This document shows positions 1 to 64,000 of a stretch of DNA of 64,000 bases, piece by piece. The position numbers and the translations under genes were made by a program. Under the pieces are notes generated by a model. The model saw only the letters and a program-made list of their open reading frames with translations, was not told the DNA's origin and made no database searches. Numbering within the stretch: position 1 is the first letter of the stretch; every line of letters starts with the position of its first letter. The stretch is from Streptomyces sp. B21-083 (lineage in GTDB: Bacteria; Actinomycetota; Actinomycetes; Streptomycetales; Streptomycetaceae), in the NCBI RefSeq assembly GCF_036898825.1, contig NZ_JARUND010000002.1, forward strand, positions 3,038,001 to 3,102,000, in the 5' to 3' direction.

Positions 1-275
1 TCGCCAAGCTGACCGGCTGCGAGGTGACGATCCGCACCGACGCGAAGGAACTGCGCGAGGGCGTCTGCCACACCGCCGACGGCGACTACCTGATCACGAC
101 GTTCCCCGAGGAGAAGTACAAGCTCACCTGGCTCGACAGCGCGGCCATCTACGGCGGCAAGTACCTGGTCGGCACCAAGTGGGTCATCAGCGCGCCCCCG
201 AAACTCCAGGAATCACTGCGCCAGAAGGTCGGCGGCACCTTCGAGGACCTGAACGACCACGACGCGCAGAACTAG
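1..275 (+). CDS. C-terminal part of an unrecognised protein (5' end outside window)
   Basis: An open frame enters from the left edge (first full codon at base 3) and ends with TAG at 273-275, giving about 90 residues. The visible part is mixed and polar (DGDYLITTFPEEKYKL, GGKYLVGTKWVISAP) with no membrane segment, so it looks like the C-terminal half of a soluble or secreted protein. I do not recognise the family. Its stop overlaps by four bases the stop of the convergent lipoprotein gene. Codon usage fits a real Streptomyces gene. Confidence 0.6.
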   Translation, partial: AKLTGCEVTIRTDAKELREGVCHTADGDYLITTFPEEKYKLTWLDSAAIYGGKYLVGTKWVISAPPKLQESLRQKVGGTFEDLNDHDAQN

Positions 276-790
276 GACTTCGCCGCCACGGGTACCGGCT
301 GCGGCTCGTAGTCGCTGATGACGTACGCCTGCTCGTCGTCGGCCGCGTTCTTCCGCGGGTCCAGGGTGATCCGGACGGGGTGCCCGTCGGGCGCGTACTC
401 CGCCTCCGCCGTGTCCGCGCCCTCGTCGTGGGCCCGGGCCAGCCGGTCCAGCAGCCCGCCGATGGTGGGCACCTCCTCGCGCGCCCGCCGCACCGCGCCC
501 CGCCCGCTCTCGTCGAGCCCGACCACCTTGGCGACCTTCCCGTCCCGCACCGTCACCCGGAACCTGCCGATGAGGCTGCGCTCACCCTCGCTCGACGTCA
601 GCGTGTAGGCGTACGAGGCGGGCTCGTCCCAGGACTCCGCGAACGACGAGAACGAGGAGGAGGGAGTGGGCGAGGTCCCCGACGAGCCCTCCCCGGACTC
701 CGAGGCCCCGGAATCCCCGCCACAGCCGACGACCGTGCACAGCAGCCCCCCGACGAGCACGACGGACGACAGCGATCGGACCGAAGCCAT
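272..790 (-). CDS. Small lipoprotein of unknown function
   Basis: Encodes 172 residues. The N-terminus has a type II signal peptide: positively charged start, hydrophobic stretch and a lipobox ending VVGC at about residue 24, followed by a Gly/Ser/Glu-rich linker. The mature part (ESWDEPASYAYTLTSSEG, later VTVRDGKVAKVVGLDESG) resembles the beta-rich small lipoproteins common in actinobacteria. That is a resemblance only; no family is assigned. I chose the ATG at 790 because a GGGGGA ribosome site lies about 8 nt upstream; a TTG at 808 is an alternative. It is predicted to be anchored on the outer face of the membrane. Confidence 0.7.
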   Translation of the reverse strand: MASVRSLSSVVLVGGLLCTVVGCGGDSGASESGEGSSGTSPTPSSSFSSFAESWDEPASYAYTLTSSEGERSLIGRFRVTVRDGKVAKVVGLDESGRGAVRRAREEVPTIGGLLDRLARAHDEGADTAEAEYAPDGHPVRITLDPRKNAADDEQAYVISDYEPQPVPVAAKS

Positions 791-877
791 GGTGATCCCC
801 CTGAACAAACGAACGAGTCCCGACTACCGCTACGACGCGTATTCGCCGGAAAACGTTCATCGGAGCACCGAAAGCTC

Positions 878-1633
878 TCAGGCCGCGTGCCCCTGCCCTG
901 CCGCTGCCTGGTCCGTCACCACCCCGGCGATCCCGGTGAGGAAGGCGTCCACGAGGTCGTACGCCCGCTGCCGTGACTCCTCGCGCAGGGCGCGGGTCTC
1001 CGCGAGCAGCCGGTCCGGGTCCTCACCGTGCGCCCTGGCCTCGGCCCGGCCGCCCGCGTCCAGCCACTGGAGCAGGGTCTCCTCGTCGAGCTCGGGATGG
1101 AACTGCACCCCGAGTGCCCGCCCGGCCCGGAACGCCTGCGGACCGACCGCGCTGCGGGCCAGCTCCACCGCGCCCGGCGGGACCGTGAACCGGTCGAAGT
1201 GCCACTGGAACCAGGGCCCCGCCGGAATCAGCCCGGGCACGTCCGACTCGACGGCCGTCCAGCCGATCTCGTGCCGGGGCGCCGCCTCGACGCTCCCCCC
1301 GAGGGCGGTGGCGAGCGCCTGCGCCCCGAAGCAGATGCCGAGCACGGGCAGTTCGGCGGCGTACGCGGTGCGCAGCAGCTCCAGTTCGCCGTCGATCCAG
1401 GGCGCGACCGAGGCCCTGTCGTAGACCGACCAGGGTGCGCCGAGCAGCACGACCAGGTCGTAGCCGGCCGGGTCGGGGAAGTCGAACTCCACGCCGGGGC
1501 TGTCGTACCGCTCGGCCGGTACGACGATCAACTCGTCGATGTCATAGTCGAGTTGGGCGATCCGGTCGCCGACGGGACCGGACAGCGAGAGATGGTCGTG
1601 ACGTATGACGAGGGCGCGCACGGAGTTCTCCAC
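878..1633 (-). CDS. Class I glutamine amidotransferase-like protein
   Basis: A 251-residue protein with the class I glutamine amidotransferase fold. The nucleophile elbow is visible as GICFGAQALA (Cys near residue 100), and the C-terminal catalytic pair lies in VQFHPELDEETL (His and Glu). The N-terminal ALVIRHDHLSLSGPVGDR is the usual first strand and loop of stand-alone GATase1 proteins related to GMP-synthase glutaminase domains. It would release ammonia from glutamine for an unknown acceptor, or act as a gamma-glutamyl hydrolase. The start is a GTG. It lies about 50 bp downstream of a MarR gene on the same strand and may be co-transcribed with it. Confidence 0.8.
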   Translation of the reverse strand: MENSVRALVIRHDHLSLSGPVGDRIAQLDYDIDELIVVPAERYDSPGVEFDFPDPAGYDLVVLLGAPWSVYDRASVAPWIDGELELLRTAYAAELPVLGICFGAQALATALGGSVEAAPRHEIGWTAVESDVPGLIPAGPWFQWHFDRFTVPPGAVELARSAVGPQAFRAGRALGVQFHPELDEETLLQWLDAGGRAEARAHGEDPDRLLAETRALREESRQRAYDLVDAFLTGIAGVVTDQAAAGQGHAA

Positions 1634-1684
1634 TTCTGGCAGAGTGGGGGCGGGGCGAGATCATGGCCGGGGGGGGCACGGGGG

Positions 1685-2254
1685 TCAGCTCTTGGGGCGC
1701 CGTCCGCTGCGGCGCGGGGCGGGTTCGGCGCCGTCCAGCAGTTCCAGTCGGCGGTCCTCCCCGTGGGTCTCGACCTGGACGACGATTCTGCGGAGCGCGT
1801 CCGCGGTCGCCCGGCACTCCTCGGCGCTCAGCGGCGCGGCGACGAACGCCTCCTCGTCGTTGAAGTCCGGGAAGAGCGTCCGCATCAGCTCCTCGCCCTG
1901 CTCCGTGAGCCCGAGCAGCACCCGCCGCCCGTCGGACGGGTGCTCGATACGCCGGACCAGCCCACGTGACTCCAGGGTCCGGGCCACGCCGGTGAGCGTC
2001 CCCTTGGAGATCCCGGCCTCCTCGGCCACGAGCCGTGTCTCGGTCTCCCCGGAGATCCAGACGACCCACAGGACGACGAACCCGGTCCATGTCAGATCCG
2101 CTCCACGCAGCACGGAGTTCTCGACATGCTGGCGCACGGCGGAGGCGGCCCGGTGGATGTTCGCGACGACGGCCATCTGGTCGTGCCGGATCGGGATGTC
2201 CCCGAGTTTGGCCTTGACCAGTTGCTCGGTCTCGACGATCGGTCGCTGCGTCAC
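1685..2254 (-). CDS. MarR-family transcriptional regulator
   Basis: About 189 residues. The winged helix-turn-helix is clear: ETRLVAEEAGISKGTLTGVA as recognition region, then the wing around HPSDGRRVLLGLTEQG. A helical N-terminal dimerisation region precedes it. I place the start at GTG 2254 because GGAGGGG lies 8 nt upstream; earlier GTG codons at 2260 and 2272 overlap that site. MarR proteins bind palindromes and are released by small phenolic or oxidising ligands. Neither operator nor ligand is evident here. The divergent or neighbouring oxidoreductase at 2316-3266 is on the same strand, so it could be part of the same transcript. Confidence 0.85.
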   Translation of the reverse strand: MTQRPIVETEQLVKAKLGDIPIRHDQMAVVANIHRAASAVRQHVENSVLRGADLTWTGFVVLWVVWISGETETRLVAEEAGISKGTLTGVARTLESRGLVRRIEHPSDGRRVLLGLTEQGEELMRTLFPDFNDEEAFVAAPLSAEECRATADALRRIVVQVETHGEDRRLELLDGAEPAPRRSGRRPKS

Positions 2255-2315
2255 CGGCACATCCCCTCCCACGACACCATGTCGTTCGGCACCAAATTGT
2301 ACGAACCCGTCGGCC

Positions 2316-3266
2316 TCACATGGCGGACGCTCCCCCAGCGACCCGCCTCATCACCTCGCGGCAGAACGCTCCGACCCCGTCCGGATCATCGGTGAACTGG
2401 GAGGGCTTCACACAGAACGTCGTGAACCCCAGCTCCATCTGCTCGGGAATCGAGGCGAGCGCCGCCCCGAGATCGGCACAGGACCGGTCGTCCGGGAACA
2501 CCACCCGCACCCCGCCGATCATCTCCAGTTCGGAGACGTCACGCCCCGCCTCCTTCATCGCCGCCCCGAGAATCCCCATCTCCTCGGCCGTGGGCCGCCC
2601 CAGCGGGTTGAAGGCATGTCCGTACCGCACCAGCCGCCGCACCATCGCCGCATGCATCCCGGCGCCGCCCAAACACAGCCGGGGCCCGTCCGCCCGGTAC
2701 GCCTTGGGCTCGAAGTACACGTTCTCGAAGGGGTAGTTCTCGCCGTCGTGGGACACCGGCGACGGCCCCCACAACTTCGCCCAGATCTCCAGGTGTTCGT
2801 CCAGCAGCCGTCCCCGCCGGGTGAAGGGCACCCCGAGCGCGTCGTACTCGTCCCGGCTCCAGCTGACGTTGGGCAGCACCATCAGCCGACCCTCGGAGAG
2901 CAGGTCGAGTGTGCCCAACTCCCTTGCCAGCAGCAGGGGATGACGCAAGGGGGCGATCACCGCCGACGCGGCCAGCCGGACCCGCTCGGTCACCGAGGCG
3001 ATCGCGCCGAGCAGGATCAGGGAGTTGGGCCAGGGCATGTACGGGTCCTGGTTGCCCGGCAGTGCCCAGTCGCGCGGGTTGCCCATGAGGCCGTTCGCGC
3101 CGGCGTCGGGGCCGAGCACGATGTGCTCACTGAGCATCACCGAGTCGAATCCGGCGTCCTCGGCCTCCCGGGCCCAGCGCACGAGCAGCGGCAGGTCGAC
3201 GCGGCCGCCGGTCATGGTCCAGTTCTCGCTGAGGACCAGTTGCATACGCGGAGGAGTCGAGGTCAT
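2316..3266 (-). CDS. LLM-class (luciferase-like) F420-dependent oxidoreductase
   Basis: A 316-residue luciferase-like monooxygenase-fold protein. It has LPLLVRWAREAEDAGFDSVM at the N-terminus, the GNQDPYMPWPNSLILLGAIA region, and LLSEGRLMVLPNVSWSRDEY, the pattern of the class F420-dependent oxidoreductases (TIGR03619-like). These enzymes transfer hydride between F420 and an organic substrate in the cytoplasm. The start at 3266 has AAAGG about 9 nt upstream; an in-frame ATG at 3284 is possible. It sits between a LacI gene and a MarR gene, all on the minus strand. The substrate cannot be inferred. Confidence 0.8.
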   Translation of the reverse strand: MTSTPPRMQLVLSENWTMTGGRVDLPLLVRWAREAEDAGFDSVMLSEHIVLGPDAGANGLMGNPRDWALPGNQDPYMPWPNSLILLGAIASVTERVRLAASAVIAPLRHPLLLARELGTLDLLSEGRLMVLPNVSWSRDEYDALGVPFTRRGRLLDEHLEIWAKLWGPSPVSHDGENYPFENVYFEPKAYRADGPRLCLGGAGMHAAMVRRLVRYGHAFNPLGRPTAEEMGILGAAMKEAGRDVSELEMIGGVRVVFPDDRSCADLGAALASIPEQMELGFTTFCVKPSQFTDDPDGVGAFCREVMRRVAGGASAM

Positions 3267-3375
3267 GTCGTACCCGCCTTTCATTTGAGGTCAAACAATA
3301 AAACGGTCAGACCTCCACGGCAAGGGGTCAGCGGTGTGCGGCGGTGGACGGCGAGCGGTGGGCGGTGGCGGCCGG

Positions 3376-4491
3376 TCAGTCGGTGGCGCGCGGAGCCTGG
3401 GCGGCCAGAAAGCGGGAGGTCGGGGCCGGATCCGGGGTCGGATCCGGGGTCGGGTTCGGATCCGGGTTCGGACAGCCGCAGGACGCCCGGACGACCAGGC
3501 GGGACGGGAAACGGCGGGTGCGGTCCGTCTCGCCGGGCGTCGCCGCGTCCAGCTCCGGATCGAGCGCCATGTCCACCGCCTTGCGGGCCATCGCCTCGCG
3601 GTCGGAGGCGACCGTCGTCAGGGGCGGGTCGGTCATCGCCGCCTCCTTGACGTCGTCGAAGCCCACCACCGCGAGTTCGCCCGGCACGTCGACGCCCAGC
3701 TCGCGGGCCGCCCGCAGCAGGCCGATGGCCTGGTCGTCCGTCGAGCAGAACACGGCGGTCGGCCGGCCGGGGGCGGCGAGCAGGCGCAGCGCGGCCTCGT
3801 AGGTGTCGTACCGGTTGTAGGGGGCGTGGAACAGGAGCCCGTCGGTGGGACGGCCGGCGTCCGCCATCGCCTTGCGCCAGCCCTCGACATGGTCCGCGAC
3901 GGGATCGCCGGCCACGGGAGCCGACTCGGGACCGCCCAGGCAGGCCACGGCGGTGTGACCGTGCTGGAGAAGATGCCGGGTGGCGATCCTGGCACCCTCG
4001 ACATCGTCCGTGACCACGGCGAACTTGCGTACGGACGCGGACCGTTCGTGCATCAGCACGACCCGGGTGTCCATGGTGTCGAGCTCGGCGGCGATCCGGT
4101 CACCGAGCCCCAGACTCACCAGGATCAGCGCCGACACCCGCATCCCCAAAAAGGCGTGCAGGTAACGGAGTTCGCAGTCCTCCTGGTAATCGGAGTTGCC
4201 GACGAGCACCATTTTTCCCCGGTCGGCGGCGGCGCGTTCCAACGCGTGGGTGATTTCCCCGAAAAATGGCTGACGGGCGTCCGGAACGATCAGCCCCAGC
4301 AGATCCGTACGGCGACTCGCCATGGCCTGGGCCACCCGGTCGGGCCGGTAGCCGAGTTCCCTGACGGCTTCGAGAACGCGTCGGCGTTTCTCCGCCGAGA
4401 CGGGCCGGGGGCCATTGTTGACGACGTAACTCACGACCGCACTGGAAGTTCCCGCGAGCCTGGCGACGTCGTCGCGTGTCACCTTTGTCAC
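3376..4491 (-). CDS. LacI-family transcriptional regulator
   Basis: A 371-residue LacI/GalR protein. The N-terminal helix-turn-helix is [20 protein letters not shown], followed by the hinge helix [20 protein letters not shown] and a periplasmic-binding-protein-like effector domain ([34 protein letters not shown]). The C-terminal tail is odd: after CGCPNPD the protein runs into a Pro/Asp/Thr repeat encoded by roughly 12-bp direct repeats (about 3418-3480), beyond the normal family end. It probably represses carbohydrate-related genes, but no obvious target lies next to it. A weak inverted repeat at 4525-4543 may be its own operator. Confidence 0.85.
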
Positions 4492-4827
4492 CGGGTGAGT
4501 CTACGGGCGTCAAATACCCCGCTGGAAAGGAACGTTGGCTTTCGGCCAGGGCTCCGAAACGGGTTCACGGGTGCCTCGTGCCGGGCATCGTGAGGACAGG
4601 ACGGACGGGACGGGACAGGGTGGGACGGCAGCGGCGCCGGCCTGTCGGGTCGCGTACCGGCCAGGGGACGTCGACGAGCCGGGCGGAAGGCTGGTGTGCG
4701 GCTTTTCCCACGGCACCAGGGCCCCTGACATTCACCTGCCCCACGGGCGGTCACACCCGTACCGCGGGGGGAACGTCTCCGGTCGTGCCGGACAGCGTGC
4801 GGGGCGGAGCGGAGGGGGGACAAGGCC
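4492..4827. promoter_or_regulatory. Divergent intergenic region with a weak operator-like inverted repeat
   Basis: This 336-bp stretch separates the LacI gene (minus) from the antiporter gene (plus) and has no convincing coding frame. At 4525-4543 there is an imperfect inverted repeat with arms GAAAG and CTTTC and an internal AACGTT-like centre. It lies about 35 bp upstream of the LacI start, where an autoregulatory operator would be expected. No strong promoter hexamers or terminator hairpin are seen. Confidence 0.3.
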
Positions 4828-6039
4828 ATGGGGACATCCTTGCGCACCCGTTTACGAAGGCTGCCCGAGGTGGTCCCCGGGATCGTGCTCGGCGCGGCGG
4901 GCCTGCTGGCCGTCGGCGTGCTGGCCGGTCTGGTGGTGGACGTCTCGGCTCTGGTGCGTTCCGACGGCTATGCGCTCGGGGCGGCGCTGCTGCTCGCGGT
5001 CGGGCTGTACGGGAGCACGTACTCGATCGATCTCAGGGCGCTGCGGGCCGATCTGCCCGGTGTGTTGGCCGCGGTCACCCTTGGTGTGGTCCTGAAGGCC
5101 GGGCTGATCGCCGGCACGATGGTGCTGGTGTTCCGGCGGCCGGAGTACCTGGTGCTCGGCATCGCCGTCGCCCAGATCGACCCGCTGTCGGTCGCCGCCC
5201 TGACCGGCAGGGGGCGGATGTCGCCGCGCGCCCATTCGCTGCTGACGGCGTGGGCCTCGTTCGACGACCCGATGACGGTCCTGCTGACGCTGTATCTGGC
5301 GGGCTACGCCTACAGGGCGGCGGGGCACGAGGGCACCCCTGAGATCAGCCGGGGCGCGGGCGGCGACTACGCGACCGGGCTGCTCTTCAACGCCGTACTC
5401 CTGGCCGCCGTGGTGCTGTCGTGGTGGGCCGGGCGGCGGGCGGCGGCACGGTTGCCGGACGTGGTGGCGGTCCGGCGCACGAAGGCGGGCGGCGCGGTGC
5501 TGCTCGTCGGGGCGATGCTGGTGCTCGCGGCGCTGAACCAGCTGATGCTCGGGGTGGCGCTGGCCGGTCTCGTGCTGCGGGCCAAGGTGCTGGACAAGAC
5601 GGTCGGCCGGGCGGTGGGCGGCGCGTTCCTCGCCGCGTTCCTGACGCTCGGGCTGCTGCTCGCGCACGGGGTGCGGCTGTGGCCGGGGTTCGTGCTCGGG
5701 GTGGCGGCGTTCGCCGCGCAGGCGGTGGTGGCCCTGGTCGTACTGCCGTTGTTCGTCAGGGGGTTGGAGCGCGGCGACCGGATCGCGCTCGGTCTCGGCC
5801 AGCAGAACGGCATCACGGCCGTACTGATCGCCCTGACCCTGGAGCGGGACTTCCCGGGCACCGTCGCGACGGTCGGGCCGGCCGTCATCACCGTCAACCT
5901 GCTGTACGGCGCCTCCCAGGCGCTCCTGACTCATCCACCCCGCCGATGGCGGGCGCGCACCGGCCGGGAACTCTCCTCCGACTCCGAGCGTCACTCTCCG
6001 TACGACCAGCGGGCGGAGGACGAACAGTCGGTCGCGTGA
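4828..6039 (+). CDS. Cation/proton antiporter-type membrane protein
   Basis: A 403-residue polytopic membrane protein with about 11-12 hydrophobic segments and the look of the monovalent cation:proton antiporter superfamily. Motifs include YSIDLRALRADLPGVLAAVT, a TM4-TM5-like region AQIDPLSVAALTGRGRMSPR with FDDPMTVLLTLYL (acidic DD pair), and GLGQQNGITAVLIALTLE near the end, which resembles the C-terminal helix of CPA transporters. It would exchange Na+ or K+ for protons at the cytoplasmic membrane. It has a polar C-terminal tail. It is followed after 155 bp by the 6195 operon, with no clear link. Confidence 0.75.
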   Translation: MGTSLRTRLRRLPEVVPGIVLGAAGLLAVGVLAGLVVDVSALVRSDGYALGAALLLAVGLYGSTYSIDLRALRADLPGVLAAVTLGVVLKAGLIAGTMVLVFRRPEYLVLGIAVAQIDPLSVAALTGRGRMSPRAHSLLTAWASFDDPMTVLLTLYLAGYAYRAAGHEGTPEISRGAGGDYATGLLFNAVLLAAVVLSWWAGRRAAARLPDVVAVRRTKAGGAVLLVGAMLVLAALNQLMLGVALAGLVLRAKVLDKTVGRAVGGAFLAAFLTLGLLLAHGVRLWPGFVLGVAAFAAQAVVALVVLPLFVRGLERGDRIALGLGQQNGITAVLIALTLERDFPGTVATVGPAVITVNLLYGASQALLTHPPRRWRARTGRELSSDSERHSPYDQRAEDEQSVA

Positions 6040-6194
6040 CCGGAGTCGGGATCCCGGAGTTCTGGAGTTCCGGGTTCCGTAGTAGGGAGTTCCGGCGGTC
6101 CGGAAATGTGGGACAGGCGGCGACCGCGGGGAATGAAGACGTACGAGACGCAGCAAGGCGTGTGAAGTGCCGGCACCGGACGGGGGAGACGCTG

Positions 6195-7154
6195 ATGAGG
6201 CAGGCGGGGAGATCAGGGGTGCGGGGGGTGCCCTGCGGTGGCACCCGGCCGCCGGTCCGGAGCACCAGGAGCGCCCGGAGTTCCAGGGGTACCGCTCCCC
6301 CGGGTCGGCGGCCTCGCGCTCGGCACGCGTCCCGCGCGGCGACCGGGGCGGTCCTCCTGCTGCTGGCCACCGGTACCGCGCCGGCCTTCGCCGCGGCCGC
6401 CGGGGGCGCCGACTCCCCTGAGCGGGATGCCCAGTTGGTGTACTGCCTCGACCCCGTCCACCGCACCGACCTGCTCACGGCGGCCGTCAGGCTGGGGCTG
6501 CTGAAGGCCGACGCGAAGGTTTCGCCGGAGCGGTGGGCCAAGGACCACGCCGAGGACTTCGGGCGGGCCTGCGCCGCGCTGATGGCCGCCGAGTCCAACT
6601 CCCCGGCGTCGGCCGCGCAGCAGGACAAGGGCGGCGGCGAGGACGGCTGGTTCGTGGCCCTGCTGAAGCAGCTGCCCCTGCTCCTGGCGGGCGCGCTGCT
6701 CACCCTGGGCGGCCAGTCCTACGAGCGCGGGCAGTCCGAACGGCGTTCACTGCGGCAGGAGTTGGGGACGACGGAGAGCGCGTACCGGGCTGCCGTACGG
6801 GAGTACCTCGCCGACTACCGGCAGGACGAGCGGGCGGACCACGCGGCGGTGCGTGCCGCACGGGACGCGCTGGCCCTCGTGCTGTCCCGGGTGCCCGACC
6901 CTCCGGCCCGGCGGGCGGCGGCCGAGCGGCTCGCCGACGGGCTGCCGCTGGCCGAGCCGTTGCCACGGACCGCCGGCCGGTATCTGCCCGACTCGCCGAC
7001 CCTCACTCGTACGGCCGACCGGGAACAGGAGTCCGTGGACCGCTGGCTGCGCTCCCTGTCCGGACTCAACCGCACGTCCCTGTACTGGAGTTGGCGCTCC
7101 CTCCACAACCGGCCGGTGCGCCCCGGGGCAGCGGGAACGGGGGACGGGGAATGA
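6195..7154 (+). CDS. Membrane-anchored protein heading a two-ATPase operon
   Basis: Encodes 319 residues. An Arg-rich N-terminus leads into a hydrophobic, Ala/Leu-rich segment ending in AFAAAAGG (signal peptide or first membrane helix). About 90 residues of mostly helical sequence follow, then a second hydrophobic segment, KQLPLLLAGALLTLGG. The C-terminal part is Arg/Glu-rich and probably coiled (ERRSLRQELGTTESAYRAAV), ending with a short Trp-rich motif LYWSWRSLHN. I know no family for it. The stop overlaps the next start as ATGA, so it is translationally coupled to a P-loop ATPase. A role as membrane anchor or sensor for the ATPases is inference. The ATG at 6195 has GGGGGAGA upstream. Confidence 0.6.
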   Translation: MRQAGRSGVRGVPCGGTRPPVRSTRSARSSRGTAPPGRRPRARHASRAATGAVLLLLATGTAPAFAAAAGGADSPERDAQLVYCLDPVHRTDLLTAAVRLGLLKADAKVSPERWAKDHAEDFGRACAALMAAESNSPASAAQQDKGGGEDGWFVALLKQLPLLLAGALLTLGGQSYERGQSERRSLRQELGTTESAYRAAVREYLADYRQDERADHAAVRAARDALALVLSRVPDPPARRAAAERLADGLPLAEPLPRTAGRYLPDSPTLTRTADREQESVDRWLRSLSGLNRTSLYWSWRSLHNRPVRPGAAGTGDGE

Positions 7155-8242
7155 CCGTGCCGCAGGACGAGTACGACGAGAACCCGTTCGGCGTCTTCCT
7201 GCCGGAGATCAGGGACCTGCTGCCCGCGGGGCACGCCCGGCCGAAGGACGACCATCCGCTGGTGCCGTGGAAGGACGGCAGTCACGCCCACCAGTGGGTG
7301 GACGTCGACCACGCCCGGGAGCAGCTCGACCTGTTCGAGGAATGTCTCCAGGCCCAGCTGACCGGCCTGCTGCTGCCGGACGTGGGCGGCCACCTGGTCG
7401 TGGTGACCGGGCCGGTGGGCATGGGCAAGACCACCCTCATCCACCGGTGCGTGCACCGGGCGCACGAGTACTTCCAGGAGCTCGCGCGGAAGTTCAGGGA
7501 ACAGCAGCGGCCCCACCTCGCGCCGCGTCCCATCGTGGCGATGGCCGGGGGATACGTGAACGGCGGTGAGGACGTCAGCTGGGACGGCAGCGGCCACTTC
7601 GCCAGCACCCAGAAGATCAACGCGGCCATCCGCAACAAGCTCGTCGAGACCCTGGAGAAGGAGTTTCCCGGGATACCGCTCGACCCGTCGGTCACCGGGG
7701 ACGACATCCGCGCCGCGTTCAGAGGCATCAGCAGACTGCTCGTCCAGCAGAACAGTCTGCTGTTCGCCATCGTCCCGCACATCGACTGGCGGGACGCCGG
7801 TGGCGAGGTGCGGACCAACTTCCTCAAAACCTGGCTGAGCCACGCACAGAGCCGGATCGTACTGTTCGTCGAGATGAGTCACCGGGACCGGAGCACGGCG
7901 GGCGAGGTGATCGCGGGACTGCCCCGGGAAACGGCGGTCACCCTTCTCTCGCTCGGTTCGCTCGCCACGGAGGACACCGTGAAGTTCACCGAAGCCGCCC
8001 GCGGCGGCCATCCCGACCGCGACGACGCGCCGCCGCCCGCGATTCCGGGGCAGGCCCAAGGCCCGAAGCCGGACTCCGACCCGTGGCGCGACGCCGACGT
8101 ACGGTACCTGCGCCAGCAGTGTTTCCGGATCGCCGAGCGGCAGCGACTCGCGGACGGCCGGGTGCGGGTGACCGCCCGTCATCTCACCCCGCCCGGCCTC
8201 GACATCGCGGCGCTGGCCCGCGTGGACCTCAGACCCGACTAG
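7151..8242 (+). CDS. P-loop NTPase, first of a pair
   Basis: A 363-residue protein with a clear Walker A motif GPVGMGKTTLIHRC at about residues 93-106, and a Walker-B-like strand SRIVLFVEMSHRD near residue 240. The N-terminus (DENPFGVFLPEIRDLLPAG) is conserved-looking but unassigned. It has no membrane segment. The ATGA overlap with the upstream membrane-protein gene and the 113-bp distance to the next, larger ATPase suggest one operon of three. The layout resembles AAA/STAND-type switch ATPases used in signalling or conflict systems, but no named family could be fixed by eye. Confidence 0.65.
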   Translation: MTVPQDEYDENPFGVFLPEIRDLLPAGHARPKDDHPLVPWKDGSHAHQWVDVDHAREQLDLFEECLQAQLTGLLLPDVGGHLVVVTGPVGMGKTTLIHRCVHRAHEYFQELARKFREQQRPHLAPRPIVAMAGGYVNGGEDVSWDGSGHFASTQKINAAIRNKLVETLEKEFPGIPLDPSVTGDDIRAAFRGISRLLVQQNSLLFAIVPHIDWRDAGGEVRTNFLKTWLSHAQSRIVLFVEMSHRDRSTAGEVIAGLPRETAVTLLSLGSLATEDTVKFTEAARGGHPDRDDAPPPAIPGQAQGPKPDSDPWRDADVRYLRQQCFRIAERQRLADGRVRVTARHLTPPGLDIAALARVDLRPD

Positions 8243-8355
8243 CCGCAGGACTCCCGACGCGCGCGTTCCACCCGTACACAGGAACCGAACAGCTGTCCCC
8301 GTTTCCCCCGCTCGCCGCTCCCAAGGCCGACACCGGACACACGAGGAGTGCCAAC

Positions 8356-10680
8356 GTGACGCCGACCAGTGGACACACCTGGCACCGGAACCCCTTCCCT
8401 CTGATCCCTGTCGTGCGCCTGGGGCCGTCGTCCGACCTGGGGGAGGCGCGGGTCCAGGCCGCCAACTCGGGCAACGCGCACATAGACACCCCGCTGATCA
8501 CGGACATCGAGGCGCTCGTCGACGACTACTTCGCGCCGCCGGCCGCCGGTGGCCGGCGGGGCCGGGCGATCGCCCTGGTGGGTGAGTTCGGCCTCGGCAA
8601 GAGTCACGCCCTGCGCCGGACCTACCAGACCATCCAGACGCGGCACCCCGAGGCGGCGACATGGATCGTGGACGAACCGGCGCAGGACATGGGGCGGCTC
8701 TACCGCGACCGGCTGCGCGGACCCGGCGACACCGAGCAGGGCAAACGGTCCTTCGAGGAGCTGGTGCGGGACTACTACGCGTATGTGACGGCCGGCTGGG
8801 TGGGCACCGATGACGACGACCCGCGCCGCGGCACCCTGGAGGACATCGCGACCGGGCTGCTCCGCCGTGAGCTCGACCCGGACAAGGTCGTCTCCGCGCT
8901 GCGCTACGACCCCGAGGTGATCCACGCCGATCTGCGTGGCAGGCTGAGCGAGGTCACCGAGCACCGCAGGTTCTCCACCGCGCTCGCCCTGCTCCTCGAA
9001 CCGCCGTTCAACCGGATGGTGTGGAACTGGCTGAACGGCGCGGAGCCCGCCGAACCGCTGCGCGAGCGCGGCATCATCGAGGCGATCGTCCCCGCGGGCG
9101 AGCACCCGGACCTCGTCGCCGGCATCGACCGGGTCTTCGAGGCGCTGGCCGTGCAGGGCTTTCTGCACGGCCGGGTCTCACGGCCGTACGTCCTGCTTCT
9201 CGACTCGCTGGAGAAGGTGCTGGACTGGCCGGACCGCGACCGGCGGGCGTTCATGGACGCCTTCGAACGCCTCATCAACATCTATACGAGCCTCGGCGGT
9301 CTGCTGGTGTTCTGCACCTCGCCCGACGGGCTGCGGGCACTGCGCCAGAGCGTGCACGAGCGGGTGGTGCAGCTGTGGCCGACGGGGCTCGACCAGAACC
9401 GTACGAGGGACCTGGTGGCCGGCTATCTGGCCATGGGCGACGAGGCGACCGGCGGAACCCCTGGCGAGGAACCGCCGCCCACCGGACCCTTCGACGACGA
9501 AGCCATGCGCCTGCTCCACGAGTTGACCGAAGGCGTGCCCCGCGAGGTGCTCAAGACCTCCCAGCTCGCCTGGCTCCTCAGCGAGGAACCTCCGCCGGCC
9601 GATGACACGAACAGGGAGCCCGTGGTGCGCCGGGTGCCCGGTGCGACGATGCTCAGGGCGGTCCGGGAGCTGCACGAGCGGGTGTCCTACCAGCGGGTCA
9701 TGGGCGATGTGCACGACGCCCTGAACGTCGGCCAGTGGCGGATCGCCTCCCGTGATCCGGTGCCGGCGAGGCTCGCGCGCTCGGCGGGCGGCCGGGAGGA
9801 GGTCCTGTACTGGCTGTCGCCGGCCCCGAACGCCTACATCGCGGTGGTCTACGCCCGCTCCCTGCTCCTCGCCGACGACGTCGAACGGATCGTCACCCAG
9901 GTGAACGGACTGCGCGGCGCGGTGCGCCCGGGGCGGTTCGAGGCACTGCTGGTGGTCAACGGGCTGGTGTCGCACGCGATGCAGGACCGGCTCGGCCGGT
10001 CGATCGGCTCCCGCCCGCTGGTGTACCGGCAGGGCGGGTTCCCGACGAAGGTGCACGAGGCGCTGCTGCAGCTGGAGCGGCGGCTCGTGGAGGAGGGCCG
10101 GGAGGAGGATCTCGCCGAACTGGGCGAGCGGATGCGCCGGAACCTGGCGCAGCAGACGGCCCATCTGGACGAGATGCGTCGCAACCTGGCCGCGATGACA
10201 CTGGAGGTGCGTCCGGGCGCGACGGGGGTGCCCGGAGGGGCGCCGCAGTCCGTTCGCGCGGCCCCCGAGGCGGAGCCGGCCGAGGAGTTGCCGGGACCGG
10301 TGTGGCGCCGGTTCCGGGACGCGCTGGCGATGCTGGAGTCGGTGACCCGACGGGTGGCCGGCCGGACCATGAACCGGCGTACGGCGGCGAGCGCGGCGGA
10401 GCTGAGCGTGCTGGGCTGCGCGACCCTGGTGCGGGCGCTGACGGAGGACTTCCGGGGCGCTGTCGCGACCTGGGCCCGGGCGGCGACGCCGGGTACGCCG
10501 ACCGAGGTCCAGCTGAGTGAACTGCGCCGGATCTGCCGGGAGTACGAGAGCGCGGTCGAGGTGCTGCCGGTGCATCTGCTGGGCAACGCCGAGCACCAGC
10601 ACCCGCTGACCCCGGCCCGCACGGTGGAGGTGCTGGCGGAGGAGGTGTGGGGGACGCTGAGCGCTCCGGCGGTGCCCTAG
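8356..10680 (+). CDS. Large AAA/STAND-like ATPase, second of a pair
   Basis: About 774 residues, from a GTG start with a GAGGAG site upstream. Walker A is VGEFGLGKSHALRRTY (about residue 75) and Walker B is RPYVLLLDSLEKVLDW (about residue 275), followed by a sensor-like strand GGLLVFCTSPDGLRAL. A helical middle region and an Ala/Arg-rich C-terminal helical domain follow, with DEMRRNLAAMTLEVR likely coiled. The arrangement (N-terminal ATPase, long helical C-terminus) is typical of STAND-type and phage-defence ATPases, though I cannot name a family. It is the last gene of the plus-strand operon and ends 10 bp from the convergent unknown gene. Confidence 0.65.
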   Translation: MTPTSGHTWHRNPFPLIPVVRLGPSSDLGEARVQAANSGNAHIDTPLITDIEALVDDYFAPPAAGGRRGRAIALVGEFGLGKSHALRRTYQTIQTRHPEAATWIVDEPAQDMGRLYRDRLRGPGDTEQGKRSFEELVRDYYAYVTAGWVGTDDDDPRRGTLEDIATGLLRRELDPDKVVSALRYDPEVIHADLRGRLSEVTEHRRFSTALALLLEPPFNRMVWNWLNGAEPAEPLRERGIIEAIVPAGEHPDLVAGIDRVFEALAVQGFLHGRVSRPYVLLLDSLEKVLDWPDRDRRAFMDAFERLINIYTSLGGLLVFCTSPDGLRALRQSVHERVVQLWPTGLDQNRTRDLVAGYLAMGDEATGGTPGEEPPPTGPFDDEAMRLLHELTEGVPREVLKTSQLAWLLSEEPPPADDTNREPVVRRVPGATMLRAVRELHERVSYQRVMGDVHDALNVGQWRIASRDPVPARLARSAGGREEVLYWLSPAPNAYIAVVYARSLLLADDVERIVTQVNGLRGAVRPGRFEALLVVNGLVSHAMQDRLGRSIGSRPLVYRQGGFPTKVHEALLQLERRLVEEGREEDLAELGERMRRNLAQQTAHLDEMRRNLAAMTLEVRPGATGVPGGAPQSVRAAPEAEPAEELPGPVWRRFRDALAMLESVTRRVAGRTMNRRTAASAAELSVLGCATLVRALTEDFRGAVATWARAATPGTPTEVQLSELRRICREYESAVEVLPVHLLGNAEHQHPLTPARTVEVLAEEVWGTLSAPAVP

Positions 10681-10689
10681 TACGGCTGG

Positions 10690-11703
10690 TCAGCGGGGCG
10701 GGGGTACGGTCACGCCGCCCGTGGTCCGGGCGAGGCCCGCGAGCCGCCGTTCCGCGTTGCCCACCTGCCGCTGGTCGAGGGTGACGCCGAGGAGGAAGGC
10801 GCGGGGCGAGGTCCAGTGGACGTACACCGCACCCTCCTGGACGTCGAGGACGAGCCGTTCGACGGAGGCGCCGCTGCCCGGGGGCGGGGCGATCAGGTCG
10901 AGCGCGTCCTTGAGGCGGATCAGATGACCGCGCAGGCTGCGCGAGAGGTCGCGGTAGGCGGTCCGCCGGGTGCGCACGCTGACGTCCATGAAGCGCGGCC
11001 CGAGTTCCTGGCTGTCGAAGACGTCACCGACACAGACCAGGGTCCAGTCCCGGTAGTAGCCCGCGTACTGGAGGTCCGTGGTGTTCACATGGCCGCGCCA
11101 CAGATCGCGCAGCCGCTGCTCGTACACGGTGTCGGGGGCGGCGGCCGTACCGAAGTCGACGTGGGGGCCCGCGGTTGCCTCGCCGCTCTGGAGATGGGAC
11201 TTCGCCTGCACGTCACCGCCGAGCAACTCGTCGGGCAGCCCGTGCACTTCGGTACGGATACGGGCGACGAGCCCGTTCATCGCCTCGTCCATGTCGGACA
11301 CGCCGTCGGGTACGTCCGTCACCGCCGCCAGGAACTCGTCGGGGCGGGCCCGGCCGCCCCACAGACCGGCGCGGGTGCCGGCGAGGACAGTGCGCATCAG
11401 CTCGCCGGTCTTCAGCGGGCGCAGGACGGCGCCCAGATCCTGGGTGCAGAGCAGCAGCCTGGAGCCGGGCAGCGACTCGTTCTGCGCGTCGTCACCGATC
11501 TCCGTGATCAGGCTGGAGAGCGGGGCGCGGTCCGCTCTCAGGACGGCGAAGTCGAGGATGCCGTTGCTGTAGTGCGCAAGGGAGCGGATCGCGGGCGTCC
11601 GCGCGACGGTCTCCTCGCACAGCGCGGTTATCAGGCCGTGGCGCTTGGAAGTCCAGTGGGACTCCTTCAGCGTGATGCTCCGAAGCGGTACGGGGGCTGC
11701 CAC
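10690..11703 (-). CDS. Conserved-looking protein of unknown function
   Basis: A 337-residue soluble protein without signal peptide or membrane segment. It is mixed alpha/beta in composition (LITALCEETVARTPAIRSLA, YRDWTLVCVGDVFDSQELGP, LVLDVQEGAVYVHWTSPRAF). I recognise no catalytic motif. It lies on the same strand as, and downstream of, the large STAND/TPR gene, separated by a 355-bp tandem-repeat spacer, and converges within 10 bp on the two-ATPase operon. Co-occurrence with these NTPases suggests it belongs to the same island, but its job is unknown. Confidence 0.6.
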   Translation of the reverse strand: MAAPVPLRSITLKESHWTSKRHGLITALCEETVARTPAIRSLAHYSNGILDFAVLRADRAPLSSLITEIGDDAQNESLPGSRLLLCTQDLGAVLRPLKTGELMRTVLAGTRAGLWGGRARPDEFLAAVTDVPDGVSDMDEAMNGLVARIRTEVHGLPDELLGGDVQAKSHLQSGEATAGPHVDFGTAAAPDTVYEQRLRDLWRGHVNTTDLQYAGYYRDWTLVCVGDVFDSQELGPRFMDVSVRTRRTAYRDLSRSLRGHLIRLKDALDLIAPPPGSGASVERLVLDVQEGAVYVHWTSPRAFLLGVTLDQRQVGNAERRLAGLARTTGGVTVPPPR

Positions 11704-11719
11704 GGGGGCTCACCTTTCA

Positions 11720-12020
11720 CTGGTCGGTGCGCGGTGCCGGCCGGCGGCTTGCTGGTCGGGGCTCGCGGATCGGTGCCTTGCCGGCCGGCGGCTTGCTGGT
11801 CGGTGACGTGCGGATCGGTGCCTTGCCGGCCGGCGGCTTGCTGGTCGGGGCTCGCGGATCGGTGCCTTGCCGGCTGGCGGCTTGCGGGTCGGTGACGTGC
11901 GGATCGGTGCCTTGCCGGCCGGCGGCTTGCGGTCGGGGGCTCGCAGGGCGGCGCCTTACGGTCGGCGGTTCGCTGGTCGATGACCAGCTGGTCGGGGGCT
12001 CGCGGATCGAGGGCTTGTTG
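11720..12020. repeat. Alternating 44/45-bp tandem repeat array
   Basis: Clear copies of a unit beginning GCGGATCGGTGCCTTGCC start at 11765, 11810, 11854 and 11899, with degenerate copies before and after. The spacing alternates 45, 44, 45, because the unit ends alternately in a GGGCTC or a GTGACGT variant. The true period is therefore about 89 bp. The array fills the gap between two minus-strand genes. Frames through it are open in several phases, as expected of a GC-rich repeat, and none has a start or coding character. There are no CRISPR-like unique spacers. Confidence 0.8.
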
Positions 12021-12058
12021 GTCGGTGGCCGGGGGGTGCCCGGGTGGGCGGGGGCCGG

Positions 12059-15000
12059 TCATACGTCGGGGAGTTCCAGGTCGATGTCGTAGCCCGAGGG
12101 TGGGGCGGGGCGGGTGGGGTCGATGCCTGTGAGGTGGTCCAGGTGGGCGGTGACCCGGCGGCCGCCGACGCGGTGGGCGATGCCCAGGTCGCCGAGGCGG
12201 CCCAGGGCGGTGCGGGCGAGTTCGACGGCCTCCTCGTCGCGGCCCGCCGCAGCGAGCGTGGCGGCAAGGGAGTTCTCCGCGACGGCGACCCAGGGATGGG
12301 CCCGGCCCAGCTTGTGGGTGAGGAGGTTGAGCGCGCCCAGGCCTACTTCCTCGGCCAGCCGCAGCTCGCCGGTGGCCCGCAGATAGACGCCGTGGCGCAC
12401 CTGGGCGACGCCCGTGTAGGGGTGCCCCGGCCCGAACCAGTGGGCGAGGCTGTCCACGCACTGCCGGGCCTGCTGTTCGGCCTCCTCCACCTTGCCGAGG
12501 GCGTGCAGGTCGGCGGCGTAGCTGAACCGGCAGCGGACGGTGTCGAAGCGGTCGGGGCCGAACCGGTCGACGTACAGGCCGAGGGCCCGCAGGTCGCGCT
12601 CGTGGGCGAGTTCGTAGCTGTAGAGGGGGTCCTTGAAGGCGGGGAAGCCGTCGGCGAGTCGGCGTTCGCTGACCGCGAGGCCGACCTCGGTACGGAGCCG
12701 GACGAGGTCCCAGCTGTCGCCGTGCCGGCGCAGTTTCTGGCGCAGCAGGTCACGCGCCTCGCCGTCGCGTCCGGCGGCGCGGTACAGGTAGGCGAGCAGT
12801 TCGGCGGCGTTCCAGGCGACGGGGTCGTCCGCGCCGCCGACGGCCTGGCGGTAGCGGAAGCGGTCCTGGATCGCGGTCAGGGCGGGGGCGACCCGGCCGG
12901 TGAGCGCCTCGGTGAGGGCGAGGTTGTGCTCGGCCTGGATGGTGGCCGGGTGCTGCGGGCCGAGCAGCAGGGTGAGACCCGCGAGGACGGGCCGCAGTTG
13001 CAGCAGGGCGTCGTCGAAGCGGCCCAGCGCGCGCAGGGTGGCGGCGTAGGAGTCGGCGGAGAGCAGGGTGCGCGGGTGGGTGATGCCGAGGAGCCGGCGG
13101 TGGCCGCGCAGGGCGTCCTGAGCGATCTGCCGGGAGAGGTCGTAGTCGCCGCGCAACCGGTGGGCGCGGGCGACGAAGTTGAGCAGCCGCAGATACTCGG
13201 GTGACTGTTCGTCATTGTCACCTCTGTCACCTCTGTCACCTCTTTCACCCCTTTCATCCCTCTCGTCGCCGTTCTCGCTGTCGTCGCTGTCATCGACTCG
13301 CCACTGCTCACGGGCCCGCCCGGCGATGTCGAGGAGGCGGTCGAGGTCGGCGGCCTCGGCACGCTGGCTGAGGGCGCCCAGGTGGCGCAGCAGCGAGCGG
13401 CGCACCCGTGGCCGGGGGTCCTCCCACAGGCGCAGCGAGAACACCTCACGGGCCCAGTCGGGGGGCAGGTCCGATCCCTGCGAGGCGTGTTCGGACAGGA
13501 CGCTGCGCAGTACGGACTCGATGTGCGCGCGTTCGGCGGGGTCCATGCCTGCCCGGATCAGGTCGCGCAGCCCGTGGTGCTGGACGAGCGGCTGCCGGGT
13601 GCGGTCGAAGTCGACGTCCAGCAGGCCCACTTGGGCCAGGGCCCACAGGGCGACGCTCACCATGTGCTCGTCGGGCAGCAGGACCTCGGTGCCGGCGGGT
13701 GCGGGCGTCGACGACTCGTCGTCACGGGCGAGTTCGGACAGGATGCGGCGCGAGCGCAGCAGCTCCAGGCCCATGCCCCGCCCGGTGAGCAGGGAGGCGG
13801 CGCCCAACAGCCAGCCTACGGCGTCGCGTTCGGGGCTCTCGGCGCCCCAGGCGAGGGCGCCCGGGGTGGTCGTCACGACCCGCCGGGCGACCCGCACCAT
13901 CACCGCGACGGGCGACACCGCGTCGGTGGTGCGCAGCAGTTCGGTCTTGCCGGCGCGGTACTCGGCGAGGAGGTCACCGACGGCGGCGCGGACCGCGGCA
14001 TCCTGGTTCATGTGGTCGTCGCGGCGGTGCGCGGCGGTCCGCTCGGCGAGACAGTGGGCGGCGAGGTGCAGGGCCTGCGGGACCGAGTCGACGACGCTGC
14101 CGATCTGCCGGGCCTGCCGCTCGCTGATCTCCGGCACCTTCTCGGCGAGCAGCACGCGGCTCTCCTCGGTGTCCATCGGGGTGATGGCCAGGGGCCTCAG
14201 ATGCGGCGGCCGTACGTCCTCGGCGGGGTCGCTCCCGGCCGGTGCGGTCCGGCTGGTGATGAGGACGTGCCCGCGCTCGTGCGGCACGGGCAGCAGGCCG
14301 TGCAGTTCGGCGGGGTCGGTGACACCGTCGTAGACGATGAGCCAGTTGTCCGCCTCGGCGTCGGTGCGGGAGAGCCGGGACAGCAGCCGGGAGATGGCGT
14401 CCCCGTCGGTGCCGACCCGGTCCTCGGGCGCGCCCAGGCGCCCGGCGAGCCGGCCGAGGCCGCGCTCGACGCGGGTGCGCTCCCAGGCGCGCACCCACCA
14501 CACCACGTCGTACGAGGCTCCGACCCGGTGGCACAGTTCGTACGCGGTGTCGCTCTTGCCCCAGCCGCTGGGGCCGTGCAGCACCAGGCACGCGCCGTCG
14601 CGGGCGGCGCCGCGCAGCTCCTCGTGAAGCGTGCCGAGCAGAGCGGCCCGGTCCACGAAGGCGTTGTTGCGCGCCCCCACGTTGGTGGTCTCCGGCAGCC
14701 GAGGGAACCCGGCGCCGTCGCCGCTGTCGCCGGGTTCGGCCGCGCCGAGGCCGAGACCGGTGTACAGCAGCCGCAGAGCCTCGTCCTCGGTGGTGTCGCG
14801 CAGGTCGATCAGCTCGTGGTGGGCGGCCTCGGTGTGCGGGAACGGCTCGTCGACGAGGAGGATGCGGACGTCGGTGTGGGAGAGGGCGCCGATCTGTTCG
14901 AGGAGCGTGTCGTCGGCGTCGTCGGGCGACAGGAAGAGCAACGCGGCGCCGGGGTCGGGGCGTTCACCGGCGTAGGTGTCGCCGCGGCGCAGCTCCGTGC

Positions 15001-15793
15001 GCACTCCCTTGACTGCGAGCCGGTCGCGCAGCCACGCGGCCCACAGTGCGTGCCGGGCCGAGTGGACGACGGTGACGTCGGTGAGCCGGGTGGCGCGGCG
15101 GGCGCGCAGCCAGTCGGCGAGCTGCTCGTAGTAGGGGCGCAGTCCGCTGACCGTGCCGGCGTCCTCCGCGTCGACGGCGAGGCTGCGGCTGTCCTGGTAG
15201 AGCGGGTTGTACGGGATTTCGAGGAAGGGGACGTCGGTCCTGCCGAGCGCGGCGGCGACCGGGGCGAACTTCCGGCGCACCCGCTCGCGGGAGTCGCGCA
15301 GCCGGTCGTGGACGCCGATGTCGCTCTTGAGACCGAGGGTGAGCAGCCGCACGGGCCGGCCGCCCCGGCGGACGATCAGGTCCTCGGCGAGCGCGGCGGC
15401 CCCGTCGATGGACCAGGCGGTCATCGCGAAACAGACGACGAGTGTGTCGGCGTCCGCGGCGAAGCGCACCGGTTCCGTCTCCTCGGAGGCGTCCGGTACG
15501 GGGGCCTCGACGAGGAGATGGTCGTACGCGGCGGCGACGGGGTCCTCGGCGAGTGCGGCCAGGGCGGGGCCGCCGGGGGTGGTCACGGCGTGCACGTGGC
15601 CGGGTTCGGGGCGGGGGAAGGGCGCGCCGGCGTCGGGTTCGCCGGAGCGGCCGTCGACGAGGAGGACGCTGCGGTTGGTGTCGGCGAGGATGTCGGCGAC
15701 GTTGCGCAGGGTCGTGCTCAGGCCGAGGTTCTCGGAGGTGGCGAGGAAGACCGCGAACGGCCCTGGCCGGTCAGGGGTGTTGGCGTCTGGCAT
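12059..15793 (-). CDS. fxsT: FxSxx-COOH system STAND/tetratricopeptide-repeat protein (FxsT-like)
   Basis: A 1244-residue multidomain protein. Residues 1-230 resemble a MinD/ParA-like NTPase (RSVLLVDGRSGEPDAGAP as the second strand) but the Walker A site is degenerate (FLATSENLGLSTTLRN). Residues about 238-350 look TIR-like (LTDVTVVHSARHALWAAWLR). Residues about 380-700 form an NB-ARC-type NTPase with P-loop GPSGWGKS at 407-414. The C-terminal 400 residues are helical TPR repeats (LGITHPRTLLSADSYAATLR, LLGPQHPATIQAEHNLAL). This layout matches the NCBI family called FxSxx-COOH system tetratricopeptide repeat protein. The start at 15793 is preceded by GGAGAAG; a start at 15847 is possible. It lies next to the precursor gene and would be the sensor or effector arm. 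Confidence 0.8.
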   Translation of the reverse strand: MPDANTPDRPGPFAVFLATSENLGLSTTLRNVADILADTNRSVLLVDGRSGEPDAGAPFPRPEPGHVHAVTTPGGPALAALAEDPVAAAYDHLLVEAPVPDASEETEPVRFAADADTLVVCFAMTAWSIDGAAALAEDLIVRRGGRPVRLLTLGLKSDIGVHDRLRDSRERVRRKFAPVAAALGRTDVPFLEIPYNPLYQDSRSLAVDAEDAGTVSGLRPYYEQLADWLRARRATRLTDVTVVHSARHALWAAWLRDRLAVKGVRTELRRGDTYAGERPDPGAALLFLSPDDADDTLLEQIGALSHTDVRILLVDEPFPHTEAAHHELIDLRDTTEDEALRLLYTGLGLGAAEPGDSGDGAGFPRLPETTNVGARNNAFVDRAALLGTLHEELRGAARDGACLVLHGPSGWGKSDTAYELCHRVGASYDVVWWVRAWERTRVERGLGRLAGRLGAPEDRVGTDGDAISRLLSRLSRTDAEADNWLIVYDGVTDPAELHGLLPVPHERGHVLITSRTAPAGSDPAEDVRPPHLRPLAITPMDTEESRVLLAEKVPEISERQARQIGSVVDSVPQALHLAAHCLAERTAAHRRDDHMNQDAAVRAAVGDLLAEYRAGKTELLRTTDAVSPVAVMVRVARRVVTTTPGALAWGAESPERDAVGWLLGAASLLTGRGMGLELLRSRRILSELARDDESSTPAPAGTEVLLPDEHMVSVALWALAQVGLLDVDFDRTRQPLVQHHGLRDLIRAGMDPAERAHIESVLRSVLSEHASQGSDLPPDWAREVFSLRLWEDPRPRVRRSLLRHLGALSQRAEAADLDRLLDIAGRAREQWRVDDSDDSENGDERDERGERGDRGDRGDNDEQSPEYLRLLNFVARAHRLRGDYDLSRQIAQDALRGHRRLLGITHPRTLLSADSYAATLRALGRFDDALLQLRPVLAGLTLLLGPQHPATIQAEHNLALTEALTGRVAPALTAIQDRFRYRQAVGGADDPVAWNAAELLAYLYRAAGRDGEARDLLRQKLRRHGDSWDLVRLRTEVGLAVSERRLADGFPAFKDPLYSYELAHERDLRALGLYVDRFGPDRFDTVRCRFSYAADLHALGKVEEAEQQARQCVDSLAHWFGPGHPYTGVAQVRHGVYLRATGELRLAEEVGLGALNLLTHKLGRAHPWVAVAENSLAATLAAAGRDEEAVELARTALGRLGDLGIAHRVGGRRVTAHLDHLTGIDPTRPAPPSGYDIDLELPDV

Positions 15794-15928
15794 GGCTTCT
15801 CCGCTCGGCACGTCTCCGCTCGGCGCGGCGGTGAACAAGGGGGACAAAAAGGGCAGCCGAGGAGCGCCAGTATAGGACGCGGCGCACCTGGCGCACGGCG
15901 TCCGGAACGCTCCCGCGTGCCCCGTGTC

Positions 15929-16153
15929 TCATACGCTCTCGCTGTGCCCGGTGACGAAGGGATTGCCCTCGGCGCAGCTGTCGTACACCTGGCGCAGGAG
16001 CGCGCCGAGCACCGAGTCGGGCAGGGCCCCGATGTCCTCGGGCGACAGGGCCACGAGGTCGAGAACGACCGACTCGACCTCGGGGTCCGAGCCGACGCCC
16101 GCTCCCGCTCCTGTACCCGCCCCGGCGGGGGCGGTGCCGTCGGCGACTGCCAT
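15929..16153 (-). CDS. fxsA: Cyclophane RiPP precursor of the FxSxx-COOH (FxsA) type, variant C-terminus
   Basis: A 74-residue peptide. The Ala/Gly-rich N-terminus is followed by the leader region typical of FxsA-like precursors (VVLDLVALSPEDIGALPDS, then VLGALLRQV). The C-terminus is NPFVTGHSESV. Known family members end in F-x-S-x-x; here the Phe is nine residues from the end and followed by V-T, so the canonical tail is absent. Assignment rests on the leader and on the adjacent FxsB maturase. The ATG at 16153 has GGAG 8 nt upstream; a GTG at 16162 is the alternative. It is divergent from fxsB. Confidence 0.65.
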   Translation of the reverse strand: MAVADGTAPAGAGTGAGAGVGSDPEVESVVLDLVALSPEDIGALPDSVLGALLRQVYDSCAEGNPFVTGHSESV

Positions 16154-16294
16154 GCGGGTCACTCCATGGGGTGTCGGAGGAACGCGGAGAGGCTCTCCAG
16201 CGTAGCGCCGCCAACTGCCCTTACGGCAGAAGCCGGAGCTGGTGAGCGTCGCTCAACTTCCGCGCAGTCGACCTTCGTTGGCTCATTCGTGATG

Positions 16295-16324
16295 TTGACG
16301 CTGAAGTTGACCCGCCCGAATACT
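16295..16324 (+). promoter_or_regulatory. Possible sigma70-type promoter of the maturase operon
   Basis: TTGACG at 16295-16300 is followed after 17-18 bp by GAATAC/AATACT (16318-16324). This would start transcription about 110 nt before the fxsB ATG. It lies in the 287-bp divergent gap between precursor and maturase. The -10 match is partial. Confidence 0.35.
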
Positions 16325-16440
16325 GGTCGCACGTCGAACAGAGTGCGCCGCCGGCAACGCCCGGACGGGCGGCACGACAGGCACCGGACAGGCACCGGAC
16401 AGGCCCTGGGTCCGCGGCGTACGCCTTCGGGGGGAAGCGG

Positions 16441-17682
16441 ATGAGTCGACCGCCACTGGGCCGCGCCGAACCGCCCTGGCCGAGGATCACCGACGTGGCG
16501 GCGCGCCGGGCGGCGGGCTGGGTGCCGTCTCCGCTCGACTCCTTCGTCCTCAAGGTGCACAGCCGCTGCGACCTGGCCTGCGACTACTGCTACATGTACC
16601 GCTCGCACGACCAGAGTTGGCGTGCCCAGCCGCGCACGATGGCCCCGGCGACCCTCGCCCGCACCGCCGAGCGGATCGCCGAGCACCTGTCCGCGCACGG
16701 AGTCCCCGAGGCCGGCGTGGTCCTGCACGGCGGCGAGCCGCTGCTGATCGGCGACGAGGCGCTCGCGCGGACGGTCCGCACCCTGCGCACGGTGGTCGGC
16801 GACGGGGTACGACTGCACCTGAGCCTGCAGACCAACGGCCTCCGTCTCACCGAGCAACGCCTCGACCTGCTCGGCGAGTTGGACGTGACGGTCGGGGTGA
16901 GCACCGACGGCTCCCGGGCCGCCCACGACCTGCACCGCCGGGGCGCCGACGGCCGTGGCAGCCACACCCGGGTCGAGGCTTCGCTGCGTCGCCTGGCGAG
17001 CGAGCGCCACCGCCGGCTGTTCGGCGCGCTGCTGTGCACGATCGACCTGCGCAACGACCCGGTACGCACCTACGAGGCCCTGCTGACCCACGGTCCACCG
17101 GCCGTCGACTTCCTGCTCCCGCTGGGCAACTGGCAGACCCCGCCGCCCGGTCTGGACCCGCGCGGCCGGCGCACTCCGTACGCGGACTGGCTGTGGGCGG
17201 TCTTCGAGCGCTGGTACGGCGCCCGGACCAAGGAGACCTCGGTCCGCCTCCTCGACAACCTCCTCGCCCTGCTGCTCGGCGCCACCCCGCGCACCGAGGC
17301 GCTCGGCCTGTCCCCGGTGCGCTACGCGGTGGTCGACACGGACGGTTCCCTCACCCAGGACGACACGCTGCGCACCGCGTACGACGGCGCCGCCCGGACC
17401 GGCCTCGACATCCACCGCCACTCCTTCGACACCCTGCTGCTCCACCCGGGCGTCGCGGCCCGCCAGTGGGGCGCCGCCGCCCTGTCCGCCGCCTGCCTCG
17501 CCTGTCCCCTGCACCGGGTCTGCGGAGGCGGCCACTACGCCACCCGCTACGACCGTGCCACGGGCTTCGCCAACCCGAGCGTGTACTGCGCCGACCTGAC
17601 CGAACTGATCGGCCGCGTACGGGGACGCCTCAGCGCGGACCTGGGGACGCCCGGCGTGCCGCTGGCCTCGGGAGCGGCATGA
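16441..17682 (+). CDS. fxsB: FxsB-family cyclophane-forming radical SAM/SPASM peptide maturase
   Basis: A 413-residue radical SAM protein. The [4Fe-4S] SAM motif CDLACDYC gives Cys 43, 47 and 50, followed by YMY as in FxsB proteins. VVLHGGEPLLIGDEAL is the GGEP motif that binds SAM. A SPASM-type auxiliary cluster region lies at residues 352-383 (CLACPLHRVC then a later Cys). FxsB enzymes join an aromatic ring carbon to a beta carbon two residues on, forming three-residue cyclophanes in the precursor. The start ATG is preceded by GGGGGAAG. The gene overlaps the next as ATGA, so maturase and hydroxylase are coupled. Confidence 0.9.
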   Translation: MSRPPLGRAEPPWPRITDVAARRAAGWVPSPLDSFVLKVHSRCDLACDYCYMYRSHDQSWRAQPRTMAPATLARTAERIAEHLSAHGVPEAGVVLHGGEPLLIGDEALARTVRTLRTVVGDGVRLHLSLQTNGLRLTEQRLDLLGELDVTVGVSTDGSRAAHDLHRRGADGRGSHTRVEASLRRLASERHRRLFGALLCTIDLRNDPVRTYEALLTHGPPAVDFLLPLGNWQTPPPGLDPRGRRTPYADWLWAVFERWYGARTKETSVRLLDNLLALLLGATPRTEALGLSPVRYAVVDTDGSLTQDDTLRTAYDGAARTGLDIHRHSFDTLLLHPGVAARQWGAAALSAACLACPLHRVCGGGHYATRYDRATGFANPSVYCADLTELIGRVRGRLSADLGTPGVPLASGAA

Positions 17683-19085
17683 ACCCGTCGCCGTACCGGA
17701 TGCCGGGGGCGCTGTTCGACGCGATCGCCGGGGGCGGCGGCGGGGCGGCGGCCCTGCGGCTGCTGGGCCGTGCCGAGCACAGCAGGCGCCTGGCCTGCGC
17801 GTACGCCGTGACCGTGGCGGCCCGGGAGACCGGGGGCCGGGCCGGTGAGGCGGCCGAGCACGCCTGGGGGCTGTTCACCGACGCCACGCGTGCCGCGCCC
17901 GACGCGGTGGCCGCCGTACTGACCCACCCGTCGGCGGGCCCCGCCCTGTTCGGCCTGCTGGCCCAGCTGCGCCACCCGAACGGTCAACTCCCGCCGCCCG
18001 TACACTGGTTCACCGCCCTGGCGATGTCTGCGGCGGCCCGTGCGGGGCTGCCGACCCGGGCCGAGCTGCCCCTCACCGGTTCCTGGGCCGCCCTGCCTTC
18101 CCTGGGCCGGGCCCGCTTCCCCGGCGCCCGCCCCGGCGACCGCGCCGAGGTGCGCGTCGACGGCTCGGGCCACTGCCGCGTCACAGCGGCGGGCGAAACG
18201 GTCGAGGTGCCCGGACTCCCGTACCCCGGCGGTCCGTTGAGCGGTCCGGCACCCGAACCCGTCCGCTCCGACGGCTTCCACGGCACCACCGGCCGCTGGC
18301 ACGGCGCGCAGTTGCTCACCGTCCTCGACGGCGGCGCCCCGCTGCTGCTGGACACCCTCGACCCGCCCTGTTTCCCGCACTCCGCCCGCCACCCCGAGGG
18401 CCTCTCCACCGCCGAGGCGCAGCGGTGGGCCGGGCCGGCCCGGGGCGCCTGCCGGCTCCTGCGCGCCGACCATCCCGAGACGTACGCCGAACTGGCCGCC
18501 GGACCACACCTGTTGGTGCCGCTGACCCACCCCGGCCACGGCAACAGGAGCGGCAGCAGCGCGGAGACGTTCGGCTGTATGGCGCTGTCTGAGCCGACCT
18601 CGGTGACGGGCCTCGCGGTGACCCTCACGCACGAGACACAGCACAACAAACTGGCGGCGCTGCTCCACCTCTTCGACCTGTTCGAACCGGGCGGCCCCGA
18701 CCGCTTCTACGCCGCCTGGCGCCCCGACCCCCGCCCGCTGCCCGGCCTGTTCCACGGGGCCTACGCGCATCTGGGCGTCGCCCGCTTCTGGGAGCGCCGC
18801 CGGGAGACGGAACCCGACCCGGCGCTGCGTGCCACCGCGCACGCCCAGTTCGCCCGCTGGCGGCTGGCCGCCCACGAGGCGACCACCGTCGCCCTGTCCT
18901 CGGGCCGTCTCACCCCCCTCGGCCACCGCTTCGCCCAGCACATGCTGACCGCCCTGGACACCCTGCGCCGTCTGCCGGTGCCCGCCCCGGCCCTCCACCA
19001 CGCCGAATCGGCGGCCCGCGCCCACCGCACCGACTGGCACAACCGGAACGGGGCCGGGGAGGGAGCCCGCAGACTGTCAGCATGA
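17679..19085 (+). CDS. HExxH-motif peptide beta-hydroxylase-like protein of the FxsB system
   Basis: A 468-residue protein with the signature HETQH at residues 318-322 in the context TLTHETQHNKLAALLHLFDL, then ARFWERRRETEPD and a Trp/Arg-rich helical end. This is the pattern of the aKG-HExxH-type peptide beta-hydroxylase family (TIGR04267), which accompanies FxsB maturases. Family members are described as metal-dependent hydroxylases of the RiPP precursor rather than proteases. The N-terminal 250 residues are Ala/Pro-rich with no signal peptide. Its start overlaps the fxsB stop (ATGA). Confidence 0.85.
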   Translation: MNPSPYRMPGALFDAIAGGGGGAAALRLLGRAEHSRRLACAYAVTVAARETGGRAGEAAEHAWGLFTDATRAAPDAVAAVLTHPSAGPALFGLLAQLRHPNGQLPPPVHWFTALAMSAAARAGLPTRAELPLTGSWAALPSLGRARFPGARPGDRAEVRVDGSGHCRVTAAGETVEVPGLPYPGGPLSGPAPEPVRSDGFHGTTGRWHGAQLLTVLDGGAPLLLDTLDPPCFPHSARHPEGLSTAEAQRWAGPARGACRLLRADHPETYAELAAGPHLLVPLTHPGHGNRSGSSAETFGCMALSEPTSVTGLAVTLTHETQHNKLAALLHLFDLFEPGGPDRFYAAWRPDPRPLPGLFHGAYAHLGVARFWERRRETEPDPALRATAHAQFARWRLAAHEATTVALSSGRLTPLGHRFAQHMLTALDTLRRLPVPAPALHHAESAARAHRTDWHNRNGAGEGARRLSA

Positions 19086-19120
19086 GGGACCGGTACCGGC
19101 ATGCCTGTCCGACACCGTGG

Positions 19121-19142
19121 CGTGGCCGGGCCACCGGCCACG
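19121..19142 (+). terminator. Hairpin after the maturase/hydroxylase operon
   Basis: Arms CGTGGCCG and CGGCCACG with a six-base loop, 36 bp after the hydroxylase stop. There is no U tract, as is common in Streptomyces. The region is GC-repeat-rich, so the hairpin could be incidental. Confidence 0.4.
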
Positions 19143-19145
19143 GGG

Positions 19146-19308
19146 TCACGTGCCGCGGGGTCACGTGCCGCGGGGTCACGTGCCGCGGGGTCACGGGGCC
19201 ACGTGCCGCCGGACCACGGAACCACGTGCCACCGGGCCACCGGGCCACCGGGCCACCGGGCCACCGGGCCACCGGGCCACCGGGCCACCGGGCCACCGGG
19301 CCACCGGG
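19146..19308. repeat. 15-bp x3 and 8-bp x10 tandem repeats with G-quadruplex spacing
   Basis: Three copies of TCACGTGCCGCGGGG (19146-19190) precede ten perfect copies of CCACCGGG (19229-19308). The plus strand therefore carries GGG every 8 bp, matching the G3-N5-G3 pattern of potential G-quadruplexes. The array lies in the 477-bp non-coding gap between the hydroxylase gene and the GH5 gene (19086-19562). Apart from the hairpin at 19121 and the palindrome at 19502 I see nothing else in that gap. Confidence 0.9.
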
Positions 19309-19501
19309 CCAGTCTCGCTGAGTCTGCCGGCTGAGTCCCGGCCGGCCCGGTCGCGTGCGGCGCCGCTCTTCTCAGACCGCCCGACCGGTGACGTACCCGG
19401 CACTCTCACGTTCGACCTGTCGGCTTCCGTTCCACCCAGCGGACGCGTTACGCGCCGGAAACCTTGACGATCCCTGTGGCGGGTGCCACGATTTCGGCGC
19501 C

Positions 19502-19523
19502 GCGATGTTTACGTAAACATCGC
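19502..19523. promoter_or_regulatory. Perfect 22-bp palindrome, likely repressor operator of the GH5 gene
   Basis: The arms GCGATGTTTAC and GTAAACATCGC are exact reverse complements. The site lies 40 bp before the GH5 start codon, where a LacI-type repressor would block transcription. Its core TTACGTAA recurs in the palindrome upstream of the second GH5 gene (54793-54820). Confidence 0.65.
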
Positions 19524-19562
19524 CCCCCTCGGTCTCCGACCGGCATGCGAAAGGGCAAGTTG

Positions 19563-20639
19563 ATGCGTAACATCCTCGGCGCCACCCGCCCCTCCCCCAG
19601 ACTGCGCGCAGCCCTCGTGGCGCTCGCGATCGCCGCGACCAGCGGTACGGCGGTCGCCGTCAGCCCCGCCTCCGCCTCCACCCCTGCCGCCGCAGGCGGC
19701 GCGCCGAGCAAGGGCACCACCCAGTTCAAGGGCGTCAACTGGGCCGACCCGCGCGACAACTTCGCCGACGACCTGCTCCAGCTGTCCGGTCTGTCGACCT
19801 CCGACAACTACGCCCGGACGTACGCCAAGTCGACCCGGATCATCGCCGCCTTCCGCGCGAACCTCGGTGCCAACACCGTGCGGCTGCCGATCAACCCGTA
19901 CACGGTCAACGGCTCCTACTGGAAGTCGTACCGCGCGGTCATCGACGCGGCGTCCGACCAGGGATTCAAGGTGATCGTCTCCTACTGGGAGGGCACCGGC
20001 GCCCAGAAGGACGGGTTCATCGACGACACGGCCACCTACTGGCCCATGTGGAACAGGGTCGTCAAGGCCTACAGCAAGGACAGGCACGTCTACTTCGAGC
20101 CGATGAACGAGCCGCACGGCTACACGGACACCGAGTGGGCCGACATCGCGGCGAAGTGGCTCGCGACCTACAAGTCCGTGCCCCGTAACCAGGTGTTCGT
20201 CAGCGGCGCCGGCTACAACGACCACGTCACGTCCGTCTGCGCCGACCCGCGCCTGAAGGGCACCTATCTGTCGCTGCACCACTACGGCTTCTGGAAGGAC
20301 TACGCGACCTACGACCAGTGGGTTGCCGACCTGAAGGTACGTATCGGCAACTGCGCCAACCGGACCGTCGCGGACGAGTTCGGGGCCTTCATGACCACGG
20401 GGCTCGACTACAACAAGAAGACCCCCGACAACTTCGTCAACTACATGCAGGCCGTCACCGACACCTTCCGCGAGCTGAAGATGGGCTCCGTCTACTGGCC
20501 CGGCCTGCGCACCGACGACATGTACTCGATCCAGAAGCTGGTCGGCGACCCCAACCGCCCCTGGCTGGCCACCACCAACCAGTCCGGCGCCGACCGCCTC
20601 GCCTGGGGCTGGGGCCGCGGCAAGCCCGTCAAGGGCTGA
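19563..20639 (+). CDS. Secreted GH5 glycoside hydrolase (endoglucanase/mannanase-like)
   Basis: A 358-residue secreted enzyme. The signal peptide runs to about residue 40 (hydrophobic core LRAALVALAIAA, cleavage near PASAS). The GH5 (beta/alpha)8 core carries the acid/base Glu183 in FEPMNEPHG and the nucleophile Glu272 in VADEFGAF, with HYGFW as the active-site His region. No carbohydrate-binding module is attached. The ATG at 19563 has GAAAGGG upstream; an in-frame ATG lies at 19545. It is paralogous to the GH5 at 53205-54686 (both contain FRGVNWADPRDN-like and YWPGLR segments). It likely hydrolyses beta-1,4-glucans or mannans outside the cell. Confidence 0.9.
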   Translation: MRNILGATRPSPRLRAALVALAIAATSGTAVAVSPASASTPAAAGGAPSKGTTQFKGVNWADPRDNFADDLLQLSGLSTSDNYARTYAKSTRIIAAFRANLGANTVRLPINPYTVNGSYWKSYRAVIDAASDQGFKVIVSYWEGTGAQKDGFIDDTATYWPMWNRVVKAYSKDRHVYFEPMNEPHGYTDTEWADIAAKWLATYKSVPRNQVFVSGAGYNDHVTSVCADPRLKGTYLSLHHYGFWKDYATYDQWVADLKVRIGNCANRTVADEFGAFMTTGLDYNKKTPDNFVNYMQAVTDTFRELKMGSVYWPGLRTDDMYSIQKLVGDPNRPWLATTNQSGADRLAWGWGRGKPVKG

Positions 20640-20707
20640 GTCGAGGACCGAGGTCCAAGGCCGATACGCCGTTGATCGGCGCCGGTCGGGACCGTAGGTT
20701 CGAGATC

Positions 20708-21583
20708 ATGACGAACCTACGGATCGGTGTGATGTACGACCGCGACTGGGCCCCGGAAGGGCTGCCCGGATTCGCGCGGCAGGCCGAGGCCCTCGGCGTC
20801 GACGACCTGTGGGTGGTCGAGGACCTCGGCTGGAACGGCGGCGTGTCCGCGGCCGCCGTGGCGCTCGGCGCGACGGAAAGGCTGCGGGTCGGCATCGGGA
20901 TCACCCCGGCCCCGTTGCGCAGCCCGGCGCTGCTGGCGATGGAACTGGCGACGCTGGCCCGGGTGTTCCCGGGCCGGCTCGTCGCCGGGATCGGGCACGG
21001 GGTGCGGGAGTGGATGGCCTCGGTCGGCGTCGCCCCCCGCTCGCCGCTGGCCCTGCTGGAGGAGACCATCACCTCCGTGCGGGCCCTGCTGCGCGGGGAG
21101 CGGGTCGAGCTGGCGGGTCGCGAAGTGCGCCTGGACGGAATCCAGTTGGTCCACCCGGCCGCCGAACCTCCACCGGTGGTCGCGGGTGTGGTGCGACCCC
21201 TCTCACTGGAGCTCTCCGGCCGGGTCGCCGACGGCACCCTGATCGCCGAGGGCCACGGCCCGCGCGACCTGGAGAACACCCGGGCGCTCACCGCGAAGGG
21301 CGGCGCCGGCCCTGACCACACCCTCACGGTGCTGGCCTTCTGCTGCGTGGGCGACGACCCCGGCGAGGTGGCGCGGACCCTCCACCCGCAGACGGAGGGC
21401 CAGGCCGGCTGGCTCGACCGCCCGCAGGAGGACGTGTTCACCGTGTCCGGCAGCGCCCCGGAGGCCGCCGAGGACATCGCCGCGCTGTCGGCGGCCGGCG
21501 CGGACACCGTCGTACTCCGTATCGCCGGTGCCGAGCCGCTGCGCCAACTCGAAGCCGTACTGGGGGCCTTGGGGCGTCGCTGA
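20708..21583 (+). CDS. LLM-class flavin/F420-dependent oxidoreductase
   Basis: A 291-residue luciferase-like protein. The N-terminal strand MTNLRIGVMYDRDWAPEG, the segment LRVGIGITPAPLRSPALLAM and the later FPGRLVAGIGHGVREWM are the standard pattern of F420-dependent LLM oxidoreductases. It is cytoplasmic, with unknown substrate. It follows the GH5 gene by 68 bp, which contain a small inverted repeat (GCCGAT...ATCGGC). It converges with the expansin-like gene, with only 8 bp between stops. Confidence 0.8.
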   Translation: MTNLRIGVMYDRDWAPEGLPGFARQAEALGVDDLWVVEDLGWNGGVSAAAVALGATERLRVGIGITPAPLRSPALLAMELATLARVFPGRLVAGIGHGVREWMASVGVAPRSPLALLEETITSVRALLRGERVELAGREVRLDGIQLVHPAAEPPPVVAGVVRPLSLELSGRVADGTLIAEGHGPRDLENTRALTAKGGAGPDHTLTVLAFCCVGDDPGEVARTLHPQTEGQAGWLDRPQEDVFTVSGSAPEAAEDIAALSAAGADTVVLRIAGAEPLRQLEAVLGALGRR

Positions 21584-21591
21584 CCGGTGGG

Positions 21592-22584
21592 TCAGTGCGC
21601 GGCGAACTGGACGCGGGTGGGCTGGACGACGTCCGGCCGTACCGTGATCCCGTCGATGGTCAGCTGCTCCCCGTAGATGTCGCTGATCCTGATCGCGCCA
21701 CCGCATCCGTCGCCCTGCTCGGAGAGAAAGTAGTTGTAGCCGGTGCGCGCCAGCCGGACCCAGCCGCCGCCGGTACGGACTTCGAGGCGGGCCAGCGGAT
21801 TGCGGTGGCCGATCACCTGGATGCCGCACCAGTACTTGCTGGACCCGGTCTTGTAGCGGATCGAGACCGGGTCGGCCGTGGAGGGGCTCAGCAGGCTCCA
21901 GGTGATCGGGATCCGGCCGGTCACGGGGGCGGCGAGCTTGGCGAACGCCTGGGGGCTGAGGTCGAGTTGCCCGGGGAGGCAGGCCCCGGGGCACTCGTTG
22001 GTGATCCGTACCGTGACGGAGGCCCCGCTCGCCGCGCGGACGAGGATGTACGCCCCGCACGCCATGGACGTCTCGTAGTCGGCGGTGTTCATCGCGGCGG
22101 TCATGACGTCGCTGGTCGGCCCGTACAGGCAGGCGCCGTCACCGCTTCCGGTGTCGTAGAAGGTGGCGACCCCCGTGTAGGTGGTGCCGGGCTGGATCCG
22201 CCCCGCCAACGGCGCCGACCCGGAGGCCGGGCGGGCGGCGACGCCACCGCTGCCACTGCCGTCACCCGTGGCCGGGGCCTTGGGCCTGGCCTTCGGTTTC
22301 GGCTTCGCGGCGGCCGGGACGGTCGGCGTGGCCTTCGGGGCGGGGGAGCGGGTCGCCGAGGGCGTCGGGGACGGCGTGGGCTCCGGTGTGGTGGGCGGAA
22401 CGATCACCCGGGCGCCGGCGGCGGACGCGACCGTCCCGGCCTCGTCGTCGGCCTGGTGGCCGGGCCGTAGAGCCATGACCAGGGATATGACGATCGCGAC
22501 GGCCGCGGCGGCGGCGCAGACGAGAACGCCGCGCCGGTGACGGGGAGAACGGCGCTGGGAACGTCGTGAGGAACGGGACGCCAC
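21592..22584 (-). CDS. Secreted expansin-like (EXLX1-type) cellulose-binding protein
   Basis: About 330 residues from a GTG start. A basic N-terminus (RRSQRRSPRHRRG) precedes a membrane/signal segment (VLVCAAAAAVAIVISLVMAL), then a long Pro/Thr/Lys linker. The folded part holds a double-psi beta-barrel (GVATFYDTGSGDGACLYGP, VRITNECPGACLPGQLDLS) and a beta-sandwich end (PVSIRYKTGSSKYWCGIQV). Together these are the expansin domains D1 and D2 of bacterial EXLX1 proteins. Expansins loosen cellulose or cell wall without hydrolysis. It is divergent from the GH25 gene, fitting a wall-degradation block. Confidence 0.8.
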   Translation of the reverse strand: MASRSSRRSQRRSPRHRRGVLVCAAAAAVAIVISLVMALRPGHQADDEAGTVASAAGARVIVPPTTPEPTPSPTPSATRSPAPKATPTVPAAAKPKPKARPKAPATGDGSGSGGVAARPASGSAPLAGRIQPGTTYTGVATFYDTGSGDGACLYGPTSDVMTAAMNTADYETSMACGAYILVRAASGASVTVRITNECPGACLPGQLDLSPQAFAKLAAPVTGRIPITWSLLSPSTADPVSIRYKTGSSKYWCGIQVIGHRNPLARLEVRTGGGWVRLARTGYNYFLSEQGDGCGGAIRISDIYGEQLTIDGITVRPDVVQPTRVQFAAH

Positions 22585-22606
22585 GGCAATGGTCCTTAAC
22601 TGGTCC

Positions 22607-22644
22607 GGAAGTACAGGTGCTCGATGGAAGTACAAGTGCTCGAT
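22607..22644. repeat. 19-bp tandem duplication between divergent wall-active genes
   Basis: Two adjacent 19-bp copies beginning GGAAGTACA and ending TGCTCGAT (22607-22625 and 22626-22644) differ at one base. They lie just upstream of the expansin-like gene (minus) and the GH25 gene (plus), so they could be paired regulator sites. No function is shown. Confidence 0.6.
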
Positions 22645-22722
22645 GCGAGGCTCCGGTTGAGGCAGCTTCCGGCCCTCAGTCGCCACCGCGCCCGAAAAGG
22701 TTGCCGCGGTTTCGCGGATCCG

Positions 22723-24140
22723 GTGAAAGTCGCCTCCCCTCCTCGGCCGCGGTGGGCCGCGCCGCCGTCTTCCGTGCGCGGTCTGACCCTGGCCGTAACA
22801 GCGGTCCTGCCCCTGTACGGGCCCACGGCGGTACAGGCGGCGCAGGAGGTACAGGAGGTACAGGAGGTACAGCGGCGCAGGCCGGGGCGACCGCGGTCGC
22901 GGTCTGCGGGCGTACCAGCGCGCAGCCCACGCTGGAACGGGGAGCGACGGGGGACGCGGCGGCCGAGGCCCAGTGCCAACTGAACCTGGCGACGAAGCCG
23001 AGCCGGTACACGCCGATCGCGGCGGACGACTCGTTCGGGCCGGCGACGGAGACACGGGTCAGGGAGTTCCAGCGGTGTGCCGGGCTGGGCGTGGACGGTG
23101 TGCTCGGCCCCCAGACCTGGGCGGCGCTCAACACCTGGGCCGCCGAGCCGCACACCTGCGCGACCCAGGGCACGTCCGGCACGGCGCAGGCGACCGTGTG
23201 CGGCCACACCGACACGCGGCCGACACTGAAGCGGGGTGCGAAGAGCGCTGAGGTCAAGGAGGTGCAGTGCCGGCTGAACCTCGCCATGGAGGCGTTCCAC
23301 TATCCGCCGCTGACGATCGACGGCGACTTCGGGGACGGTACGGAATCCCGGGTCGTCGAGTTCCAGCACTGCGCCAACCTCGGGGCCGACGGCACGGTGG
23401 GCCCGAACACCTGGGCGAAGCTGGTGGACTGGTCCAGCCGTAACACGTACTGCACGCCACCGCGTCCCGCCGGGTACCCCATCGACGGCCTCGACACCGC
23501 CAAGTACCAGCACCCCGGCGGCGCGCCGATCGACTGGAAGGCCGTGCGGGCCTCGGGCGTCGAGTTCGCGACGGTCAAGGCCACCCGGGGCATGAACGTC
23601 ACCGACGAGTACCTCACCGCCGACCTCCAGGGAGCGCGGGCGGCGGGGCTGGCCGTGGCGCCGTACCACTTCTACACGGGCACGGCGGCGGACACGGGTG
23701 GCGCCCAGGCCGACCGGTTCATCGCCGCCGTACGCGCGACCGGCTACACCGGGCGGCGGGCGGGCGACCTCCCGCCGGTCTTCGACCTGGAACGCATGGA
23801 CGACGGCAGCGGACGCTGTCCCACCTACGGCACGGTGGACGACGCCAGGGCCTGGCTCGACCGGGTGGAGGCGGCCTTCGGCCGTACGCCGATCGTCTAC
23901 ACCCAGAAGTCCGTCCTGGACGACTGCCTGGGTTCGACCACCGCCTTCGCCCGGTATCCGCTGCAACTCGCGGACTACCGCCAGTCGATCACCCAGCCGC
24001 CGCTGCCCAACGGCTCGACGACCTGGGCGATGTGGCAGTACACGGACGCCGCGCTCTTCCCGGGCATCCAGGCACCGGCGACCGCCGACGTCTTCAACGG
24101 CACCCAGGCCGACCTGGACCGCCTGGCCAACCGCACCTGA
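22723..24140 (+). CDS. Secreted GH25 lysozyme with two peptidoglycan-binding domains (frameshifted near the signal peptide)
   Basis: The mature protein is in one frame. It has two PG-binding-1-like repeats (FGPATETRVREFQRCAGLGV and FGDGTESRVVEFQHCANLGA) and a GH25 domain starting PIDGLDTAKYQ. The GH25 domain has the DxE catalytic motif in PVFDLERMDD and ends WAMWQYTDAA. The likely signal peptide (VRGLTLAVTAVLPLYGPTAV, from GTG 22723) is in the +1 frame, so one base appears missing around 22840-22890, in or next to 9-bp AGGAGGTAC repeats. Read from the in-frame start alone the protein would lack an export signal. It would cleave the muramyl beta-1,4 bond. Confidence 0.75.
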
Positions 24141-24165
24141 CCCACGTAACGAAACGGAGACCACC

Positions 24166-24582
24166 ATGATCCGCAGCAAGGCGTTCGCCTCGGTCCTGCT
24201 CACCGCGACCGCGCTGCTGGGAGCGGGCGTCGCGCCCGCCTCCGCGCAGTCCTCCGCCGCCGCGGCCAGCTGCTACGGCGGCGCGAAGACCCTGACGTAC
24301 ACCTACTCGACGGCCGCCAAGGAGTACGGCACCTACACCACGTCCTCGCGCTGCGGTGACATCAACATGCGGCTCGTCACGGACAAGCCCGGGGTGTATC
24401 TGGACGCCTGCGTGGTGTTCGTCGACCACACCACCAAGTGCAACCACGACAACACGTACTCCACCCACGGCACCGAGTGGGCGACCGTCGCCACCGACGT
24501 CAAGGACGGCACCCACTTCGTCCTGCGGGTGCGCGCCTACGACACCGACGCGCAGAACGTGACGTTCCAGCTCGCCTACTGA
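24166..24582 (+). CDS. Small secreted protein of unknown function
   Basis: A 138-residue protein with a clear signal peptide (MIRSKAFASVLLTATALLG, cleavage after PASA). The mature domain is beta-rich and contains four cysteines (SCYGG, SSRCGD, DACVV, TKCNH), probably two disulfides. No catalytic motif is recognised. It begins 26 bp after the GH25 stop and is followed by the M15 peptidase gene, so it may be part of a secreted wall-active gene set. Confidence 0.7.
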   Translation: MIRSKAFASVLLTATALLGAGVAPASAQSSAAAASCYGGAKTLTYTYSTAAKEYGTYTTSSRCGDINMRLVTDKPGVYLDACVVFVDHTTKCNHDNTYSTHGTEWATVATDVKDGTHFVLRVRAYDTDAQNVTFQLAY

Positions 24583-24656
24583 CCGCCCCACCACCCACCA
24601 CCCACCACCCACCACCCAGCGCACCTCCTCGCACCCCCGTTTCCGAAAGGACGACC

Positions 24657-25405
24657 ATGACCCCCTCCTTCCGCCCCATCGACCGCCGCACCATGCTGCG
24701 CGGCACGCTCGCCGCCGGCGCCGGCGCCGCGTTCGGTCAGCTGCTGTTCTCGGGTGTCGCCCAGGCCTACTCGTGGTCGCGCACCATGAACCAGGGCGAC
24801 AACGGCGCCGACGTGACCGAGCTGCAGATCAGGATCGCGGGCTGGGCGGCGGACAGCGCCGGCCACAGCCGGGTCGGCGTCGACGGGGACTTCGGCCCCG
24901 GTACGGAGGCTGCCGTGAAGCGGTTCCAGGCGGCGTACGGTCTCACCGCCGACGGCAGCGCCGGGCCCAACACCCAGCCGAAGCTCGACGCGCTGGAGCA
25001 GTCGGACGGCTCCACGCTCCACTTCAACTGGAGCGAGTTCGTGGACCAGTCGAGCGGCAACTTCAACGGCGGCAAGCTGAGCGCGGCGCAGGTGAAGGAG
25101 AACGCCCGCCGCTGCATGTACAAGCTGGAGGCGCTGCGCAAGAAGCTGGGCGACAAGCCGATCACGGTCAACTCCGGCTTCCGGAGCATCGCCCAAACGC
25201 CGACATCGGCGGGGCCAGCGACAGCATGCACCTGTACGGCACCGCGGCCGACCTCGACGTGCCCGGCGTGGCCACCAAGACCGTCTACCAGAAGGCGGAG
25301 ACCTGCGGGTTCTCCGGGCTGGAGAGGTACACCGTCGACCACCAGCACGTCGACAGCAGGGCCGACCTCGGCCGTGACTGGTGGTGGGAGAGCGGCACGA
25401 TCTGA
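24657..25405 (+). pseudogene. Secreted M15 (D-Ala-D-Ala carboxypeptidase-like) peptidase with PG-binding domain, one-base frameshift
   Basis: The frame starts with a twin-arginine-like leader (RRTMLRGTLAAGAGAAFGQL) and a PG-binding-1 domain (GVDGDFGPGTEAAVKRFQ). It continues into the M15 domain up to TVNSGFRSIA. At 25195/25196 the frame breaks. Restoring one C (GCC CAC AAC) gives the usual IAHNADIGGASDS and carries on with SMHLYGTAADLDV (zinc His and Asp) and VDHQHVD to a stop at 25405. A single-base deletion thus separates the binding domain from the zinc site. This is either an assembly error or a recent inactivation. The intact enzyme would trim peptidoglycan peptides. Confidence 0.75.
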
Positions 25406-25481
25406 CCCCGCCCCGGACGACCGACGATCCGGGCCGGCCTCCCGCAGCTCCTGTGCGCTGGAAGCCCGCTCCCGTGGCGCG

Positions 25482-25678
25482 GGTCTGACGCCCCGTGAGT
25501 CGGACGTCCTGGCGCGGCTCGCGCAGGGCGACTCCATCGCGGAGATCGCCGGGCGCCGGGAATGCGGGAGAGCACCGTCAAGGCACACGTCAGCCGGATC
25601 CTCGGCGCGCTGGGCGCCGGCAACCGCGTCCATGCCACCCTGCCGGCCCGCGAAGCGGAGCTGGGCGACCACGGCTGA
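25482..25678 (+). pseudogene. LuxR-type (GerE) DNA-binding domain remnant
   Basis: Within the 307-bp gap 25406-25712 a fragment reads GLTPRESDVLARLAQGDSIA in one frame. It continues after a one-base shift as MRESTVKAHVSRILGALGAG to a stop at 25678. Together these are the four helices of a LuxR/NarL-family HTH. There is no receiver domain or start in front. It is a decayed C-terminal fragment of a response regulator. Confidence 0.6.
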
Positions 25679-25712
25679 CGGCTGACCGGTTCGGCACCGG
25701 GTGGGCGGTCGG

Positions 25713-25868
25713 CTAGGTGGAGCGGGTCTCGTGTTCCTGAGCCGTGCCGGGGGCGAGCAGTCGGCGTATGCGCTCGTACTCGGCGGCCATCTCCGGTGTC
25801 GCGAGGAAGTCGTCGAGGCGGGCGGAGACTTGGTGGTCGATGTCCTCGACGGAACGGATGGCGAGTTC
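25713..25868 (-). pseudogene. C-terminal fragment of a hypothetical gene cut by the IS605-family element
   Basis: Minus-strand coding sequence from the edge of the insertion element to a stop at 25713 reads ELAIRSVEDIDHQVSARLDD then FLATPEMAAEYERIRRLLAP. It has protein-like composition but no start codon of its own. It is most simply the tail of the gene whose N-terminal part lies at 27782-28096. Confidence 0.5.
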
Positions 25869-25878
25869 TTGAAGTGCT

Positions 25879-25898
25879 CTCCTTCGTAAACGAGGGAG
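25879..25898. other. Subterminal hairpin at the tnpB end
   Basis: Arms CTCCTTCG and CGAGGGAG (one G-T pair) around a TAAA loop, 8 bp beyond the tnpB stop. In this family such a hairpin is bound by TnpA, and the overlapping transcript forms the scaffold of the TnpB guide RNA. Confidence 0.7.
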
Positions 25899-25906
25899 GT
25901 TCCTGC

Positions 25907-27229
25907 CTACCTTGCGGTGGCGGGCTTGACGCCGCGGGGACGCCTGGCGACTGCCCTCCCGGCAGCCGGGATGAGCGCGTGGCCCATCCGGTACAGGTGC
26001 AAGACGTTCCGGGCCGCGTTCCAGTCGGCGTTGCCGGACCAGCCGCAGTCGGGGTTCTTGCACACGAACGTGGCCTGGTCCTGGCGGCTGCCCGGTGTGG
26101 TGACCCCACAGGCCGAGCAGCGCAGGGAGGTGCCGGGGGCGGGAACCTTGTGCAGGGTGCCGCCGTGGCGGACAGTCTTGTACGTCAGCATCGTCACGGT
26201 GCGCCCCCATGCCTCCTGGCTGATGGAGCGGTTCAGGCCGGACTTCTGGGCGACGTTCTTCCCGGGTTCCTCGATGGTGCCCCTGGCGGACTTGACCATG
26301 TTCGTAATGGTGAGCGCTTCGACCACGACGGTGCCGTACTGCTTGGCAATGTTGGTGGTGGTCTTGTGCTGCCAGTCAACGGCGCGGCGCGTGGCTTTTG
26401 CGCGGAGCTGCTTGATCTGGTCGTAGGTGTGCTGCAAGCGGCGGGAGGTCTTCTCGCCGCGTGTGCGGTGCTGCTTGCGCTGGGCGGCGTGTCGTTCCAG
26501 GTCCAGCAGCTTGGCCTTCTCCTGCGGGTTCAGCCACTTGTCCCGGTCGGCCCTCCCGTCGGGGAGGCGGGGCGGGCGCCCGTGGTCCTGGTGATTGCCG
26601 TCGGACAGGGCCAGGGGCAGGTTCACACCGGCATCGATGCCGGCCTCCGGCCCCTGATGGGGTTCGGGTGTCGCCTCAAGGCTCTGGACGCGGAAGGCGA
26701 TGTGCCAGCCGAGTGCGTCCTTGACCAGCCGGGCACCGGTGATCCGGTTCTCGCTGTCGGCTCGCTTGCCGACCGGGAGATCCTTTGTCCAGCGGAAGCG
26801 GACCCGGCCGATCCTGGGGATGTTGACCATGCCCCAGCGCCGGTGCACGCGGGTGATGTTCAGGTCCCGGCCCTGCGGGATGTCCACCGACATCACCGTG
26901 CGCAGGCGGGCCTTGAAGTTCGGTGCGTCGGCGCGCCTGTCCCAGCAGTTCTTCCACGCCTGGAAGTACGTCTTGAGCACCGCCTGCGCGGCCTGGGCGG
27001 GGAGCGCGCCGAGCCAGTCGATGTCCTTGCGGGCCTGGCGGATCGCCCCGTCGGCCACGGCCAGGGAACGCTTCTCCTTCGGGAGCATCGTCCACCAGTC
27101 GTGCAGGCAGTTCCACATCGTGCGGGCCGCGTGCGCCTGGTCATCCATGAGCCGGATCTGCACAGGCGTCAGCGCCAATCGGGCGCGGTGCCCGACCTGC
27201 CTCTTCTCCTGCACACGTTCCGTAGTCAC
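25907..27229 (-). CDS. tnpB: TnpB, RNA-guided endonuclease of IS605-type element
   Basis: A 440-residue TnpB. The N-terminal helix-turn-helix-like region contains QIRLMDDQAHAARTMWNCLH. The RuvC-like motifs are GIDAGVNLPLALSDGN (first Asp), VVVEALTITNMVKSARG (Glu) and NADWNAARNVL (last Asp). Between the last two is a zinc ribbon CSACG...CKNPDCG. The length is normal and no frameshift is seen, so it may be active. TnpB cuts DNA guided by an RNA from the element end and helps retain the element. It has a basic C-terminal tail. Confidence 0.93.
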   Translation of the reverse strand: MTTERVQEKRQVGHRARLALTPVQIRLMDDQAHAARTMWNCLHDWWTMLPKEKRSLAVADGAIRQARKDIDWLGALPAQAAQAVLKTYFQAWKNCWDRRADAPNFKARLRTVMSVDIPQGRDLNITRVHRRWGMVNIPRIGRVRFRWTKDLPVGKRADSENRITGARLVKDALGWHIAFRVQSLEATPEPHQGPEAGIDAGVNLPLALSDGNHQDHGRPPRLPDGRADRDKWLNPQEKAKLLDLERHAAQRKQHRTRGEKTSRRLQHTYDQIKQLRAKATRRAVDWQHKTTTNIAKQYGTVVVEALTITNMVKSARGTIEEPGKNVAQKSGLNRSISQEAWGRTVTMLTYKTVRHGGTLHKVPAPGTSLRCSACGVTTPGSRQDQATFVCKNPDCGWSGNADWNAARNVLHLYRMGHALIPAAGRAVARRPRGVKPATAR

Positions 27230-27252
27230 ACGATCACTGTAGCATTTGGTTC

Positions 27253-27681
27253 ATGTCACCACGGTGGAACCCAAACCCCGATGTGCGCACAGGACGTCAC
27301 GTTATCCACAACCTGCACGTCCACTTGGTGTTCATCACCAAGTACCGGCGCAAGGCATTCACGGACGAGATGCTGACCAGATGCGAGAAGATCATGCGCG
27401 AGGTCTGCCAGGACTTCGAGGCCGAGCTGAAGCAGTTCAACGGCGAAGAAGACCACGTGCACCTGCTGGTGCACTACCCGCCCAAGGTCCAGCTCTCCAG
27501 ACTGGTCAACTCCCTCAAAGGCGTCTCCTCCCGACACCTGCGCAAGGATTACGACGCACATGTCCGCCGGCACCTGTGGGGCGGACATTTCTGGTCCGGC
27601 TCGTACTTCGCCGGAAGCTGCGGCGGGGCACCCCTGACCGTCGTACGCCAGTACATCGAGAACCAGCAGCGCCCCGTGTGA
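27253..27681 (+). CDS. tnpA: TnpA, IS200/IS605-family Y1 transposase
   Basis: A 142-residue HUH transposase: HLVFITKYRRKAFTDEML at the start, the HUH motif in DHVHLLVHYPP, and the catalytic tyrosine in RQYIENQQ near the C-terminus. Length and motifs are complete, so it is probably functional. It moves single-stranded DNA at hairpin-marked ends. It is divergent from tnpB across 23 bp. Confidence 0.95.
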   Translation: MSPRWNPNPDVRTGRHVIHNLHVHLVFITKYRRKAFTDEMLTRCEKIMREVCQDFEAELKQFNGEEDHVHLLVHYPPKVQLSRLVNSLKGVSSRHLRKDYDAHVRRHLWGGHFWSGSYFAGSCGGAPLTVVRQYIENQQRPV

Positions 27682-27750
27682 CCGGCCGAGGCCAACAGCG
27701 CAGATCCATGCCCCAAGCCGAGGTCAGAGCAGTATTGAGATGCGCTTCAC

Positions 27751-27770
27751 CTCCCCCGTAAACGGGGGAG
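27751..27770. other. Subterminal hairpin at the tnpA end
   Basis: Perfect 8-bp arms CTCCCCCG and CGGGGGAG with loop TAAA, the same design as the hairpin at the other end of the element. It lies 70 bp past the tnpA stop. Confidence 0.75.
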
Positions 27771-27781
27771 CACTGCGCAAG

Positions 27782-28096
27782 ATCAAAGGTAGAGCTCCGC
27801 GCGCTGGTGGTGCCGCAGATAGCTGTGCCAGTGCGCCAACGCCCTGATGACGGTGAGGACTCCGGTGTCCAGATCGTCCTCGACCAGGATGCCGTCGTAG
27901 ATCGTCGCGAGCTTGTCGTGCAGTTCGGAGCGGCGCTGATCGTCAGGACGTTCGCGCCGGCGGTGACGAGTGCCGCCCGGGCTTCCTCGGTGAGTTCGTC
28001 GTCGGCGGCGTCGCGAAGCAGTTCCGGCCGGACACTCCCCTCGCCGGCCCCGACGATCAACTGGAGGATCTCCGCCTCGACTTCGCTGTAGTTCAC
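27782..28096 (-). pseudogene. N-terminal part of a hypothetical gene, frameshifted and interrupted by IS605
   Basis: A GTG start at 28096 opens VNYSEVEAEILQLIVGAGEG then LTEEARAALV. Around 27960-27980 the coding character jumps to a second frame (RPDDQRRSELHDKLATIYDG, then RALAHWHSYLRHHQRAELYL), which reaches a TGA at the element boundary. A one-base indel plus the insertion would explain this. Joined to the fragment at 25713-25868 it would make a protein of about 155 residues. Function unknown. Confidence 0.5.
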
Positions 28097-28188
28097 GCCC
28101 GCAGCCTATTGACCGGCGGCGGCCGGTGGATTCGGGGCCGGGGGCCCCGACGTCTCACCCCGGCCCCACGTCGGCCGTGTCGAAGCCC

Positions 28189-31704
<3,516 letters not shown>

Positions 31705-31743
31705 CGGCCTGACGGCCTGTCGTCGCCGTTCGCTCCCCGTCGG

Positions 31744-31772
31744 CGGGCGGGCCGGGTCCTCCGGTCCGCCCG
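31744..31772. terminator. Bidirectional hairpin between convergent GH27 and ABC-transporter genes
   Basis: Arms CGGGCGGGCCGG and CCGGTCCGCCCG (one G-T pair) around a five-base loop, in the 145-bp gap between two convergent stops. No U tract. Confidence 0.6.
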
Positions 31773-31849
31773 GCGTCTTCGACGAGACCATCTGGCTGCT
31801 GGACCCGGACGCGGTACGAGCCGTACTGCGACCGAGCTGCCCGTCCGCG

Positions 31850-32650
31850 TCACCGATCCGCCGGCTCGGCCTCCCGGGCGGCGGCGAGGGGCTGGGCGGC
31901 ATAGGTGATGCGGACGACACCGTCGGCGTGGCGTTCCGTCTCGCCCCGGACACCGAAGACGTCACGGAGGATCTCCGGGGTCAGTACCTCCAGGACCGGG
32001 CCGGCTGCCGTCACCTCGCCCTCGTGGAGTACGACCAGGTGGTCGCAGAGGCGAGCGGCGAGGTCGAGGTCGTGCAGGACGGCCAGGGTGGTGACTCCCG
32101 TGCTGCGGATCAGGTCCAGAAGCTCGAAACGGGCGCGGATGTCGAGGTGGTTGGTCAGCTCGTCCAGCACGAGCAGTTGTGGTCGCTGGGCCAACGCGCG
32201 TGCCAGCAGGACGCGTTGGCGTTCGCCGCCCGAGAGGGTCGCGTAGTCCCGGTCCGCGAAGGGCGCGACACCGCAGCGGGTCACCGCCTCGGCGACGGCC
32301 TCGCGGTCCTCGGATCCGTCCCGGCCCAGCAGACCGTGGTGGGGGGTGCGGCCGAGGGCGACGATCTCGGTCACCGTCAGGCCCGTGGTGGTGCCGGAGT
32401 CCTGGAGGACGGCCGCTGTGCGACGGGCGGCGGTGCGGGTGGAGAGTTCCCATACGTTGCCGTCGCCGACCCTGACCACTCCGGCGGCGGGGCGCAGTGA
32501 GCGGTAGACCGTGCGGAGCAGGGTGGACTTGCCGCTGCCGTTGGGGCCGACGAGCCCGACGACGTCGCCCTTGGCGGCCTCCAGGTTCACCGCGCGGAGG
32601 ATCGGCCGGCGGTCCAGGGTGATGTGGAGCTGGTCCACGGTCAGTTTCAT
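31850..32650 (-). CDS. FepC/BtuD-type ABC transporter ATP-binding protein
   Basis: A 266-residue ATPase of the siderophore/metal-chelate uptake class. Walker A is GLVGPNGSGKSTLLRTVYR, the signature is ATLSGGERQRVLLARAL, Walker B is QLLVLDELTNHLDI, and the H-loop is in LAVLHDLDLAA. It starts with ATGA overlapping the permease stop and is the last gene of the SBP-permease-ATPase operon. It would power import of a metal-ligand complex. Next to an isonitrile lipopeptide cluster, that complex is plausibly the metal-loaded product. Confidence 0.92.
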   Translation of the reverse strand: MKLTVDQLHITLDRRPILRAVNLEAAKGDVVGLVGPNGSGKSTLLRTVYRSLRPAAGVVRVGDGNVWELSTRTAARRTAAVLQDSGTTTGLTVTEIVALGRTPHHGLLGRDGSEDREAVAEAVTRCGVAPFADRDYATLSGGERQRVLLARALAQRPQLLVLDELTNHLDIRARFELLDLIRSTGVTTLAVLHDLDLAARLCDHLVVLHEGEVTAAGPVLEVLTPEILRDVFGVRGETERHADGVVRITYAAQPLAAAREAEPADR

Positions 32651-33681
32651 ACGCTGTCCAGGCCCTTGTTGCGGCGCAGCAGCCACAGGAAGAAGGGGGC
32701 GCCGAGCAGGGCGGTGAGGATGCCCAGCGGGAGTTCGTTCGGGCGGGTGAGGGTGCGGGAGAGCAGGTCCACGAGGACCAGGTAGACGGCGCCCAGAAGG
32801 GCCGTGAGCGGGATGAGCCTGCGGTGGTCGGCACCGGTGGTGAGCCGGACCAGGTGGGGGATCATCAGGCCGACGAAGCCCACCCCGCCGGCGACGGCGA
32901 TGACCGTGCCGGTGAGCAGCGCGCTGATGACGAGCAGGACGGCCCGCAGCCGGTTGACGTCCACGCCGAGGGCGGTGGCGGACTCGTCGCCGGCCAGCAG
33001 GGCGTTGAGCCGCCGGCCGAACAGGGTCAGCAGGACGGTGCTAGCGAGAACGACGCCCGTGACGGTGGGCAGTTGGCTCCACTGGGCGCCGGCGACACTG
33101 CCCAGCATCCAGAACATCACCGTACGCAACTCGGTCGGCGTCGCCAGCAGTTGGACGAAGCTGGTCATCGAGAGCAGGACGTAGCCGACCGCCACCCCTG
33201 CCAGCACCACCCTGGTGGGGGCGAGCCGGCCCTGTCGCTGCCCCAGGACGAAGACCAGGGTCCCCGCTGCCAGGGCCCCGACGAACGCCGCGCCGGAGAC
33301 ACCGAGTGCGCCCAGGCCGCCCAGGGTGACGCCGCCGAGGGTGATGACCAGGACCGCGCCGAGCGAGGCGCCGTAGGAGAAGCCCAGGACGACGGGGTCG
33401 GCGAGGGGGTTGGTGACCAGGGTCTGGAGCACCGCCCCGGCCACCGCCAGGCCCGCGCCGACGAGGGCCGCCAGGGCGACCCGGGGGGTCCGGAAGGTCC
33501 ACACGATCTGGTCGAGCGCGGGGTCTGCGGTGGCGCCCCGGCCGGTGAGGTGGTGGAGGAGGATCGCCCACACGTCACCGACGGGGATGTTGACCGCGCC
33601 GATGCTCACCGCCACCACCATGACCGCGACGAGCACGACGAGCAGGACTCCTGCGGCCAGGGACAGCCGCAGGCCGTTCAG
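32647..33681 (-). CDS. FecCD-family ABC transporter permease
   Basis: About 344 residues with ten predicted helices and FecCD motifs: FRTPRVALAALVGAGLAVAG near the N-terminus, NPLADPVVLGFSYGASLGAV, and GGVGFVGLMIPHLVRLTTGA before the C-terminal helices. No ATG or GTG is available next to the substrate-binding-protein stop. The frame opens with CTG at 33681 overlapping the upstream TGA as CTGA, the most likely start by family length and coupling; the next GTG lies inside helix 1. It imports chelated metal together with its neighbours. Confidence 0.88.
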   Translation of the reverse strand: MNGLRLSLAAGVLLVVLVAVMVVAVSIGAVNIPVGDVWAILLHHLTGRGATADPALDQIVWTFRTPRVALAALVGAGLAVAGAVLQTLVTNPLADPVVLGFSYGASLGAVLVITLGGVTLGGLGALGVSGAAFVGALAAGTLVFVLGQRQGRLAPTRVVLAGVAVGYVLLSMTSFVQLLATPTELRTVMFWMLGSVAGAQWSQLPTVTGVVLASTVLLTLFGRRLNALLAGDESATALGVDVNRLRAVLLVISALLTGTVIAVAGGVGFVGLMIPHLVRLTTGADHRRLIPLTALLGAVYLVLVDLLSRTLTRPNELPLGILTALLGAPFFLWLLRRNKGLDSV

Positions 33682-34718
33682 ACCCTGTCGGGGTGCAGCA
33701 TCGCGGCGATCTTCTCGACCGCCAGGTCGTTGCTGGGGCCGAGGTACATCGAGTCCGACAGAGCCACGTACGTGTTGTTCTTCGCGGCCGGCCACTGGGG
33801 GAACTCCTTCAGCAGTTTCCTGGCGTAGGCAGCCGGGTTCGGGTCGTTGTAGCCGATGACGACGAGCGCGTCGACGTCGGTGGCGGCCACCTTCTCCTTG
33901 CTCAGGTCGGCGAAGGAGGTCTTGGACGTGTTCTCGAAGGCGTTGGAGCCGCCGGCCTTGGCGAGGATGTCGTTGTAGATGCCCTTGGCGACGACCGAGC
34001 TGAAGTCGTTGCCACCCATGGCCATGTTGGAGAACAGGACCATCACCTTGGGCTGCTTCTCGCCCTGCACCTTCCCGGCGACCTCGGCGATGTGCTTCTC
34101 CGACGCGGCGACGATCTTCTCGGCCCGGTCGCTCCGGTCGAAGATCCTGCCCATGTCGCGCAGCAGGGTGTAGCTGTCGGCGGTGGTCATCCTGGTGGTG
34201 TCCTGGTCGCAACCCTGCGGCGAGACATAGGTGTTGGCGCCGACCTGCTTCAACTGCCCGCGGGTGGCGAAGCCGTTCTTCTCGTCGAAGCCGTACGACG
34301 TCGTCGACAGCACCAGGTCCGGGCGCAGCCCGATCATCGCCTCGCGCGGGACGTCGTAGGCGTCGTTCAGTTTCACGTCACCGTCGGGCAGCGCCCTGAT
34401 GGCGGCGGAGCGGCCCGCGACCTCCGACATGCCGTAGCTCTGCTGGTTGGCCACGATTTTGTCCTGGACGCCGAGGGCGAGGAGCGTGGAGACCTCCGCG
34501 ACCGAGGCTCCGTTCATGACGACGACCCGGCCGGGCTCCTCGGTGATCTTCTCCGTGACTCCGCAGTTCTCCAGGGTCACCGGGTAGCCGGACTTCGCGG
34601 CGGCCGCTTCCACCTTGCCGTCGGCGGCGCCCGTGTCGGTCGAGGAGCCGGCGCAGGCCGAGGTGACCAGACACAGGGCGCCGGCCAGGGCGATGGCGGC
34701 GGGCCGTTTCTTCGGCAT
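33678..34718 (-). CDS. FepB-type metal-chelate substrate-binding lipoprotein
   Basis: A 346-residue lipoprotein with a signal peptide and lipobox TSAC (Cys near residue 22). It has the class III binding-protein fold: GRVVVMNGASVAEVSTLLAL, then LRPDLVLSTTSYGFDEKN, a long linker helix (RSDRAEKIVAASEKHIAEVA) and a C-terminal lobe (DVDALVVIGYNDPNPAAYAR). Such proteins capture siderophore- or chelate-bound metals. An ECF-type promoter element lies at 34780-34810, about 60 bp upstream, and the permease and ATPase genes follow with overlapping stops. Confidence 0.9.
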   Translation of the reverse strand: MPKKRPAAIALAGALCLVTSACAGSSTDTGAADGKVEAAAAKSGYPVTLENCGVTEKITEEPGRVVVMNGASVAEVSTLLALGVQDKIVANQQSYGMSEVAGRSAAIRALPDGDVKLNDAYDVPREAMIGLRPDLVLSTTSYGFDEKNGFATRGQLKQVGANTYVSPQGCDQDTTRMTTADSYTLLRDMGRIFDRSDRAEKIVAASEKHIAEVAGKVQGEKQPKVMVLFSNMAMGGNDFSSVVAKGIYNDILAKAGGSNAFENTSKTSFADLSKEKVAATDVDALVVIGYNDPNPAAYARKLLKEFPQWPAAKNNTYVALSDSMYLGPSNDLAVEKIAAMLHPDRV

Positions 34719-34779
34719 ACGTGCTCCTTGCGGCGGGGCGTTCGTGGGACGGGCGTTCGTGGGGCTGCGGGCTCTGTCG

Positions 34780-34810
34780 CAGTAGTCGGGAGGCGGAGCC
34801 GATGAGTTCC
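34780..34810 (-). promoter_or_regulatory. ECF-type promoter element, copy 1 (ABC uptake operon)
   Basis: On the minus strand GGAACTC (34810-34804), 14 nt, then CCGACTACTG (34789-34780). This gives a GGAAC -35 and CGACTA -10 with a 17-bp spacer, typical of ECF sigma promoters. It lies in the 105-bp gap before the substrate-binding-protein gene. Two other copies with identical spacing occur at 46324 and 51906. Confidence 0.7.
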
Positions 34811-34823
34811 CGGCGGAGCCCGA

Positions 34824-37800
34824 CTACTTCGCGGGGCTTGCCGGATGGGTTCTCCGTCCGGCCGGCGGGGCGGGCAGGGCGCCGGTGGAGACGCAGTGGT
34901 CGAGGTAACGGAAGACGAGGTCCCGGTCGGCGGGCGGGCAGGTGATGCCGCTGCCGCGCAGTCCGGTCACGACGTTGTCGGCGCGTACGCGTCCCAGGCG
35001 CAGGTCGGGGCCGGCGGCGGCCGCGGGGTCGGGCGCCGCTTCGGGTGCCGTTTCCCAGGAGTCGAAGAAGGCGAGCGTGGTCGCCGCGACGCCGGAGGAA
35101 CGCGGCAGTTCGGCACGCCACCGGTCCAGGGGCAGGCGTCGCAGCGGATAGCCGTACTCCTCCAGCCAGTCGTAGACGTCGCTGAGCCGCACCGGAGGCG
35201 TGGCGGCGTGGTTGAAGACGGTCGCCGCCGCGCCGGCCGGTCCGAGGCAGAGACGGACGAGGGCTTCGGCGATGTGGTCGACGGGGGTCCAGGTCTCCTC
35301 CTCGAACAGCTCGGGGACGATGCCGGCGGGTATTCCGGCGCGCAGGACGCTCCACAGGAAGTCCCGTTCGTTCACATGGCCGGTGGCGGCCGGGCCGACG
35401 ATCCGGCCGAGCCGGTGCACGGTGACCGGCAGTCCACGCTCGGCGGCCTGTTCGAGCAGGCGCTCGGCCGCCCACTTCGACTGCTGGTAGCCGTAGCGCA
35501 GGCCGGAGTGGGGTGGGAAGAACGCCTCCGGCACCTCGGGGGCGAGTGCGAGCGGTGGGGCGACGGAGAGCGTGGACACGAAGTGCAGGGGGATCGCGCG
35601 TACGGCCGCCAGGCGCAGCAGTTCCCGGGTCGACTCGGTGTTGGCGGCGCGCAGGGTGGCGTAGTCCCGCATGATGCTGACGGTCGCCGCGTTGTGGAGG
35701 ATCGCCCCGCAGGTGCGGGCCAGTTCGGCGAACCACGCCTCGTCCAGGCCCAGTCGGGGGCGGGAGAGGTCGGCGGGGAGCGCCGTGACGCGTGTGTGCT
35801 CCGTGTCCGTGAGGTGGATCCGGTGGGTCTGAAGGGCCTGGTGGATACGGGCCGTGGCCTCGGCGGGGCTCGGGGCCCGGACGGTGCAGACGACCTCGGC
35901 TTCGGTGCTCGTCAGGAGCTGTGCCAACAGGTGTACGCCGACGAAGCCGGTCGCGCCGGTCAGCAGGATCCGGTCCGGTGTGCCGCTCGCCCTGGGCCCG
36001 GCGCCGGGGCGGATGTCCGGGTCGAGGACGGTGTCGGCGAGCAGGGTCGGCGGAAGCCCGGTAGTCGCGGGGCGGGCCCGCTGCCCCAGGAAGCGTGCGA
36101 GTTCGGCGACCCTGGGGTACTGGAAGAGCCAGGCGACCTTGACCTCGCGGCCCAGTTCGACGCCGAGCCGGTTGGCGGCCTGGATGGCCTGGAGCGACTG
36201 GGCGCCGAGGTCGAACACGTCGTCCTGCGCGGCGACGGAGGCCACGCTGAGCAGTTGTCGCCAGACGCTGGCGATGGTGGATTCCAGGGTGCTGTCGGGC
36301 GCGTCGGCCTGTTCGCCGGAGCCGGGGCCGGGGCCGGGGCCGGGTGCAGGCGCGGCGAGTGCCTTCCGGTCGGTCTTTCCCGAGCCCGTCCGGGGCAGCC
36401 GTTCCAGGAACTCGACCGCCGAAGGGATCATCGCCGGTGGCAGCGTGGTCCGGAGATGGTCCCTGATCGCGGTCACGGCCGGGGCGGGCCCGTCCGGGAC
36501 GACGTACGCGGCCAGCCGTCGGGTCCCGTCCGCCAGCACCTGTCCAACGACGGCGGCGTCACGGACGCTCGCGTGAGCGAGGAGGACGCTCTCCACCTCG
36601 GCCGGGTGCACGCGCTGCCCGCTGATCTTGAACTCGGTGTCGGACCGGCCCAGATACCGCAGTTGACCGTCGTCGCCGATCCGTACGAGGTCGCCGGTGC
36701 GGTAGGCGCGGGGGGCTCCGGGGAGCGTGTGGAGGGGGGCGAAGCGGTCGGCGTCAGGAGAGCGGTCTCCTCGGTAGCCGACGGCCAGGTTGTCGCCCAG
36801 GAGATGGAGTTCGCCGTCGACGACCGCTGCCCGTGTGCCCGGCAGCGGGAGTCCGATGGGTACGTCGCCGGGGGCGAGGCCGGGGTCGTGGAGGTCGGCG
36901 ACGGTGGCGACCACGGTGGCCTCGGTCGGGCCGTACGTGTTGAGCAGCCGCACCGACGTGCCGACGGCCTTGCGCCAGCGGTCGACGCGTTCGGGCAGGG
37001 CCGCCTCGCCGCCGATGACGACGGTCCGCACCCCGGAGGGCAGGACGGCGGCGCCGGTCGACAGGGCGTAGGCCACCTCGTGCCAGTAGGCCGTGGGCAG
37101 GTCGAGGAAGCTGATGCGCGAGCGGTCGCACGCGTCGAGGAAGGCGGGAACCGAGTCGGTCATGTCGTCGGCGCGGACGACGAGCGTGGCGCCCGTGCAC
37201 AGGGTGAGGAAGATTTCCTCGACGCTGGTGTCGAAGTGCAGGGGGGCGAACTGCAGCACGCGGTCGGCGCGTTGGACGCCGTAGCGGTGGGTGGCACCGG
37301 CGACGAAGTGGGCGAGGGCCCGGTGTCCGATCTCGACACCCTTGGGGTGTCCGGTGGAGCCGGAGGTGTGCAGGACGTACGCGAGACCCTCCGGCGCCGG
37401 AATGGTCGGCGAGACCATGCCAGACACCGGCGGGGCATCCACCACGACGCCCCCGCAAGCAGGACCGTCCGGCGCCGGCACGGCCGGCCCGATCGTGTTG
37501 GGCGTCGGCGGGGCATCCGTCAGGGCGTCGGCGTAGGTGCGGGCCGTCAGGGTCAGTGCGGGGTGGGCGTTGTGCAGCAACTCGGCTCTGCGTGCCGGAG
37601 GTGTGGTCGGGTCGAGGGGGCAGTAGGCGGCGCCGGTGAGCAGGACACCGAGGATGGCGGTGATCGCGTCGATGCCGCGCGGCATGGCCACGGCCACCAG
37701 GTCCCCGGGGCCCACCCCTCGGGCGGCGAGTCGGCGGCCGAGGTCACGCGCCGAACCGAAGAGCTCCGCGTACGTCACGCTGCGGCCGTCGTGCTCTACG

Positions 37801-39206
37801 GCCACGACCCCGCCGCGCCGGGCGGCCTGGTCGGCGATCAGCCCGAGCACCGAGCGCGCCGGGCCCGGCAGTGGCCCGCCGTCCAGGACAGGGACGGGGA
37901 CGGACTCACGCGCCCGCAGGTCCGAGAGTGGCCGGTCGGGGGCGGCGACCGCCTCGCCCAGCAGGGTGAGAAGCCCCTCCTGGAACGCGGTGACGCCGGC
38001 CTCGTCGTAGAGGTCGGGGTTGGCGTCCACGGCGATGCGCAGGCCGGCGCCCTCGGAGCGGTCGTAGACGTTGACGGACAGGTCGTCGACGGGGCCTGCG
38101 GAGACGTTGTGGACGGTGCTGCGGTGTCCGGCGAACCGCAGGTCGTACGCGAACGGCATGATGTTGACGCCCGGGCCGGACAACCGGCGCTGTCCCCCGA
38201 CGAGTCCGAGGTCGCGGCGCAGCTGTTCGTAGCGGTACCGCTGGTGCGGGAGACCGGCGCGCAGTTCGCGGGAGACGCGGTCGGCGAGGTCGCGCAAAGT
38301 GTCCGCCGGGGTGACGGGGACGCGCAGGGGCAGGATGTTGCGGACCATGCACGGCACCCGGAGGGATACGGAGCCGAGGCGGCCCATCGTGGGGAGGCTG
38401 AGGACGATCTCCGGAGCGCCGGTCGCGTGGTGCAGCCGGGCCGCTGTGACCGCCAGCAGGACTTCGGACCAGGTGACTCGCAGGTCGTGGGCGACGGCGC
38501 GCAGGGTTTCCGTCCGTGCCGCGCCGAGGTCGACGACCCGCCGGTGGAAGGTGTGCGCGGGCAGGGCGGACCGGTCGGCGGGCGTGGCCACGGGTGGTCG
38601 GTCCGCGTACCGGTCCGCCCAGTGGGCGCGGTCCTTCGTGCGGCGCGGCGACTCCCGGTAGGCGCCCTCCTCCTCCCGGACCGAGGCCAGGGTGCCGAAG
38701 CCGCTGTCCTCCACCGGCTCGCCCGCGATGAGAGCCGTGTAGACGTGGGCGACCCGGCGGGCGACCAGTGACAGGCCGAAGCCGTCGAGGGCGATGTGGT
38801 GGACGCGGTGGTACCAGAGGTACTCCTGCGGGGCGATCCGCAGCAGGGCATGGCCGAAGAGCGGGCCGTGGGCCAGGTCGGCGGGGCGGGCCATGTCCTC
38901 GTCCATCCAGGCCAGGGCCGCCGCGCGGGGATCGGGCTCGGCGGTGAGGTCGTCCGTGTGCAGGGACCAGTCGCCGACGGGGGCGGTCGTCTCCCAGGGC
39001 CGCCCCTGGTCGTCGGCCACGTAGGCGACGTTCAGGGCCTCCGTCTCCGCGACCACGTGGTGCAGGGCGGTGTCGAAGACGGCCGCGTCCATCGGACCGT
39101 GGATGTGCACGTACTCGGCCGTGTTGAACGCCGGGCTGTCCGGGTCGAGCAACTGGCCGGTCCAGATGCCTTCCTGGGCGGCGAGCAGCGGCTGACGCCC
39201 CGTCAT
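34824..39206 (-). CDS. Single-module NRPS (C-A-T-reductase) of an isonitrile lipopeptide pathway, ScoA-like
   Basis: A 1460-residue synthetase. The condensation domain has HHIALDG at residues 136-142. The adenylation domain (~460-960) has YVLHTSGSTGHPKG and NTYGPTEATVV. The carrier domain has LGAQSLQA (Ser for pantetheine, ~1030). A terminal thioester reductase (~1090-1430) has LLTGATGFVGVHL and YGYQQSKWAAE. By alignment to GrsA I read the pocket as D-T-E-D-V-G-T-V-V, whose acidic E and D suit a basic residue such as lysine. Known isonitrile lipopeptides are N-acylated lysines released by reduction, which fits. The start overlaps the carrier-protein stop (ATGA). Confidence 0.9.
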   Translation of the reverse strand: MTGRQPLLAAQEGIWTGQLLDPDSPAFNTAEYVHIHGPMDAAVFDTALHHVVAETEALNVAYVADDQGRPWETTAPVGDWSLHTDDLTAEPDPRAAALAWMDEDMARPADLAHGPLFGHALLRIAPQEYLWYHRVHHIALDGFGLSLVARRVAHVYTALIAGEPVEDSGFGTLASVREEEGAYRESPRRTKDRAHWADRYADRPPVATPADRSALPAHTFHRRVVDLGAARTETLRAVAHDLRVTWSEVLLAVTAARLHHATGAPEIVLSLPTMGRLGSVSLRVPCMVRNILPLRVPVTPADTLRDLADRVSRELRAGLPHQRYRYEQLRRDLGLVGGQRRLSGPGVNIMPFAYDLRFAGHRSTVHNVSAGPVDDLSVNVYDRSEGAGLRIAVDANPDLYDEAGVTAFQEGLLTLLGEAVAAPDRPLSDLRARESVPVPVLDGGPLPGPARSVLGLIADQAARRGGVVAVEHDGRSVTYAELFGSARDLGRRLAARGVGPGDLVAVAMPRGIDAITAILGVLLTGAAYCPLDPTTPPARRAELLHNAHPALTLTARTYADALTDAPPTPNTIGPAVPAPDGPACGGVVVDAPPVSGMVSPTIPAPEGLAYVLHTSGSTGHPKGVEIGHRALAHFVAGATHRYGVQRADRVLQFAPLHFDTSVEEIFLTLCTGATLVVRADDMTDSVPAFLDACDRSRISFLDLPTAYWHEVAYALSTGAAVLPSGVRTVVIGGEAALPERVDRWRKAVGTSVRLLNTYGPTEATVVATVADLHDPGLAPGDVPIGLPLPGTRAAVVDGELHLLGDNLAVGYRGDRSPDADRFAPLHTLPGAPRAYRTGDLVRIGDDGQLRYLGRSDTEFKISGQRVHPAEVESVLLAHASVRDAAVVGQVLADGTRRLAAYVVPDGPAPAVTAIRDHLRTTLPPAMIPSAVEFLERLPRTGSGKTDRKALAAPAPGPGPGPGSGEQADAPDSTLESTIASVWRQLLSVASVAAQDDVFDLGAQSLQAIQAANRLGVELGREVKVAWLFQYPRVAELARFLGQRARPATTGLPPTLLADTVLDPDIRPGAGPRASGTPDRILLTGATGFVGVHLLAQLLTSTEAEVVCTVRAPSPAEATARIHQALQTHRIHLTDTEHTRVTALPADLSRPRLGLDEAWFAELARTCGAILHNAATVSIMRDYATLRAANTESTRELLRLAAVRAIPLHFVSTLSVAPPLALAPEVPEAFFPPHSGLRYGYQQSKWAAERLLEQAAERGLPVTVHRLGRIVGPAATGHVNERDFLWSVLRAGIPAGIVPELFEEETWTPVDHIAEALVRLCLGPAGAAATVFNHAATPPVRLSDVYDWLEEYGYPLRRLPLDRWRAELPRSSGVAATTLAFFDSWETAPEAAPDPAAAAGPDLRLGRVRADNVVTGLRGSGITCPPADRDLVFRYLDHCVSTGALPAPPAGRRTHPASPAK

Positions 39207-39448
39207 CTTGCTGTCTCCTGACGTGCGGAGAGCAGCTGCCACCACTGACCGAACGAGGTGCGTTCGGCGAGTTCGACGAAGGTGGCCTCCACACCGGTCG
39301 CCCGCCACCGCTCCATGAGGGTGACGATGCGCAGGGAGTCGAGTCCGGCGTAGAGGGGGTTGTCGGCGAGGTCGACCTCGTCGGGCCGCAGGTACAGGTA
39401 CTCCGCCAGGTCCGCACGGAAGCCCTCCAGCGTGAGGGGAGCAGGCAT
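39203..39448 (-). CDS. Acyl carrier protein of the isonitrile pathway (ScoB/Rv0100-like)
   Basis: An 81-residue carrier protein with the phosphopantetheine serine in AGLDSLRIVTLMERW. The sequence around it (YLRPDEVDLADNPLYAG) is typical of the small ACP encoded beside isonitrile NRPS genes. It carries the acyl chain that receives glycine nitrogen and is later oxidised. The ATG at 39448 has a GGAGAG site; its stop overlaps the NRPS start. Confidence 0.85.
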   Translation of the reverse strand: MPAPLTLEGFRADLAEYLYLRPDEVDLADNPLYAGLDSLRIVTLMERWRATGVEATFVELAERTSFGQWWQLLSARQETAR

Positions 39449-39498
39449 GTCGTTCTCTCTCCGGGTCTCAGGTGTCAGGTCTGTCGAGGAAGTGCCGG

Positions 39499-41061
39499 TC
39501 AGTTGACCTTGCGGGCGGAGTCGCCCCAAAAGCGGTCGCGCAGTTCGCGCCGGAGGATCTTGCCGCTGGGGTTGCGCGGGACGCTGTCGATGAACTCGTA
39601 GCGGGCGGGCAGCTTGAAGCTCGCGAGCCTCGGCACGAGGAAGGTGTGCAAGTCCCGTGGAGTGGGCGGCTGTTCGGGGTCGGGGACGACGAAGGCGTGC
39701 ACGTACTCGCCCCAGCGTTCGTCGGGGGCGCCCACGACGACGGCCTCGGCCACCCCCGGATGTGCTTCCAGTACGTTCTCGATCTCGGCCGGGTAGACGT
39801 TCTCGCCGGCGACGAGGACGGCGTCCTTGATGCGGTCGCGGATGAAGACGTAGCCGTCCTCGTCGATGAATCCGGCGTCCCCGGTGTGGATCCAGCCGTC
39901 GACGAGCGTCTCGGCGGTCCTCTCGGGCAGTCCCCAGTACTCGACCATGTGGGCGGGCGTGGCGAGGCAGACCTCACCGACCGCGCCGGGCGGGAGTTCG
40001 CGGCCCTCGCCGTCGATCACCTTGGCGCGTACGCCCGGGTACGGCCGTCCGGCGGCCTGCATGAGCGAGCCACCCGGGACGTGGGCGGCCGGGGGCAGAC
40101 AGACGGCGGTGTTGCCGGTCTCGGTGAGGCCGTAGATCTGGGCGAACTCGCAGTCGAGGACGGCGAGGCTCTCCTCCAGCAGGGCCTCGGAGATCGGGGA
40201 GCCGCCGTAGACCGTCTTGCGCAGGGTGGTGAAGTCCTCGGCGCCGACGCCGGGTTCGGTCAGCATCATGCGGAGCATGGCCGGGACGACGCAGGCGGTG
40301 GTGATGCCGAGATCGCGGATGAGGTCGACGGCCTCGCGCGGGGCGAAGGCGCGCATCGCGACGATCGTCGTGCCCGCGTCGAGGTTCTGCGTCGCCCACC
40401 ACAGGCCGCCGATGTGGAAGCCGGGGATGCCGACCAGCGCGATGTCACCGGCGCGCCAGTCGATCCAGTCGAGGCCCTCGCTCGCCAGGGCGTCCCGGAT
40501 CGCGAAGAAGCTGCGGTGGGCGAGGACGACGCCCTTGGGCAGGCCGGTGGTGCCGCTGGTGTAGATCTGGGCGACCGGGGTGTCCGGGGTCGCGGTGTCC
40601 GGGAGTTCGGTGTCGGGGTGGGGTGCCTTCCAGGCGGCGAAGGACTCGCCGAGTGCGACGACCGTCTCAGGGGGCGCGGTCGGCATCTTCTCGACGATCG
40701 GGACGAACTCGTCCTCCAGGAAGAGGAGTCGGGTGCCGGAGTCCTGGAGGATGTGGCTGACCTCGGGCGCGGCGAGCCGCCAGTTGACGGGGACCAGGAC
40801 GGTGCCGCTCTTGGCGCAGGCGAAGAGGATCTCGTAGTAGTGCTCGGACTCCTTGCCGAGGTACGCGACCCGGTCCCCCGCCGTCAGGCCGGCGGCCAGG
40901 AGAGCGTGGGCGACGCGGTTGCTCTCGCGGTGCAGTCGCTCGTAGGTCAGGGTGCGGCCCTCGCAGAGGATCGCGGGGGTGGTGGGCCGGTGCCGGGCGT
41001 GGAAGCTCGTGGTCCGGACGAGTGTCCGGAGTTCCGGTTGGTGGAGCGTGTCCGTGGTCAT
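39499..41061 (-). CDS. Fatty acyl-AMP/acyl-ACP ligase (ScoC/FadD10-like)
   Basis: A 520-residue member of the ANL adenylating superfamily. The P-loop-like motif is IYTSGTTGLPKGVVLAH, the core motif YGLTETGNTAVC, then GWIHTGDAGFIDEDGYVFIR, and the catalytic lysine lies in NPSGKILRRELR near the C-terminus. In isonitrile clusters this enzyme activates a beta,gamma-unsaturated or related fatty acid and loads it on the small ACP. It sits between the thioesterase and ACP genes, as Rv0099 does in M. tuberculosis. Confidence 0.9.
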   Translation of the reverse strand: MTTDTLHQPELRTLVRTTSFHARHRPTTPAILCEGRTLTYERLHRESNRVAHALLAAGLTAGDRVAYLGKESEHYYEILFACAKSGTVLVPVNWRLAAPEVSHILQDSGTRLLFLEDEFVPIVEKMPTAPPETVVALGESFAAWKAPHPDTELPDTATPDTPVAQIYTSGTTGLPKGVVLAHRSFFAIRDALASEGLDWIDWRAGDIALVGIPGFHIGGLWWATQNLDAGTTIVAMRAFAPREAVDLIRDLGITTACVVPAMLRMMLTEPGVGAEDFTTLRKTVYGGSPISEALLEESLAVLDCEFAQIYGLTETGNTAVCLPPAAHVPGGSLMQAAGRPYPGVRAKVIDGEGRELPPGAVGEVCLATPAHMVEYWGLPERTAETLVDGWIHTGDAGFIDEDGYVFIRDRIKDAVLVAGENVYPAEIENVLEAHPGVAEAVVVGAPDERWGEYVHAFVVPDPEQPPTPRDLHTFLVPRLASFKLPARYEFIDSVPRNPSGKILRRELRDRFWGDSARKVN

Positions 41062-41080
41062 GGCTGTCTCTCGCCTTGTG

Positions 41081-41578
41081 TCAGGGGACGTTGACGAACG
41101 CCAGGGTCGCCTCGCCGTCGCAGCGGCCCGACTCGGCGTCCCGGTAGCGGAAGGTGGTCTCGGCGTGCAGGAACGGGCTGCCGCCGGCCGGGGTCCGCCG
41201 GGTGACGGAACGGAACTCCAACTCCCCGGAGAACGCACGGGGATTGACCGGGCGTCTGAAGTTGGACGAGAAACGGGCTATGAGGATGTCCGGCAGCTGG
41301 CGCTCGAAGAAGTCGTCCAGCGTCCATGATTCGAACCCCGCGCCCAGCCCTTCCCGCACCGACTTGGCGACGAGGTAATACATCATCTGGTTGTAGCAGA
41401 TGTTCACCTCGACGGAATTCAGATGGCCGGTGTCGTCGATGTAGCACGACTCGGGAATCTCGAACTCGCAGCGGGCGGAGGCCCGTCCGTCGATTTCCGT
41501 CACGACTGCCGAACGCAGGTACCTGCAGTGCTTCTTGTAGGGCGTCAGCACCTGGGCCAGCAGGGCTTCGTCCGTCAT
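41081..41578 (-). CDS. FcoT-type thioesterase (ScoD/Rv0098-like)
   Basis: A 165-residue hotdog-fold protein of the FcoT family. The conserved stretch [20 protein letters not shown] and the C-terminal strand [20 protein letters not shown] match the M. tuberculosis Rv0098/ScoD type. In the isonitrile pathway the homologue is credited with adding glycine to the alpha,beta-unsaturated acyl-ACP and releasing the product. It overlaps the stop of the upstream oxidase gene (ATGA) and ends 19 bp before the ligase start. Confidence 0.87.
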
Positions 41579-42477
41579 GCCGTCCTGATCCCGTCCCCGA
41601 TCCCGTCGTGCAGCCTGCGTTCGTCGTGGACGGTGACGCGGTAGGAGACGGTCGGCTCGGGCGTGGTCGTGTGCCGGGCGCGGTGGATCAGGCTGCGGTT
41701 GTCCCAGAGAAGCAGGTCACCCCGCTCGAAGCTCTGCAGGTGGATGCCGTCGTGCTCGAACGTCTCGTCGAGCTGTCCGGTGGCGTCGAAGAGTCGCTTG
41801 AGCAGTTCCTCGTCGAGCCGATTGCCGTCCTGGTCCTCGATGCCGACGGTGAAGCCCTCACTGATGTAGAGGACCGTCTCGCCGGTCACGGGGTGGGTGA
41901 AGGTGGTGGGCTGGACGACGGCCGGTGTTTTCCGCTCGACCTCGTCGATGATCTCGGAGAGGGGCCGGTAGACGTCGTGCGGCCGGATTTTGAAGTACTT
42001 GCGCACCGAGTGCCTGCATTGTGTTCCGGCGATTTCCCACTTCAGTTCCTCCGGCAGTTCCCTGTACGCCCGGCCCATGTCGATGAAATACGTTCCGCGA
42101 TTTTTCTCGGGAATGACCTGGGGGTATATCAGGGTGATTCCGAAGGGGTCCGGCATGAACTGGTAGTCGGCGTGCCAGAATTTACCCGTCTTCGGTACGC
42201 CGATCTGCTTGCCGTCCTTCGGGACGTTGGAGGAGACGAACACCTCCGGGACCTCCGGGTGCTGGTACATCGGCTCGTAGTAGGTCTCGGGCCTCCCCAG
42301 CCGCCTGCCCAGTGCCAGGAACTCCCGAGGGGAGAGGTGCTGCCCCTTCAGGACGGCGATCTTCTTCGTGTAGACGGTGTTCTTGAGCGCGACGATGTCG
42401 GCGTCCGAGGCGGTCGTGTAGTCGAAGCCCTCGACGTCGGCGCCGATCGCGCCGCCGGGCTGTTCGTCGATCTCCAT
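41575..42477 (-). CDS. Non-heme iron isonitrile-forming oxidase (ScoE/Rv0097-like)
   Basis: A 300-residue TauD-fold dioxygenase. Iron ligands are His102 and Asp104 (FWHADYQF) and His265 (LIHRARH). The pocket residues reported for ScoE are all present at a constant offset of 30: Tyr66, Tyr67, Tyr71, Arg127, Lys163, His269 and Arg280. Such residue-by-residue match separates it from taurine dioxygenases. ScoE converts an N-carboxymethyl beta-amino acid to the isonitrile by oxidative decarboxylation with 2-oxoglutarate and O2. It is the hallmark enzyme of the cluster. Confidence 0.92.
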
Positions 42478-42527
42478 ACCGGTGCTTCCTTCCGTGGTCG
42501 GGCAGGGACAGGCGGGGTCAGGCAGGG

Positions 42528-42767
42528 TCAGACCGTGGCTCGGCGGGCGTCGATGAGTCCGACGACGTCGCCCAGGGTGAGGTCGGGTTCGAGTTCTTCG
42601 TCGCCGACGGTCACGCCGAGGTCGCGCTCGATACGGATGCTGATCTCCACCGTCGTCAGCGAGTCGACGTCGAGTTCTCCGAGGGTCACGCCGGGGCGGA
42701 TCCGGTCGGCCGGGGCGTCGTGCAACTTCTTGAGAAGGCCGACGAGTTGCTCATAGGTGGTGCTCAT
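42528..42767 (-). CDS. Second acyl carrier protein, paired with a KAS III
   Basis: A 79-residue ACP with the modified serine in [17 protein letters not shown]. It overlaps the stop of the upstream KAS III gene as ATGA and ends 50 bp before the oxidase gene. Core isonitrile operons have one stand-alone ACP, so this is an addition. It likely carries the chain extended or started by the KAS III partner. Confidence 0.88.
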
Positions 42768-43807
42768 GACGTCGTCCGTTCCAGTCGGGGAAGGGTGGGC
42801 CAGGTAAGGAGGCAGGAGCCCCAGGTGAGGCCGCCGCCGAAGGCGGTGAGCAGGAGCCGGTCACCCGGCCGGACGGCCTGCCGTACGGCCGCGTCGGCGA
42901 GGGCGAGCGGGATGGACGCGGCGCCCGTGTTGCCGACGGACTCGACGTGGGCCGCGCACCGCTCGCGCGGCAGCCCGAGATCGTCGGCGACCGAGTGCAG
43001 GATCCGCAGATTGGCCTGGTGCGGTACGAAGAGGTCGACGTCGTCGGTCTTCCGGCCGGCCCGGTCCAGGGTGGCCCGAGCCGACTGCGCCATGCGGGTC
43101 ACCGCGTGCCGGTAGACCTCCTTGCCGCGCATCGCGAAGTGCCGTTCCTCTCGGCCGGGTTCACCCGGCCGGGAGCGTTGGCGGGAGCCGCCGGCCGCGA
43201 CCGTGATCAGGTCCTCGTGGGCACCGTCGCTGCCCAGGTCGAAGTGGCCGACCGCGCCGGGCTCGTCGGCATGTCCGGCGCGCAGGACGACGGCTCCGGC
43301 ACCGTCGCCGAAGACGATCGCGTTGGCCCGGTCGAGTGGGTCCACGATCGTGGAGTAGGTGTCCGCCCCGACAAGCAGGACCCGTTCGGCCACACCGGCC
43401 GCGATCAGTCCGGCGGCCGAGGCGAGTCCGTAGACGAACCCGGTGCACACCGCGCCGATGTCGAAGGCGGCCACCCCGGCCAGGCCCAGGCGTGCGGCGA
43501 CCGTGGGCGCGGTGGCCGGGCAGGGGCGGTCCGGGGTCGTCGTGGCCACGATGACCGCGTCGACACGGTCCGTCCCGGCGGAGGCGAGGGCCCGGCGGCC
43601 GGCTTCGACAGCGAGGTCGGAGGTCGCCTGCCCGGGGTCGATGACGTGCCGCTGCCGGATCCCCGTGCGGCTACGGATCCAGGCGTCGTCGGTGTCGAGC
43701 CGCCGCGCGAGGTGCGCGTTGGTCACCACCCGGGACGGCACCCAGCCGGCCAGCCCGCACAGAACGGCGGCGGCCGGCGCCGAGGAACCGGTGGCAGCAG
43801 GAAACAT
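42764..43807 (-). CDS. 3-oxoacyl-ACP synthase III (FabH-like)
   Basis: A 347-residue KAS III. The catalytic triad is visible: Cys121 in IGAVCTGFVYG, His in LFVPHQANLRI and Asn in SVGNTGAASIPLAL, plus FGDGAGAVVLRAG. It condenses an acyl-CoA starter with malonyl-ACP. Coupled to its own ACP and located inside the isonitrile operon, it probably makes or tailors the acyl chain of the lipopeptide, replacing reliance on primary fatty-acid supply. The ATG at 43807 follows the exporter gene by 64 bp. Confidence 0.92.
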   Translation of the reverse strand: MFPAATGSSAPAAAVLCGLAGWVPSRVVTNAHLARRLDTDDAWIRSRTGIRQRHVIDPGQATSDLAVEAGRRALASAGTDRVDAVIVATTTPDRPCPATAPTVAARLGLAGVAAFDIGAVCTGFVYGLASAAGLIAAGVAERVLLVGADTYSTIVDPLDRANAIVFGDGAGAVVLRAGHADEPGAVGHFDLGSDGAHEDLITVAAGGSRQRSRPGEPGREERHFAMRGKEVYRHAVTRMAQSARATLDRAGRKTDDVDLFVPHQANLRILHSVADDLGLPRERCAAHVESVGNTGAASIPLALADAAVRQAVRPGDRLLLTAFGGGLTWGSCLLTWPTLPRLERTTS

Positions 43808-43871
43808 GGAGCACTCCAGGCACGGGAAAAGTGGCGACACAAGAAGAGGAAGGGAACGTGGAAAGGGCGAC

Positions 43872-45233
43872 TTAGGGGCTCGTGGTCCCGCGCCGCATGA
43901 GCATCGCGAGCGCGAGCGCACCGCAGCCGATGCCGAGCGCGATGGCGAACACGGCCGTGCGGACGCCGTCGAGCAGCCCGGCCCCGGATGCGCTCTGTCC
44001 CACTCCCCCGGCGAGCGCGACCAGGACGGCGAGTCCCACGGCGCCGCCCACCTGAAGGGTGGTCGACGCCAGGCCGGAGGCCACACCCTGGTCACCCGGC
44101 GCGACCCCGGCGGACGCGGCGATCCACATCCCCGTCCACGCGGCGCCCTGACCGAGACCCAACAGCACGATCCCCGGCAGGAGTTTCGGATACGAGCCGT
44201 CCGAAGTGAGCGCCAGCCCGAGCGCCGCCGCTCCGGCGGCCCCCAGTGTCATCCCGCCCACCAGCATGCGGCGCATACCGAAGGCGGCGACGGCCCGTTC
44301 CCCGGCCTGCGTGCCCACGGCCACCACGACGGCCGGCACGAGGAAGGCGAGCCCGGTCGCGACCGAGCTGTAGCCGTGGACCGTCTGGAAGTACAGGGTG
44401 AGGAAGTACGGCACCGAGCTGAACGTGGCGCTGAACAGCGTGGTCACTCCCATCGCCGCCAGCAGGCCCCGGTGCGCGAACATCCGTGCCGGTACGAGCG
44501 GTTCGTGCGAACGCCGTTCCACGACGGCGAACAGTGTCAGGAGCCCGGCCGAGAGCGCCGCGCTGATGAGGGCCGTGGGGGTGGTCCAGCCCTCCGCCGG
44601 GGCCTGCACCAGCAGATACACCAGGAGGGTGATCCCGCCCGTGGCGGTGAGCGCGCCCAGAACGTCGAAGCGCCGGGTACGGTCCCGTGGTCCGTCCGCC
44701 GGGAAGAGCAGCCATCCGGCCACCGCGAGCACCGCGGCGATCGGCACGTTGACGAAGAACACCGACGTCCAGCCGAACGCCTCCACCAGCACCCCGCCCA
44801 GCAGGGACCCGAAGCAGAGTCCGCCGGCCCCCGCCGCACCCCACACCGCCAGGGCCCGGTTCCGGGCGGGTCCCTCCTCGTACAGGGTGTTGATCAGCGA
44901 CAGCGTCGCCGGGAACAGCAGCGATCCGCCGATGCCCTGGACCGCCCGCACGGCGACCAGTACACCGGGCGTCTCCGACAACCCGCCCACCAGCGACGAT
45001 CCCGCGTAGAGCAGCGCGGCGAGGACGAACATCCGGCGCCGGCCCAGCAGGTCGGCGGCCCGGCCGCCCAGCAGCAGGAAGCCTCCCGTGGAGACGACGT
45101 AGGCGCTGACCACCCACTGCAGGTCGTGGTCTGAGAAGCCGAGCCCGGCGCCGATGTCCGGCAGGGCAACGTACACGATGTTGTAGTCGAGCGAGATGAC
45201 GAGTTGCCCCAACGCCAGAACCAAAAGAGACAC
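43872..45233 (-). CDS. MFS drug:proton antiporter (DHA2-type), likely product exporter
   Basis: A 453-residue major facilitator with 14 predicted helices. It has QLVISLDYNIVYVALPDIGA (DHA2 motif D1 region), GGRAADLLGRRRMFVLAALL (loop 2-3 motif A) and VRAVQGIGGSLLFPATLSL (motif C-like). Position inside the isonitrile operon suggests it exports the metallophore. A 277-bp gap precedes it, so it could have its own promoter or be read through from the hydroxylase gene upstream. Confidence 0.88.
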   Translation of the reverse strand: MSLLVLALGQLVISLDYNIVYVALPDIGAGLGFSDHDLQWVVSAYVVSTGGFLLLGGRAADLLGRRRMFVLAALLYAGSSLVGGLSETPGVLVAVRAVQGIGGSLLFPATLSLINTLYEEGPARNRALAVWGAAGAGGLCFGSLLGGVLVEAFGWTSVFFVNVPIAAVLAVAGWLLFPADGPRDRTRRFDVLGALTATGGITLLVYLLVQAPAEGWTTPTALISAALSAGLLTLFAVVERRSHEPLVPARMFAHRGLLAAMGVTTLFSATFSSVPYFLTLYFQTVHGYSSVATGLAFLVPAVVVAVGTQAGERAVAAFGMRRMLVGGMTLGAAGAAALGLALTSDGSYPKLLPGIVLLGLGQGAAWTGMWIAASAGVAPGDQGVASGLASTTLQVGGAVGLAVLVALAGGVGQSASGAGLLDGVRTAVFAIALGIGCGALALAMLMRRGTTSP

Positions 45234-45510
45234 AATCGGTCACCCCCTCGCGATCACGGTTTCGGGATTCCCGGCCGAGCGAATTCCCGAAAGGCCGTTC
45301 GTTTTGCGTCACCGTAGCAGCAGAAATCTCGCTTGTGAATGCGGGAGTTCACGTCCGGAATAACCCGCTGAATAATTTGCCGAGGCAGCACTTCGAGCCG
45401 ACAGTCATCGGCTGCCGGGAATGACACACCTACGGTGCCGGATAAAGCCGGAGTTTATCGCGGGCTCAATACGGGACCTTTGTTTTCCTGAATTCCTGCG
45501 GATCAGTCCT
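45234..45510. promoter_or_regulatory. Intergenic region before the exporter gene with a weak inverted repeat
   Basis: No coding frame. GTGAA and TTCAC arms with an 8-bp spacer lie at 45335-45352, about 100 bp before the exporter start. A second weak stem (GTCAT...ATGAC) is at about 45402-45424. Neither matches a Zur, CsoR or Fur box that I know, and the ECF-type element found elsewhere is absent here. Confidence 0.3.
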
Positions 45511-46266
45511 TCAGTCCTCCCCCATGAGCAGGCGGATCTCGGTCATGAGGGCGACCAGTGCCCGGCGCTCCGGAAGGGTCGTCTCCGGATGCCAGAGGTC
45601 GATGAGCAGGCAGGTTCGCGGGCGGGTGCCCTCGTTACGCGCCTCATGCTCGAAGGAGTAGTCGAAGAGCAGGCACTTGCCCTCCTCCCAGGACCGCGTC
45701 TCTCCGGCGACCGTGATACCGCATCCGTCGGGGATGTCCACGGCGAGATGAAGGTTGATGCTGAAGTTCCACAGGTCGCAGTGGGGGTCGATGGCGGCGC
45801 CCGGCAACAGGGTGGAGAAATGGCATTCCAGGAGGGGACAGATCTTCTCCGTTTCGACGACGGCTTCTTTCAGCAACCGGTAGACGGTCGGAACCAGAGC
45901 GGCCGACTCCGTGACAAGACCTCCCCCGCGAAAGAGGTAGAGGGCCTGCCAGTTCTCCTGGCGCGTCAGATAGTGCTCGTAGTCCGAGAACGCCTCCCGG
46001 CGCCCCGCCCAGGCGGCTTCCAGCTCTTCTTTGATCGACTGATGAGCGCCTTCGAGCGCACTCACGACCGGGACGATCTCGTCATAGGCGTAGGGATCGT
46101 GCCAGGGAGTCGCGGACAGCCCCGGCATGACCCACTTCGCCGCCTTCTGCGACGGATGCCGTTCGCCGCCGCCGCCCGGCTCCAGCATCTGCTCGACCCT
46201 GGTGAGCGACTCCGTACCGAACTCGGCCCTGATCGCGGCGAACGCGTTCTCTATCTCCGGTGTCAC
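45511..46266 (-). CDS. Aspartyl/asparaginyl beta-hydroxylase-like dioxygenase
   Basis: A 251-residue protein of the PF05118-type Fe(II)/2-oxoglutarate fold. It has HCDLWNFSINLHLAVDIPDG (first iron His), VAGETRSWEEGKCLLFDYSF and EHEARNEGTRPRTCLLIDLW (second His and the Arg that binds 2-oxoglutarate). Family members hydroxylate Asp/Asn or free amino acids. It heads the isonitrile block behind an ECF-type promoter (46324-46354), which suggests that it tailors the lipopeptide amino acid or acyl chain. The start is a GTG. Confidence 0.82.
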   Translation of the reverse strand: MTPEIENAFAAIRAEFGTESLTRVEQMLEPGGGGERHPSQKAAKWVMPGLSATPWHDPYAYDEIVPVVSALEGAHQSIKEELEAAWAGRREAFSDYEHYLTRQENWQALYLFRGGGLVTESAALVPTVYRLLKEAVVETEKICPLLECHFSTLLPGAAIDPHCDLWNFSINLHLAVDIPDGCGITVAGETRSWEEGKCLLFDYSFEHEARNEGTRPRTCLLIDLWHPETTLPERRALVALMTEIRLLMGED

Positions 46267-46323
46267 TCGGCTCTCAACTCCGTGGGGTGGCGGTCAGGCG
46301 GGTGACGAGCCGCCCTGTCGGAC

Positions 46324-46354
46324 CAGTAGTCGGCCGGGGGCGGGCCCGAGTTCC
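46324..46354 (-). promoter_or_regulatory. ECF-type promoter element, copy 2 (isonitrile block)
   Basis: Minus strand: GGAACTC (46354-46348), 14 nt, CCGACTACTG (46333-46324). It is identical in both boxes and spacing to copies at 34780 and 51906. It lies about 58 bp upstream of the hydroxylase start and could serve the whole minus-strand cluster down to the NRPS. Confidence 0.7.
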
Positions 46355-46452
46355 CGGCTTCCTCGAATTCCCTGCGGAAATTGGCCCGTTCGGCAGACAC
46401 CGGGAACCAGACCGACCCGTGCCCCGACCACTCACACATGGAGCAGAGAAGT

Positions 46453-46965
46453 GTGACGCGCGTGCCGCGCCGGACGCGGAACACCCGGTTCGCCGACGCC
46501 TTGTGGGCCGTGGCGCCGCCGTTGGGTGCCGCCGCCGGTGCGCTGGTCCTGCTGGCGGGCTACACCGCGACCGGCGCGGCAGGCGAGCCACCACCCGGGA
46601 TCGAGGTCGTCGACGCGCGCATAGTCGCCGTACCCGCGGGCTCCGGCGCCACCCGCGCGTACTTCGAGATCCGCAACACCGGCCAGTCGAAGGACACCCT
46701 GCTGTACGCGGACTCACCGGACCTGGGCGTCAGCATCCTGCGCCGCACGGTGATCCGTGCCGGCGCCGAACGCACGTACTCCGTACGGTCCGTTGAGGTT
46801 CCAGCGGGCGGCACGGTGCGTATGGCGCCGGGCGGGGTCGTGGTCGGGATCCTGGATCCGCCCGCCCTGAAGGCCGGCCGACGCGTGCCCTACGTCCTGT
46901 GGTTCGAGCAGAGCGGGAAGGTCGCCGTCCGGGCGACCGTGGTCGAGGCGGCGCCCTTGAGGTGA
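46453..46965 (+). CDS. PCu(A)C-like copper chaperone domain protein, membrane anchored
   Basis: About 170 residues. A membrane/signal segment (VAPPLGAAAGALVLLAGY) is followed by a PCu(A)C-like beta domain: GATRAYFEIRNTGQSKDTLL, VPAGGTVRMAPGGVVVGILD, YVLWFEQSGKVAVRATVV. The His and most Met ligands of classical PCu(A)C proteins are missing here, with one Met in RMAPGG, so copper binding is uncertain. GTG 46453 has GGAG 8 nt upstream; ATG 46438 is possible. It is the only plus-strand gene of the copper block. Confidence 0.7.
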   Translation: MTRVPRRTRNTRFADALWAVAPPLGAAAGALVLLAGYTATGAAGEPPPGIEVVDARIVAVPAGSGATRAYFEIRNTGQSKDTLLYADSPDLGVSILRRTVIRAGAERTYSVRSVEVPAGGTVRMAPGGVVVGILDPPALKAGRRVPYVLWFEQSGKVAVRATVVEAAPLR

Positions 46966-46995
46966 GCCTCGGTGACCGGGGCCGGAGCCGGGAAA

Positions 46996-47034
46996 GGGCG
47001 CCGGTGCCCTCCGCCCCCGTGGGCACCGGCGCCC
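46996..47034. terminator. Strong bidirectional terminator hairpin
   Basis: Perfect 14-bp arms GGGCGCCGGTGCCC and GGGCACCGGCGCCC with an 11-base loop, between the convergent PCu(A)C-like gene and the sigma-factor gene. Confidence 0.85.
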
Positions 47035-47040
47035 CTCCTG

Positions 47041-47712
47041 TCACGCGGCGACGGCAGCCGGGCTCTGGTCCGCCTCGGCCGCCTCGGCCTCGTCGAGCAG
47101 CTCGACGAGCGTCGCGCGGGCGCGTGCCACCCGGGAGCGGATCGTCCCGACCGGGCAGCCCCCGGCGACGGCGGCGTCCTCGTAGGGCAGCCCCACCAAC
47201 TGGGTGAGGACGAACGCCTCGCGGCGCTCGACGGGCAGCGCGTCCAGCAGGTCGAGCAGGGCCACGCCGTCGTCGAAGCCGGGCAGGCCCATGGGCTGGG
47301 CACGCTCGGCCCAGCTCGTCCAGTCGTCCACGTCCGCCCGTCGCGGCCGGGTGGCGGCGTACCGCAGGTTGTCGATGACCGTGCGGCGCGCGATGGACAG
47401 CAGCCAGGTGCGTGCCGACGAGCGGCCCTCGAACCGGTGCAGGCCGCCGAGCGCCCGCAGGAACGTGTCCTGGGCGAGATCGGCGGCCAGTTGGCGGTCG
47501 CCGGAGAGGTACGTGACGTAGCGGACGACGTCCGAGTACAGGGCCCGCACGAAACGGTCGACGGCGTCGGGATCGCCGGCACGGGCGGCGAGGGCATGGA
47601 CAGTGGCCGGGTCGTCGGGCGTCGCCGTCGTGACGGGCCGACCGGACGCCGTGCGCCCCGCGTCGAGCTTCCTGGACGACAGGGGCGACAAGCGGAGGAC
47701 AGGAGTGATCAC
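47041..47712 (-). CDS. ECF RNA polymerase sigma factor
   Basis: A 223-residue ECF sigma factor. Region 2 is visible as RALYSDVVRYVTYLSGDRQL with DLAQDTFLRALGGLHRFEGR (core binding and -10 contact). Region 4 has LPVERREAFVLTQLVGLPYE and GTIRSRVARARATLVELL (HTH for the -35). The start is GTG 47712 with AAGGA well placed; upstream codons lack protein character. No classical anti-sigma gene is adjacent; the next gene upstream encodes a Met/His-rich membrane protein. Three ECF-type promoter copies flank it in the window. The M. tuberculosis counterpart locus is controlled by SigC, which also lacks a known anti-sigma. Confidence 0.9.
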   Translation of the reverse strand: MITPVLRLSPLSSRKLDAGRTASGRPVTTATPDDPATVHALAARAGDPDAVDRFVRALYSDVVRYVTYLSGDRQLAADLAQDTFLRALGGLHRFEGRSSARTWLLSIARRTVIDNLRYAATRPRRADVDDWTSWAERAQPMGLPGFDDGVALLDLLDALPVERREAFVLTQLVGLPYEDAAVAGGCPVGTIRSRVARARATLVELLDEAEAAEADQSPAAVAA

Positions 47713-47935
47713 CTGATGTCCTTCTCGGGTGGTCCGGGACCGGTCCGCATGGCGGCGACACCCGCGAGCGTGCGCTGGGCACGCCGGGCGTGTGCTCCAC
47801 CACTGCGGAGGGTCCCGGGACGGGAGGGGGAAGGGGCGTACGACGTGCACGCCCCGCGCCCGAGGCCGCGTAACCGCGTATCCGAGGCACCGACAGACGC
47901 GGCACCGGCGGGACGGCTTCGGGGAGCCTGCTGTC

Positions 47936-48640
47936 TCAGATGACAGCGGTCCCGGCCGGAGGCCCCCGAGAGATGATCGTGTGCGTGAGCGTCAGCCGCG
48001 GGATCCGCTCGGCACGCTCACGGGTCGGCCGCAGACGGGGCCGGCGCGGGGGAACGGGCAGGGCGAGAAGGGGCAGCCGCAGCGGAGCGGCCAGCCATCC
48101 GGCGACGGCCCGCAGGAGCCTGAAGGCGGCCCGCTCGCCGTACGCCAGCCACAGCCCGGTCAGCAGTGCGGCCAGCGTGTGGGCGGCGAGCATGCCCAGC
48201 GACGACATACCGCCGGAGCCCTGAGCCAGGTGTCCGAGGTGTTCGGCGTGCGTCGCGTGGCCCATGTGCGCGGAGTTCATCGGCATGGAGCCCATGTCCA
48301 TGGCGTCCATGGGCATCGAACCGTCGGACATGCCACTCATGCCACTCGTGTCCCGCGCCGCGGCACCCGTGCCGGAACCCGATGTGGCCGCCCCACCCCA
48401 CGAGAAGGCCGAGTGGAGTGCCCCCTGCACGACGACCACGACGGACACCACCAGCGGGAGCCCCCGCTCACGGCCCGCCAGGGTCCAGCCGACAGCGCTC
48501 GTGGCGGCGAAGCCGGCGGACAGCGTCCACCATGGCACGGTGGAGCCCGACATGAGTACGTGTCCGAGGGCAGCGAGCAGCACACAGACGGCCGCGAACA
48601 CCGCGGCTCGTATCGTGCGCGCACCCCGCCCTGCAGTCAT
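47936..48640 (-). CDS. Met/His-rich integral membrane protein, copper-related
   Basis: A 234-residue protein with about four to five hydrophobic helices. The middle extramembrane stretch is extremely Met/His/Asp-rich (MSGMSDGSMPMDAMDMGSMP, then HMGHATHAEHLGHLAQ), a typical soft-metal binding segment. The C-terminal tail is Arg/Pro-rich and cytosolic. It lies between the ECF sigma gene and a PCu(A)C gene on the same strand. It could buffer or deliver copper, or report copper status to the sigma factor; the latter is inference only. Confidence 0.75.
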   Translation of the reverse strand: MTAGRGARTIRAAVFAAVCVLLAALGHVLMSGSTVPWWTLSAGFAATSAVGWTLAGRERGLPLVVSVVVVVQGALHSAFSWGGAATSGSGTGAAARDTSGMSGMSDGSMPMDAMDMGSMPMNSAHMGHATHAEHLGHLAQGSGGMSSLGMLAAHTLAALLTGLWLAYGERAAFRLLRAVAGWLAAPLRLPLLALPVPPRRPRLRPTRERAERIPRLTLTHTIISRGPPAGTAVI

Positions 48641-48796
48641 GACGGCCTCATCCTCGCATCCGGGCTCCGCTCGTCACAGGTGGGTACGCACGAGACCCGG
48701 GCCCCCAACTCACCCAGAAGGGAGTGATACAGAACACAGGGCTTCGCCGGAACCCGAAGAACAGTCCGAACGACTTCTACGGATGCGGACGAGCCG

Positions 48797-49324
48797 TCAG
48801 CTGCCGTCCTCGCCCGGCCGGACCACTACCGCCAGGGTCTTCACGGCCCCGCCGCGCTCGAAGTGCAGCGTGAACGAGACGAGGTCGCCCGGCTGCCAGC
48901 CGCCCTTCTTCACCGGCACTATCACGTCGAGGCCGTCCGGTGACATGGCGAGGCTTTCGCCGGCCGGCACGGCGACGGAGTCCACCGTCAGGTCCGAGGC
49001 CGTGTTGGAGCTGTTCATGACGTGCCGGCTCAGCACGGCCTCCCCCGCGCCCACCTCGGCGGACGTCACTCTCAGCAGACGGTCCGGCGCGCCCCCGCTG
49101 TTGGTGATCCGGAAGAAGGCCGCCGTGACCGGGGTGGCACCCGAGGGTGTGAACATCCTGCCGCCGGTGACCTCGATCCGGGCGGGACTGCCGGCGTTGC
49201 CGAAGACGGTCCACGTGCTCAGCCCGCCGAGCGCCAGCCCGCACACGGCGACGGGCGCGAGCACGGCCGACAGGGAATCGGTGAGCCGTCGGGAGGTCGG
49301 GCGCCACGGCCACTGTCCGGTCAT
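48797..49324 (-). CDS. PCu(A)C-type periplasmic copper chaperone
   Basis: A 175-residue protein. A membrane/signal anchor (VLAPVAVCGLALGGLSTWTV) precedes a PCu(A)C domain with TAAFFRITNSGGAPDRLLRV, VLSRHVMNSSNTASDLTVDS (His and Met) and VAVPAGESLAMSPDGLDVIV (Met). The ligand set is partial compared with the classic H-M-H-M arrangement. It overlaps the stop of the Cu-ATPase gene (ATGA), so chaperone and pump are made together and copper hand-over to it outside the membrane is likely. Confidence 0.8.
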   Translation of the reverse strand: MTGQWPWRPTSRRLTDSLSAVLAPVAVCGLALGGLSTWTVFGNAGSPARIEVTGGRMFTPSGATPVTAAFFRITNSGGAPDRLLRVTSAEVGAGEAVLSRHVMNSSNTASDLTVDSVAVPAGESLAMSPDGLDVIVPVKKGGWQPGDLVSFTLHFERGGAVKTLAVVVRPGEDGS

Positions 49325-51612
49325 CGGGCACGTCTCCGGGAAGCCGGTGAGGCCGGGGGCGCGGGCTGCCAGGCGCGCAGCCGCAGGCTGTTGGCGACGA
49401 CCAGCACCGAGCTCGCCGACATGGCGGCGGCGGCCAGCATCGGGTTGAGCAGGCCGACCATGGCGAGCGGGACGGTGACGACGTTGTAGCCGAAGGCCCA
49501 GACGAGGTTCACACGGATGGTGCCCAGCGTGCGCCGGGCCAGCAGCACCGCGTCCGCGAGGCCCTCGATGTCACCGCGGACGAGGGTCACGTCGGCGGCG
49601 CCGATGGCCACGTCCGTGCCGCTGCCCATGGCGATCCCGAGGTCGGCACCCGCGAGCGCGGCGGCGTCGTTCACGCCGTCACCGACGACCGCGACCCGGT
49701 AGCCCTGCTCCTTCAACTCCCGTACGAGGTCGGCTTTTCCCTCGGGTGTGCAGCGGGCGTGCACCTCCTCGATGCCGAGCGCCTCGGCGACGGCACGGGC
49801 AGGTGCCTCGCGGTCACCGGTGGCCAGCACGGGCCGTACGCCGAGCCGCCGCAGGCGGTCCACCGCGCGGTAACTGCCGGGCCGTACGACGTCACCGATC
49901 TCGATCAGCGCTTCGACGGTACCGTCCACCCGGACCGTCACGGCCGTACGGGCGGCGGACTCGGCTCCCGCCAGGGCCTGCGCGAGCACGGCGGGCAGGT
50001 CGTCGTCGGGCGACAGGACCTCGACCAGCCGCCCCTCGACCAGCCCCCGCACGCCTCGCCCCGGCAGCGCCCCGAACTCGCTCACGTCCGGCAGCCGCCG
50101 CCCGCCCGACTCCCGGCGCGCGTGGGCGGAGACGGCCCGGCCGAGCGGATGTTCCGAGCCCTGCTCCACGGCCCCCGCCAACCGCAGTACCGCGTCGCTC
50201 CCGAGCCCGTCCGGCAGGGCGGTGACCTTGGCGACGGTCATACGGCCGGATGTCAGAGTGCCGGTCTTGTCGAGGACGACCACGTCGAGATGCTGAAGCC
50301 CCTCCAGCGCCTGCGGCCCGGTGACCAGCACGCCGAGCTGGGCACCCCGGCCGGCGGCGGCCAGCAGCGCGGTCGGCGTCGCGAGCCCGAGGGCGCACGG
50401 ACAGGCCACGACCAGTACCGCCACACACGCGGTGATCGCCGCCTGCGGATCGGCTCCGGCGCCCAGCCAGAACCCGAGCGCGGTGACGGCCAGCGCCAGC
50501 ACCATCGGCACGAAAACCCCGGCGACGGAGTCGGCCAGCCGCTGCGCCCGCGCCTTCCCCGCCCGCGCCTCGGTCACCAGCCGGGTGATCCGGGCCAGCT
50601 GGGTGTCCGCACCGACCGCTGTGGCCCGTACGAGGAGCAGCCCGCCGGCGTTGACGGCCCCGCCGACCATGGCCGAACCGGGCCCGACCTCTACGGGCTC
50701 GCTCTCACCGGTGACCAGAGACAGGTCCACGGCCGAACTGCCCCCGGTGACCTGCCCGTCGGTGGCGACCCGCTCGCCCGGCCGCACGACGAAAACCTGC
50801 CCGGCCCTCAACTCCTCGATGGGGATGAGCCGTTCGGAGCCGTCGTCCTCCCGGACGGACACCTCCTTGGCCGCGAGGCGGGCCAGCGACCGCAGCGCCT
50901 CGCCGGTCCCGTGCCGCGCCCGTGCCTCCAGGAACCGCCCGGCGAGCACGAACAGCGTTACGCCGACAGCCGCTTCGAGGTAGAGGTGCGCGGCCCCGTC
51001 CGAGGCGGTGGGCACGAGGGTGAACGGCATCCGCATCCAGGGGTCGCCTGCCCCGCCGAGGAACAGCGCGTACGACGACCACGCGAAGGACGCCACCACA
51101 CCCAGCGACACCAGGGTGTCCATGGTGGCCGCCGAGTGCCGCAGCCCCCGGACGGCCCGTACGTGGAAGGGCCAGGCACTCCACACGGCGACGGGCGCGG
51201 CGAGCACGAAGCACAGCCACTGCCAGTTCCGGAACTGCAGTGCGGGCGCCATCGACAGTACGAGCACAGGGACGGACAGCAGGGCGGTGACGACCAGACG
51301 GTGCCGTTCCTGCCGAGCGCCCTCGGACTCGTCGCCGTCGTCATCGACGGCGGGCTCCCGTTTGCCGGGCGGCTCGGGCAAAGCGGCCGTGTATCCGGCC
51401 TTCTCCACAGTAGCGACGAGTTCGTCCGGACCGATGTCCGCCGGGTGACTCACGCGAGCCGTTCCGGTGGCGAGATTGACGGTCGCGGTGACCCCGTCCA
51501 GCTTGCCGAGCTTCTTCTCGACGCGGGTCACGCACGCGGCGCAGGTCATGCCGCCGACGGTCAGATCGGTCGTCAGCAGGACGGTCCCCGCAGTCCCCGG
51601 TTCGGCACCCAT
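49321..51612 (-). CDS. Copper-translocating P1B-type ATPase (CopA/CtpB-like)
   Basis: A 763-residue heavy-metal ATPase. One N-terminal metal-binding domain has GGMTCAACV (Cys24, Cys27). The membrane metal site is VVACPCALGLATPTALLAAA (CPC). The phosphorylation site is VVLDKTGTLTSGRMTVAKV, then GDGVNDAAALAGADLGIAMG. The last helices contain FGYNVVTVPLA and AMSASSVLVVANSLRL, the YN...MSxSS signature of P1B-1 Cu(I) pumps. It moves Cu(I) out of the cytoplasm, either for detoxification or to feed cuproenzymes. Co-transcription with PCu(A)C and the ECF-type promoter favours the latter. Confidence 0.95.
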   Translation of the reverse strand: MGAEPGTAGTVLLTTDLTVGGMTCAACVTRVEKKLGKLDGVTATVNLATGTARVSHPADIGPDELVATVEKAGYTAALPEPPGKREPAVDDDGDESEGARQERHRLVVTALLSVPVLVLSMAPALQFRNWQWLCFVLAAPVAVWSAWPFHVRAVRGLRHSAATMDTLVSLGVVASFAWSSYALFLGGAGDPWMRMPFTLVPTASDGAAHLYLEAAVGVTLFVLAGRFLEARARHGTGEALRSLARLAAKEVSVREDDGSERLIPIEELRAGQVFVVRPGERVATDGQVTGGSSAVDLSLVTGESEPVEVGPGSAMVGGAVNAGGLLLVRATAVGADTQLARITRLVTEARAGKARAQRLADSVAGVFVPMVLALAVTALGFWLGAGADPQAAITACVAVLVVACPCALGLATPTALLAAAGRGAQLGVLVTGPQALEGLQHLDVVVLDKTGTLTSGRMTVAKVTALPDGLGSDAVLRLAGAVEQGSEHPLGRAVSAHARRESGGRRLPDVSEFGALPGRGVRGLVEGRLVEVLSPDDDLPAVLAQALAGAESAARTAVTVRVDGTVEALIEIGDVVRPGSYRAVDRLRRLGVRPVLATGDREAPARAVAEALGIEEVHARCTPEGKADLVRELKEQGYRVAVVGDGVNDAAALAGADLGIAMGSGTDVAIGAADVTLVRGDIEGLADAVLLARRTLGTIRVNLVWAFGYNVVTVPLAMVGLLNPMLAAAAMSASSVLVVANSLRLRAWQPAPPASPASRRRAR

Positions 51613-51848
51613 CAGCCGTGTCCCCCCTGCATGTCGTCCATACCCCCGGTGCCGCCTCCGCCGCCACCGCCACTACCGCCGTGCATGCCGGGTGCGACAG
51701 GGCCGGCGCCGGCGCCGACGGCGTAGGACACCGTGAAGATCAGGGCCAGCAGCAGCAGGAAGCCGAAGAGCGCGGGCGGGGGCGCCGCCCTCCGCACCAC
51801 CGCACCCAGGCCGCTCGCGCTCGATGAGGATTGCCGGGACTCGTCCAT
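51612..51848 (-). CDS. Small single-pass membrane protein with Met/His-rich tail
   Basis: A 78-residue protein: a polar N-terminus, one membrane helix (PPALFGFLLLLALIFTVSYA) and a Gly-rich outer tail rich in Met and His (APGMHGGSG, GGMDDMQGGHG), apt for Cu(I) binding. The start at 51848 has GGAG 8 nt upstream; a longer frame from 51986 lacks coding character. TGATG overlap with the Cu-ATPase start makes it the first gene of that operon, about 60 bp behind an ECF-type promoter. Confidence 0.75.
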   Translation of the reverse strand: MDESRQSSSSASGLGAVVRRAAPPPALFGFLLLLALIFTVSYAVGAGAGPVAPGMHGGSGGGGGGGTGGMDDMQGGHG

Positions 51849-51905
51849 CAACCGCGTCTCCAGGTCATGTCGTACGGCGTCGCTCGGAATCGCGCTGTAC
51901 CGAAG

Positions 51906-51936
51906 CAGTAGTCGGAACGGGGCCGGACCGAGTTCC
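51906..51936 (-). promoter_or_regulatory. ECF-type promoter element, copy 3 (Cu-ATPase operon)
   Basis: Minus strand: GGAACTC (51936-51930), 14 nt, CCGACTACTG (51915-51906). Boxes and spacing equal those at 34780 and 46324. It is placed 58 bp before the small membrane-protein gene. Confidence 0.7.
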
Positions 51937-52052
51937 GGGGGCCTCGTGTGGCGCCGGTCACAGATGAGGTCGCGGGCATCTCGCACCGCGGACGCCCGGG
52001 AAGTGGGCCTAGGCTGTTGTCAGGACCCGACAAACAGGGGAAACAAGGGATC

Positions 52053-53113
52053 ATGGCGATTGGGGAAAGGCCCGCGTCCGGACGGCCCCGGCCGTCGATG
52101 GCGGACGTCGCGCGGCACGCCGGTGTCGCGCCGCAGACGGTGTCGCGCGTGTCCAACGGCCACACCAACGTCGACCCCGCGACGAGGCAGCGGGTCGTGG
52201 AGTCGATGCGGGCACTCGGCTACCGGCCGAACGGAGCCGCACGCGCGCTCAGAAGCGGGCGGTTCAACACCATCGGTGTCATCACCTTCACGCTCAGGAC
52301 GTACGGGAACACGCGCACGCTCGACGCCATCACCAGCGAGGCCGCGCGCGCCAAGTACGCCGTCACCCTCATCCCCGTGCCGGACCCGACCATGGGCAGG
52401 GTCTCCGGTGCCTACGACCGGCTCAGCGAGGCGGCCGTGGACGGGGTGATCCTCGTCTTCGAGGCGCGTTTCCTGGACGACGCGGAGTTCAGCCTCCCCC
52501 GGGGGTCCCGATGGTGGTCGTCGACTCCGACACCGGCCCGGGTTACACCGTGGTGGACACCGATCAGGCACAGGGCGCCCGGCAGGCGACGGAACACCTG
52601 CTGGAACTCGGCCACCGGCAGGTGTGGCACATCGCGGGCCCCCCGGCCTCGTTCTCCGCTGCCCACCGGGTCGAGTCCTGGCGGCGCACCCTGGAGGATG
52701 CCGGGATCGTGCCGCCCCCGGTGCTGTACGGCGACTGGACCACCCGATCCGGATACCGGCACGGGCTTGCCCTGGGGCGAAGGCCGGAGGTCACGGCGAT
52801 CTTCGCCGCGAACGACCACATGGCGCTCGGTGTCATGCGTGCCCTGCACGAGCTCGGTCGCCGGATTCCCGATGACGTCAGCGTGGTGGGCTTCGACGAC
52901 ATGGAGGAGGCCCATGCCTTCTGGCCACCGCTGACCACCGTACGGCAGGACTTCGCCGCGGTCGGCCGGCTCAGCCTTCAGAAGCTGCTGGGCAAGATCG
53001 GACGCACCGGGCCCGATCTGATCGACAAGACCCTGGTCCCGACCCGGCTCGTGGTCCGCGCGAGCACGGAGGCGCCGCCGCCCTCGCCGGAAGGCGAAGC
53101 ACGGCGGCGCTGA
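52053..53113 (+). pseudogene. LacI-family regulator with a one-base frameshift
   Basis: The N-terminal frame (ATG 52053, AAGGGA upstream) encodes the HTH SMADVARHAGVAPQTVSRVS and half of the effector domain up to DDAEFSLPRG. The rest (PMVVVDSDTGPGYTVVDTDQ onward, TAIFAANDHMALGVMRALHE, to the stop at 53113) is in another frame. Adding one base to the C5G5 tract at 52496-52505 gives LPPGVPMVVVDSD, the normal sequence. It is therefore either a homopolymer sequencing error or a real inactivation. It is convergent with the GH5-lectin gene and could have regulated it. Confidence 0.8.
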
Positions 53114-53156
53114 TCCGTACGGGCCCCGCGAGGTGCTCGCAGGGCCCGTACGGATC
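53112..53156. terminator. Long bidirectional terminator hairpin
   Basis: Perfect 15-bp arms GATCCGTACGGGCCC and GGGCCCGTACGGATC enclose a further GCGAG/CTCGC stem with a GTG loop. It sits at the end of the LacI gene and 49 bp from the convergent GH5 stop. Confidence 0.9.
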
Positions 53157-53204
53157 GGATCGGATCGGTTAAGGATCAGCGTTCGAGGCGAACAGTTGCC
53201 GGTT

Positions 53205-54686
53205 TCAGCTTCTGGTCCACTGCTGGTTGGTGCTTCCGTTGCAGTACCAGACATCGACCGACGTGCCGTTGCCGGTGCCCGCTCCGGCCGCGTCCAGGCA
53301 GAGCGCCGGGTTCGCGACGCTGGTCACCGTGAGGTCCGCGTTCACGTTCCACTGCTGTGCCGTCGCGCCGGTGCAGTCGGAGATGGTCACGGGGTCGCCC
53401 GCCGTGGCTCCGGTGCCTCCCACCGTCATGCACTTGTTGCCGTAGACGGTGATCTGCTTGTCCGCGTTCCAGTTCCAGGTCTGGTTGCCGCCGGCGTTGC
53501 AGTCCCAGAGGTCGAGCTGGGTGCCGTTGGTCGTGCTGAAGCCGGGCACGTCGACGCAGCGGGTGGAGGCCACCCCGCGCAGGACCTCGCCGGGAGGCGC
53601 GGGCGGCAGGTTGTTGACGGGCGGGGTCTTGCCGAAGCCGTAGCCCCAGCGCAGCAGCGCGACTCCGGTGGCGCTGTTGTCCACCAGGTTGCCCTTGGCG
53701 TCCAGCGACTCGATCGAGTAGGCGTCGCCGTTCCGCAGGCCAGGCCAGTACACCAGTCCCATCCCCTTGCTGCGGGCGGTGTTCGCCACGGCCGCGAGGT
53801 AGGAGGTGTAGATGTTGCCGTTCCACGCGCCGTAGTTCAAGCCGATGGTCATCGGGGAGCCGGCCTCGTCGATGATCGTCCGGCCGGTGTACTTGCCGAG
53901 GCGGGCGTTGAGGTCGGCGGTCCACTCCGACTGCTTGGTGTAGCTGGCCCAGAAGCCGTAGAAGTGCAGCGACAGCAGCGTTCCGCGCAGGGCGCGTGCC
54001 GCGCCGACACCGGTGACGTTGTCGTTGTAGCCGGTGCCGCTGATCACGACACGGCCACGCGGGACGTCCTTGTGCTGGGCCAGCCAGCCGCTGGTGACGG
54101 ACACCCACTGGTCCAGGGTGTAGCCGTGCGGCTCGTTCATGGGCTCGAAGTAGACGCGCGGGTTGTGCTTGTACTCCCGCACGACGGTGTTCCACATCTT
54201 CTTCCAGGCGGCCGTGTCGTCGACCAGCCCGTCCTTGCTGGTGTCGGCCTCCCAGTAGCTGACGATGACCTTGTCACCGTAGGCCGTGGCCGCGTCGATC
54301 GTCGCCCGGTACGACTTCCACCAGGTGGTGCCCACGCTCGCCGGGTTGATCGGCAGCCGCAGGGTGTTGGCGCCCAGGTTCTTCTTGAAGCCGCGCACCA
54401 TGTGATCCGTGGTGCGGTACACCGTGCGGTAGTTGTCGGTGACCGACAGTCCGCTGGGCACGACGGCGTCACTGGCGTAGTTGTCCCGCGGGTCCGCCCA
54501 GTTCACGCCGCGGAAGTCGCTGGTACCACCCTTGGAGGCGGGCTTCGACGCGGGCTTCGCCGGCGCGTGCGAGGGGGCCGACTGAGCGAGGGCGGGAGCG
54601 GGAGCGGTCAGGAACATGAGGGTCGCGCCGAAGCCGGCCATGAGCACACTGGCCAGTCTTTTCGACCTCGTCGGGGTCTTGGTCAT
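53205..54686 (-). CDS. Secreted GH5 glycoside hydrolase with ricin-type lectin domain
   Basis: A 493-residue secreted enzyme. The signal peptide ends near PALAQS, followed by a Pro/Lys/Ala linker. The GH5 core carries acid/base Glu185 (FEPMNEPHG) and nucleophile Glu274 (IIDEAGSP). From about residue 360 a ricin-type beta-trefoil follows, with three repeats (STRCVDVPGFSTTNG, GNKCMTVGGTG, ALCLDAAGAGTGNG; QTWNW, QQWNV, QQWTR). It is paralogous to the GH5 at 19563-20639 but gains a carbohydrate-binding lectin. A 28-bp palindrome lies 107 bp upstream. Confidence 0.93.
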   Translation of the reverse strand: MTKTPTRSKRLASVLMAGFGATLMFLTAPAPALAQSAPSHAPAKPASKPASKGGTSDFRGVNWADPRDNYASDAVVPSGLSVTDNYRTVYRTTDHMVRGFKKNLGANTLRLPINPASVGTTWWKSYRATIDAATAYGDKVIVSYWEADTSKDGLVDDTAAWKKMWNTVVREYKHNPRVYFEPMNEPHGYTLDQWVSVTSGWLAQHKDVPRGRVVISGTGYNDNVTGVGAARALRGTLLSLHFYGFWASYTKQSEWTADLNARLGKYTGRTIIDEAGSPMTIGLNYGAWNGNIYTSYLAAVANTARSKGMGLVYWPGLRNGDAYSIESLDAKGNLVDNSATGVALLRWGYGFGKTPPVNNLPPAPPGEVLRGVASTRCVDVPGFSTTNGTQLDLWDCNAGGNQTWNWNADKQITVYGNKCMTVGGTGATAGDPVTISDCTGATAQQWNVNADLTVTSVANPALCLDAAGAGTGNGTSVDVWYCNGSTNQQWTRS

Positions 54687-54792
54687 GTCGTCTCCAGTGA
54701 CGGAAATCGCGGAGGTCGGAGTGCGGGTTCGTCACCTGAGCCGACTCAGTGATGAACCACGGTCCAAAAACAGCTACTCGGACCCGTGTAAA

Positions 54793-54820
54793 CCGGCCAT
54801 GGTTACGTAACCATGGCCGG
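54793..54820. promoter_or_regulatory. Perfect 28-bp palindrome upstream of the GH5-lectin gene
   Basis: Arms CCGGCCATGGTTAC and GTAACCATGGCCGG are exact reverse complements. It shares the TTACGTAA core and a CAT/ATG flank with the palindrome before the other GH5 gene (19502-19523). It is a likely operator for a LacI-type regulator. The site is in the 224-bp gap between the divergent-end GH5 start and the SARP gene stop. Confidence 0.65.
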
Positions 54821-54910
54821 ACAGTGACACGCCGCCCGCCCCGATGACAAGACTCGTGACGTTTCCGAAACGCGACAGACTCTTTCACCGGCCTGTGCTG
54901 TGCGCGAACT

Positions 54911-57900
54911 TCAGGCCCCCGTGGAGGGAGGCCGGGCCAGGGCGGCGATTCGCCGGTGTTCCTGATCAGCCAGTTCGCACAGGGCGAGAGCCCCGCAGGT
55001 GACGGCCAGGGCGTTCGCCCGTTCCACCTGGGCGACAGCTTCGGCCTGGCGACCGGAGGCAGCCAGCGCCGTACCGGCGGTCAGCCGGGCCATGGCCTCG
55101 TTGAGTGGCATCCGGGCCGTACGGAACTCGGCAGCGGCCCGGCTCGCGGTGGGACCCGCTGCCGGGTCCTGCCGGGCGAGTTGTACCTCGGCGCGGGCCA
55201 GCAGCGCGAACCCGCGCCGCCCGGCCGGCCCGGCAGGAGCCGCGGCGGCGGCCGCGCGGTCGGCCCAGCTGTCGGCGGCTGCCACGTCACCCAGGGCCAG
55301 GTTCGCGACCGTCAGCAGCTGGAACCACATCGGGCGGACCGGGGCTTCGAACCCGAGCAGGAGCGGGCCGCCGCCCGCCTCGAGCACCTTGCTCACGCAG
55401 CCCTCCGGATCGCCGTTGAGCAGCAGCGTCTGGCCGAGCATCCCGACGATCGCCGACCGGCGCGCGCCCGGTGCGGGGCCGACCAGGGCGAGTGACTCCT
55501 CACAGATCTTCAGCGCTCCGGCGAAGTCCCCCCGCCACAACAGGACCGCCGCGCTCACCACCTCGGCCAAGGAGCGCGGTTCGCCGCTGCCGACGAGTGA
55601 TGCCGCCTCCAAGGCGTCGTCGGCATACGTCGCCGCCTCGTCCAGGCGCCCGAGCCACATGAGGGCGTACGCGGAGGCGGCGAACAGATCGGCGAGCACG
55701 AGACTCTGACCGGTGCGACGGGACAGCTCCAGGCCCCGGCCGAGATGGCGCAGCGCGAGGTCGTAACGCTCGTGGAGCAACTCCGTCCAGCCCGTCATGA
55801 CGATGATGTCCAACCGCCCGGCCAGTCGCTCGTCGTCGGTGTCGGTGTCGCTGTCGCTGTCGTCGAACGCTTCCACCACCAGGTCCAGGTAGTCGGTCGA
55901 CCGGGCGTCGCCGGCGGAGGTGTGCGCCAGAGCCAGGAGAGCGCGGACCGACGTGGTCCGCAGCGGGTCGCCGATACGTTCCGCCGAGCGCAACGCGCGT
56001 TCGCCCCAGTGGACGGCCGTGGAGAAGTCGTTGGTACGAAGCGCCACCACCGCGACGCCGAACTCCAAGTCGGCGCTCTCGGGACCTAATCGGCCGTCAT
56101 GGTCCGCCAACTCCCGGAGGAGCAGGGCCGTGGCCTCCTCGTATCGGCCGAGTGCCCACTCCATGGTGGCTCGGAGGGCGGTCAACCGGGCCCGCTGGTC
56201 CCGTGCATGCGTGGGCAGGAGGGAGGCGGCCGTCCGCAGGATGTCGCGGCTCTCCACCAGTCGTCCGGCCATGCCCAGCGCATCGGCCTGCTGGAGCCAC
56301 AGTTCGGGTCGCCGGCGGCTCCGCTCGCCGAGCAGCCGTAAGGCTTCCCGCGTCCAGTGCGCGGCGGTGGCCGGTGCGATCGTCATCACCTGACGAGCGG
56401 CCCGTACGAGTACGTCGACGGCGTGTTCGTCCCCCACGCGTGCCGACCGCTGAACGTGCGAGGCCTGGGCGGTCAGTGGCGCGCCGTGCAGGGCCAGGCC
56501 CTCCGCGGCCCGGGTGTGCGCCTCGATCCGCCAACCGGCGCCCGCCCCCTGGTACACCGCCGCCCTCACCAGCGGATGCCGGAACCGGAACTGGCGCGTG
56601 GAGCCGATCTGGCGGACGAGGTCCCGCTCCGCGATCTCGTCCAGGGCGGCAAGGGTCTGTGCCTCACCGGTCTGGGCCACGACTGCCAGCATGTCGGCTT
56701 CGAAGGAGTCGCCGAGCACCGCTGCCGCCTGGGTGCAGACCCTCGCGGTGACCGACAGACATCCCAGCTCCTCCAGCAGTGCGGCACGCACCGGTTGCGG
56801 CAGATCGCCGGTCAGGGGCACCAGGTCGGCCGGGACCGCCGGCAGGCCTTCGCCGGCGGCGCTCCGGGTCAGTGCCTCCAGGTAGAACGGGTTGCCGCCG
56901 CTGGCCTCGTACAGTCGCTTGAAACGCCAGTGATCCGTTCTGGCCCCGCACAGTTCCGCTCCCTCGGCCGGGGACAGCGGGCCCAGCTCGACTCTCGTCA
57001 GTCGCCCCTCCGCTCCGGCCCGTGCCAGCGCCGCGGCCAGTCGCGGCGGAGCCTGCCGGGGCCGGTAGGCGAGGGCGAGCAACAGCGGTGTCCTCGGCGG
57101 GTGCCGCACCAGATGGTCGATCAGCTCGGCCGTACCTTCGTCCGTCCACTGCAGGTCGTCCAGACTGACCACGAGACCGCCGTCCGCGCTCACCGCCTCG
57201 AGCAACGTCCGCACCGCCCGGTGGAACCAGTACCGTTCGACCGTCACCGGCTCCGGACCGACCGGGAAACGCTCACTGAGCGCGGGGAAGACCGTGCTCA
57301 GCAGGGCCAACGCGCCGGCCGGTGCTCCTTCCTTCCAGAGCCGACGGAAGTCCACGTGGCCGAGGTGGTCGTCCAGCGCGTCCACGAGCGCACCGTACGG
57401 AGCCCGGTCGAACTCCACGCTGCGTCCGGCCAGGGACACGAAACCGCGCTGCCTCGCGCGCTCGCCCAGTTCACCGAGCAGCCGAGTCTTCCCGATGCCC
57501 GGTTCCCCGACCACCTCGATCACTCCGGGCGCCCCGGCCAGGGCGTCCTCGACGGCACCGTCGAGAAGCGCCAACTCCGCTGCCCGGCCGATCAGATGAC
57601 GCCCTGTCCGGGGCCGCCGCGAGGTCGACGGACCGGGCGGTGCGCCGCCGTCGCGCCCGGTGGACGCCGACGGGGACGTGGGCGCGGGGCGCGGCTCAAG
57701 GGCGCGTGCGGATCCCGTGGCGCGCCTGGTCCCGGGACCGACGGCCGGGACGTTCAGCGCGGGATCGACGGCGAGGATCTGCTGGTGCAGTCGCTGCAGC
57801 GGGAGGCTGGGATCACAGCCGAGTTCGTCGGCCAGCAGGAGCCGGGTGCGCTCGTAGTGGCCGAGGGCATCGGCCGGGCGACCAGCGCGGTACAGGGCGA

Positions 57901-58501
57901 GGATGAACTGGCCGGCGAGTCTTTCGTCCAACGGGTGTGTCCTCACCCGGACGGACAACTCGGCCGGCAGTCCGGTGTGGTGACCGCAGCGGAGCCGGAC
58001 GTCGGTGTGGTCCCGTTCGGCCGCCGTCCGTTCTTTGTCCAGGTGGTCGCGGAGGCTGTTGAACCACGGGGTGTCCAGACCCGCGAAGGCGTCTCCCCGC
58101 CACAGGCCGATCGCCTCCCCGAACAGGACCGAGGCCTGCTCGTCCTCCTCGTTCCGTACGGCCGCGCGGGCTCGACCGGCGAGGTCATGGAACCGGTGCA
58201 GATCCACCGCGGTCGCCTCGACGTCGAGGACGTAGCCACCGGAGCGCCGGACGATCTCCGCCTCCTCGGCGACGGCAAGAGCCTGCCGCAGACGGGAGAC
58301 ATAGCCGTAGAGCGTGTTCCGGGCCCGCTGCGGAGGGCGGTCGGCCCAGACGCGCTCGAGAAGCTGGTCCACCGAGACCACCCGGTTGGCGTCGACGAGC
58401 AGCACCGCGAGCACACATCGCTGCCGGGCGTGACCCAGATCGACGATCCGGCCGTCCACCCTCGCCTCGACGCTGCCGAGCACATCGAACTCAACCGCCA
58501 C
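54911..58501 (-). CDS. Very large SARP/AfsR-type transcriptional regulator with ATPase and TPR domains
   Basis: An 1196-residue regulator. Residues 1-95 are the OmpR-like winged helix of SARPs (VLGSVEARVDGRIVDLGHAR, NTLYGYVSRLRQAL). About 100-250 is the bacterial transcriptional activation domain (ALYRAGRPADALGHYERTRL). Then comes a STAND-type ATPase with P-loop VVGEPGIGKTRLLGELGE and Walker B VVSLDDLQWTDEGTAELIDH. The last 500 residues are helical TPR-like repeats. Such proteins activate antibiotic or local gene clusters in response to nucleotide or ligand state. The start is GTG. Its target is not evident; the secreted-protein gene at 58654 diverges from it. Confidence 0.9.
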   Translation of the reverse strand: MAVEFDVLGSVEARVDGRIVDLGHARQRCVLAVLLVDANRVVSVDQLLERVWADRPPQRARNTLYGYVSRLRQALAVAEEAEIVRRSGGYVLDVEATAVDLHRFHDLAGRARAAVRNEEDEQASVLFGEAIGLWRGDAFAGLDTPWFNSLRDHLDKERTAAERDHTDVRLRCGHHTGLPAELSVRVRTHPLDERLAGQFILALYRAGRPADALGHYERTRLLLADELGCDPSLPLQRLHQQILAVDPALNVPAVGPGTRRATGSARALEPRPAPTSPSASTGRDGGAPPGPSTSRRPRTGRHLIGRAAELALLDGAVEDALAGAPGVIEVVGEPGIGKTRLLGELGERARQRGFVSLAGRSVEFDRAPYGALVDALDDHLGHVDFRRLWKEGAPAGALALLSTVFPALSERFPVGPEPVTVERYWFHRAVRTLLEAVSADGGLVVSLDDLQWTDEGTAELIDHLVRHPPRTPLLLALAYRPRQAPPRLAAALARAGAEGRLTRVELGPLSPAEGAELCGARTDHWRFKRLYEASGGNPFYLEALTRSAAGEGLPAVPADLVPLTGDLPQPVRAALLEELGCLSVTARVCTQAAAVLGDSFEADMLAVVAQTGEAQTLAALDEIAERDLVRQIGSTRQFRFRHPLVRAAVYQGAGAGWRIEAHTRAAEGLALHGAPLTAQASHVQRSARVGDEHAVDVLVRAARQVMTIAPATAAHWTREALRLLGERSRRRPELWLQQADALGMAGRLVESRDILRTAASLLPTHARDQRARLTALRATMEWALGRYEEATALLLRELADHDGRLGPESADLEFGVAVVALRTNDFSTAVHWGERALRSAERIGDPLRTTSVRALLALAHTSAGDARSTDYLDLVVEAFDDSDSDTDTDDERLAGRLDIIVMTGWTELLHERYDLALRHLGRGLELSRRTGQSLVLADLFAASAYALMWLGRLDEAATYADDALEAASLVGSGEPRSLAEVVSAAVLLWRGDFAGALKICEESLALVGPAPGARRSAIVGMLGQTLLLNGDPEGCVSKVLEAGGGPLLLGFEAPVRPMWFQLLTVANLALGDVAAADSWADRAAAAAAPAGPAGRRGFALLARAEVQLARQDPAAGPTASRAAAEFRTARMPLNEAMARLTAGTALAASGRQAEAVAQVERANALAVTCGALALCELADQEHRRIAALARPPSTGA

Positions 58502-58653
58502 GGCGCCCCCTTGAGTCTCAGGTGCTCACCATGGCACGGCGCCTTCGACCAGCCAATTCAACGTTCGTACAAGGTTCGCCGACGGTCGGCCGAGCACCTT
58601 GGTCCAGGACAGGAAACAGCGCGACGAAGACCCCGACATCCAGGAGGACAGCC

Positions 58654-59094
58654 ATGGTCAGTGGCATCACGCTCAAGAGCGTCAAGAAGAAGATCGCGAT
58701 CGCGGCCGCCGCCGCAGGGCTGGTCATGGCCTTCTCCGGCCAGGCTCAGGCCGCGAGCTACTACCAGAGCACGTCGGACGGCTGCGCCTCCGTCAACGGC
58801 TCGTACAACTACTGGCAGGTCGGGACAGCCGGCGGCTACGCGCTCTACGACACCAACTGGGACTTCACGATCTGGGACAACTGCGCCGACGGCAAGGGCG
58901 CGGGGCTCTACACCACGTACCAGAAGTGGGAGAACGGCGGCTGGAACTACCACGGCTACACCAAGCTCGGTTCGGACAGCAACGGCGCCAACAGCACCCC
59001 CGGTTACGCCAGCAGCAACGGGTACAGCCTCCGCGACGTGAAGCTGTACGTCTGCTTCGTCGGTGACGGCAATTCCTGCGTGTCGCTGTTCTAG
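58654..59094 (+). CDS. Small secreted protein of unknown function, divergent from SARP
   Basis: A 146-residue secreted protein. AGGAGG lies 6 nt before the ATG. The signal peptide has KKKIAIAAAAAGLVMAFSGQ and ends at AQAAS. The mature domain is aromatic-rich and contains repeated Tyr/Trp/Asn motifs (SYNYWQVG, NWDFTIWDNC, GGWNYHGYTK) and four cysteines. No family is recognised. The 152-bp divergent spacer with the SARP gene makes direct regulation possible. Confidence 0.75.
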   Translation: MVSGITLKSVKKKIAIAAAAAGLVMAFSGQAQAASYYQSTSDGCASVNGSYNYWQVGTAGGYALYDTNWDFTIWDNCADGKGAGLYTTYQKWENGGWNYHGYTKLGSDSNGANSTPGYASSNGYSLRDVKLYVCFVGDGNSCVSLF

Positions 59095-59345
59095 CGTCCC
59101 CAGGAATCGGAGGAGGGCCGGTGCGGTGGCGGCAGCGGCGGCCTCCGTGTGCCCGTTCTCGCACGGAGGACGGGCACACCGGCACGGAATTCGGGCTCGC
59201 ACGTCTCGCTGCTGAACTGTCGTATGTCCGTGGTGGACCGCCGTCGCGCAAACCAGCAGGTCGAGCGGATCTGCCGCGCGATGTCGGCCCCTCCGGGTGC
59301 GGTGAGCGCGAGCCGAGGGCGTCCAACTCCTCGGCGAGTTGCCGC

Positions 59346-60269
59346 GCACCCCGCGCAGCCACGGTTGCCCTGCTCGCCCAGACCGAGCTGCTGCGTGCCG
59401 AGCAGCGCCGGGTGGCCGTGTTGGACGAGCGCGCCCGGATCGCCCGCGAGATCCGGATGGATGCCGTACACGCCGCCGGGCCCCGGGCCCAGGCCTGTGC
59501 GTGCGTCATCCAGCACCAGAGCCCCTTCCAGGCCGCGGTGCCCTTCCTGGTCATCCAGGGTGTCACCCCGCTCATCTGGCCGCTGCTGGTCCGGCTGCTG
59601 CACCGGGTGGGCCCCGGCCCCATGCTCGTCACCGGGTTCGTCTCCCTGGCCGGCGCCCAACTGTGGCTGCGCGCGGTGCCGATCCACGAAAGCGGCCTGG
59701 TCCCCCTGCTCGGGCCGCTGGTGCTCAACGGTGTCGGCTTCGGTCTGGTCGTCGCCGCCCTCACCGCCGCTGCCGTCAACGTCGTACCGCCCAACCTGAC
59801 CGGCATGGCGCGCGCCACCACCAGCCTGGTCCGCGACCTCGGGCAGACCCTCGGCCCGGCCAAGGGCAAGGACACCTCCACCACCCTCGGCCCCTGGCTG
59901 GTCACCGCCGACGAGCTGGAACCTCACCGCAACCCGGAGGGCTTCCTCGACGTCGCCCTGACCGTCCAGGTCAACGGCGAGACCGTCGGCCGGGACCGAC
60001 TGGGCAACATGGCCTGGACGTTCGAGGAGATGGCGGCGTACGCCTCCCGCGGCACATGGATCCGCCCCGGCGACATCCTGGGCTCCGGCACCTGTGGAAA
60101 CGGCGGCTGTTTGGCCGAACTCTGGGGCCGCGCCGGCACCTTCGAACCCCCGCCGGTCGTCCCCGGCGACATCGTCACCATGACGGTCGAGGGCATCGGC
60201 ACCATCAGCAACACCGTCGTCGAGGGCGTCCCCCCGATTCCCCTGCCAGCCGCCCGCCGCAGGGGATGA
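59346..60269 (+). pseudogene. Chimeric ORF made of histidine-kinase, MFS and FAH-hydrolase fragments
   Basis: One continuous frame joins three unrelated pieces. About 59358-59460 is a histidine kinase dimerisation segment (RRVAVLDERARIAREI) cut just at the phospho-His site. About 59526-59861 is the second half of a DHA2 MFS transporter (PPNLTGMARATTSLVRDLGQ). From 59853 to the stop is the C-terminal half of a fumarylacetoacetate hydrolase-family protein (KGKDTSTTLGPWLVTADELE, GDILGSGTCGNGGCLAELWG). The MFS/FAH joint lies on the shared tripeptide GPA (59853-59861), natural in both families. No single function is expected. Confidence 0.75.
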
Positions 60270-60545
60270 CCCCCGAGACGCCGTGGCCGAGCAGCAAGCC
60301 GAAGACCGCCAGGATCAGGGTGATCGACGCCCCTTCGACGACAAGGACCACCCGGGCGGAGAGCCGGATGCCCCGGACCGCGAAGAACGCCGCCGCGATA
60401 CCCAGCACAACGATCACGCCGGCCACGACCGCCCCGGATGCCACGGGTGCCCCGACCCCGGGTCAGCAGCTTCAGCAAGTGCACCACGCGGCCCGTGAGG
60501 GCCGCCGAGACGAGCAGTCCGTAGCCGACCAGGAGCGCGCCGCTG
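60262..60545 (-). pseudogene. Fragment of an APC-type amino-acid permease
   Basis: Minus-strand sequence reads GSGALLVGYGLLVSAALTGR in one frame. After a shift it reads ASGAVVAGVIVVLGIAAAFF and LSARVVLVVEGASITLILAV, the consecutive helices of an amino-acid permease. Both ends abut other gene fragments (FAH on the left, IS110 on the right) and a frameshift separates the two pieces. It is clearly non-functional. Confidence 0.6.
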
Positions 60546-60555
60546 CCCGCCTCAG

Positions 60556-61278
60556 CGGCATCTTCCCCGGCCTGGAGCGTGAACTGGACCTCACCAATAC
60601 CGGCCCGCTGACCTTGCTCACGGGCTACCAGACCCCAGCTGCCCTCCGTCGGATCGGAACCAAGAGGCTGGCGACCTGGCTGCACAATCGCAAGGTCCGC
60701 AGCGCCGGCCAGCTCGCCGAGACAGCCGTCCAGGCTGCCGGGCGTCAGCTCACCAGTCTGCCCGGGGAGAAGCTGACCGCCCAGCTGGTGCACACGCTGG
60801 CGAAGGAGGTGATGGCTTTCAACCAGGAGGTCGCAGAGGTCGACAAGCTCATCGAGGCCCGGTTTCGCGACCACCACACCTTCGACATGATCACCAGCAT
60901 GCCCGGCCTGGGCCTCATCCTCGGCGCCGAGTTCCTGGCCGCCACCGGCGGCGACGTGACCGCCTTCGGCACCCCGACCGCCTCGCCGGCTTCGGCGGCG
61001 TCGCGCCCGTTCCCCGCGACTCCGGGAAGATCAGCGGAAACCTACGGCGCCCCCAGCGATACAACCGCAGGCTCCAACGGGTCTTCTACACCTCCGCGTT
61101 GTTCAGCATCCGCCACTGTCAGGAATCGCGCCGGTTCTACGACCGCAAACGCGCCGAGGGCAAGCGCCACACCGAGGCCGTCCTCGCCCTTGCCCGCCGC
61201 CGCGTCAACGTCCTCTGGGCTCTCCTGCGCGACGGACGACGCTACGAGCCCGTACCGCCCGCGGCGCTTGCAGCGTGA
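60556..61278 (+). pseudogene. IS110-family transposase remnant (C-terminal two thirds, frameshifted)
   Basis: The sequence reads FPGLERELDLTNTGPLTLLT, then ITSMPGLGLILGAEFLAATG. One G then appears missing near 60971 (GGCACC-CCGAC). The next frame reads DRLAGFGGVAPVPRDSGKIS, FYDRKRAEGKRHTEAVLALA and VNVLWALLRDG to the TGA at 61276-61278. This is the C-terminal part of an IS110 transposase including the catalytic Ser region. The N-terminal DEDD domain is absent and replaced by permease sequence. Confidence 0.8.
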
Positions 61279-61410
61279 TGCCCCTGTGGTGCTGTCGATC
61301 TGCCGCAGCAGCTGGAACACGGTCGACTGGCTGGCAAGTTTGAGGGAGGATCCGCTGGTCGGCGTCTGACGGCGAGGATTGTTCTTGTCGTCCACACCCG
61401 CGTCGGATCC

Positions 61411-62100
61411 TCAGTGCACGATCCGGTAGCGGTGTTCGGGCCGGCCGGTGGTGCCGTAGCGGAGTTCGAGCCGGACCATGCCCTCGCGTACGAGGTAGGA
61501 GAGGTACCGCTGGGCCGTGGCACGGGAGACGCCGGTGAGTTCGGCGGCCTGGGCCGCGGACAGGGCGTCGGGGGCGGTGCGCAGGACCTGGTGCAGAAGG
61601 GCGAGGGTCGGCGCGGAGTGCCCCTTGGCCGGGACCCGGGGGACGGCCGGCGGCCGGACGGCACTGAACAGGGCGTCCACGTCGGCCTGGTCGGTTCGTG
61701 AGGCCAGGCCCAGGGCGTCCACCCGGTGCTGGAGTTCGCGGTAGGCGGTGAGCCGCTCGGCCAGGTCGGCGGAGCCGAACGGCTTGACCAGGTAGCCCAC
61801 CGCGCCGAGTTTCATGGCGGTCCGCACCGAGGTGATGTCCCTGTCGGCAGTGATCATGATCGCGTCGGGGCGGGCGCCGCCCTCGTCTCCGCTGAGCTGC
61901 CGCAGCACGTCGAGTCCGCTGCCGTCCGGCAGGAAGATGTCGAGCAGCAGCAGGTCGGGGTGAAGGGTGTGCACCGCGTCCAGCGTCTCGGCCACCGTCG
62001 CCGCCCGGCCGACCACCTCGAAGCCCTCGACGCGCGACGCGTAGTCGCAGTGGATGTGGCTGATGTGGAAGTCGTCGTCCACCACCAGGGTCCTGATCAT
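61411..62100 (-). CDS. CitB/DcuR-type response regulator
   Basis: A 229-residue regulator. The receiver domain has VVDDDFHISHIH (acidic pocket), LLLDIFLPDGSGL (phospho-Asp), MITADRDITSVRTAM and VKPF (Lys). The C-terminal HTH is AAQAAELTGVSRATAQRYLS followed by a wing (GMVRLELRYGTTGRPEHRYR), as in the CitB/DcuR family for di- and tricarboxylates. Its start overlaps the kinase stop (ATGA), so kinase and regulator are coupled. Confidence 0.92.
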   Translation of the reverse strand: MIRTLVVDDDFHISHIHCDYASRVEGFEVVGRAATVAETLDAVHTLHPDLLLLDIFLPDGSGLDVLRQLSGDEGGARPDAIMITADRDITSVRTAMKLGAVGYLVKPFGSADLAERLTAYRELQHRVDALGLASRTDQADVDALFSAVRPPAVPRVPAKGHSAPTLALLHQVLRTAPDALSAAQAAELTGVSRATAQRYLSYLVREGMVRLELRYGTTGRPEHRYRIVH

Positions 62101-63761
62101 CCTCGGTCACCTCCTGTCGGCGAGGCCGACGTGAACTGCGCGTCTCGTGGTACGGGTGTGGCGTCCGGCAGTGGCAGTACGACGGTGAAGACCGCGCCGG
62201 GACCTTCACTGACGGCGATCGTGCCGCCGTGCCGTTGGGCCAGCCGGTGGACGAGGGCCAACCCCAGCCCGCGCCGGGCGGTGCCCCGGTCGGGCCGGGT
62301 CGACCAGCCGTCCTCGAAGATCGACCCGGCGGCGCCCGGCGGAATCCCCGGGCCGCTGTCCGCGACCCGCACCAGCAGCTGGTCGACAGCCTCGACCAGC
62401 GACAGCTCGACCTCACGGCCGCCCGCGGGAGGCGGTCCGCCGGCGGCGGCGTCGATCGCGTTGTCCAGCAGGTTGCCGACGATGGTCAGCAGCCGGCGCA
62501 GATGCGGCGGGTCCTCGCCGAGCGCGGAGTCGTCGCTGAGCACCACCCGTACCCCGCGTTCCGCGGCCACCGTGGTCTTGGCGACGATCAGCCCCACGAG
62601 CAGCGTGTTGCCGATCCGTTCGCGTACGGACTCGGTCAGCGCCTGGTCGGCGCCGGCCGACTCGACGGCGTACTCGAAGGCGGCGTCGTGGTCGCCGATG
62701 TCCAGCAGCCCGGCCACGGTGTGCATGCGGTTGGTGAACTCGTGCTGCTGGGCGCGCAGGGCGTCGGTCAGGCCACGTACCGAGTCCAGTTCGCGCAGCA
62801 GGCCGATCAGCTCGGTGCGGTCGCGTACGGTGACCACCGCGCCCAGCTCACGGCCCTGCAGCGTCACCGGCATGCGGTTGACCACCAGGCAGTGGTCGTC
62901 GGTCAGCACGCTGATGTCGGTGCCGGGCAGGCTGCCGTCCAGGGCCCGGCGCAGCCGCCCCTCGGGCAGCAGCTCCTCGAGTCTGTTGCCGAGCGCCGTG
63001 CCGAGGCCGAGCAGGTCGCGCGCCTCGTCGTTGACCACGGTGATCCGGCCGTCGGGAGCGAAGGCGATCACGCCTTCCCGGATGCCGTGCAGCATCGCCT
63101 CGCGATCCTGGAGCAGCCCGGCGATCTCCTCCAGTTCCAGCCCGAAGGTCGACCGCTTCAGCCGCCTGGCCAGCAGGAACGCGGCCGCCGAGCCGAGCGC
63201 GACGGCGATCGCGGCGTACAGGCCGAAGGTGGGCAGCTCCCGCCACAGTTCGCCGAGGACATCGTGTTCCGGGATACCGGCCGACACCTCGCCGACCAGG
63301 GTGCCCGTGGGTCCTTTCAGCGGAGCTTTGCCGTTGGCGGACCGTCCGGTCGCTCCCTGGTCGGTGCCCACGTGGGTGCGTCCGTCCAGCACCACGATCG
63401 GGTCGCCCACCCCCTCGCCGATCAGCGCGGGGTCGGGGTGGGAGTGGCGGATGCCGTGCAGGTCGATCACGACGACGTACGACGCGCCGGACGCCTTCCG
63501 GATCCGTTCGGCGACGGTCTGCACGATGCCGTGGCCTCCCCCGTGTGCCATGGCCTGCCGGATCTGCGGATCGGCGGCCGTGGTCTGCGCGATGTCCAGG
63601 GCCCGCTGCTCGTAGGCGCGGTCGATCTCGGCTCGCTGGGCGAACGCGAACAGCACGAAGCCGATGGCCCCGGTGAGAGTCAGGATGACCAGCATGTTGG
63701 CCAGGATCCGCGCGGAGAGCCTCCCCTTCCCGCCGCGGCCGATCCGGATACGGATGGGCAT
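62097..63761 (-). CDS. CitA/DcuS-type sensor histidine kinase
   Basis: A 554-residue kinase. TM1 is ILANMLVILTLTGAIGFVLF and TM2 is LYAAIAVALGSAAAFLLARR, enclosing an extracytoplasmic PAS/Cache sensor (SGASYVVVIDLHGIRHSHPD). A cytosolic PAS follows (VIAFAPDGRITVVNDEARDL), then RAQQHEFTNRMHTVAGLL with the phospho-His, and the ATPase domain (NLLDNAIDAA, DSGPGIPPGA, GLGLALVHRLAQRHGG). These are the hallmarks of citrate/C4-dicarboxylate sensors. The divergent gene starting at the window edge is probably its transporter target. Confidence 0.93.
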   Translation of the reverse strand: MPIRIRIGRGGKGRLSARILANMLVILTLTGAIGFVLFAFAQRAEIDRAYEQRALDIAQTTAADPQIRQAMAHGGGHGIVQTVAERIRKASGASYVVVIDLHGIRHSHPDPALIGEGVGDPIVVLDGRTHVGTDQGATGRSANGKAPLKGPTGTLVGEVSAGIPEHDVLGELWRELPTFGLYAAIAVALGSAAAFLLARRLKRSTFGLELEEIAGLLQDREAMLHGIREGVIAFAPDGRITVVNDEARDLLGLGTALGNRLEELLPEGRLRRALDGSLPGTDISVLTDDHCLVVNRMPVTLQGRELGAVVTVRDRTELIGLLRELDSVRGLTDALRAQQHEFTNRMHTVAGLLDIGDHDAAFEYAVESAGADQALTESVRERIGNTLLVGLIVAKTTVAAERGVRVVLSDDSALGEDPPHLRRLLTIVGNLLDNAIDAAAGGPPPAGGREVELSLVEAVDQLLVRVADSGPGIPPGAAGSIFEDGWSTRPDRGTARRGLGLALVHRLAQRHGGTIAVSEGPGAVFTVVLPLPDATPVPRDAQFTSASPTGGDRG

Positions 63762-64000
63762 CACAGGTGCCTTCGCCCTTGTCGTGCTGCCGGGCGCGGC
63801 CCCTGCGCCGTACCCGTGGTGGCGTGATTGTGTCCCACCAAGGACATTCTGCCCACCCCCTGACCCGCTGAGCAGAACGCGCAGAACTGCTGTTAACACG
63901 ACTAACGCGAGATACGTGTGAAACAGCGACGTAATACCGCGCGGCCTTTAGCGTCTGCCTTCCTCGACCTCCGAGGTGAGAGAAGGAGACCGCCTCACAT
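63762..64000 (+). promoter_or_regulatory. Promoter region and ribosome site of a divergent gene beyond the window
   Basis: No gene within it. At the right edge AAGGAG (63983-63988) is followed after 10 nt by the bases AT at 63999-64000. A plus-strand ORF therefore probably starts at the edge. CitAB pairs usually diverge from a citrate or dicarboxylate carrier gene. Confidence 0.45.

Follow-up and report, generated by a model that had tools for sequence, protein, structure and literature searches.

Four metal-related transcription units of Streptomyces sp. B21-083 are preceded by exact copies of one bipartite promoter element, the spacing of which is fixed and which is associated across species with the gene of a SigC-like ECF sigma factor. 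Three of these copies lie in the window, i.e., the whole stretch of 64,000 nucleotides that was analysed (contig NZ_JARUND010000002.1, positions 3,038,001 to 3,102,000; coordinates below are those of the window unless a contig is given). The best explanation, which we consider highly probable, is that the sigma factor encoded at 47041..47712 reads the element and activates four copper-acquisition units under copper shortage. We infer the reading of the element, copper shortage as the signal, and the biochemical role of each protein from sequence.

Copies of the element and the genes that follow them

In the window, the element GGAACTC-N14-CCGACTACTG is found on the minus strand at 34780..34810, 46324..46354 and 51906..51936, each copy of 31 bp with a spacer of exactly 14 nt. 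The copies end 61, 57 and 57 nt before the start codons of the genes that follow, in agreement with the original prediction of about 55-65 bp.

The first copy precedes the gene of the substrate-binding protein (33678..34718, minus strand; PF01497) of an uptake ABC operon, in which a FecCD permease (32647..33681, minus strand; PF01032, tested as 32647-33828; start codon uncertain) and an ABC ATPase (31850..32686, minus strand) are also encoded. The second copy precedes the gene of an aspartyl/asparaginyl beta-hydroxylase (45511..46266; PF05118), which heads the isonitrile block. The remaining genes of this block, on the minus strand like the hydroxylase gene, encode an MFS transporter (43872..45233; PF07690, tested as 43895-45233), a KAS III-like ketoacyl synthase (42764..43807; tested as 42764-44095), a ScoB-like acyl carrier protein (42528..42767; PF00550, tested as 42561-42773), the isonitrile-forming oxygenase/decarboxylase ScoE (41575..42477; NF049937 passed, 525.2 vs 400 bits), a ScoD-like FcoT thioesterase (41081..41578; PF10862), a ScoC/FadD10-like acyl-ACP/CoA ligase (39499..41238, with a more likely start at the ATG near 41061), and a ScoA/Nrp-like NRPS with condensation, adenylation, PCP and reductase domains (34824..39308). 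ScoE, the thioesterase, the ligase, the ACP and an NRPS with a reductase domain are the marks of an isonitrile lipopeptide cluster, and the product predicted from these genes is a copper-binding diisonitrile lipopeptide chalkophore. Divergent from the hydroxylase gene is that of a PCu(A)C chaperone (46381..46965, plus strand), the second in the window.

The third copy had been placed in front of a Cu-ATPase operon. The unit is present, but its first gene is a 78-codon ORF (51612..51848, minus strand), matched 5' of the ATPase in many relatives and encoding a hydrophobic stretch and a tail rich in Gly and Met, and not the P1B-type Cu-ATPase itself (49321..51612, minus strand; HMA and E1-E2_ATPase; TIGR01511 passed, 491 vs 397 bits); the other PCu(A)C copper chaperone (48797..49324, minus strand; PF04314) is encoded beside the ATPase. 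The fourth exact copy is located on another contig (G000:C1:903669-903699, minus strand), 90 nt 5' of a PepSY_TM gene, so that, contrary to what had been proposed, the regulon extends outside the window.

Genome-wide, allowing up to three mismatches, the element was found at 47 places (4 with no mismatch, 0 with one, 4 with two and 39 with three), compared to 99 places for its backwards control; therefore, of these classes, only exact matches stand out. The original prediction had named frequent occurrence outside metal genes as an argument against itself; the only four exact copies in 10.5 Mb are all 5' of genes of metal-related families. When the window was shuffled 100 times with dinucleotides preserved, the element was never matched. 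These shuffles and the genome-wide mismatch counts rule out chance repetition or duplication as the source of the three window copies, in line with the earlier remark that their spacers differ.

Spacing of the element and co-occurrence with the sigma gene

The putative -35 part of the element is GGAAC, and the putative -10 part is CGACTA with an extended CTG. GGAAC is an ECF-type -35. Across the 79 ScoE loci, GGAAC-N17-CGACTA was matched 77 times, whereas eight other spacings together gave 5 matches. Among 56 rank-ordered sigma loci, the same spacing gave 27 matches in 22 loci, whereas, of ten other spacings between N12 and N22, nine gave 0 matches and N20 gave 2. These 56 loci (L086-L141) are ranks 1-59 of the sigma listing minus the genome studied here and two omitted rows, namely G068:C1:8657748 and the stop-containing G017:C915; for L092, the position was moved by 5 kb. 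The count over 80 loci (39 element matches vs 1 backwards) is biased because L142-L165 were picked partly for a nearby element or ScoE; the fair count is that over 56 loci. A fixed -35/-10 spacing close to the 5' side of genes is what is expected of an ECF-type promoter.

For the comparison across 150 genomes of the genus, the raw count of GGAACTC-N14-CCGACTA was discarded as evidence, being rarer than its backwards control, and a sharper pattern was used instead (102 matches vs 57 for the backwards control). The pattern GGAAC-N17-CGACTACTG was found in 63 of the 105 genomes with the sigma gene (E<=1e-50) vs 5 of the 45 without it (p=1.3e-8). The backwards pattern showed no such link (37 of 105 vs 12 of 45, p=0.35). 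Thus, the element tracks with the sigma gene in related genomes, a check that the original prediction had called for, and fixed spacing together with this association supports its claim of an ECF-type promoter element linking chalkophore synthesis, uptake and the Cu-ATPase. Co-localisation of the element and the sigma gene was detected in Streptomyces, Nocardia and Mycobacterium (outside the genus, 36 sigma matches were retrieved, a subset of those listed). The association is incomplete: the strict element is absent from 42 of the 105 sigma-bearing genomes, there is no element within about 10 kb in 34 of the 56 sigma loci, and in L087-L089 the sigma is 79-83% identical, yet the element was not found within about 10 kb. 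The element without a sigma match in the same locus was seen in 16 of 79 named loci, and the reverse in 4.

If the element were the operator of a copper- or zinc-responsive transcription factor, the link to the sigma gene would merely reflect gene clustering, and many copies indeed lie within a few kb of the sigma gene, so that the association is perhaps partly linkage. We consider this improbable given that the element is bipartite and not palindromic, with a fixed spacer, an ECF-type -35 and a downstream start that is most often 45-65 nt away; the distant sites described next also argue against it.

Targets beyond the chalkophore cluster

The downstream gene was read for 30 of the 64 genus-wide matches (4 of the 64 are from the genome studied here): 19 encode PepSY_TM proteins, 8 are other copper or ABC genes, including 2 weak ABC-ATPase matches, and 3 are unassigned. 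PepSY_TM is a recurrent target of the element, newly added here; the protein of the genome studied passed PF03929 (241.9 vs 28.8 bits). Of the 19 PepSY_TM sites, 16 are separated from a sigma match by over 40 kb or lie on a different contig, 2 have one within 10 kb, and 1 belongs to a genome with no sigma match; therefore, linkage does not explain these sites. Further targets are FecCD uptake operons in genomes without ScoE, likewise new here, and other copper genes, e.g., CopZ-like ones. Among non-mycobacterial ScoE loci longer than 15 kb, 14 of the 15 that have uptake or hydroxylase genes contain the element (CGACTA or CGACTC), compared to 2 of the 19 that lack such genes.

Because the sigma gene is far more common than ScoE (105 vs 16 of the 150 genomes) and the element precedes other copper genes, the isonitrile cluster does not define the regulon; confinement of the regulon to that cluster is ruled out, and the earlier notion of a regulon built around the metallophore block is not upheld. 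These sequence comparisons largely support the view that the element acts as promoter for a SigC-like copper-starvation regulon that extends past the chalkophore cluster. When copper is short, the SigC-like sigma would become active and transcribe the element-bearing units, and (i) the diisonitrile lipopeptide chalkophore would be made by its block; (ii) the ABC operon would re-import the copper chelate; (iii) the small ORF, Cu-ATPase and PCu(A)C unit would probably hand copper to extracytoplasmic cuproenzymes, rather than serve detoxification; and (iv) the distant PepSY_TM protein may reduce the chelated copper and free it. A role in zinc or general metal stress instead of copper starvation appears unlikely: metal specificity is not readable from sequence, and an M. 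marinum nrp mutant is reported to contain less zinc (cited in PMC7924339), but PCu(A)C, Cu-ATPase and CopZ-like genes are among the targets.

The sigma factor and its mycobacterial relatives

The gene at 47041..47712 (minus strand) lies between element copies, as noted originally, and encodes an ECF sigma factor with Sigma70_r2 and Sigma70_r4_2. It is the only close SigC-like ECF found in its genome, where the next paralog scores 74.9 bits (35%) and 11 paralogs were found at E<=1e-8, compared to 133-165 bits and 48-55% identity for the mycobacterial relatives. The best match of solved structure is SigC (85 bits vs 63.8 for the next). The protein is below the NCBIfam SigC equivalog cut-off (NF007231, 162.7 vs 219 bits), which is still the best of the 82 families matched, and SigC is its closest characterised relative.

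In mycobacteria other than M. tuberculosis itself, the element is found 5' of ctpB-like and PPE-nrp genes, the counterparts of M. tuberculosis SigC targets. In one PPE-bearing genome, it lies 5' of PPE and, with CGACTC as the -10, 5' of the ATPase; other mycobacterial loci have the CGACTA form 5' of the ATPase. The nrp-linked sigma of the PPE-bearing genome passes NCBIfam SigC (226.1 vs 219) and scores 232.7 on NF009187, below the cut-off of 290. The nrp-linked and cobK-linked mycobacterial sigmas belong to different subclades, so that either may be the closer counterpart of M. tuberculosis SigC. According to passages of PMC7924339, ctpB and ppe1-nrp are under the control of SigC in M. tuberculosis, and SigC averts copper starvation there. 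The parallel drawn originally with Mycobacterium is supported at these loci. That another ECF factor reads the element while the SigC-like sigma reads something else is very improbable: the 11 paralogs and the many orthologous sigma genes with no element nearby would allow it, but the association over 150 genomes, the co-localisation in three genera, and the control of counterpart operons by SigC (in the same passages of PMC7924339) argue against it.

M234, the membrane neighbour of the sigma gene

The ECF sigma gene had been recognised in the original prediction, but the membrane gene paired with it had been missed. This gene, M234 (47936..48640, minus strand), is the 5' neighbour of the sigma gene; its product is a polytopic membrane protein that has a long loop rich in Met and His and a C-terminal RGPP tail. 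M234 takes this 5' position in 70 of 74 entries, among which L150/L165 is one gene seen twice, L155 is an edge artefact, and L114 and L138 each contribute two genes; the 4 entries failing the pairing include L111 and L141, both with an M234 match in a separate search. The pairing is found in 11 of the 12 M234-family loci retrieved and in 4 of 5 Nocardia loci, and M234 is lacking in 12 of 12 Mycobacterium-like genomes searched. Such conserved pairing with a sigma gene is characteristic of anti-sigma factors. The pairing is not exclusive: paralogs lie beside YcnI-like, CopC-like and PepSY genes with no sigma match. The 14 genomes of one M234 comparison were chosen, not drawn.

M234 has no Pfam match up to E 5 and no NCBIfam match, and neither zf-HC2 nor DUF2275 was matched in the M234 proteins scanned, i.e., no known anti-sigma domain was found. 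Letter patterns resembling zf-HC2 beside Streptomyces sigma genes were matched in 6 of 72 entries, none of them anti-sigma-like on reading; one such match (L095) fell inside the M234 frame itself. Four residues in or near membrane segments (H27, H76, M150 and H154) are invariant in 25 aligned sequences, and M30 is conserved in 93% of 70 sequences. The positive charge of the tail (mean of 8.5 K/R) suggests a cytosolic location, but the hydrophobic stretch that precedes it may be a further membrane pass. A plain, proven anti-sigma factor is not what M234 can be called, considering the lack of a domain match, the paralogs without sigma and the possible further membrane pass before the tail; it is a candidate copper sensor or sigma regulator. 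Tentatively, and with considerable doubt, M234 might be a new kind of membrane copper sensor for SigC-type sigma factors, in which the Met/His loop and the membrane His/Met residues bind Cu(I) and the conserved RGPP tail, on the cytosolic side, holds the sigma until copper runs out. Three points count against a sensor role: M234 paralogs accompany other copper genes, the tail may face either side of the membrane, and none of the 12 Mycobacterium-like genomes searched has M234. As a sensor, M234 would correspond, without homology, to the His-rich zf-HC2/DUF2275 domain that some mycobacterial SigC proteins carry as a fusion; two mycobacterial SigC fusions match both zf-HC2 and DUF2275.

Comparison with known systems

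No report of this regulon in Streptomyces was found in the open-licence literature, supplements excluded. The results would extend the experimentally known copper-starvation sigma system of a pathogen to common, easily manipulated soil bacteria. The promoter signature can be read in genomes and sorts ScoE clusters with the signature from those without it; PepSY_TM and M234 are two parts of actinobacterial copper acquisition that deserve tests. How SigC-type factors sense copper shortage is stated to be open for M. tuberculosis in a passage of PMC7924339; the M234 sensor, if true, would be a model for such sensing that is testable in Streptomyces.

The cluster shares ScoE, FcoT, the ligase, the ACP and the C-A-PCP-R NRPS with the ScoA-E/SF2768 isonitrile lipopeptide cluster, and differs from it in the additional hydroxylase, KAS III, MFS transporter and common ECF element, which many other ScoE clusters lack. 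CrpH-type PepSY_TM is, according to passages of PMC13038864, similarly tied to copper supply, as a proposed copper reductase, whereas the protein here belongs to an actinobacterial SigC-type regulon and is likened to it by PepSY_TM family, not by CrpH sequence cluster. The excerpts of PMC8999054 place M. tuberculosis SigC in ECF36 and already describe the mycobacterial SigC/DUF2275 fusion. In the ECF36 fusions, too, a sigma of SigC type is joined to a membrane partner with many metal-binding residues, whereas in Streptomyces and Nocardia M234 is a separate gene, with no zf-HC2 or DUF2275 match in the proteins scanned. The M. tuberculosis SigC regulon is similar in its SigC-like ECF, in having a chalkophore block and a P1B ATPase as targets, predicted ones here, and in the presence of the element in mycobacterial relatives. 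According to the passages of PMC7924339, M. tuberculosis has a monocistronic sigC for which no anti-sigma is known, whereas in the genome studied the sigma gene lies amid its predicted targets, next to M234, the targets add an ABC chelate importer, PCu(A)C genes and PepSY_TM, and the operon is headed by the hydroxylase instead of PPE1.

The element and the genes behind it

The original prediction placed three copies of a 31-bp GGAACTC-N14 promoter-like element on the minus strand, about 55-65 bp upstream of first genes, and all three were found in place (34780-34810, 46324-46354 and 51906-51936), with spacers of exactly 14 nt that do differ in sequence, as proposed. Copy 1 ends 61 nt 5' of the start codon of a substrate-binding-protein (SBP) gene (start 34718), copy 2 57 nt 5' of that of a hydroxylase gene (start 46266), and copy 3 57 nt 5' of that of a 78-codon ORF (start 51848) preceding the Cu-ATPase gene. 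Across the genome (10.5 Mb, five contigs), the element occurs four times exactly, never with a single mismatch and four times with two; the fourth exact copy lies on another contig (C1), 90 nt 5' of a PepSY_TM protein gene (PF03929, 241.9 bits). The element is real and functional-looking, and the predicted links to copper, chalkophore and sigma factor mostly held, but with this fourth copy the regulon extends more widely than had been proposed.

Copies 1 and 2 flank a block encoding a C-A-PCP-reductase NRPS, acyl ligase, FcoT, ScoE (above its NCBIfam equivalog cut-off), ACP, KAS III, MFS and Asp/Asn hydroxylase; by predicted function, these correspond to the isonitrile lipopeptide genes for diisonitrile chalkophores. 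The uptake operon comprises SBP, FecCD and ABC ATPase genes, and the third unit a Cu-type P1B ATPase and a PCu(A)C chaperone. Between the third unit and the chalkophore block sit the genes of a Met/His-rich membrane protein, M234 (47936-48640, minus strand), and of a SigC-like ECF sigma factor (47041-47712, minus strand), with 5' intergenic gaps of 156 and 223 nt, respectively. The window's second PCu(A)C gene, transcribed divergently from the hydroxylase gene, has no element of its own; its counterpart in two related loci (L099, L102) has a copy on its 5' side. The 78-codon ORF (51612-51848), which encodes a hydrophobic segment and a tail rich in Gly and Met, is matched 5' of the Cu-ATPase gene in many relatives; a family search gave no significant match.

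Association of the element with the sigma gene

Among 150 genomes of the genus, the sigma gene (E<=1e-50) was found in 105 and ScoE in 16. The pattern GGAACTC-N14-CCGACTA occurred in 48/105 sigma-bearing versus 2/45 other genomes; its backwards control was commoner overall than the pattern itself. For GGAAC-N17-CGACTACTG, the association with the sigma gene that the original prediction had proposed to look for in related genomes was found (63/105 versus 5/45 genomes; 97 versus 5 hits; p=1.3e-8), and the backwards control gave 37/105 versus 12/45 (p=0.35). Among 56 sigma loci selected by rank, 22 contained GGAAC-N17-CGACTA, with 27 occurrences in all; of the ten alternative spacer lengths between N12 and N22, nine gave none and N20 two.

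For 30 of the 64 GGAACTC-N14-CCGACTA matches, we read which gene follows: PepSY_TM in 19, uptake SBP or FecCD in three, ABC ATPase in two (weak matches), hydroxylase, Cu-ATPase and a CopZ-like gene in one each, and three without assignment. The CopZ-like gene had no BLAST match, and we take it to be such from its HMA-type motif; a small CopZ-like HMA-type gene, named by reading, follows the element in two genomes (L083, L131). At one unassigned site (L138:9077, the same as L070), the element lies 5' of a second M234-sigma pair, itself downstream of a first, as if one SigC-like factor might control another. Two of the 19 PepSY sites are within 10 kb of the sigma hit, six are on the same contig at 47 kb-7 Mb, ten are on another contig, and one is in a genome without a sigma hit. 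Twelve loci of genomes that lack a ScoE hit (L091, L093, L094, L096, L098, L099, L103, L110, L131, L132, L141, L143) have the element 3' of the sigma gene and 5' of an SBP/FecCD operon, with FecCD 46-52% identical to that of the window; L097 has the element too, with its FecCD genes on the opposite strand.

ScoE loci beyond the genus

With a mycobacterial ScoE, 79 titled loci were collected, a set from which M. tuberculosis is absent. GGAAC-N17-CGACTA occurred 77 times, in 46 of the 79; spacings 13-16 and 18-21 combined gave five. Sigma gene and element were both present in 30 loci, the element alone in 16, the sigma gene alone in four and neither in 29. Many mycobacterial loci have the sigma gene and a ctpB-like ATPase gene in divergent orientation close to a PPE-nrp operon; among 37 such loci over 15 kb, the element occurs anywhere in 29, and on the plus strand ahead of PPE or ScoE in 23. 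CGACTC replaces CGACTA before the ATPase in some mycobacterial loci, and a PepSY gene is also present at several Mycolicibacterium loci. At one mycobacterial locus, the first operon gene encodes a PPE protein, and the linked sigma factor passes NCBIfam SigC (226.1 versus 219) and scores 232.7 on NF009187, under the cut-off of 290. In four of five Nocardia loci, the sigma-M234 pair faces FecCD/ABC-ScoE genes, three of them with the element 5' of SBP/FecCD genes.

Among 34 non-mycobacterial ScoE loci over 15 kb, the element (CGACTA or CGACTC) was found in 14/15 with uptake or hydroxylase genes versus 2/19 without, and ScoE clusters therefore fall into two classes, one with the element and one mostly without. 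Seventeen ScoE loci lack element, uptake and hydroxylase matches (L244-L248, L250, L259, L263, L266, L267, L269-L272, L279-L281); their isonitrile products perhaps have another role or control.

The sigma factor and its membrane partners

The top NCBIfam family of the window ECF is SigC (162.7 bits, under the 219-bit cut-off), as is its best solved-structure relative; its closest named homologs are from Streptomyces. Its closest paralog in the same genome scores 74.9 bits (35% identity), and relatives in Mycobacterium-like genomes, one of which has a PPE gene, score 133-165 bits (48-55%). In an 82-row tree with an unresolved backbone, branches were mostly short for SigC-like rows and very long for eight own-genome paralogs. 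One mycobacterial genome has two SigC-type genes, one by ATPase/PPE-nrp (L169), the other by a gene read from its sequence as cobK-like (L205); relatives of the former do not share a subclade with L205 itself.

Judged by the RGPP/RAPP signature at its C-terminus, M234 precedes the sigma gene, in the same orientation, in 70/74 entries; of the four exceptions, two match it by tblastn. The pairing recurs in 11 of 12 loci fetched from one family outside the genus (f17), in one further genus of another (f4) and in four Nocardia loci. A 19-residue hydropathy scan of 25 M234 sequences gave 3 to 5 membrane segments, four in 15 of them (not always the same four); segment 2 is weakly hydrophobic. Mean K/R counts (N-terminus 2.4, first loop 0, before segment 3 2.0, after segment 4 2.8, tail 8.5; 2.2 over the whole 68-residue loop with 6-26 Met/His) fit a Met/His loop outside and a tail inside; a fifth stretch (178-196) may also cross the membrane, in which case the tail would lie outside. 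The alignment of 25 rows shows no variation at H27, H76, M150, H154, W164, G168, E169, R225, P227 and P228.

A dedicated anti-sigma role for M234 is disfavoured, because family searches found no known anti-sigma domain, M234 is absent from all 12 Mycobacterium-like genomes searched, and sigma-free paralogs exist: in two f17 genomes, paralogs lie beside PepSY, YcnI-like and CopC-like genes (directly 5' at L294, L296 and L297, respectively; the latter two labels by reading), in stretches that contain no sigma hit. Five of the ten Mycobacterium-like sigma loci examined (L172:8865-10220; L173:8886-10241, minus strand; L174:8866-10236; L177:8815-10185; L180:8880-10259) encode SigC in one open frame with an N-terminal membrane domain that is zf-HC2-like and His-rich; Pfam assigned zf-HC2 and DUF2275 to the two queried (L172, L180). 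The frame is broken in L205, the L176 domain is out of frame, and in another lineage (L183) a zf-HC2-like/His-rich gene, so read, follows the sigma gene. Such mycobacterial fusions are already known: PMC8999054 describes fusions of some ECF36 members to their anti-sigma, with DUF2275 and membrane helices at the N-terminus. This recurrence of metal-residue-rich membrane partners raises, without proving, the boldest reading, that M234 may be a new copper-sensing sigma regulator, which we hold tentatively and consider somewhat improbable.

Comparison with the mycobacterial system

M. tuberculosis SigC belongs to ECF36 (PMC8999054). According to PMC7924339, ctpB and ppe1-nrp rise on SigC induction, a sigC deletion strain shows poor growth when copper is lacking, and ChIP in BCG gave near-identical predicted promoters before the ctpB and ppe1-nrp regions. 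No report of the regulon in Streptomyces was found in the open-licence literature. From the association across genomes and these experiments, we infer that the window sigma factor recognises the element and, by analogy, that copper starvation is the signal; roles of individual proteins are predicted from family membership. The best-supported reading is a SigC-like copper-starvation ECF regulon that would make, import and unload chalkophore, the copper then being passed on via the P1B ATPase and PCu(A)C chaperones. The window regulon would be a new variant of the known SigC copper-starvation system.
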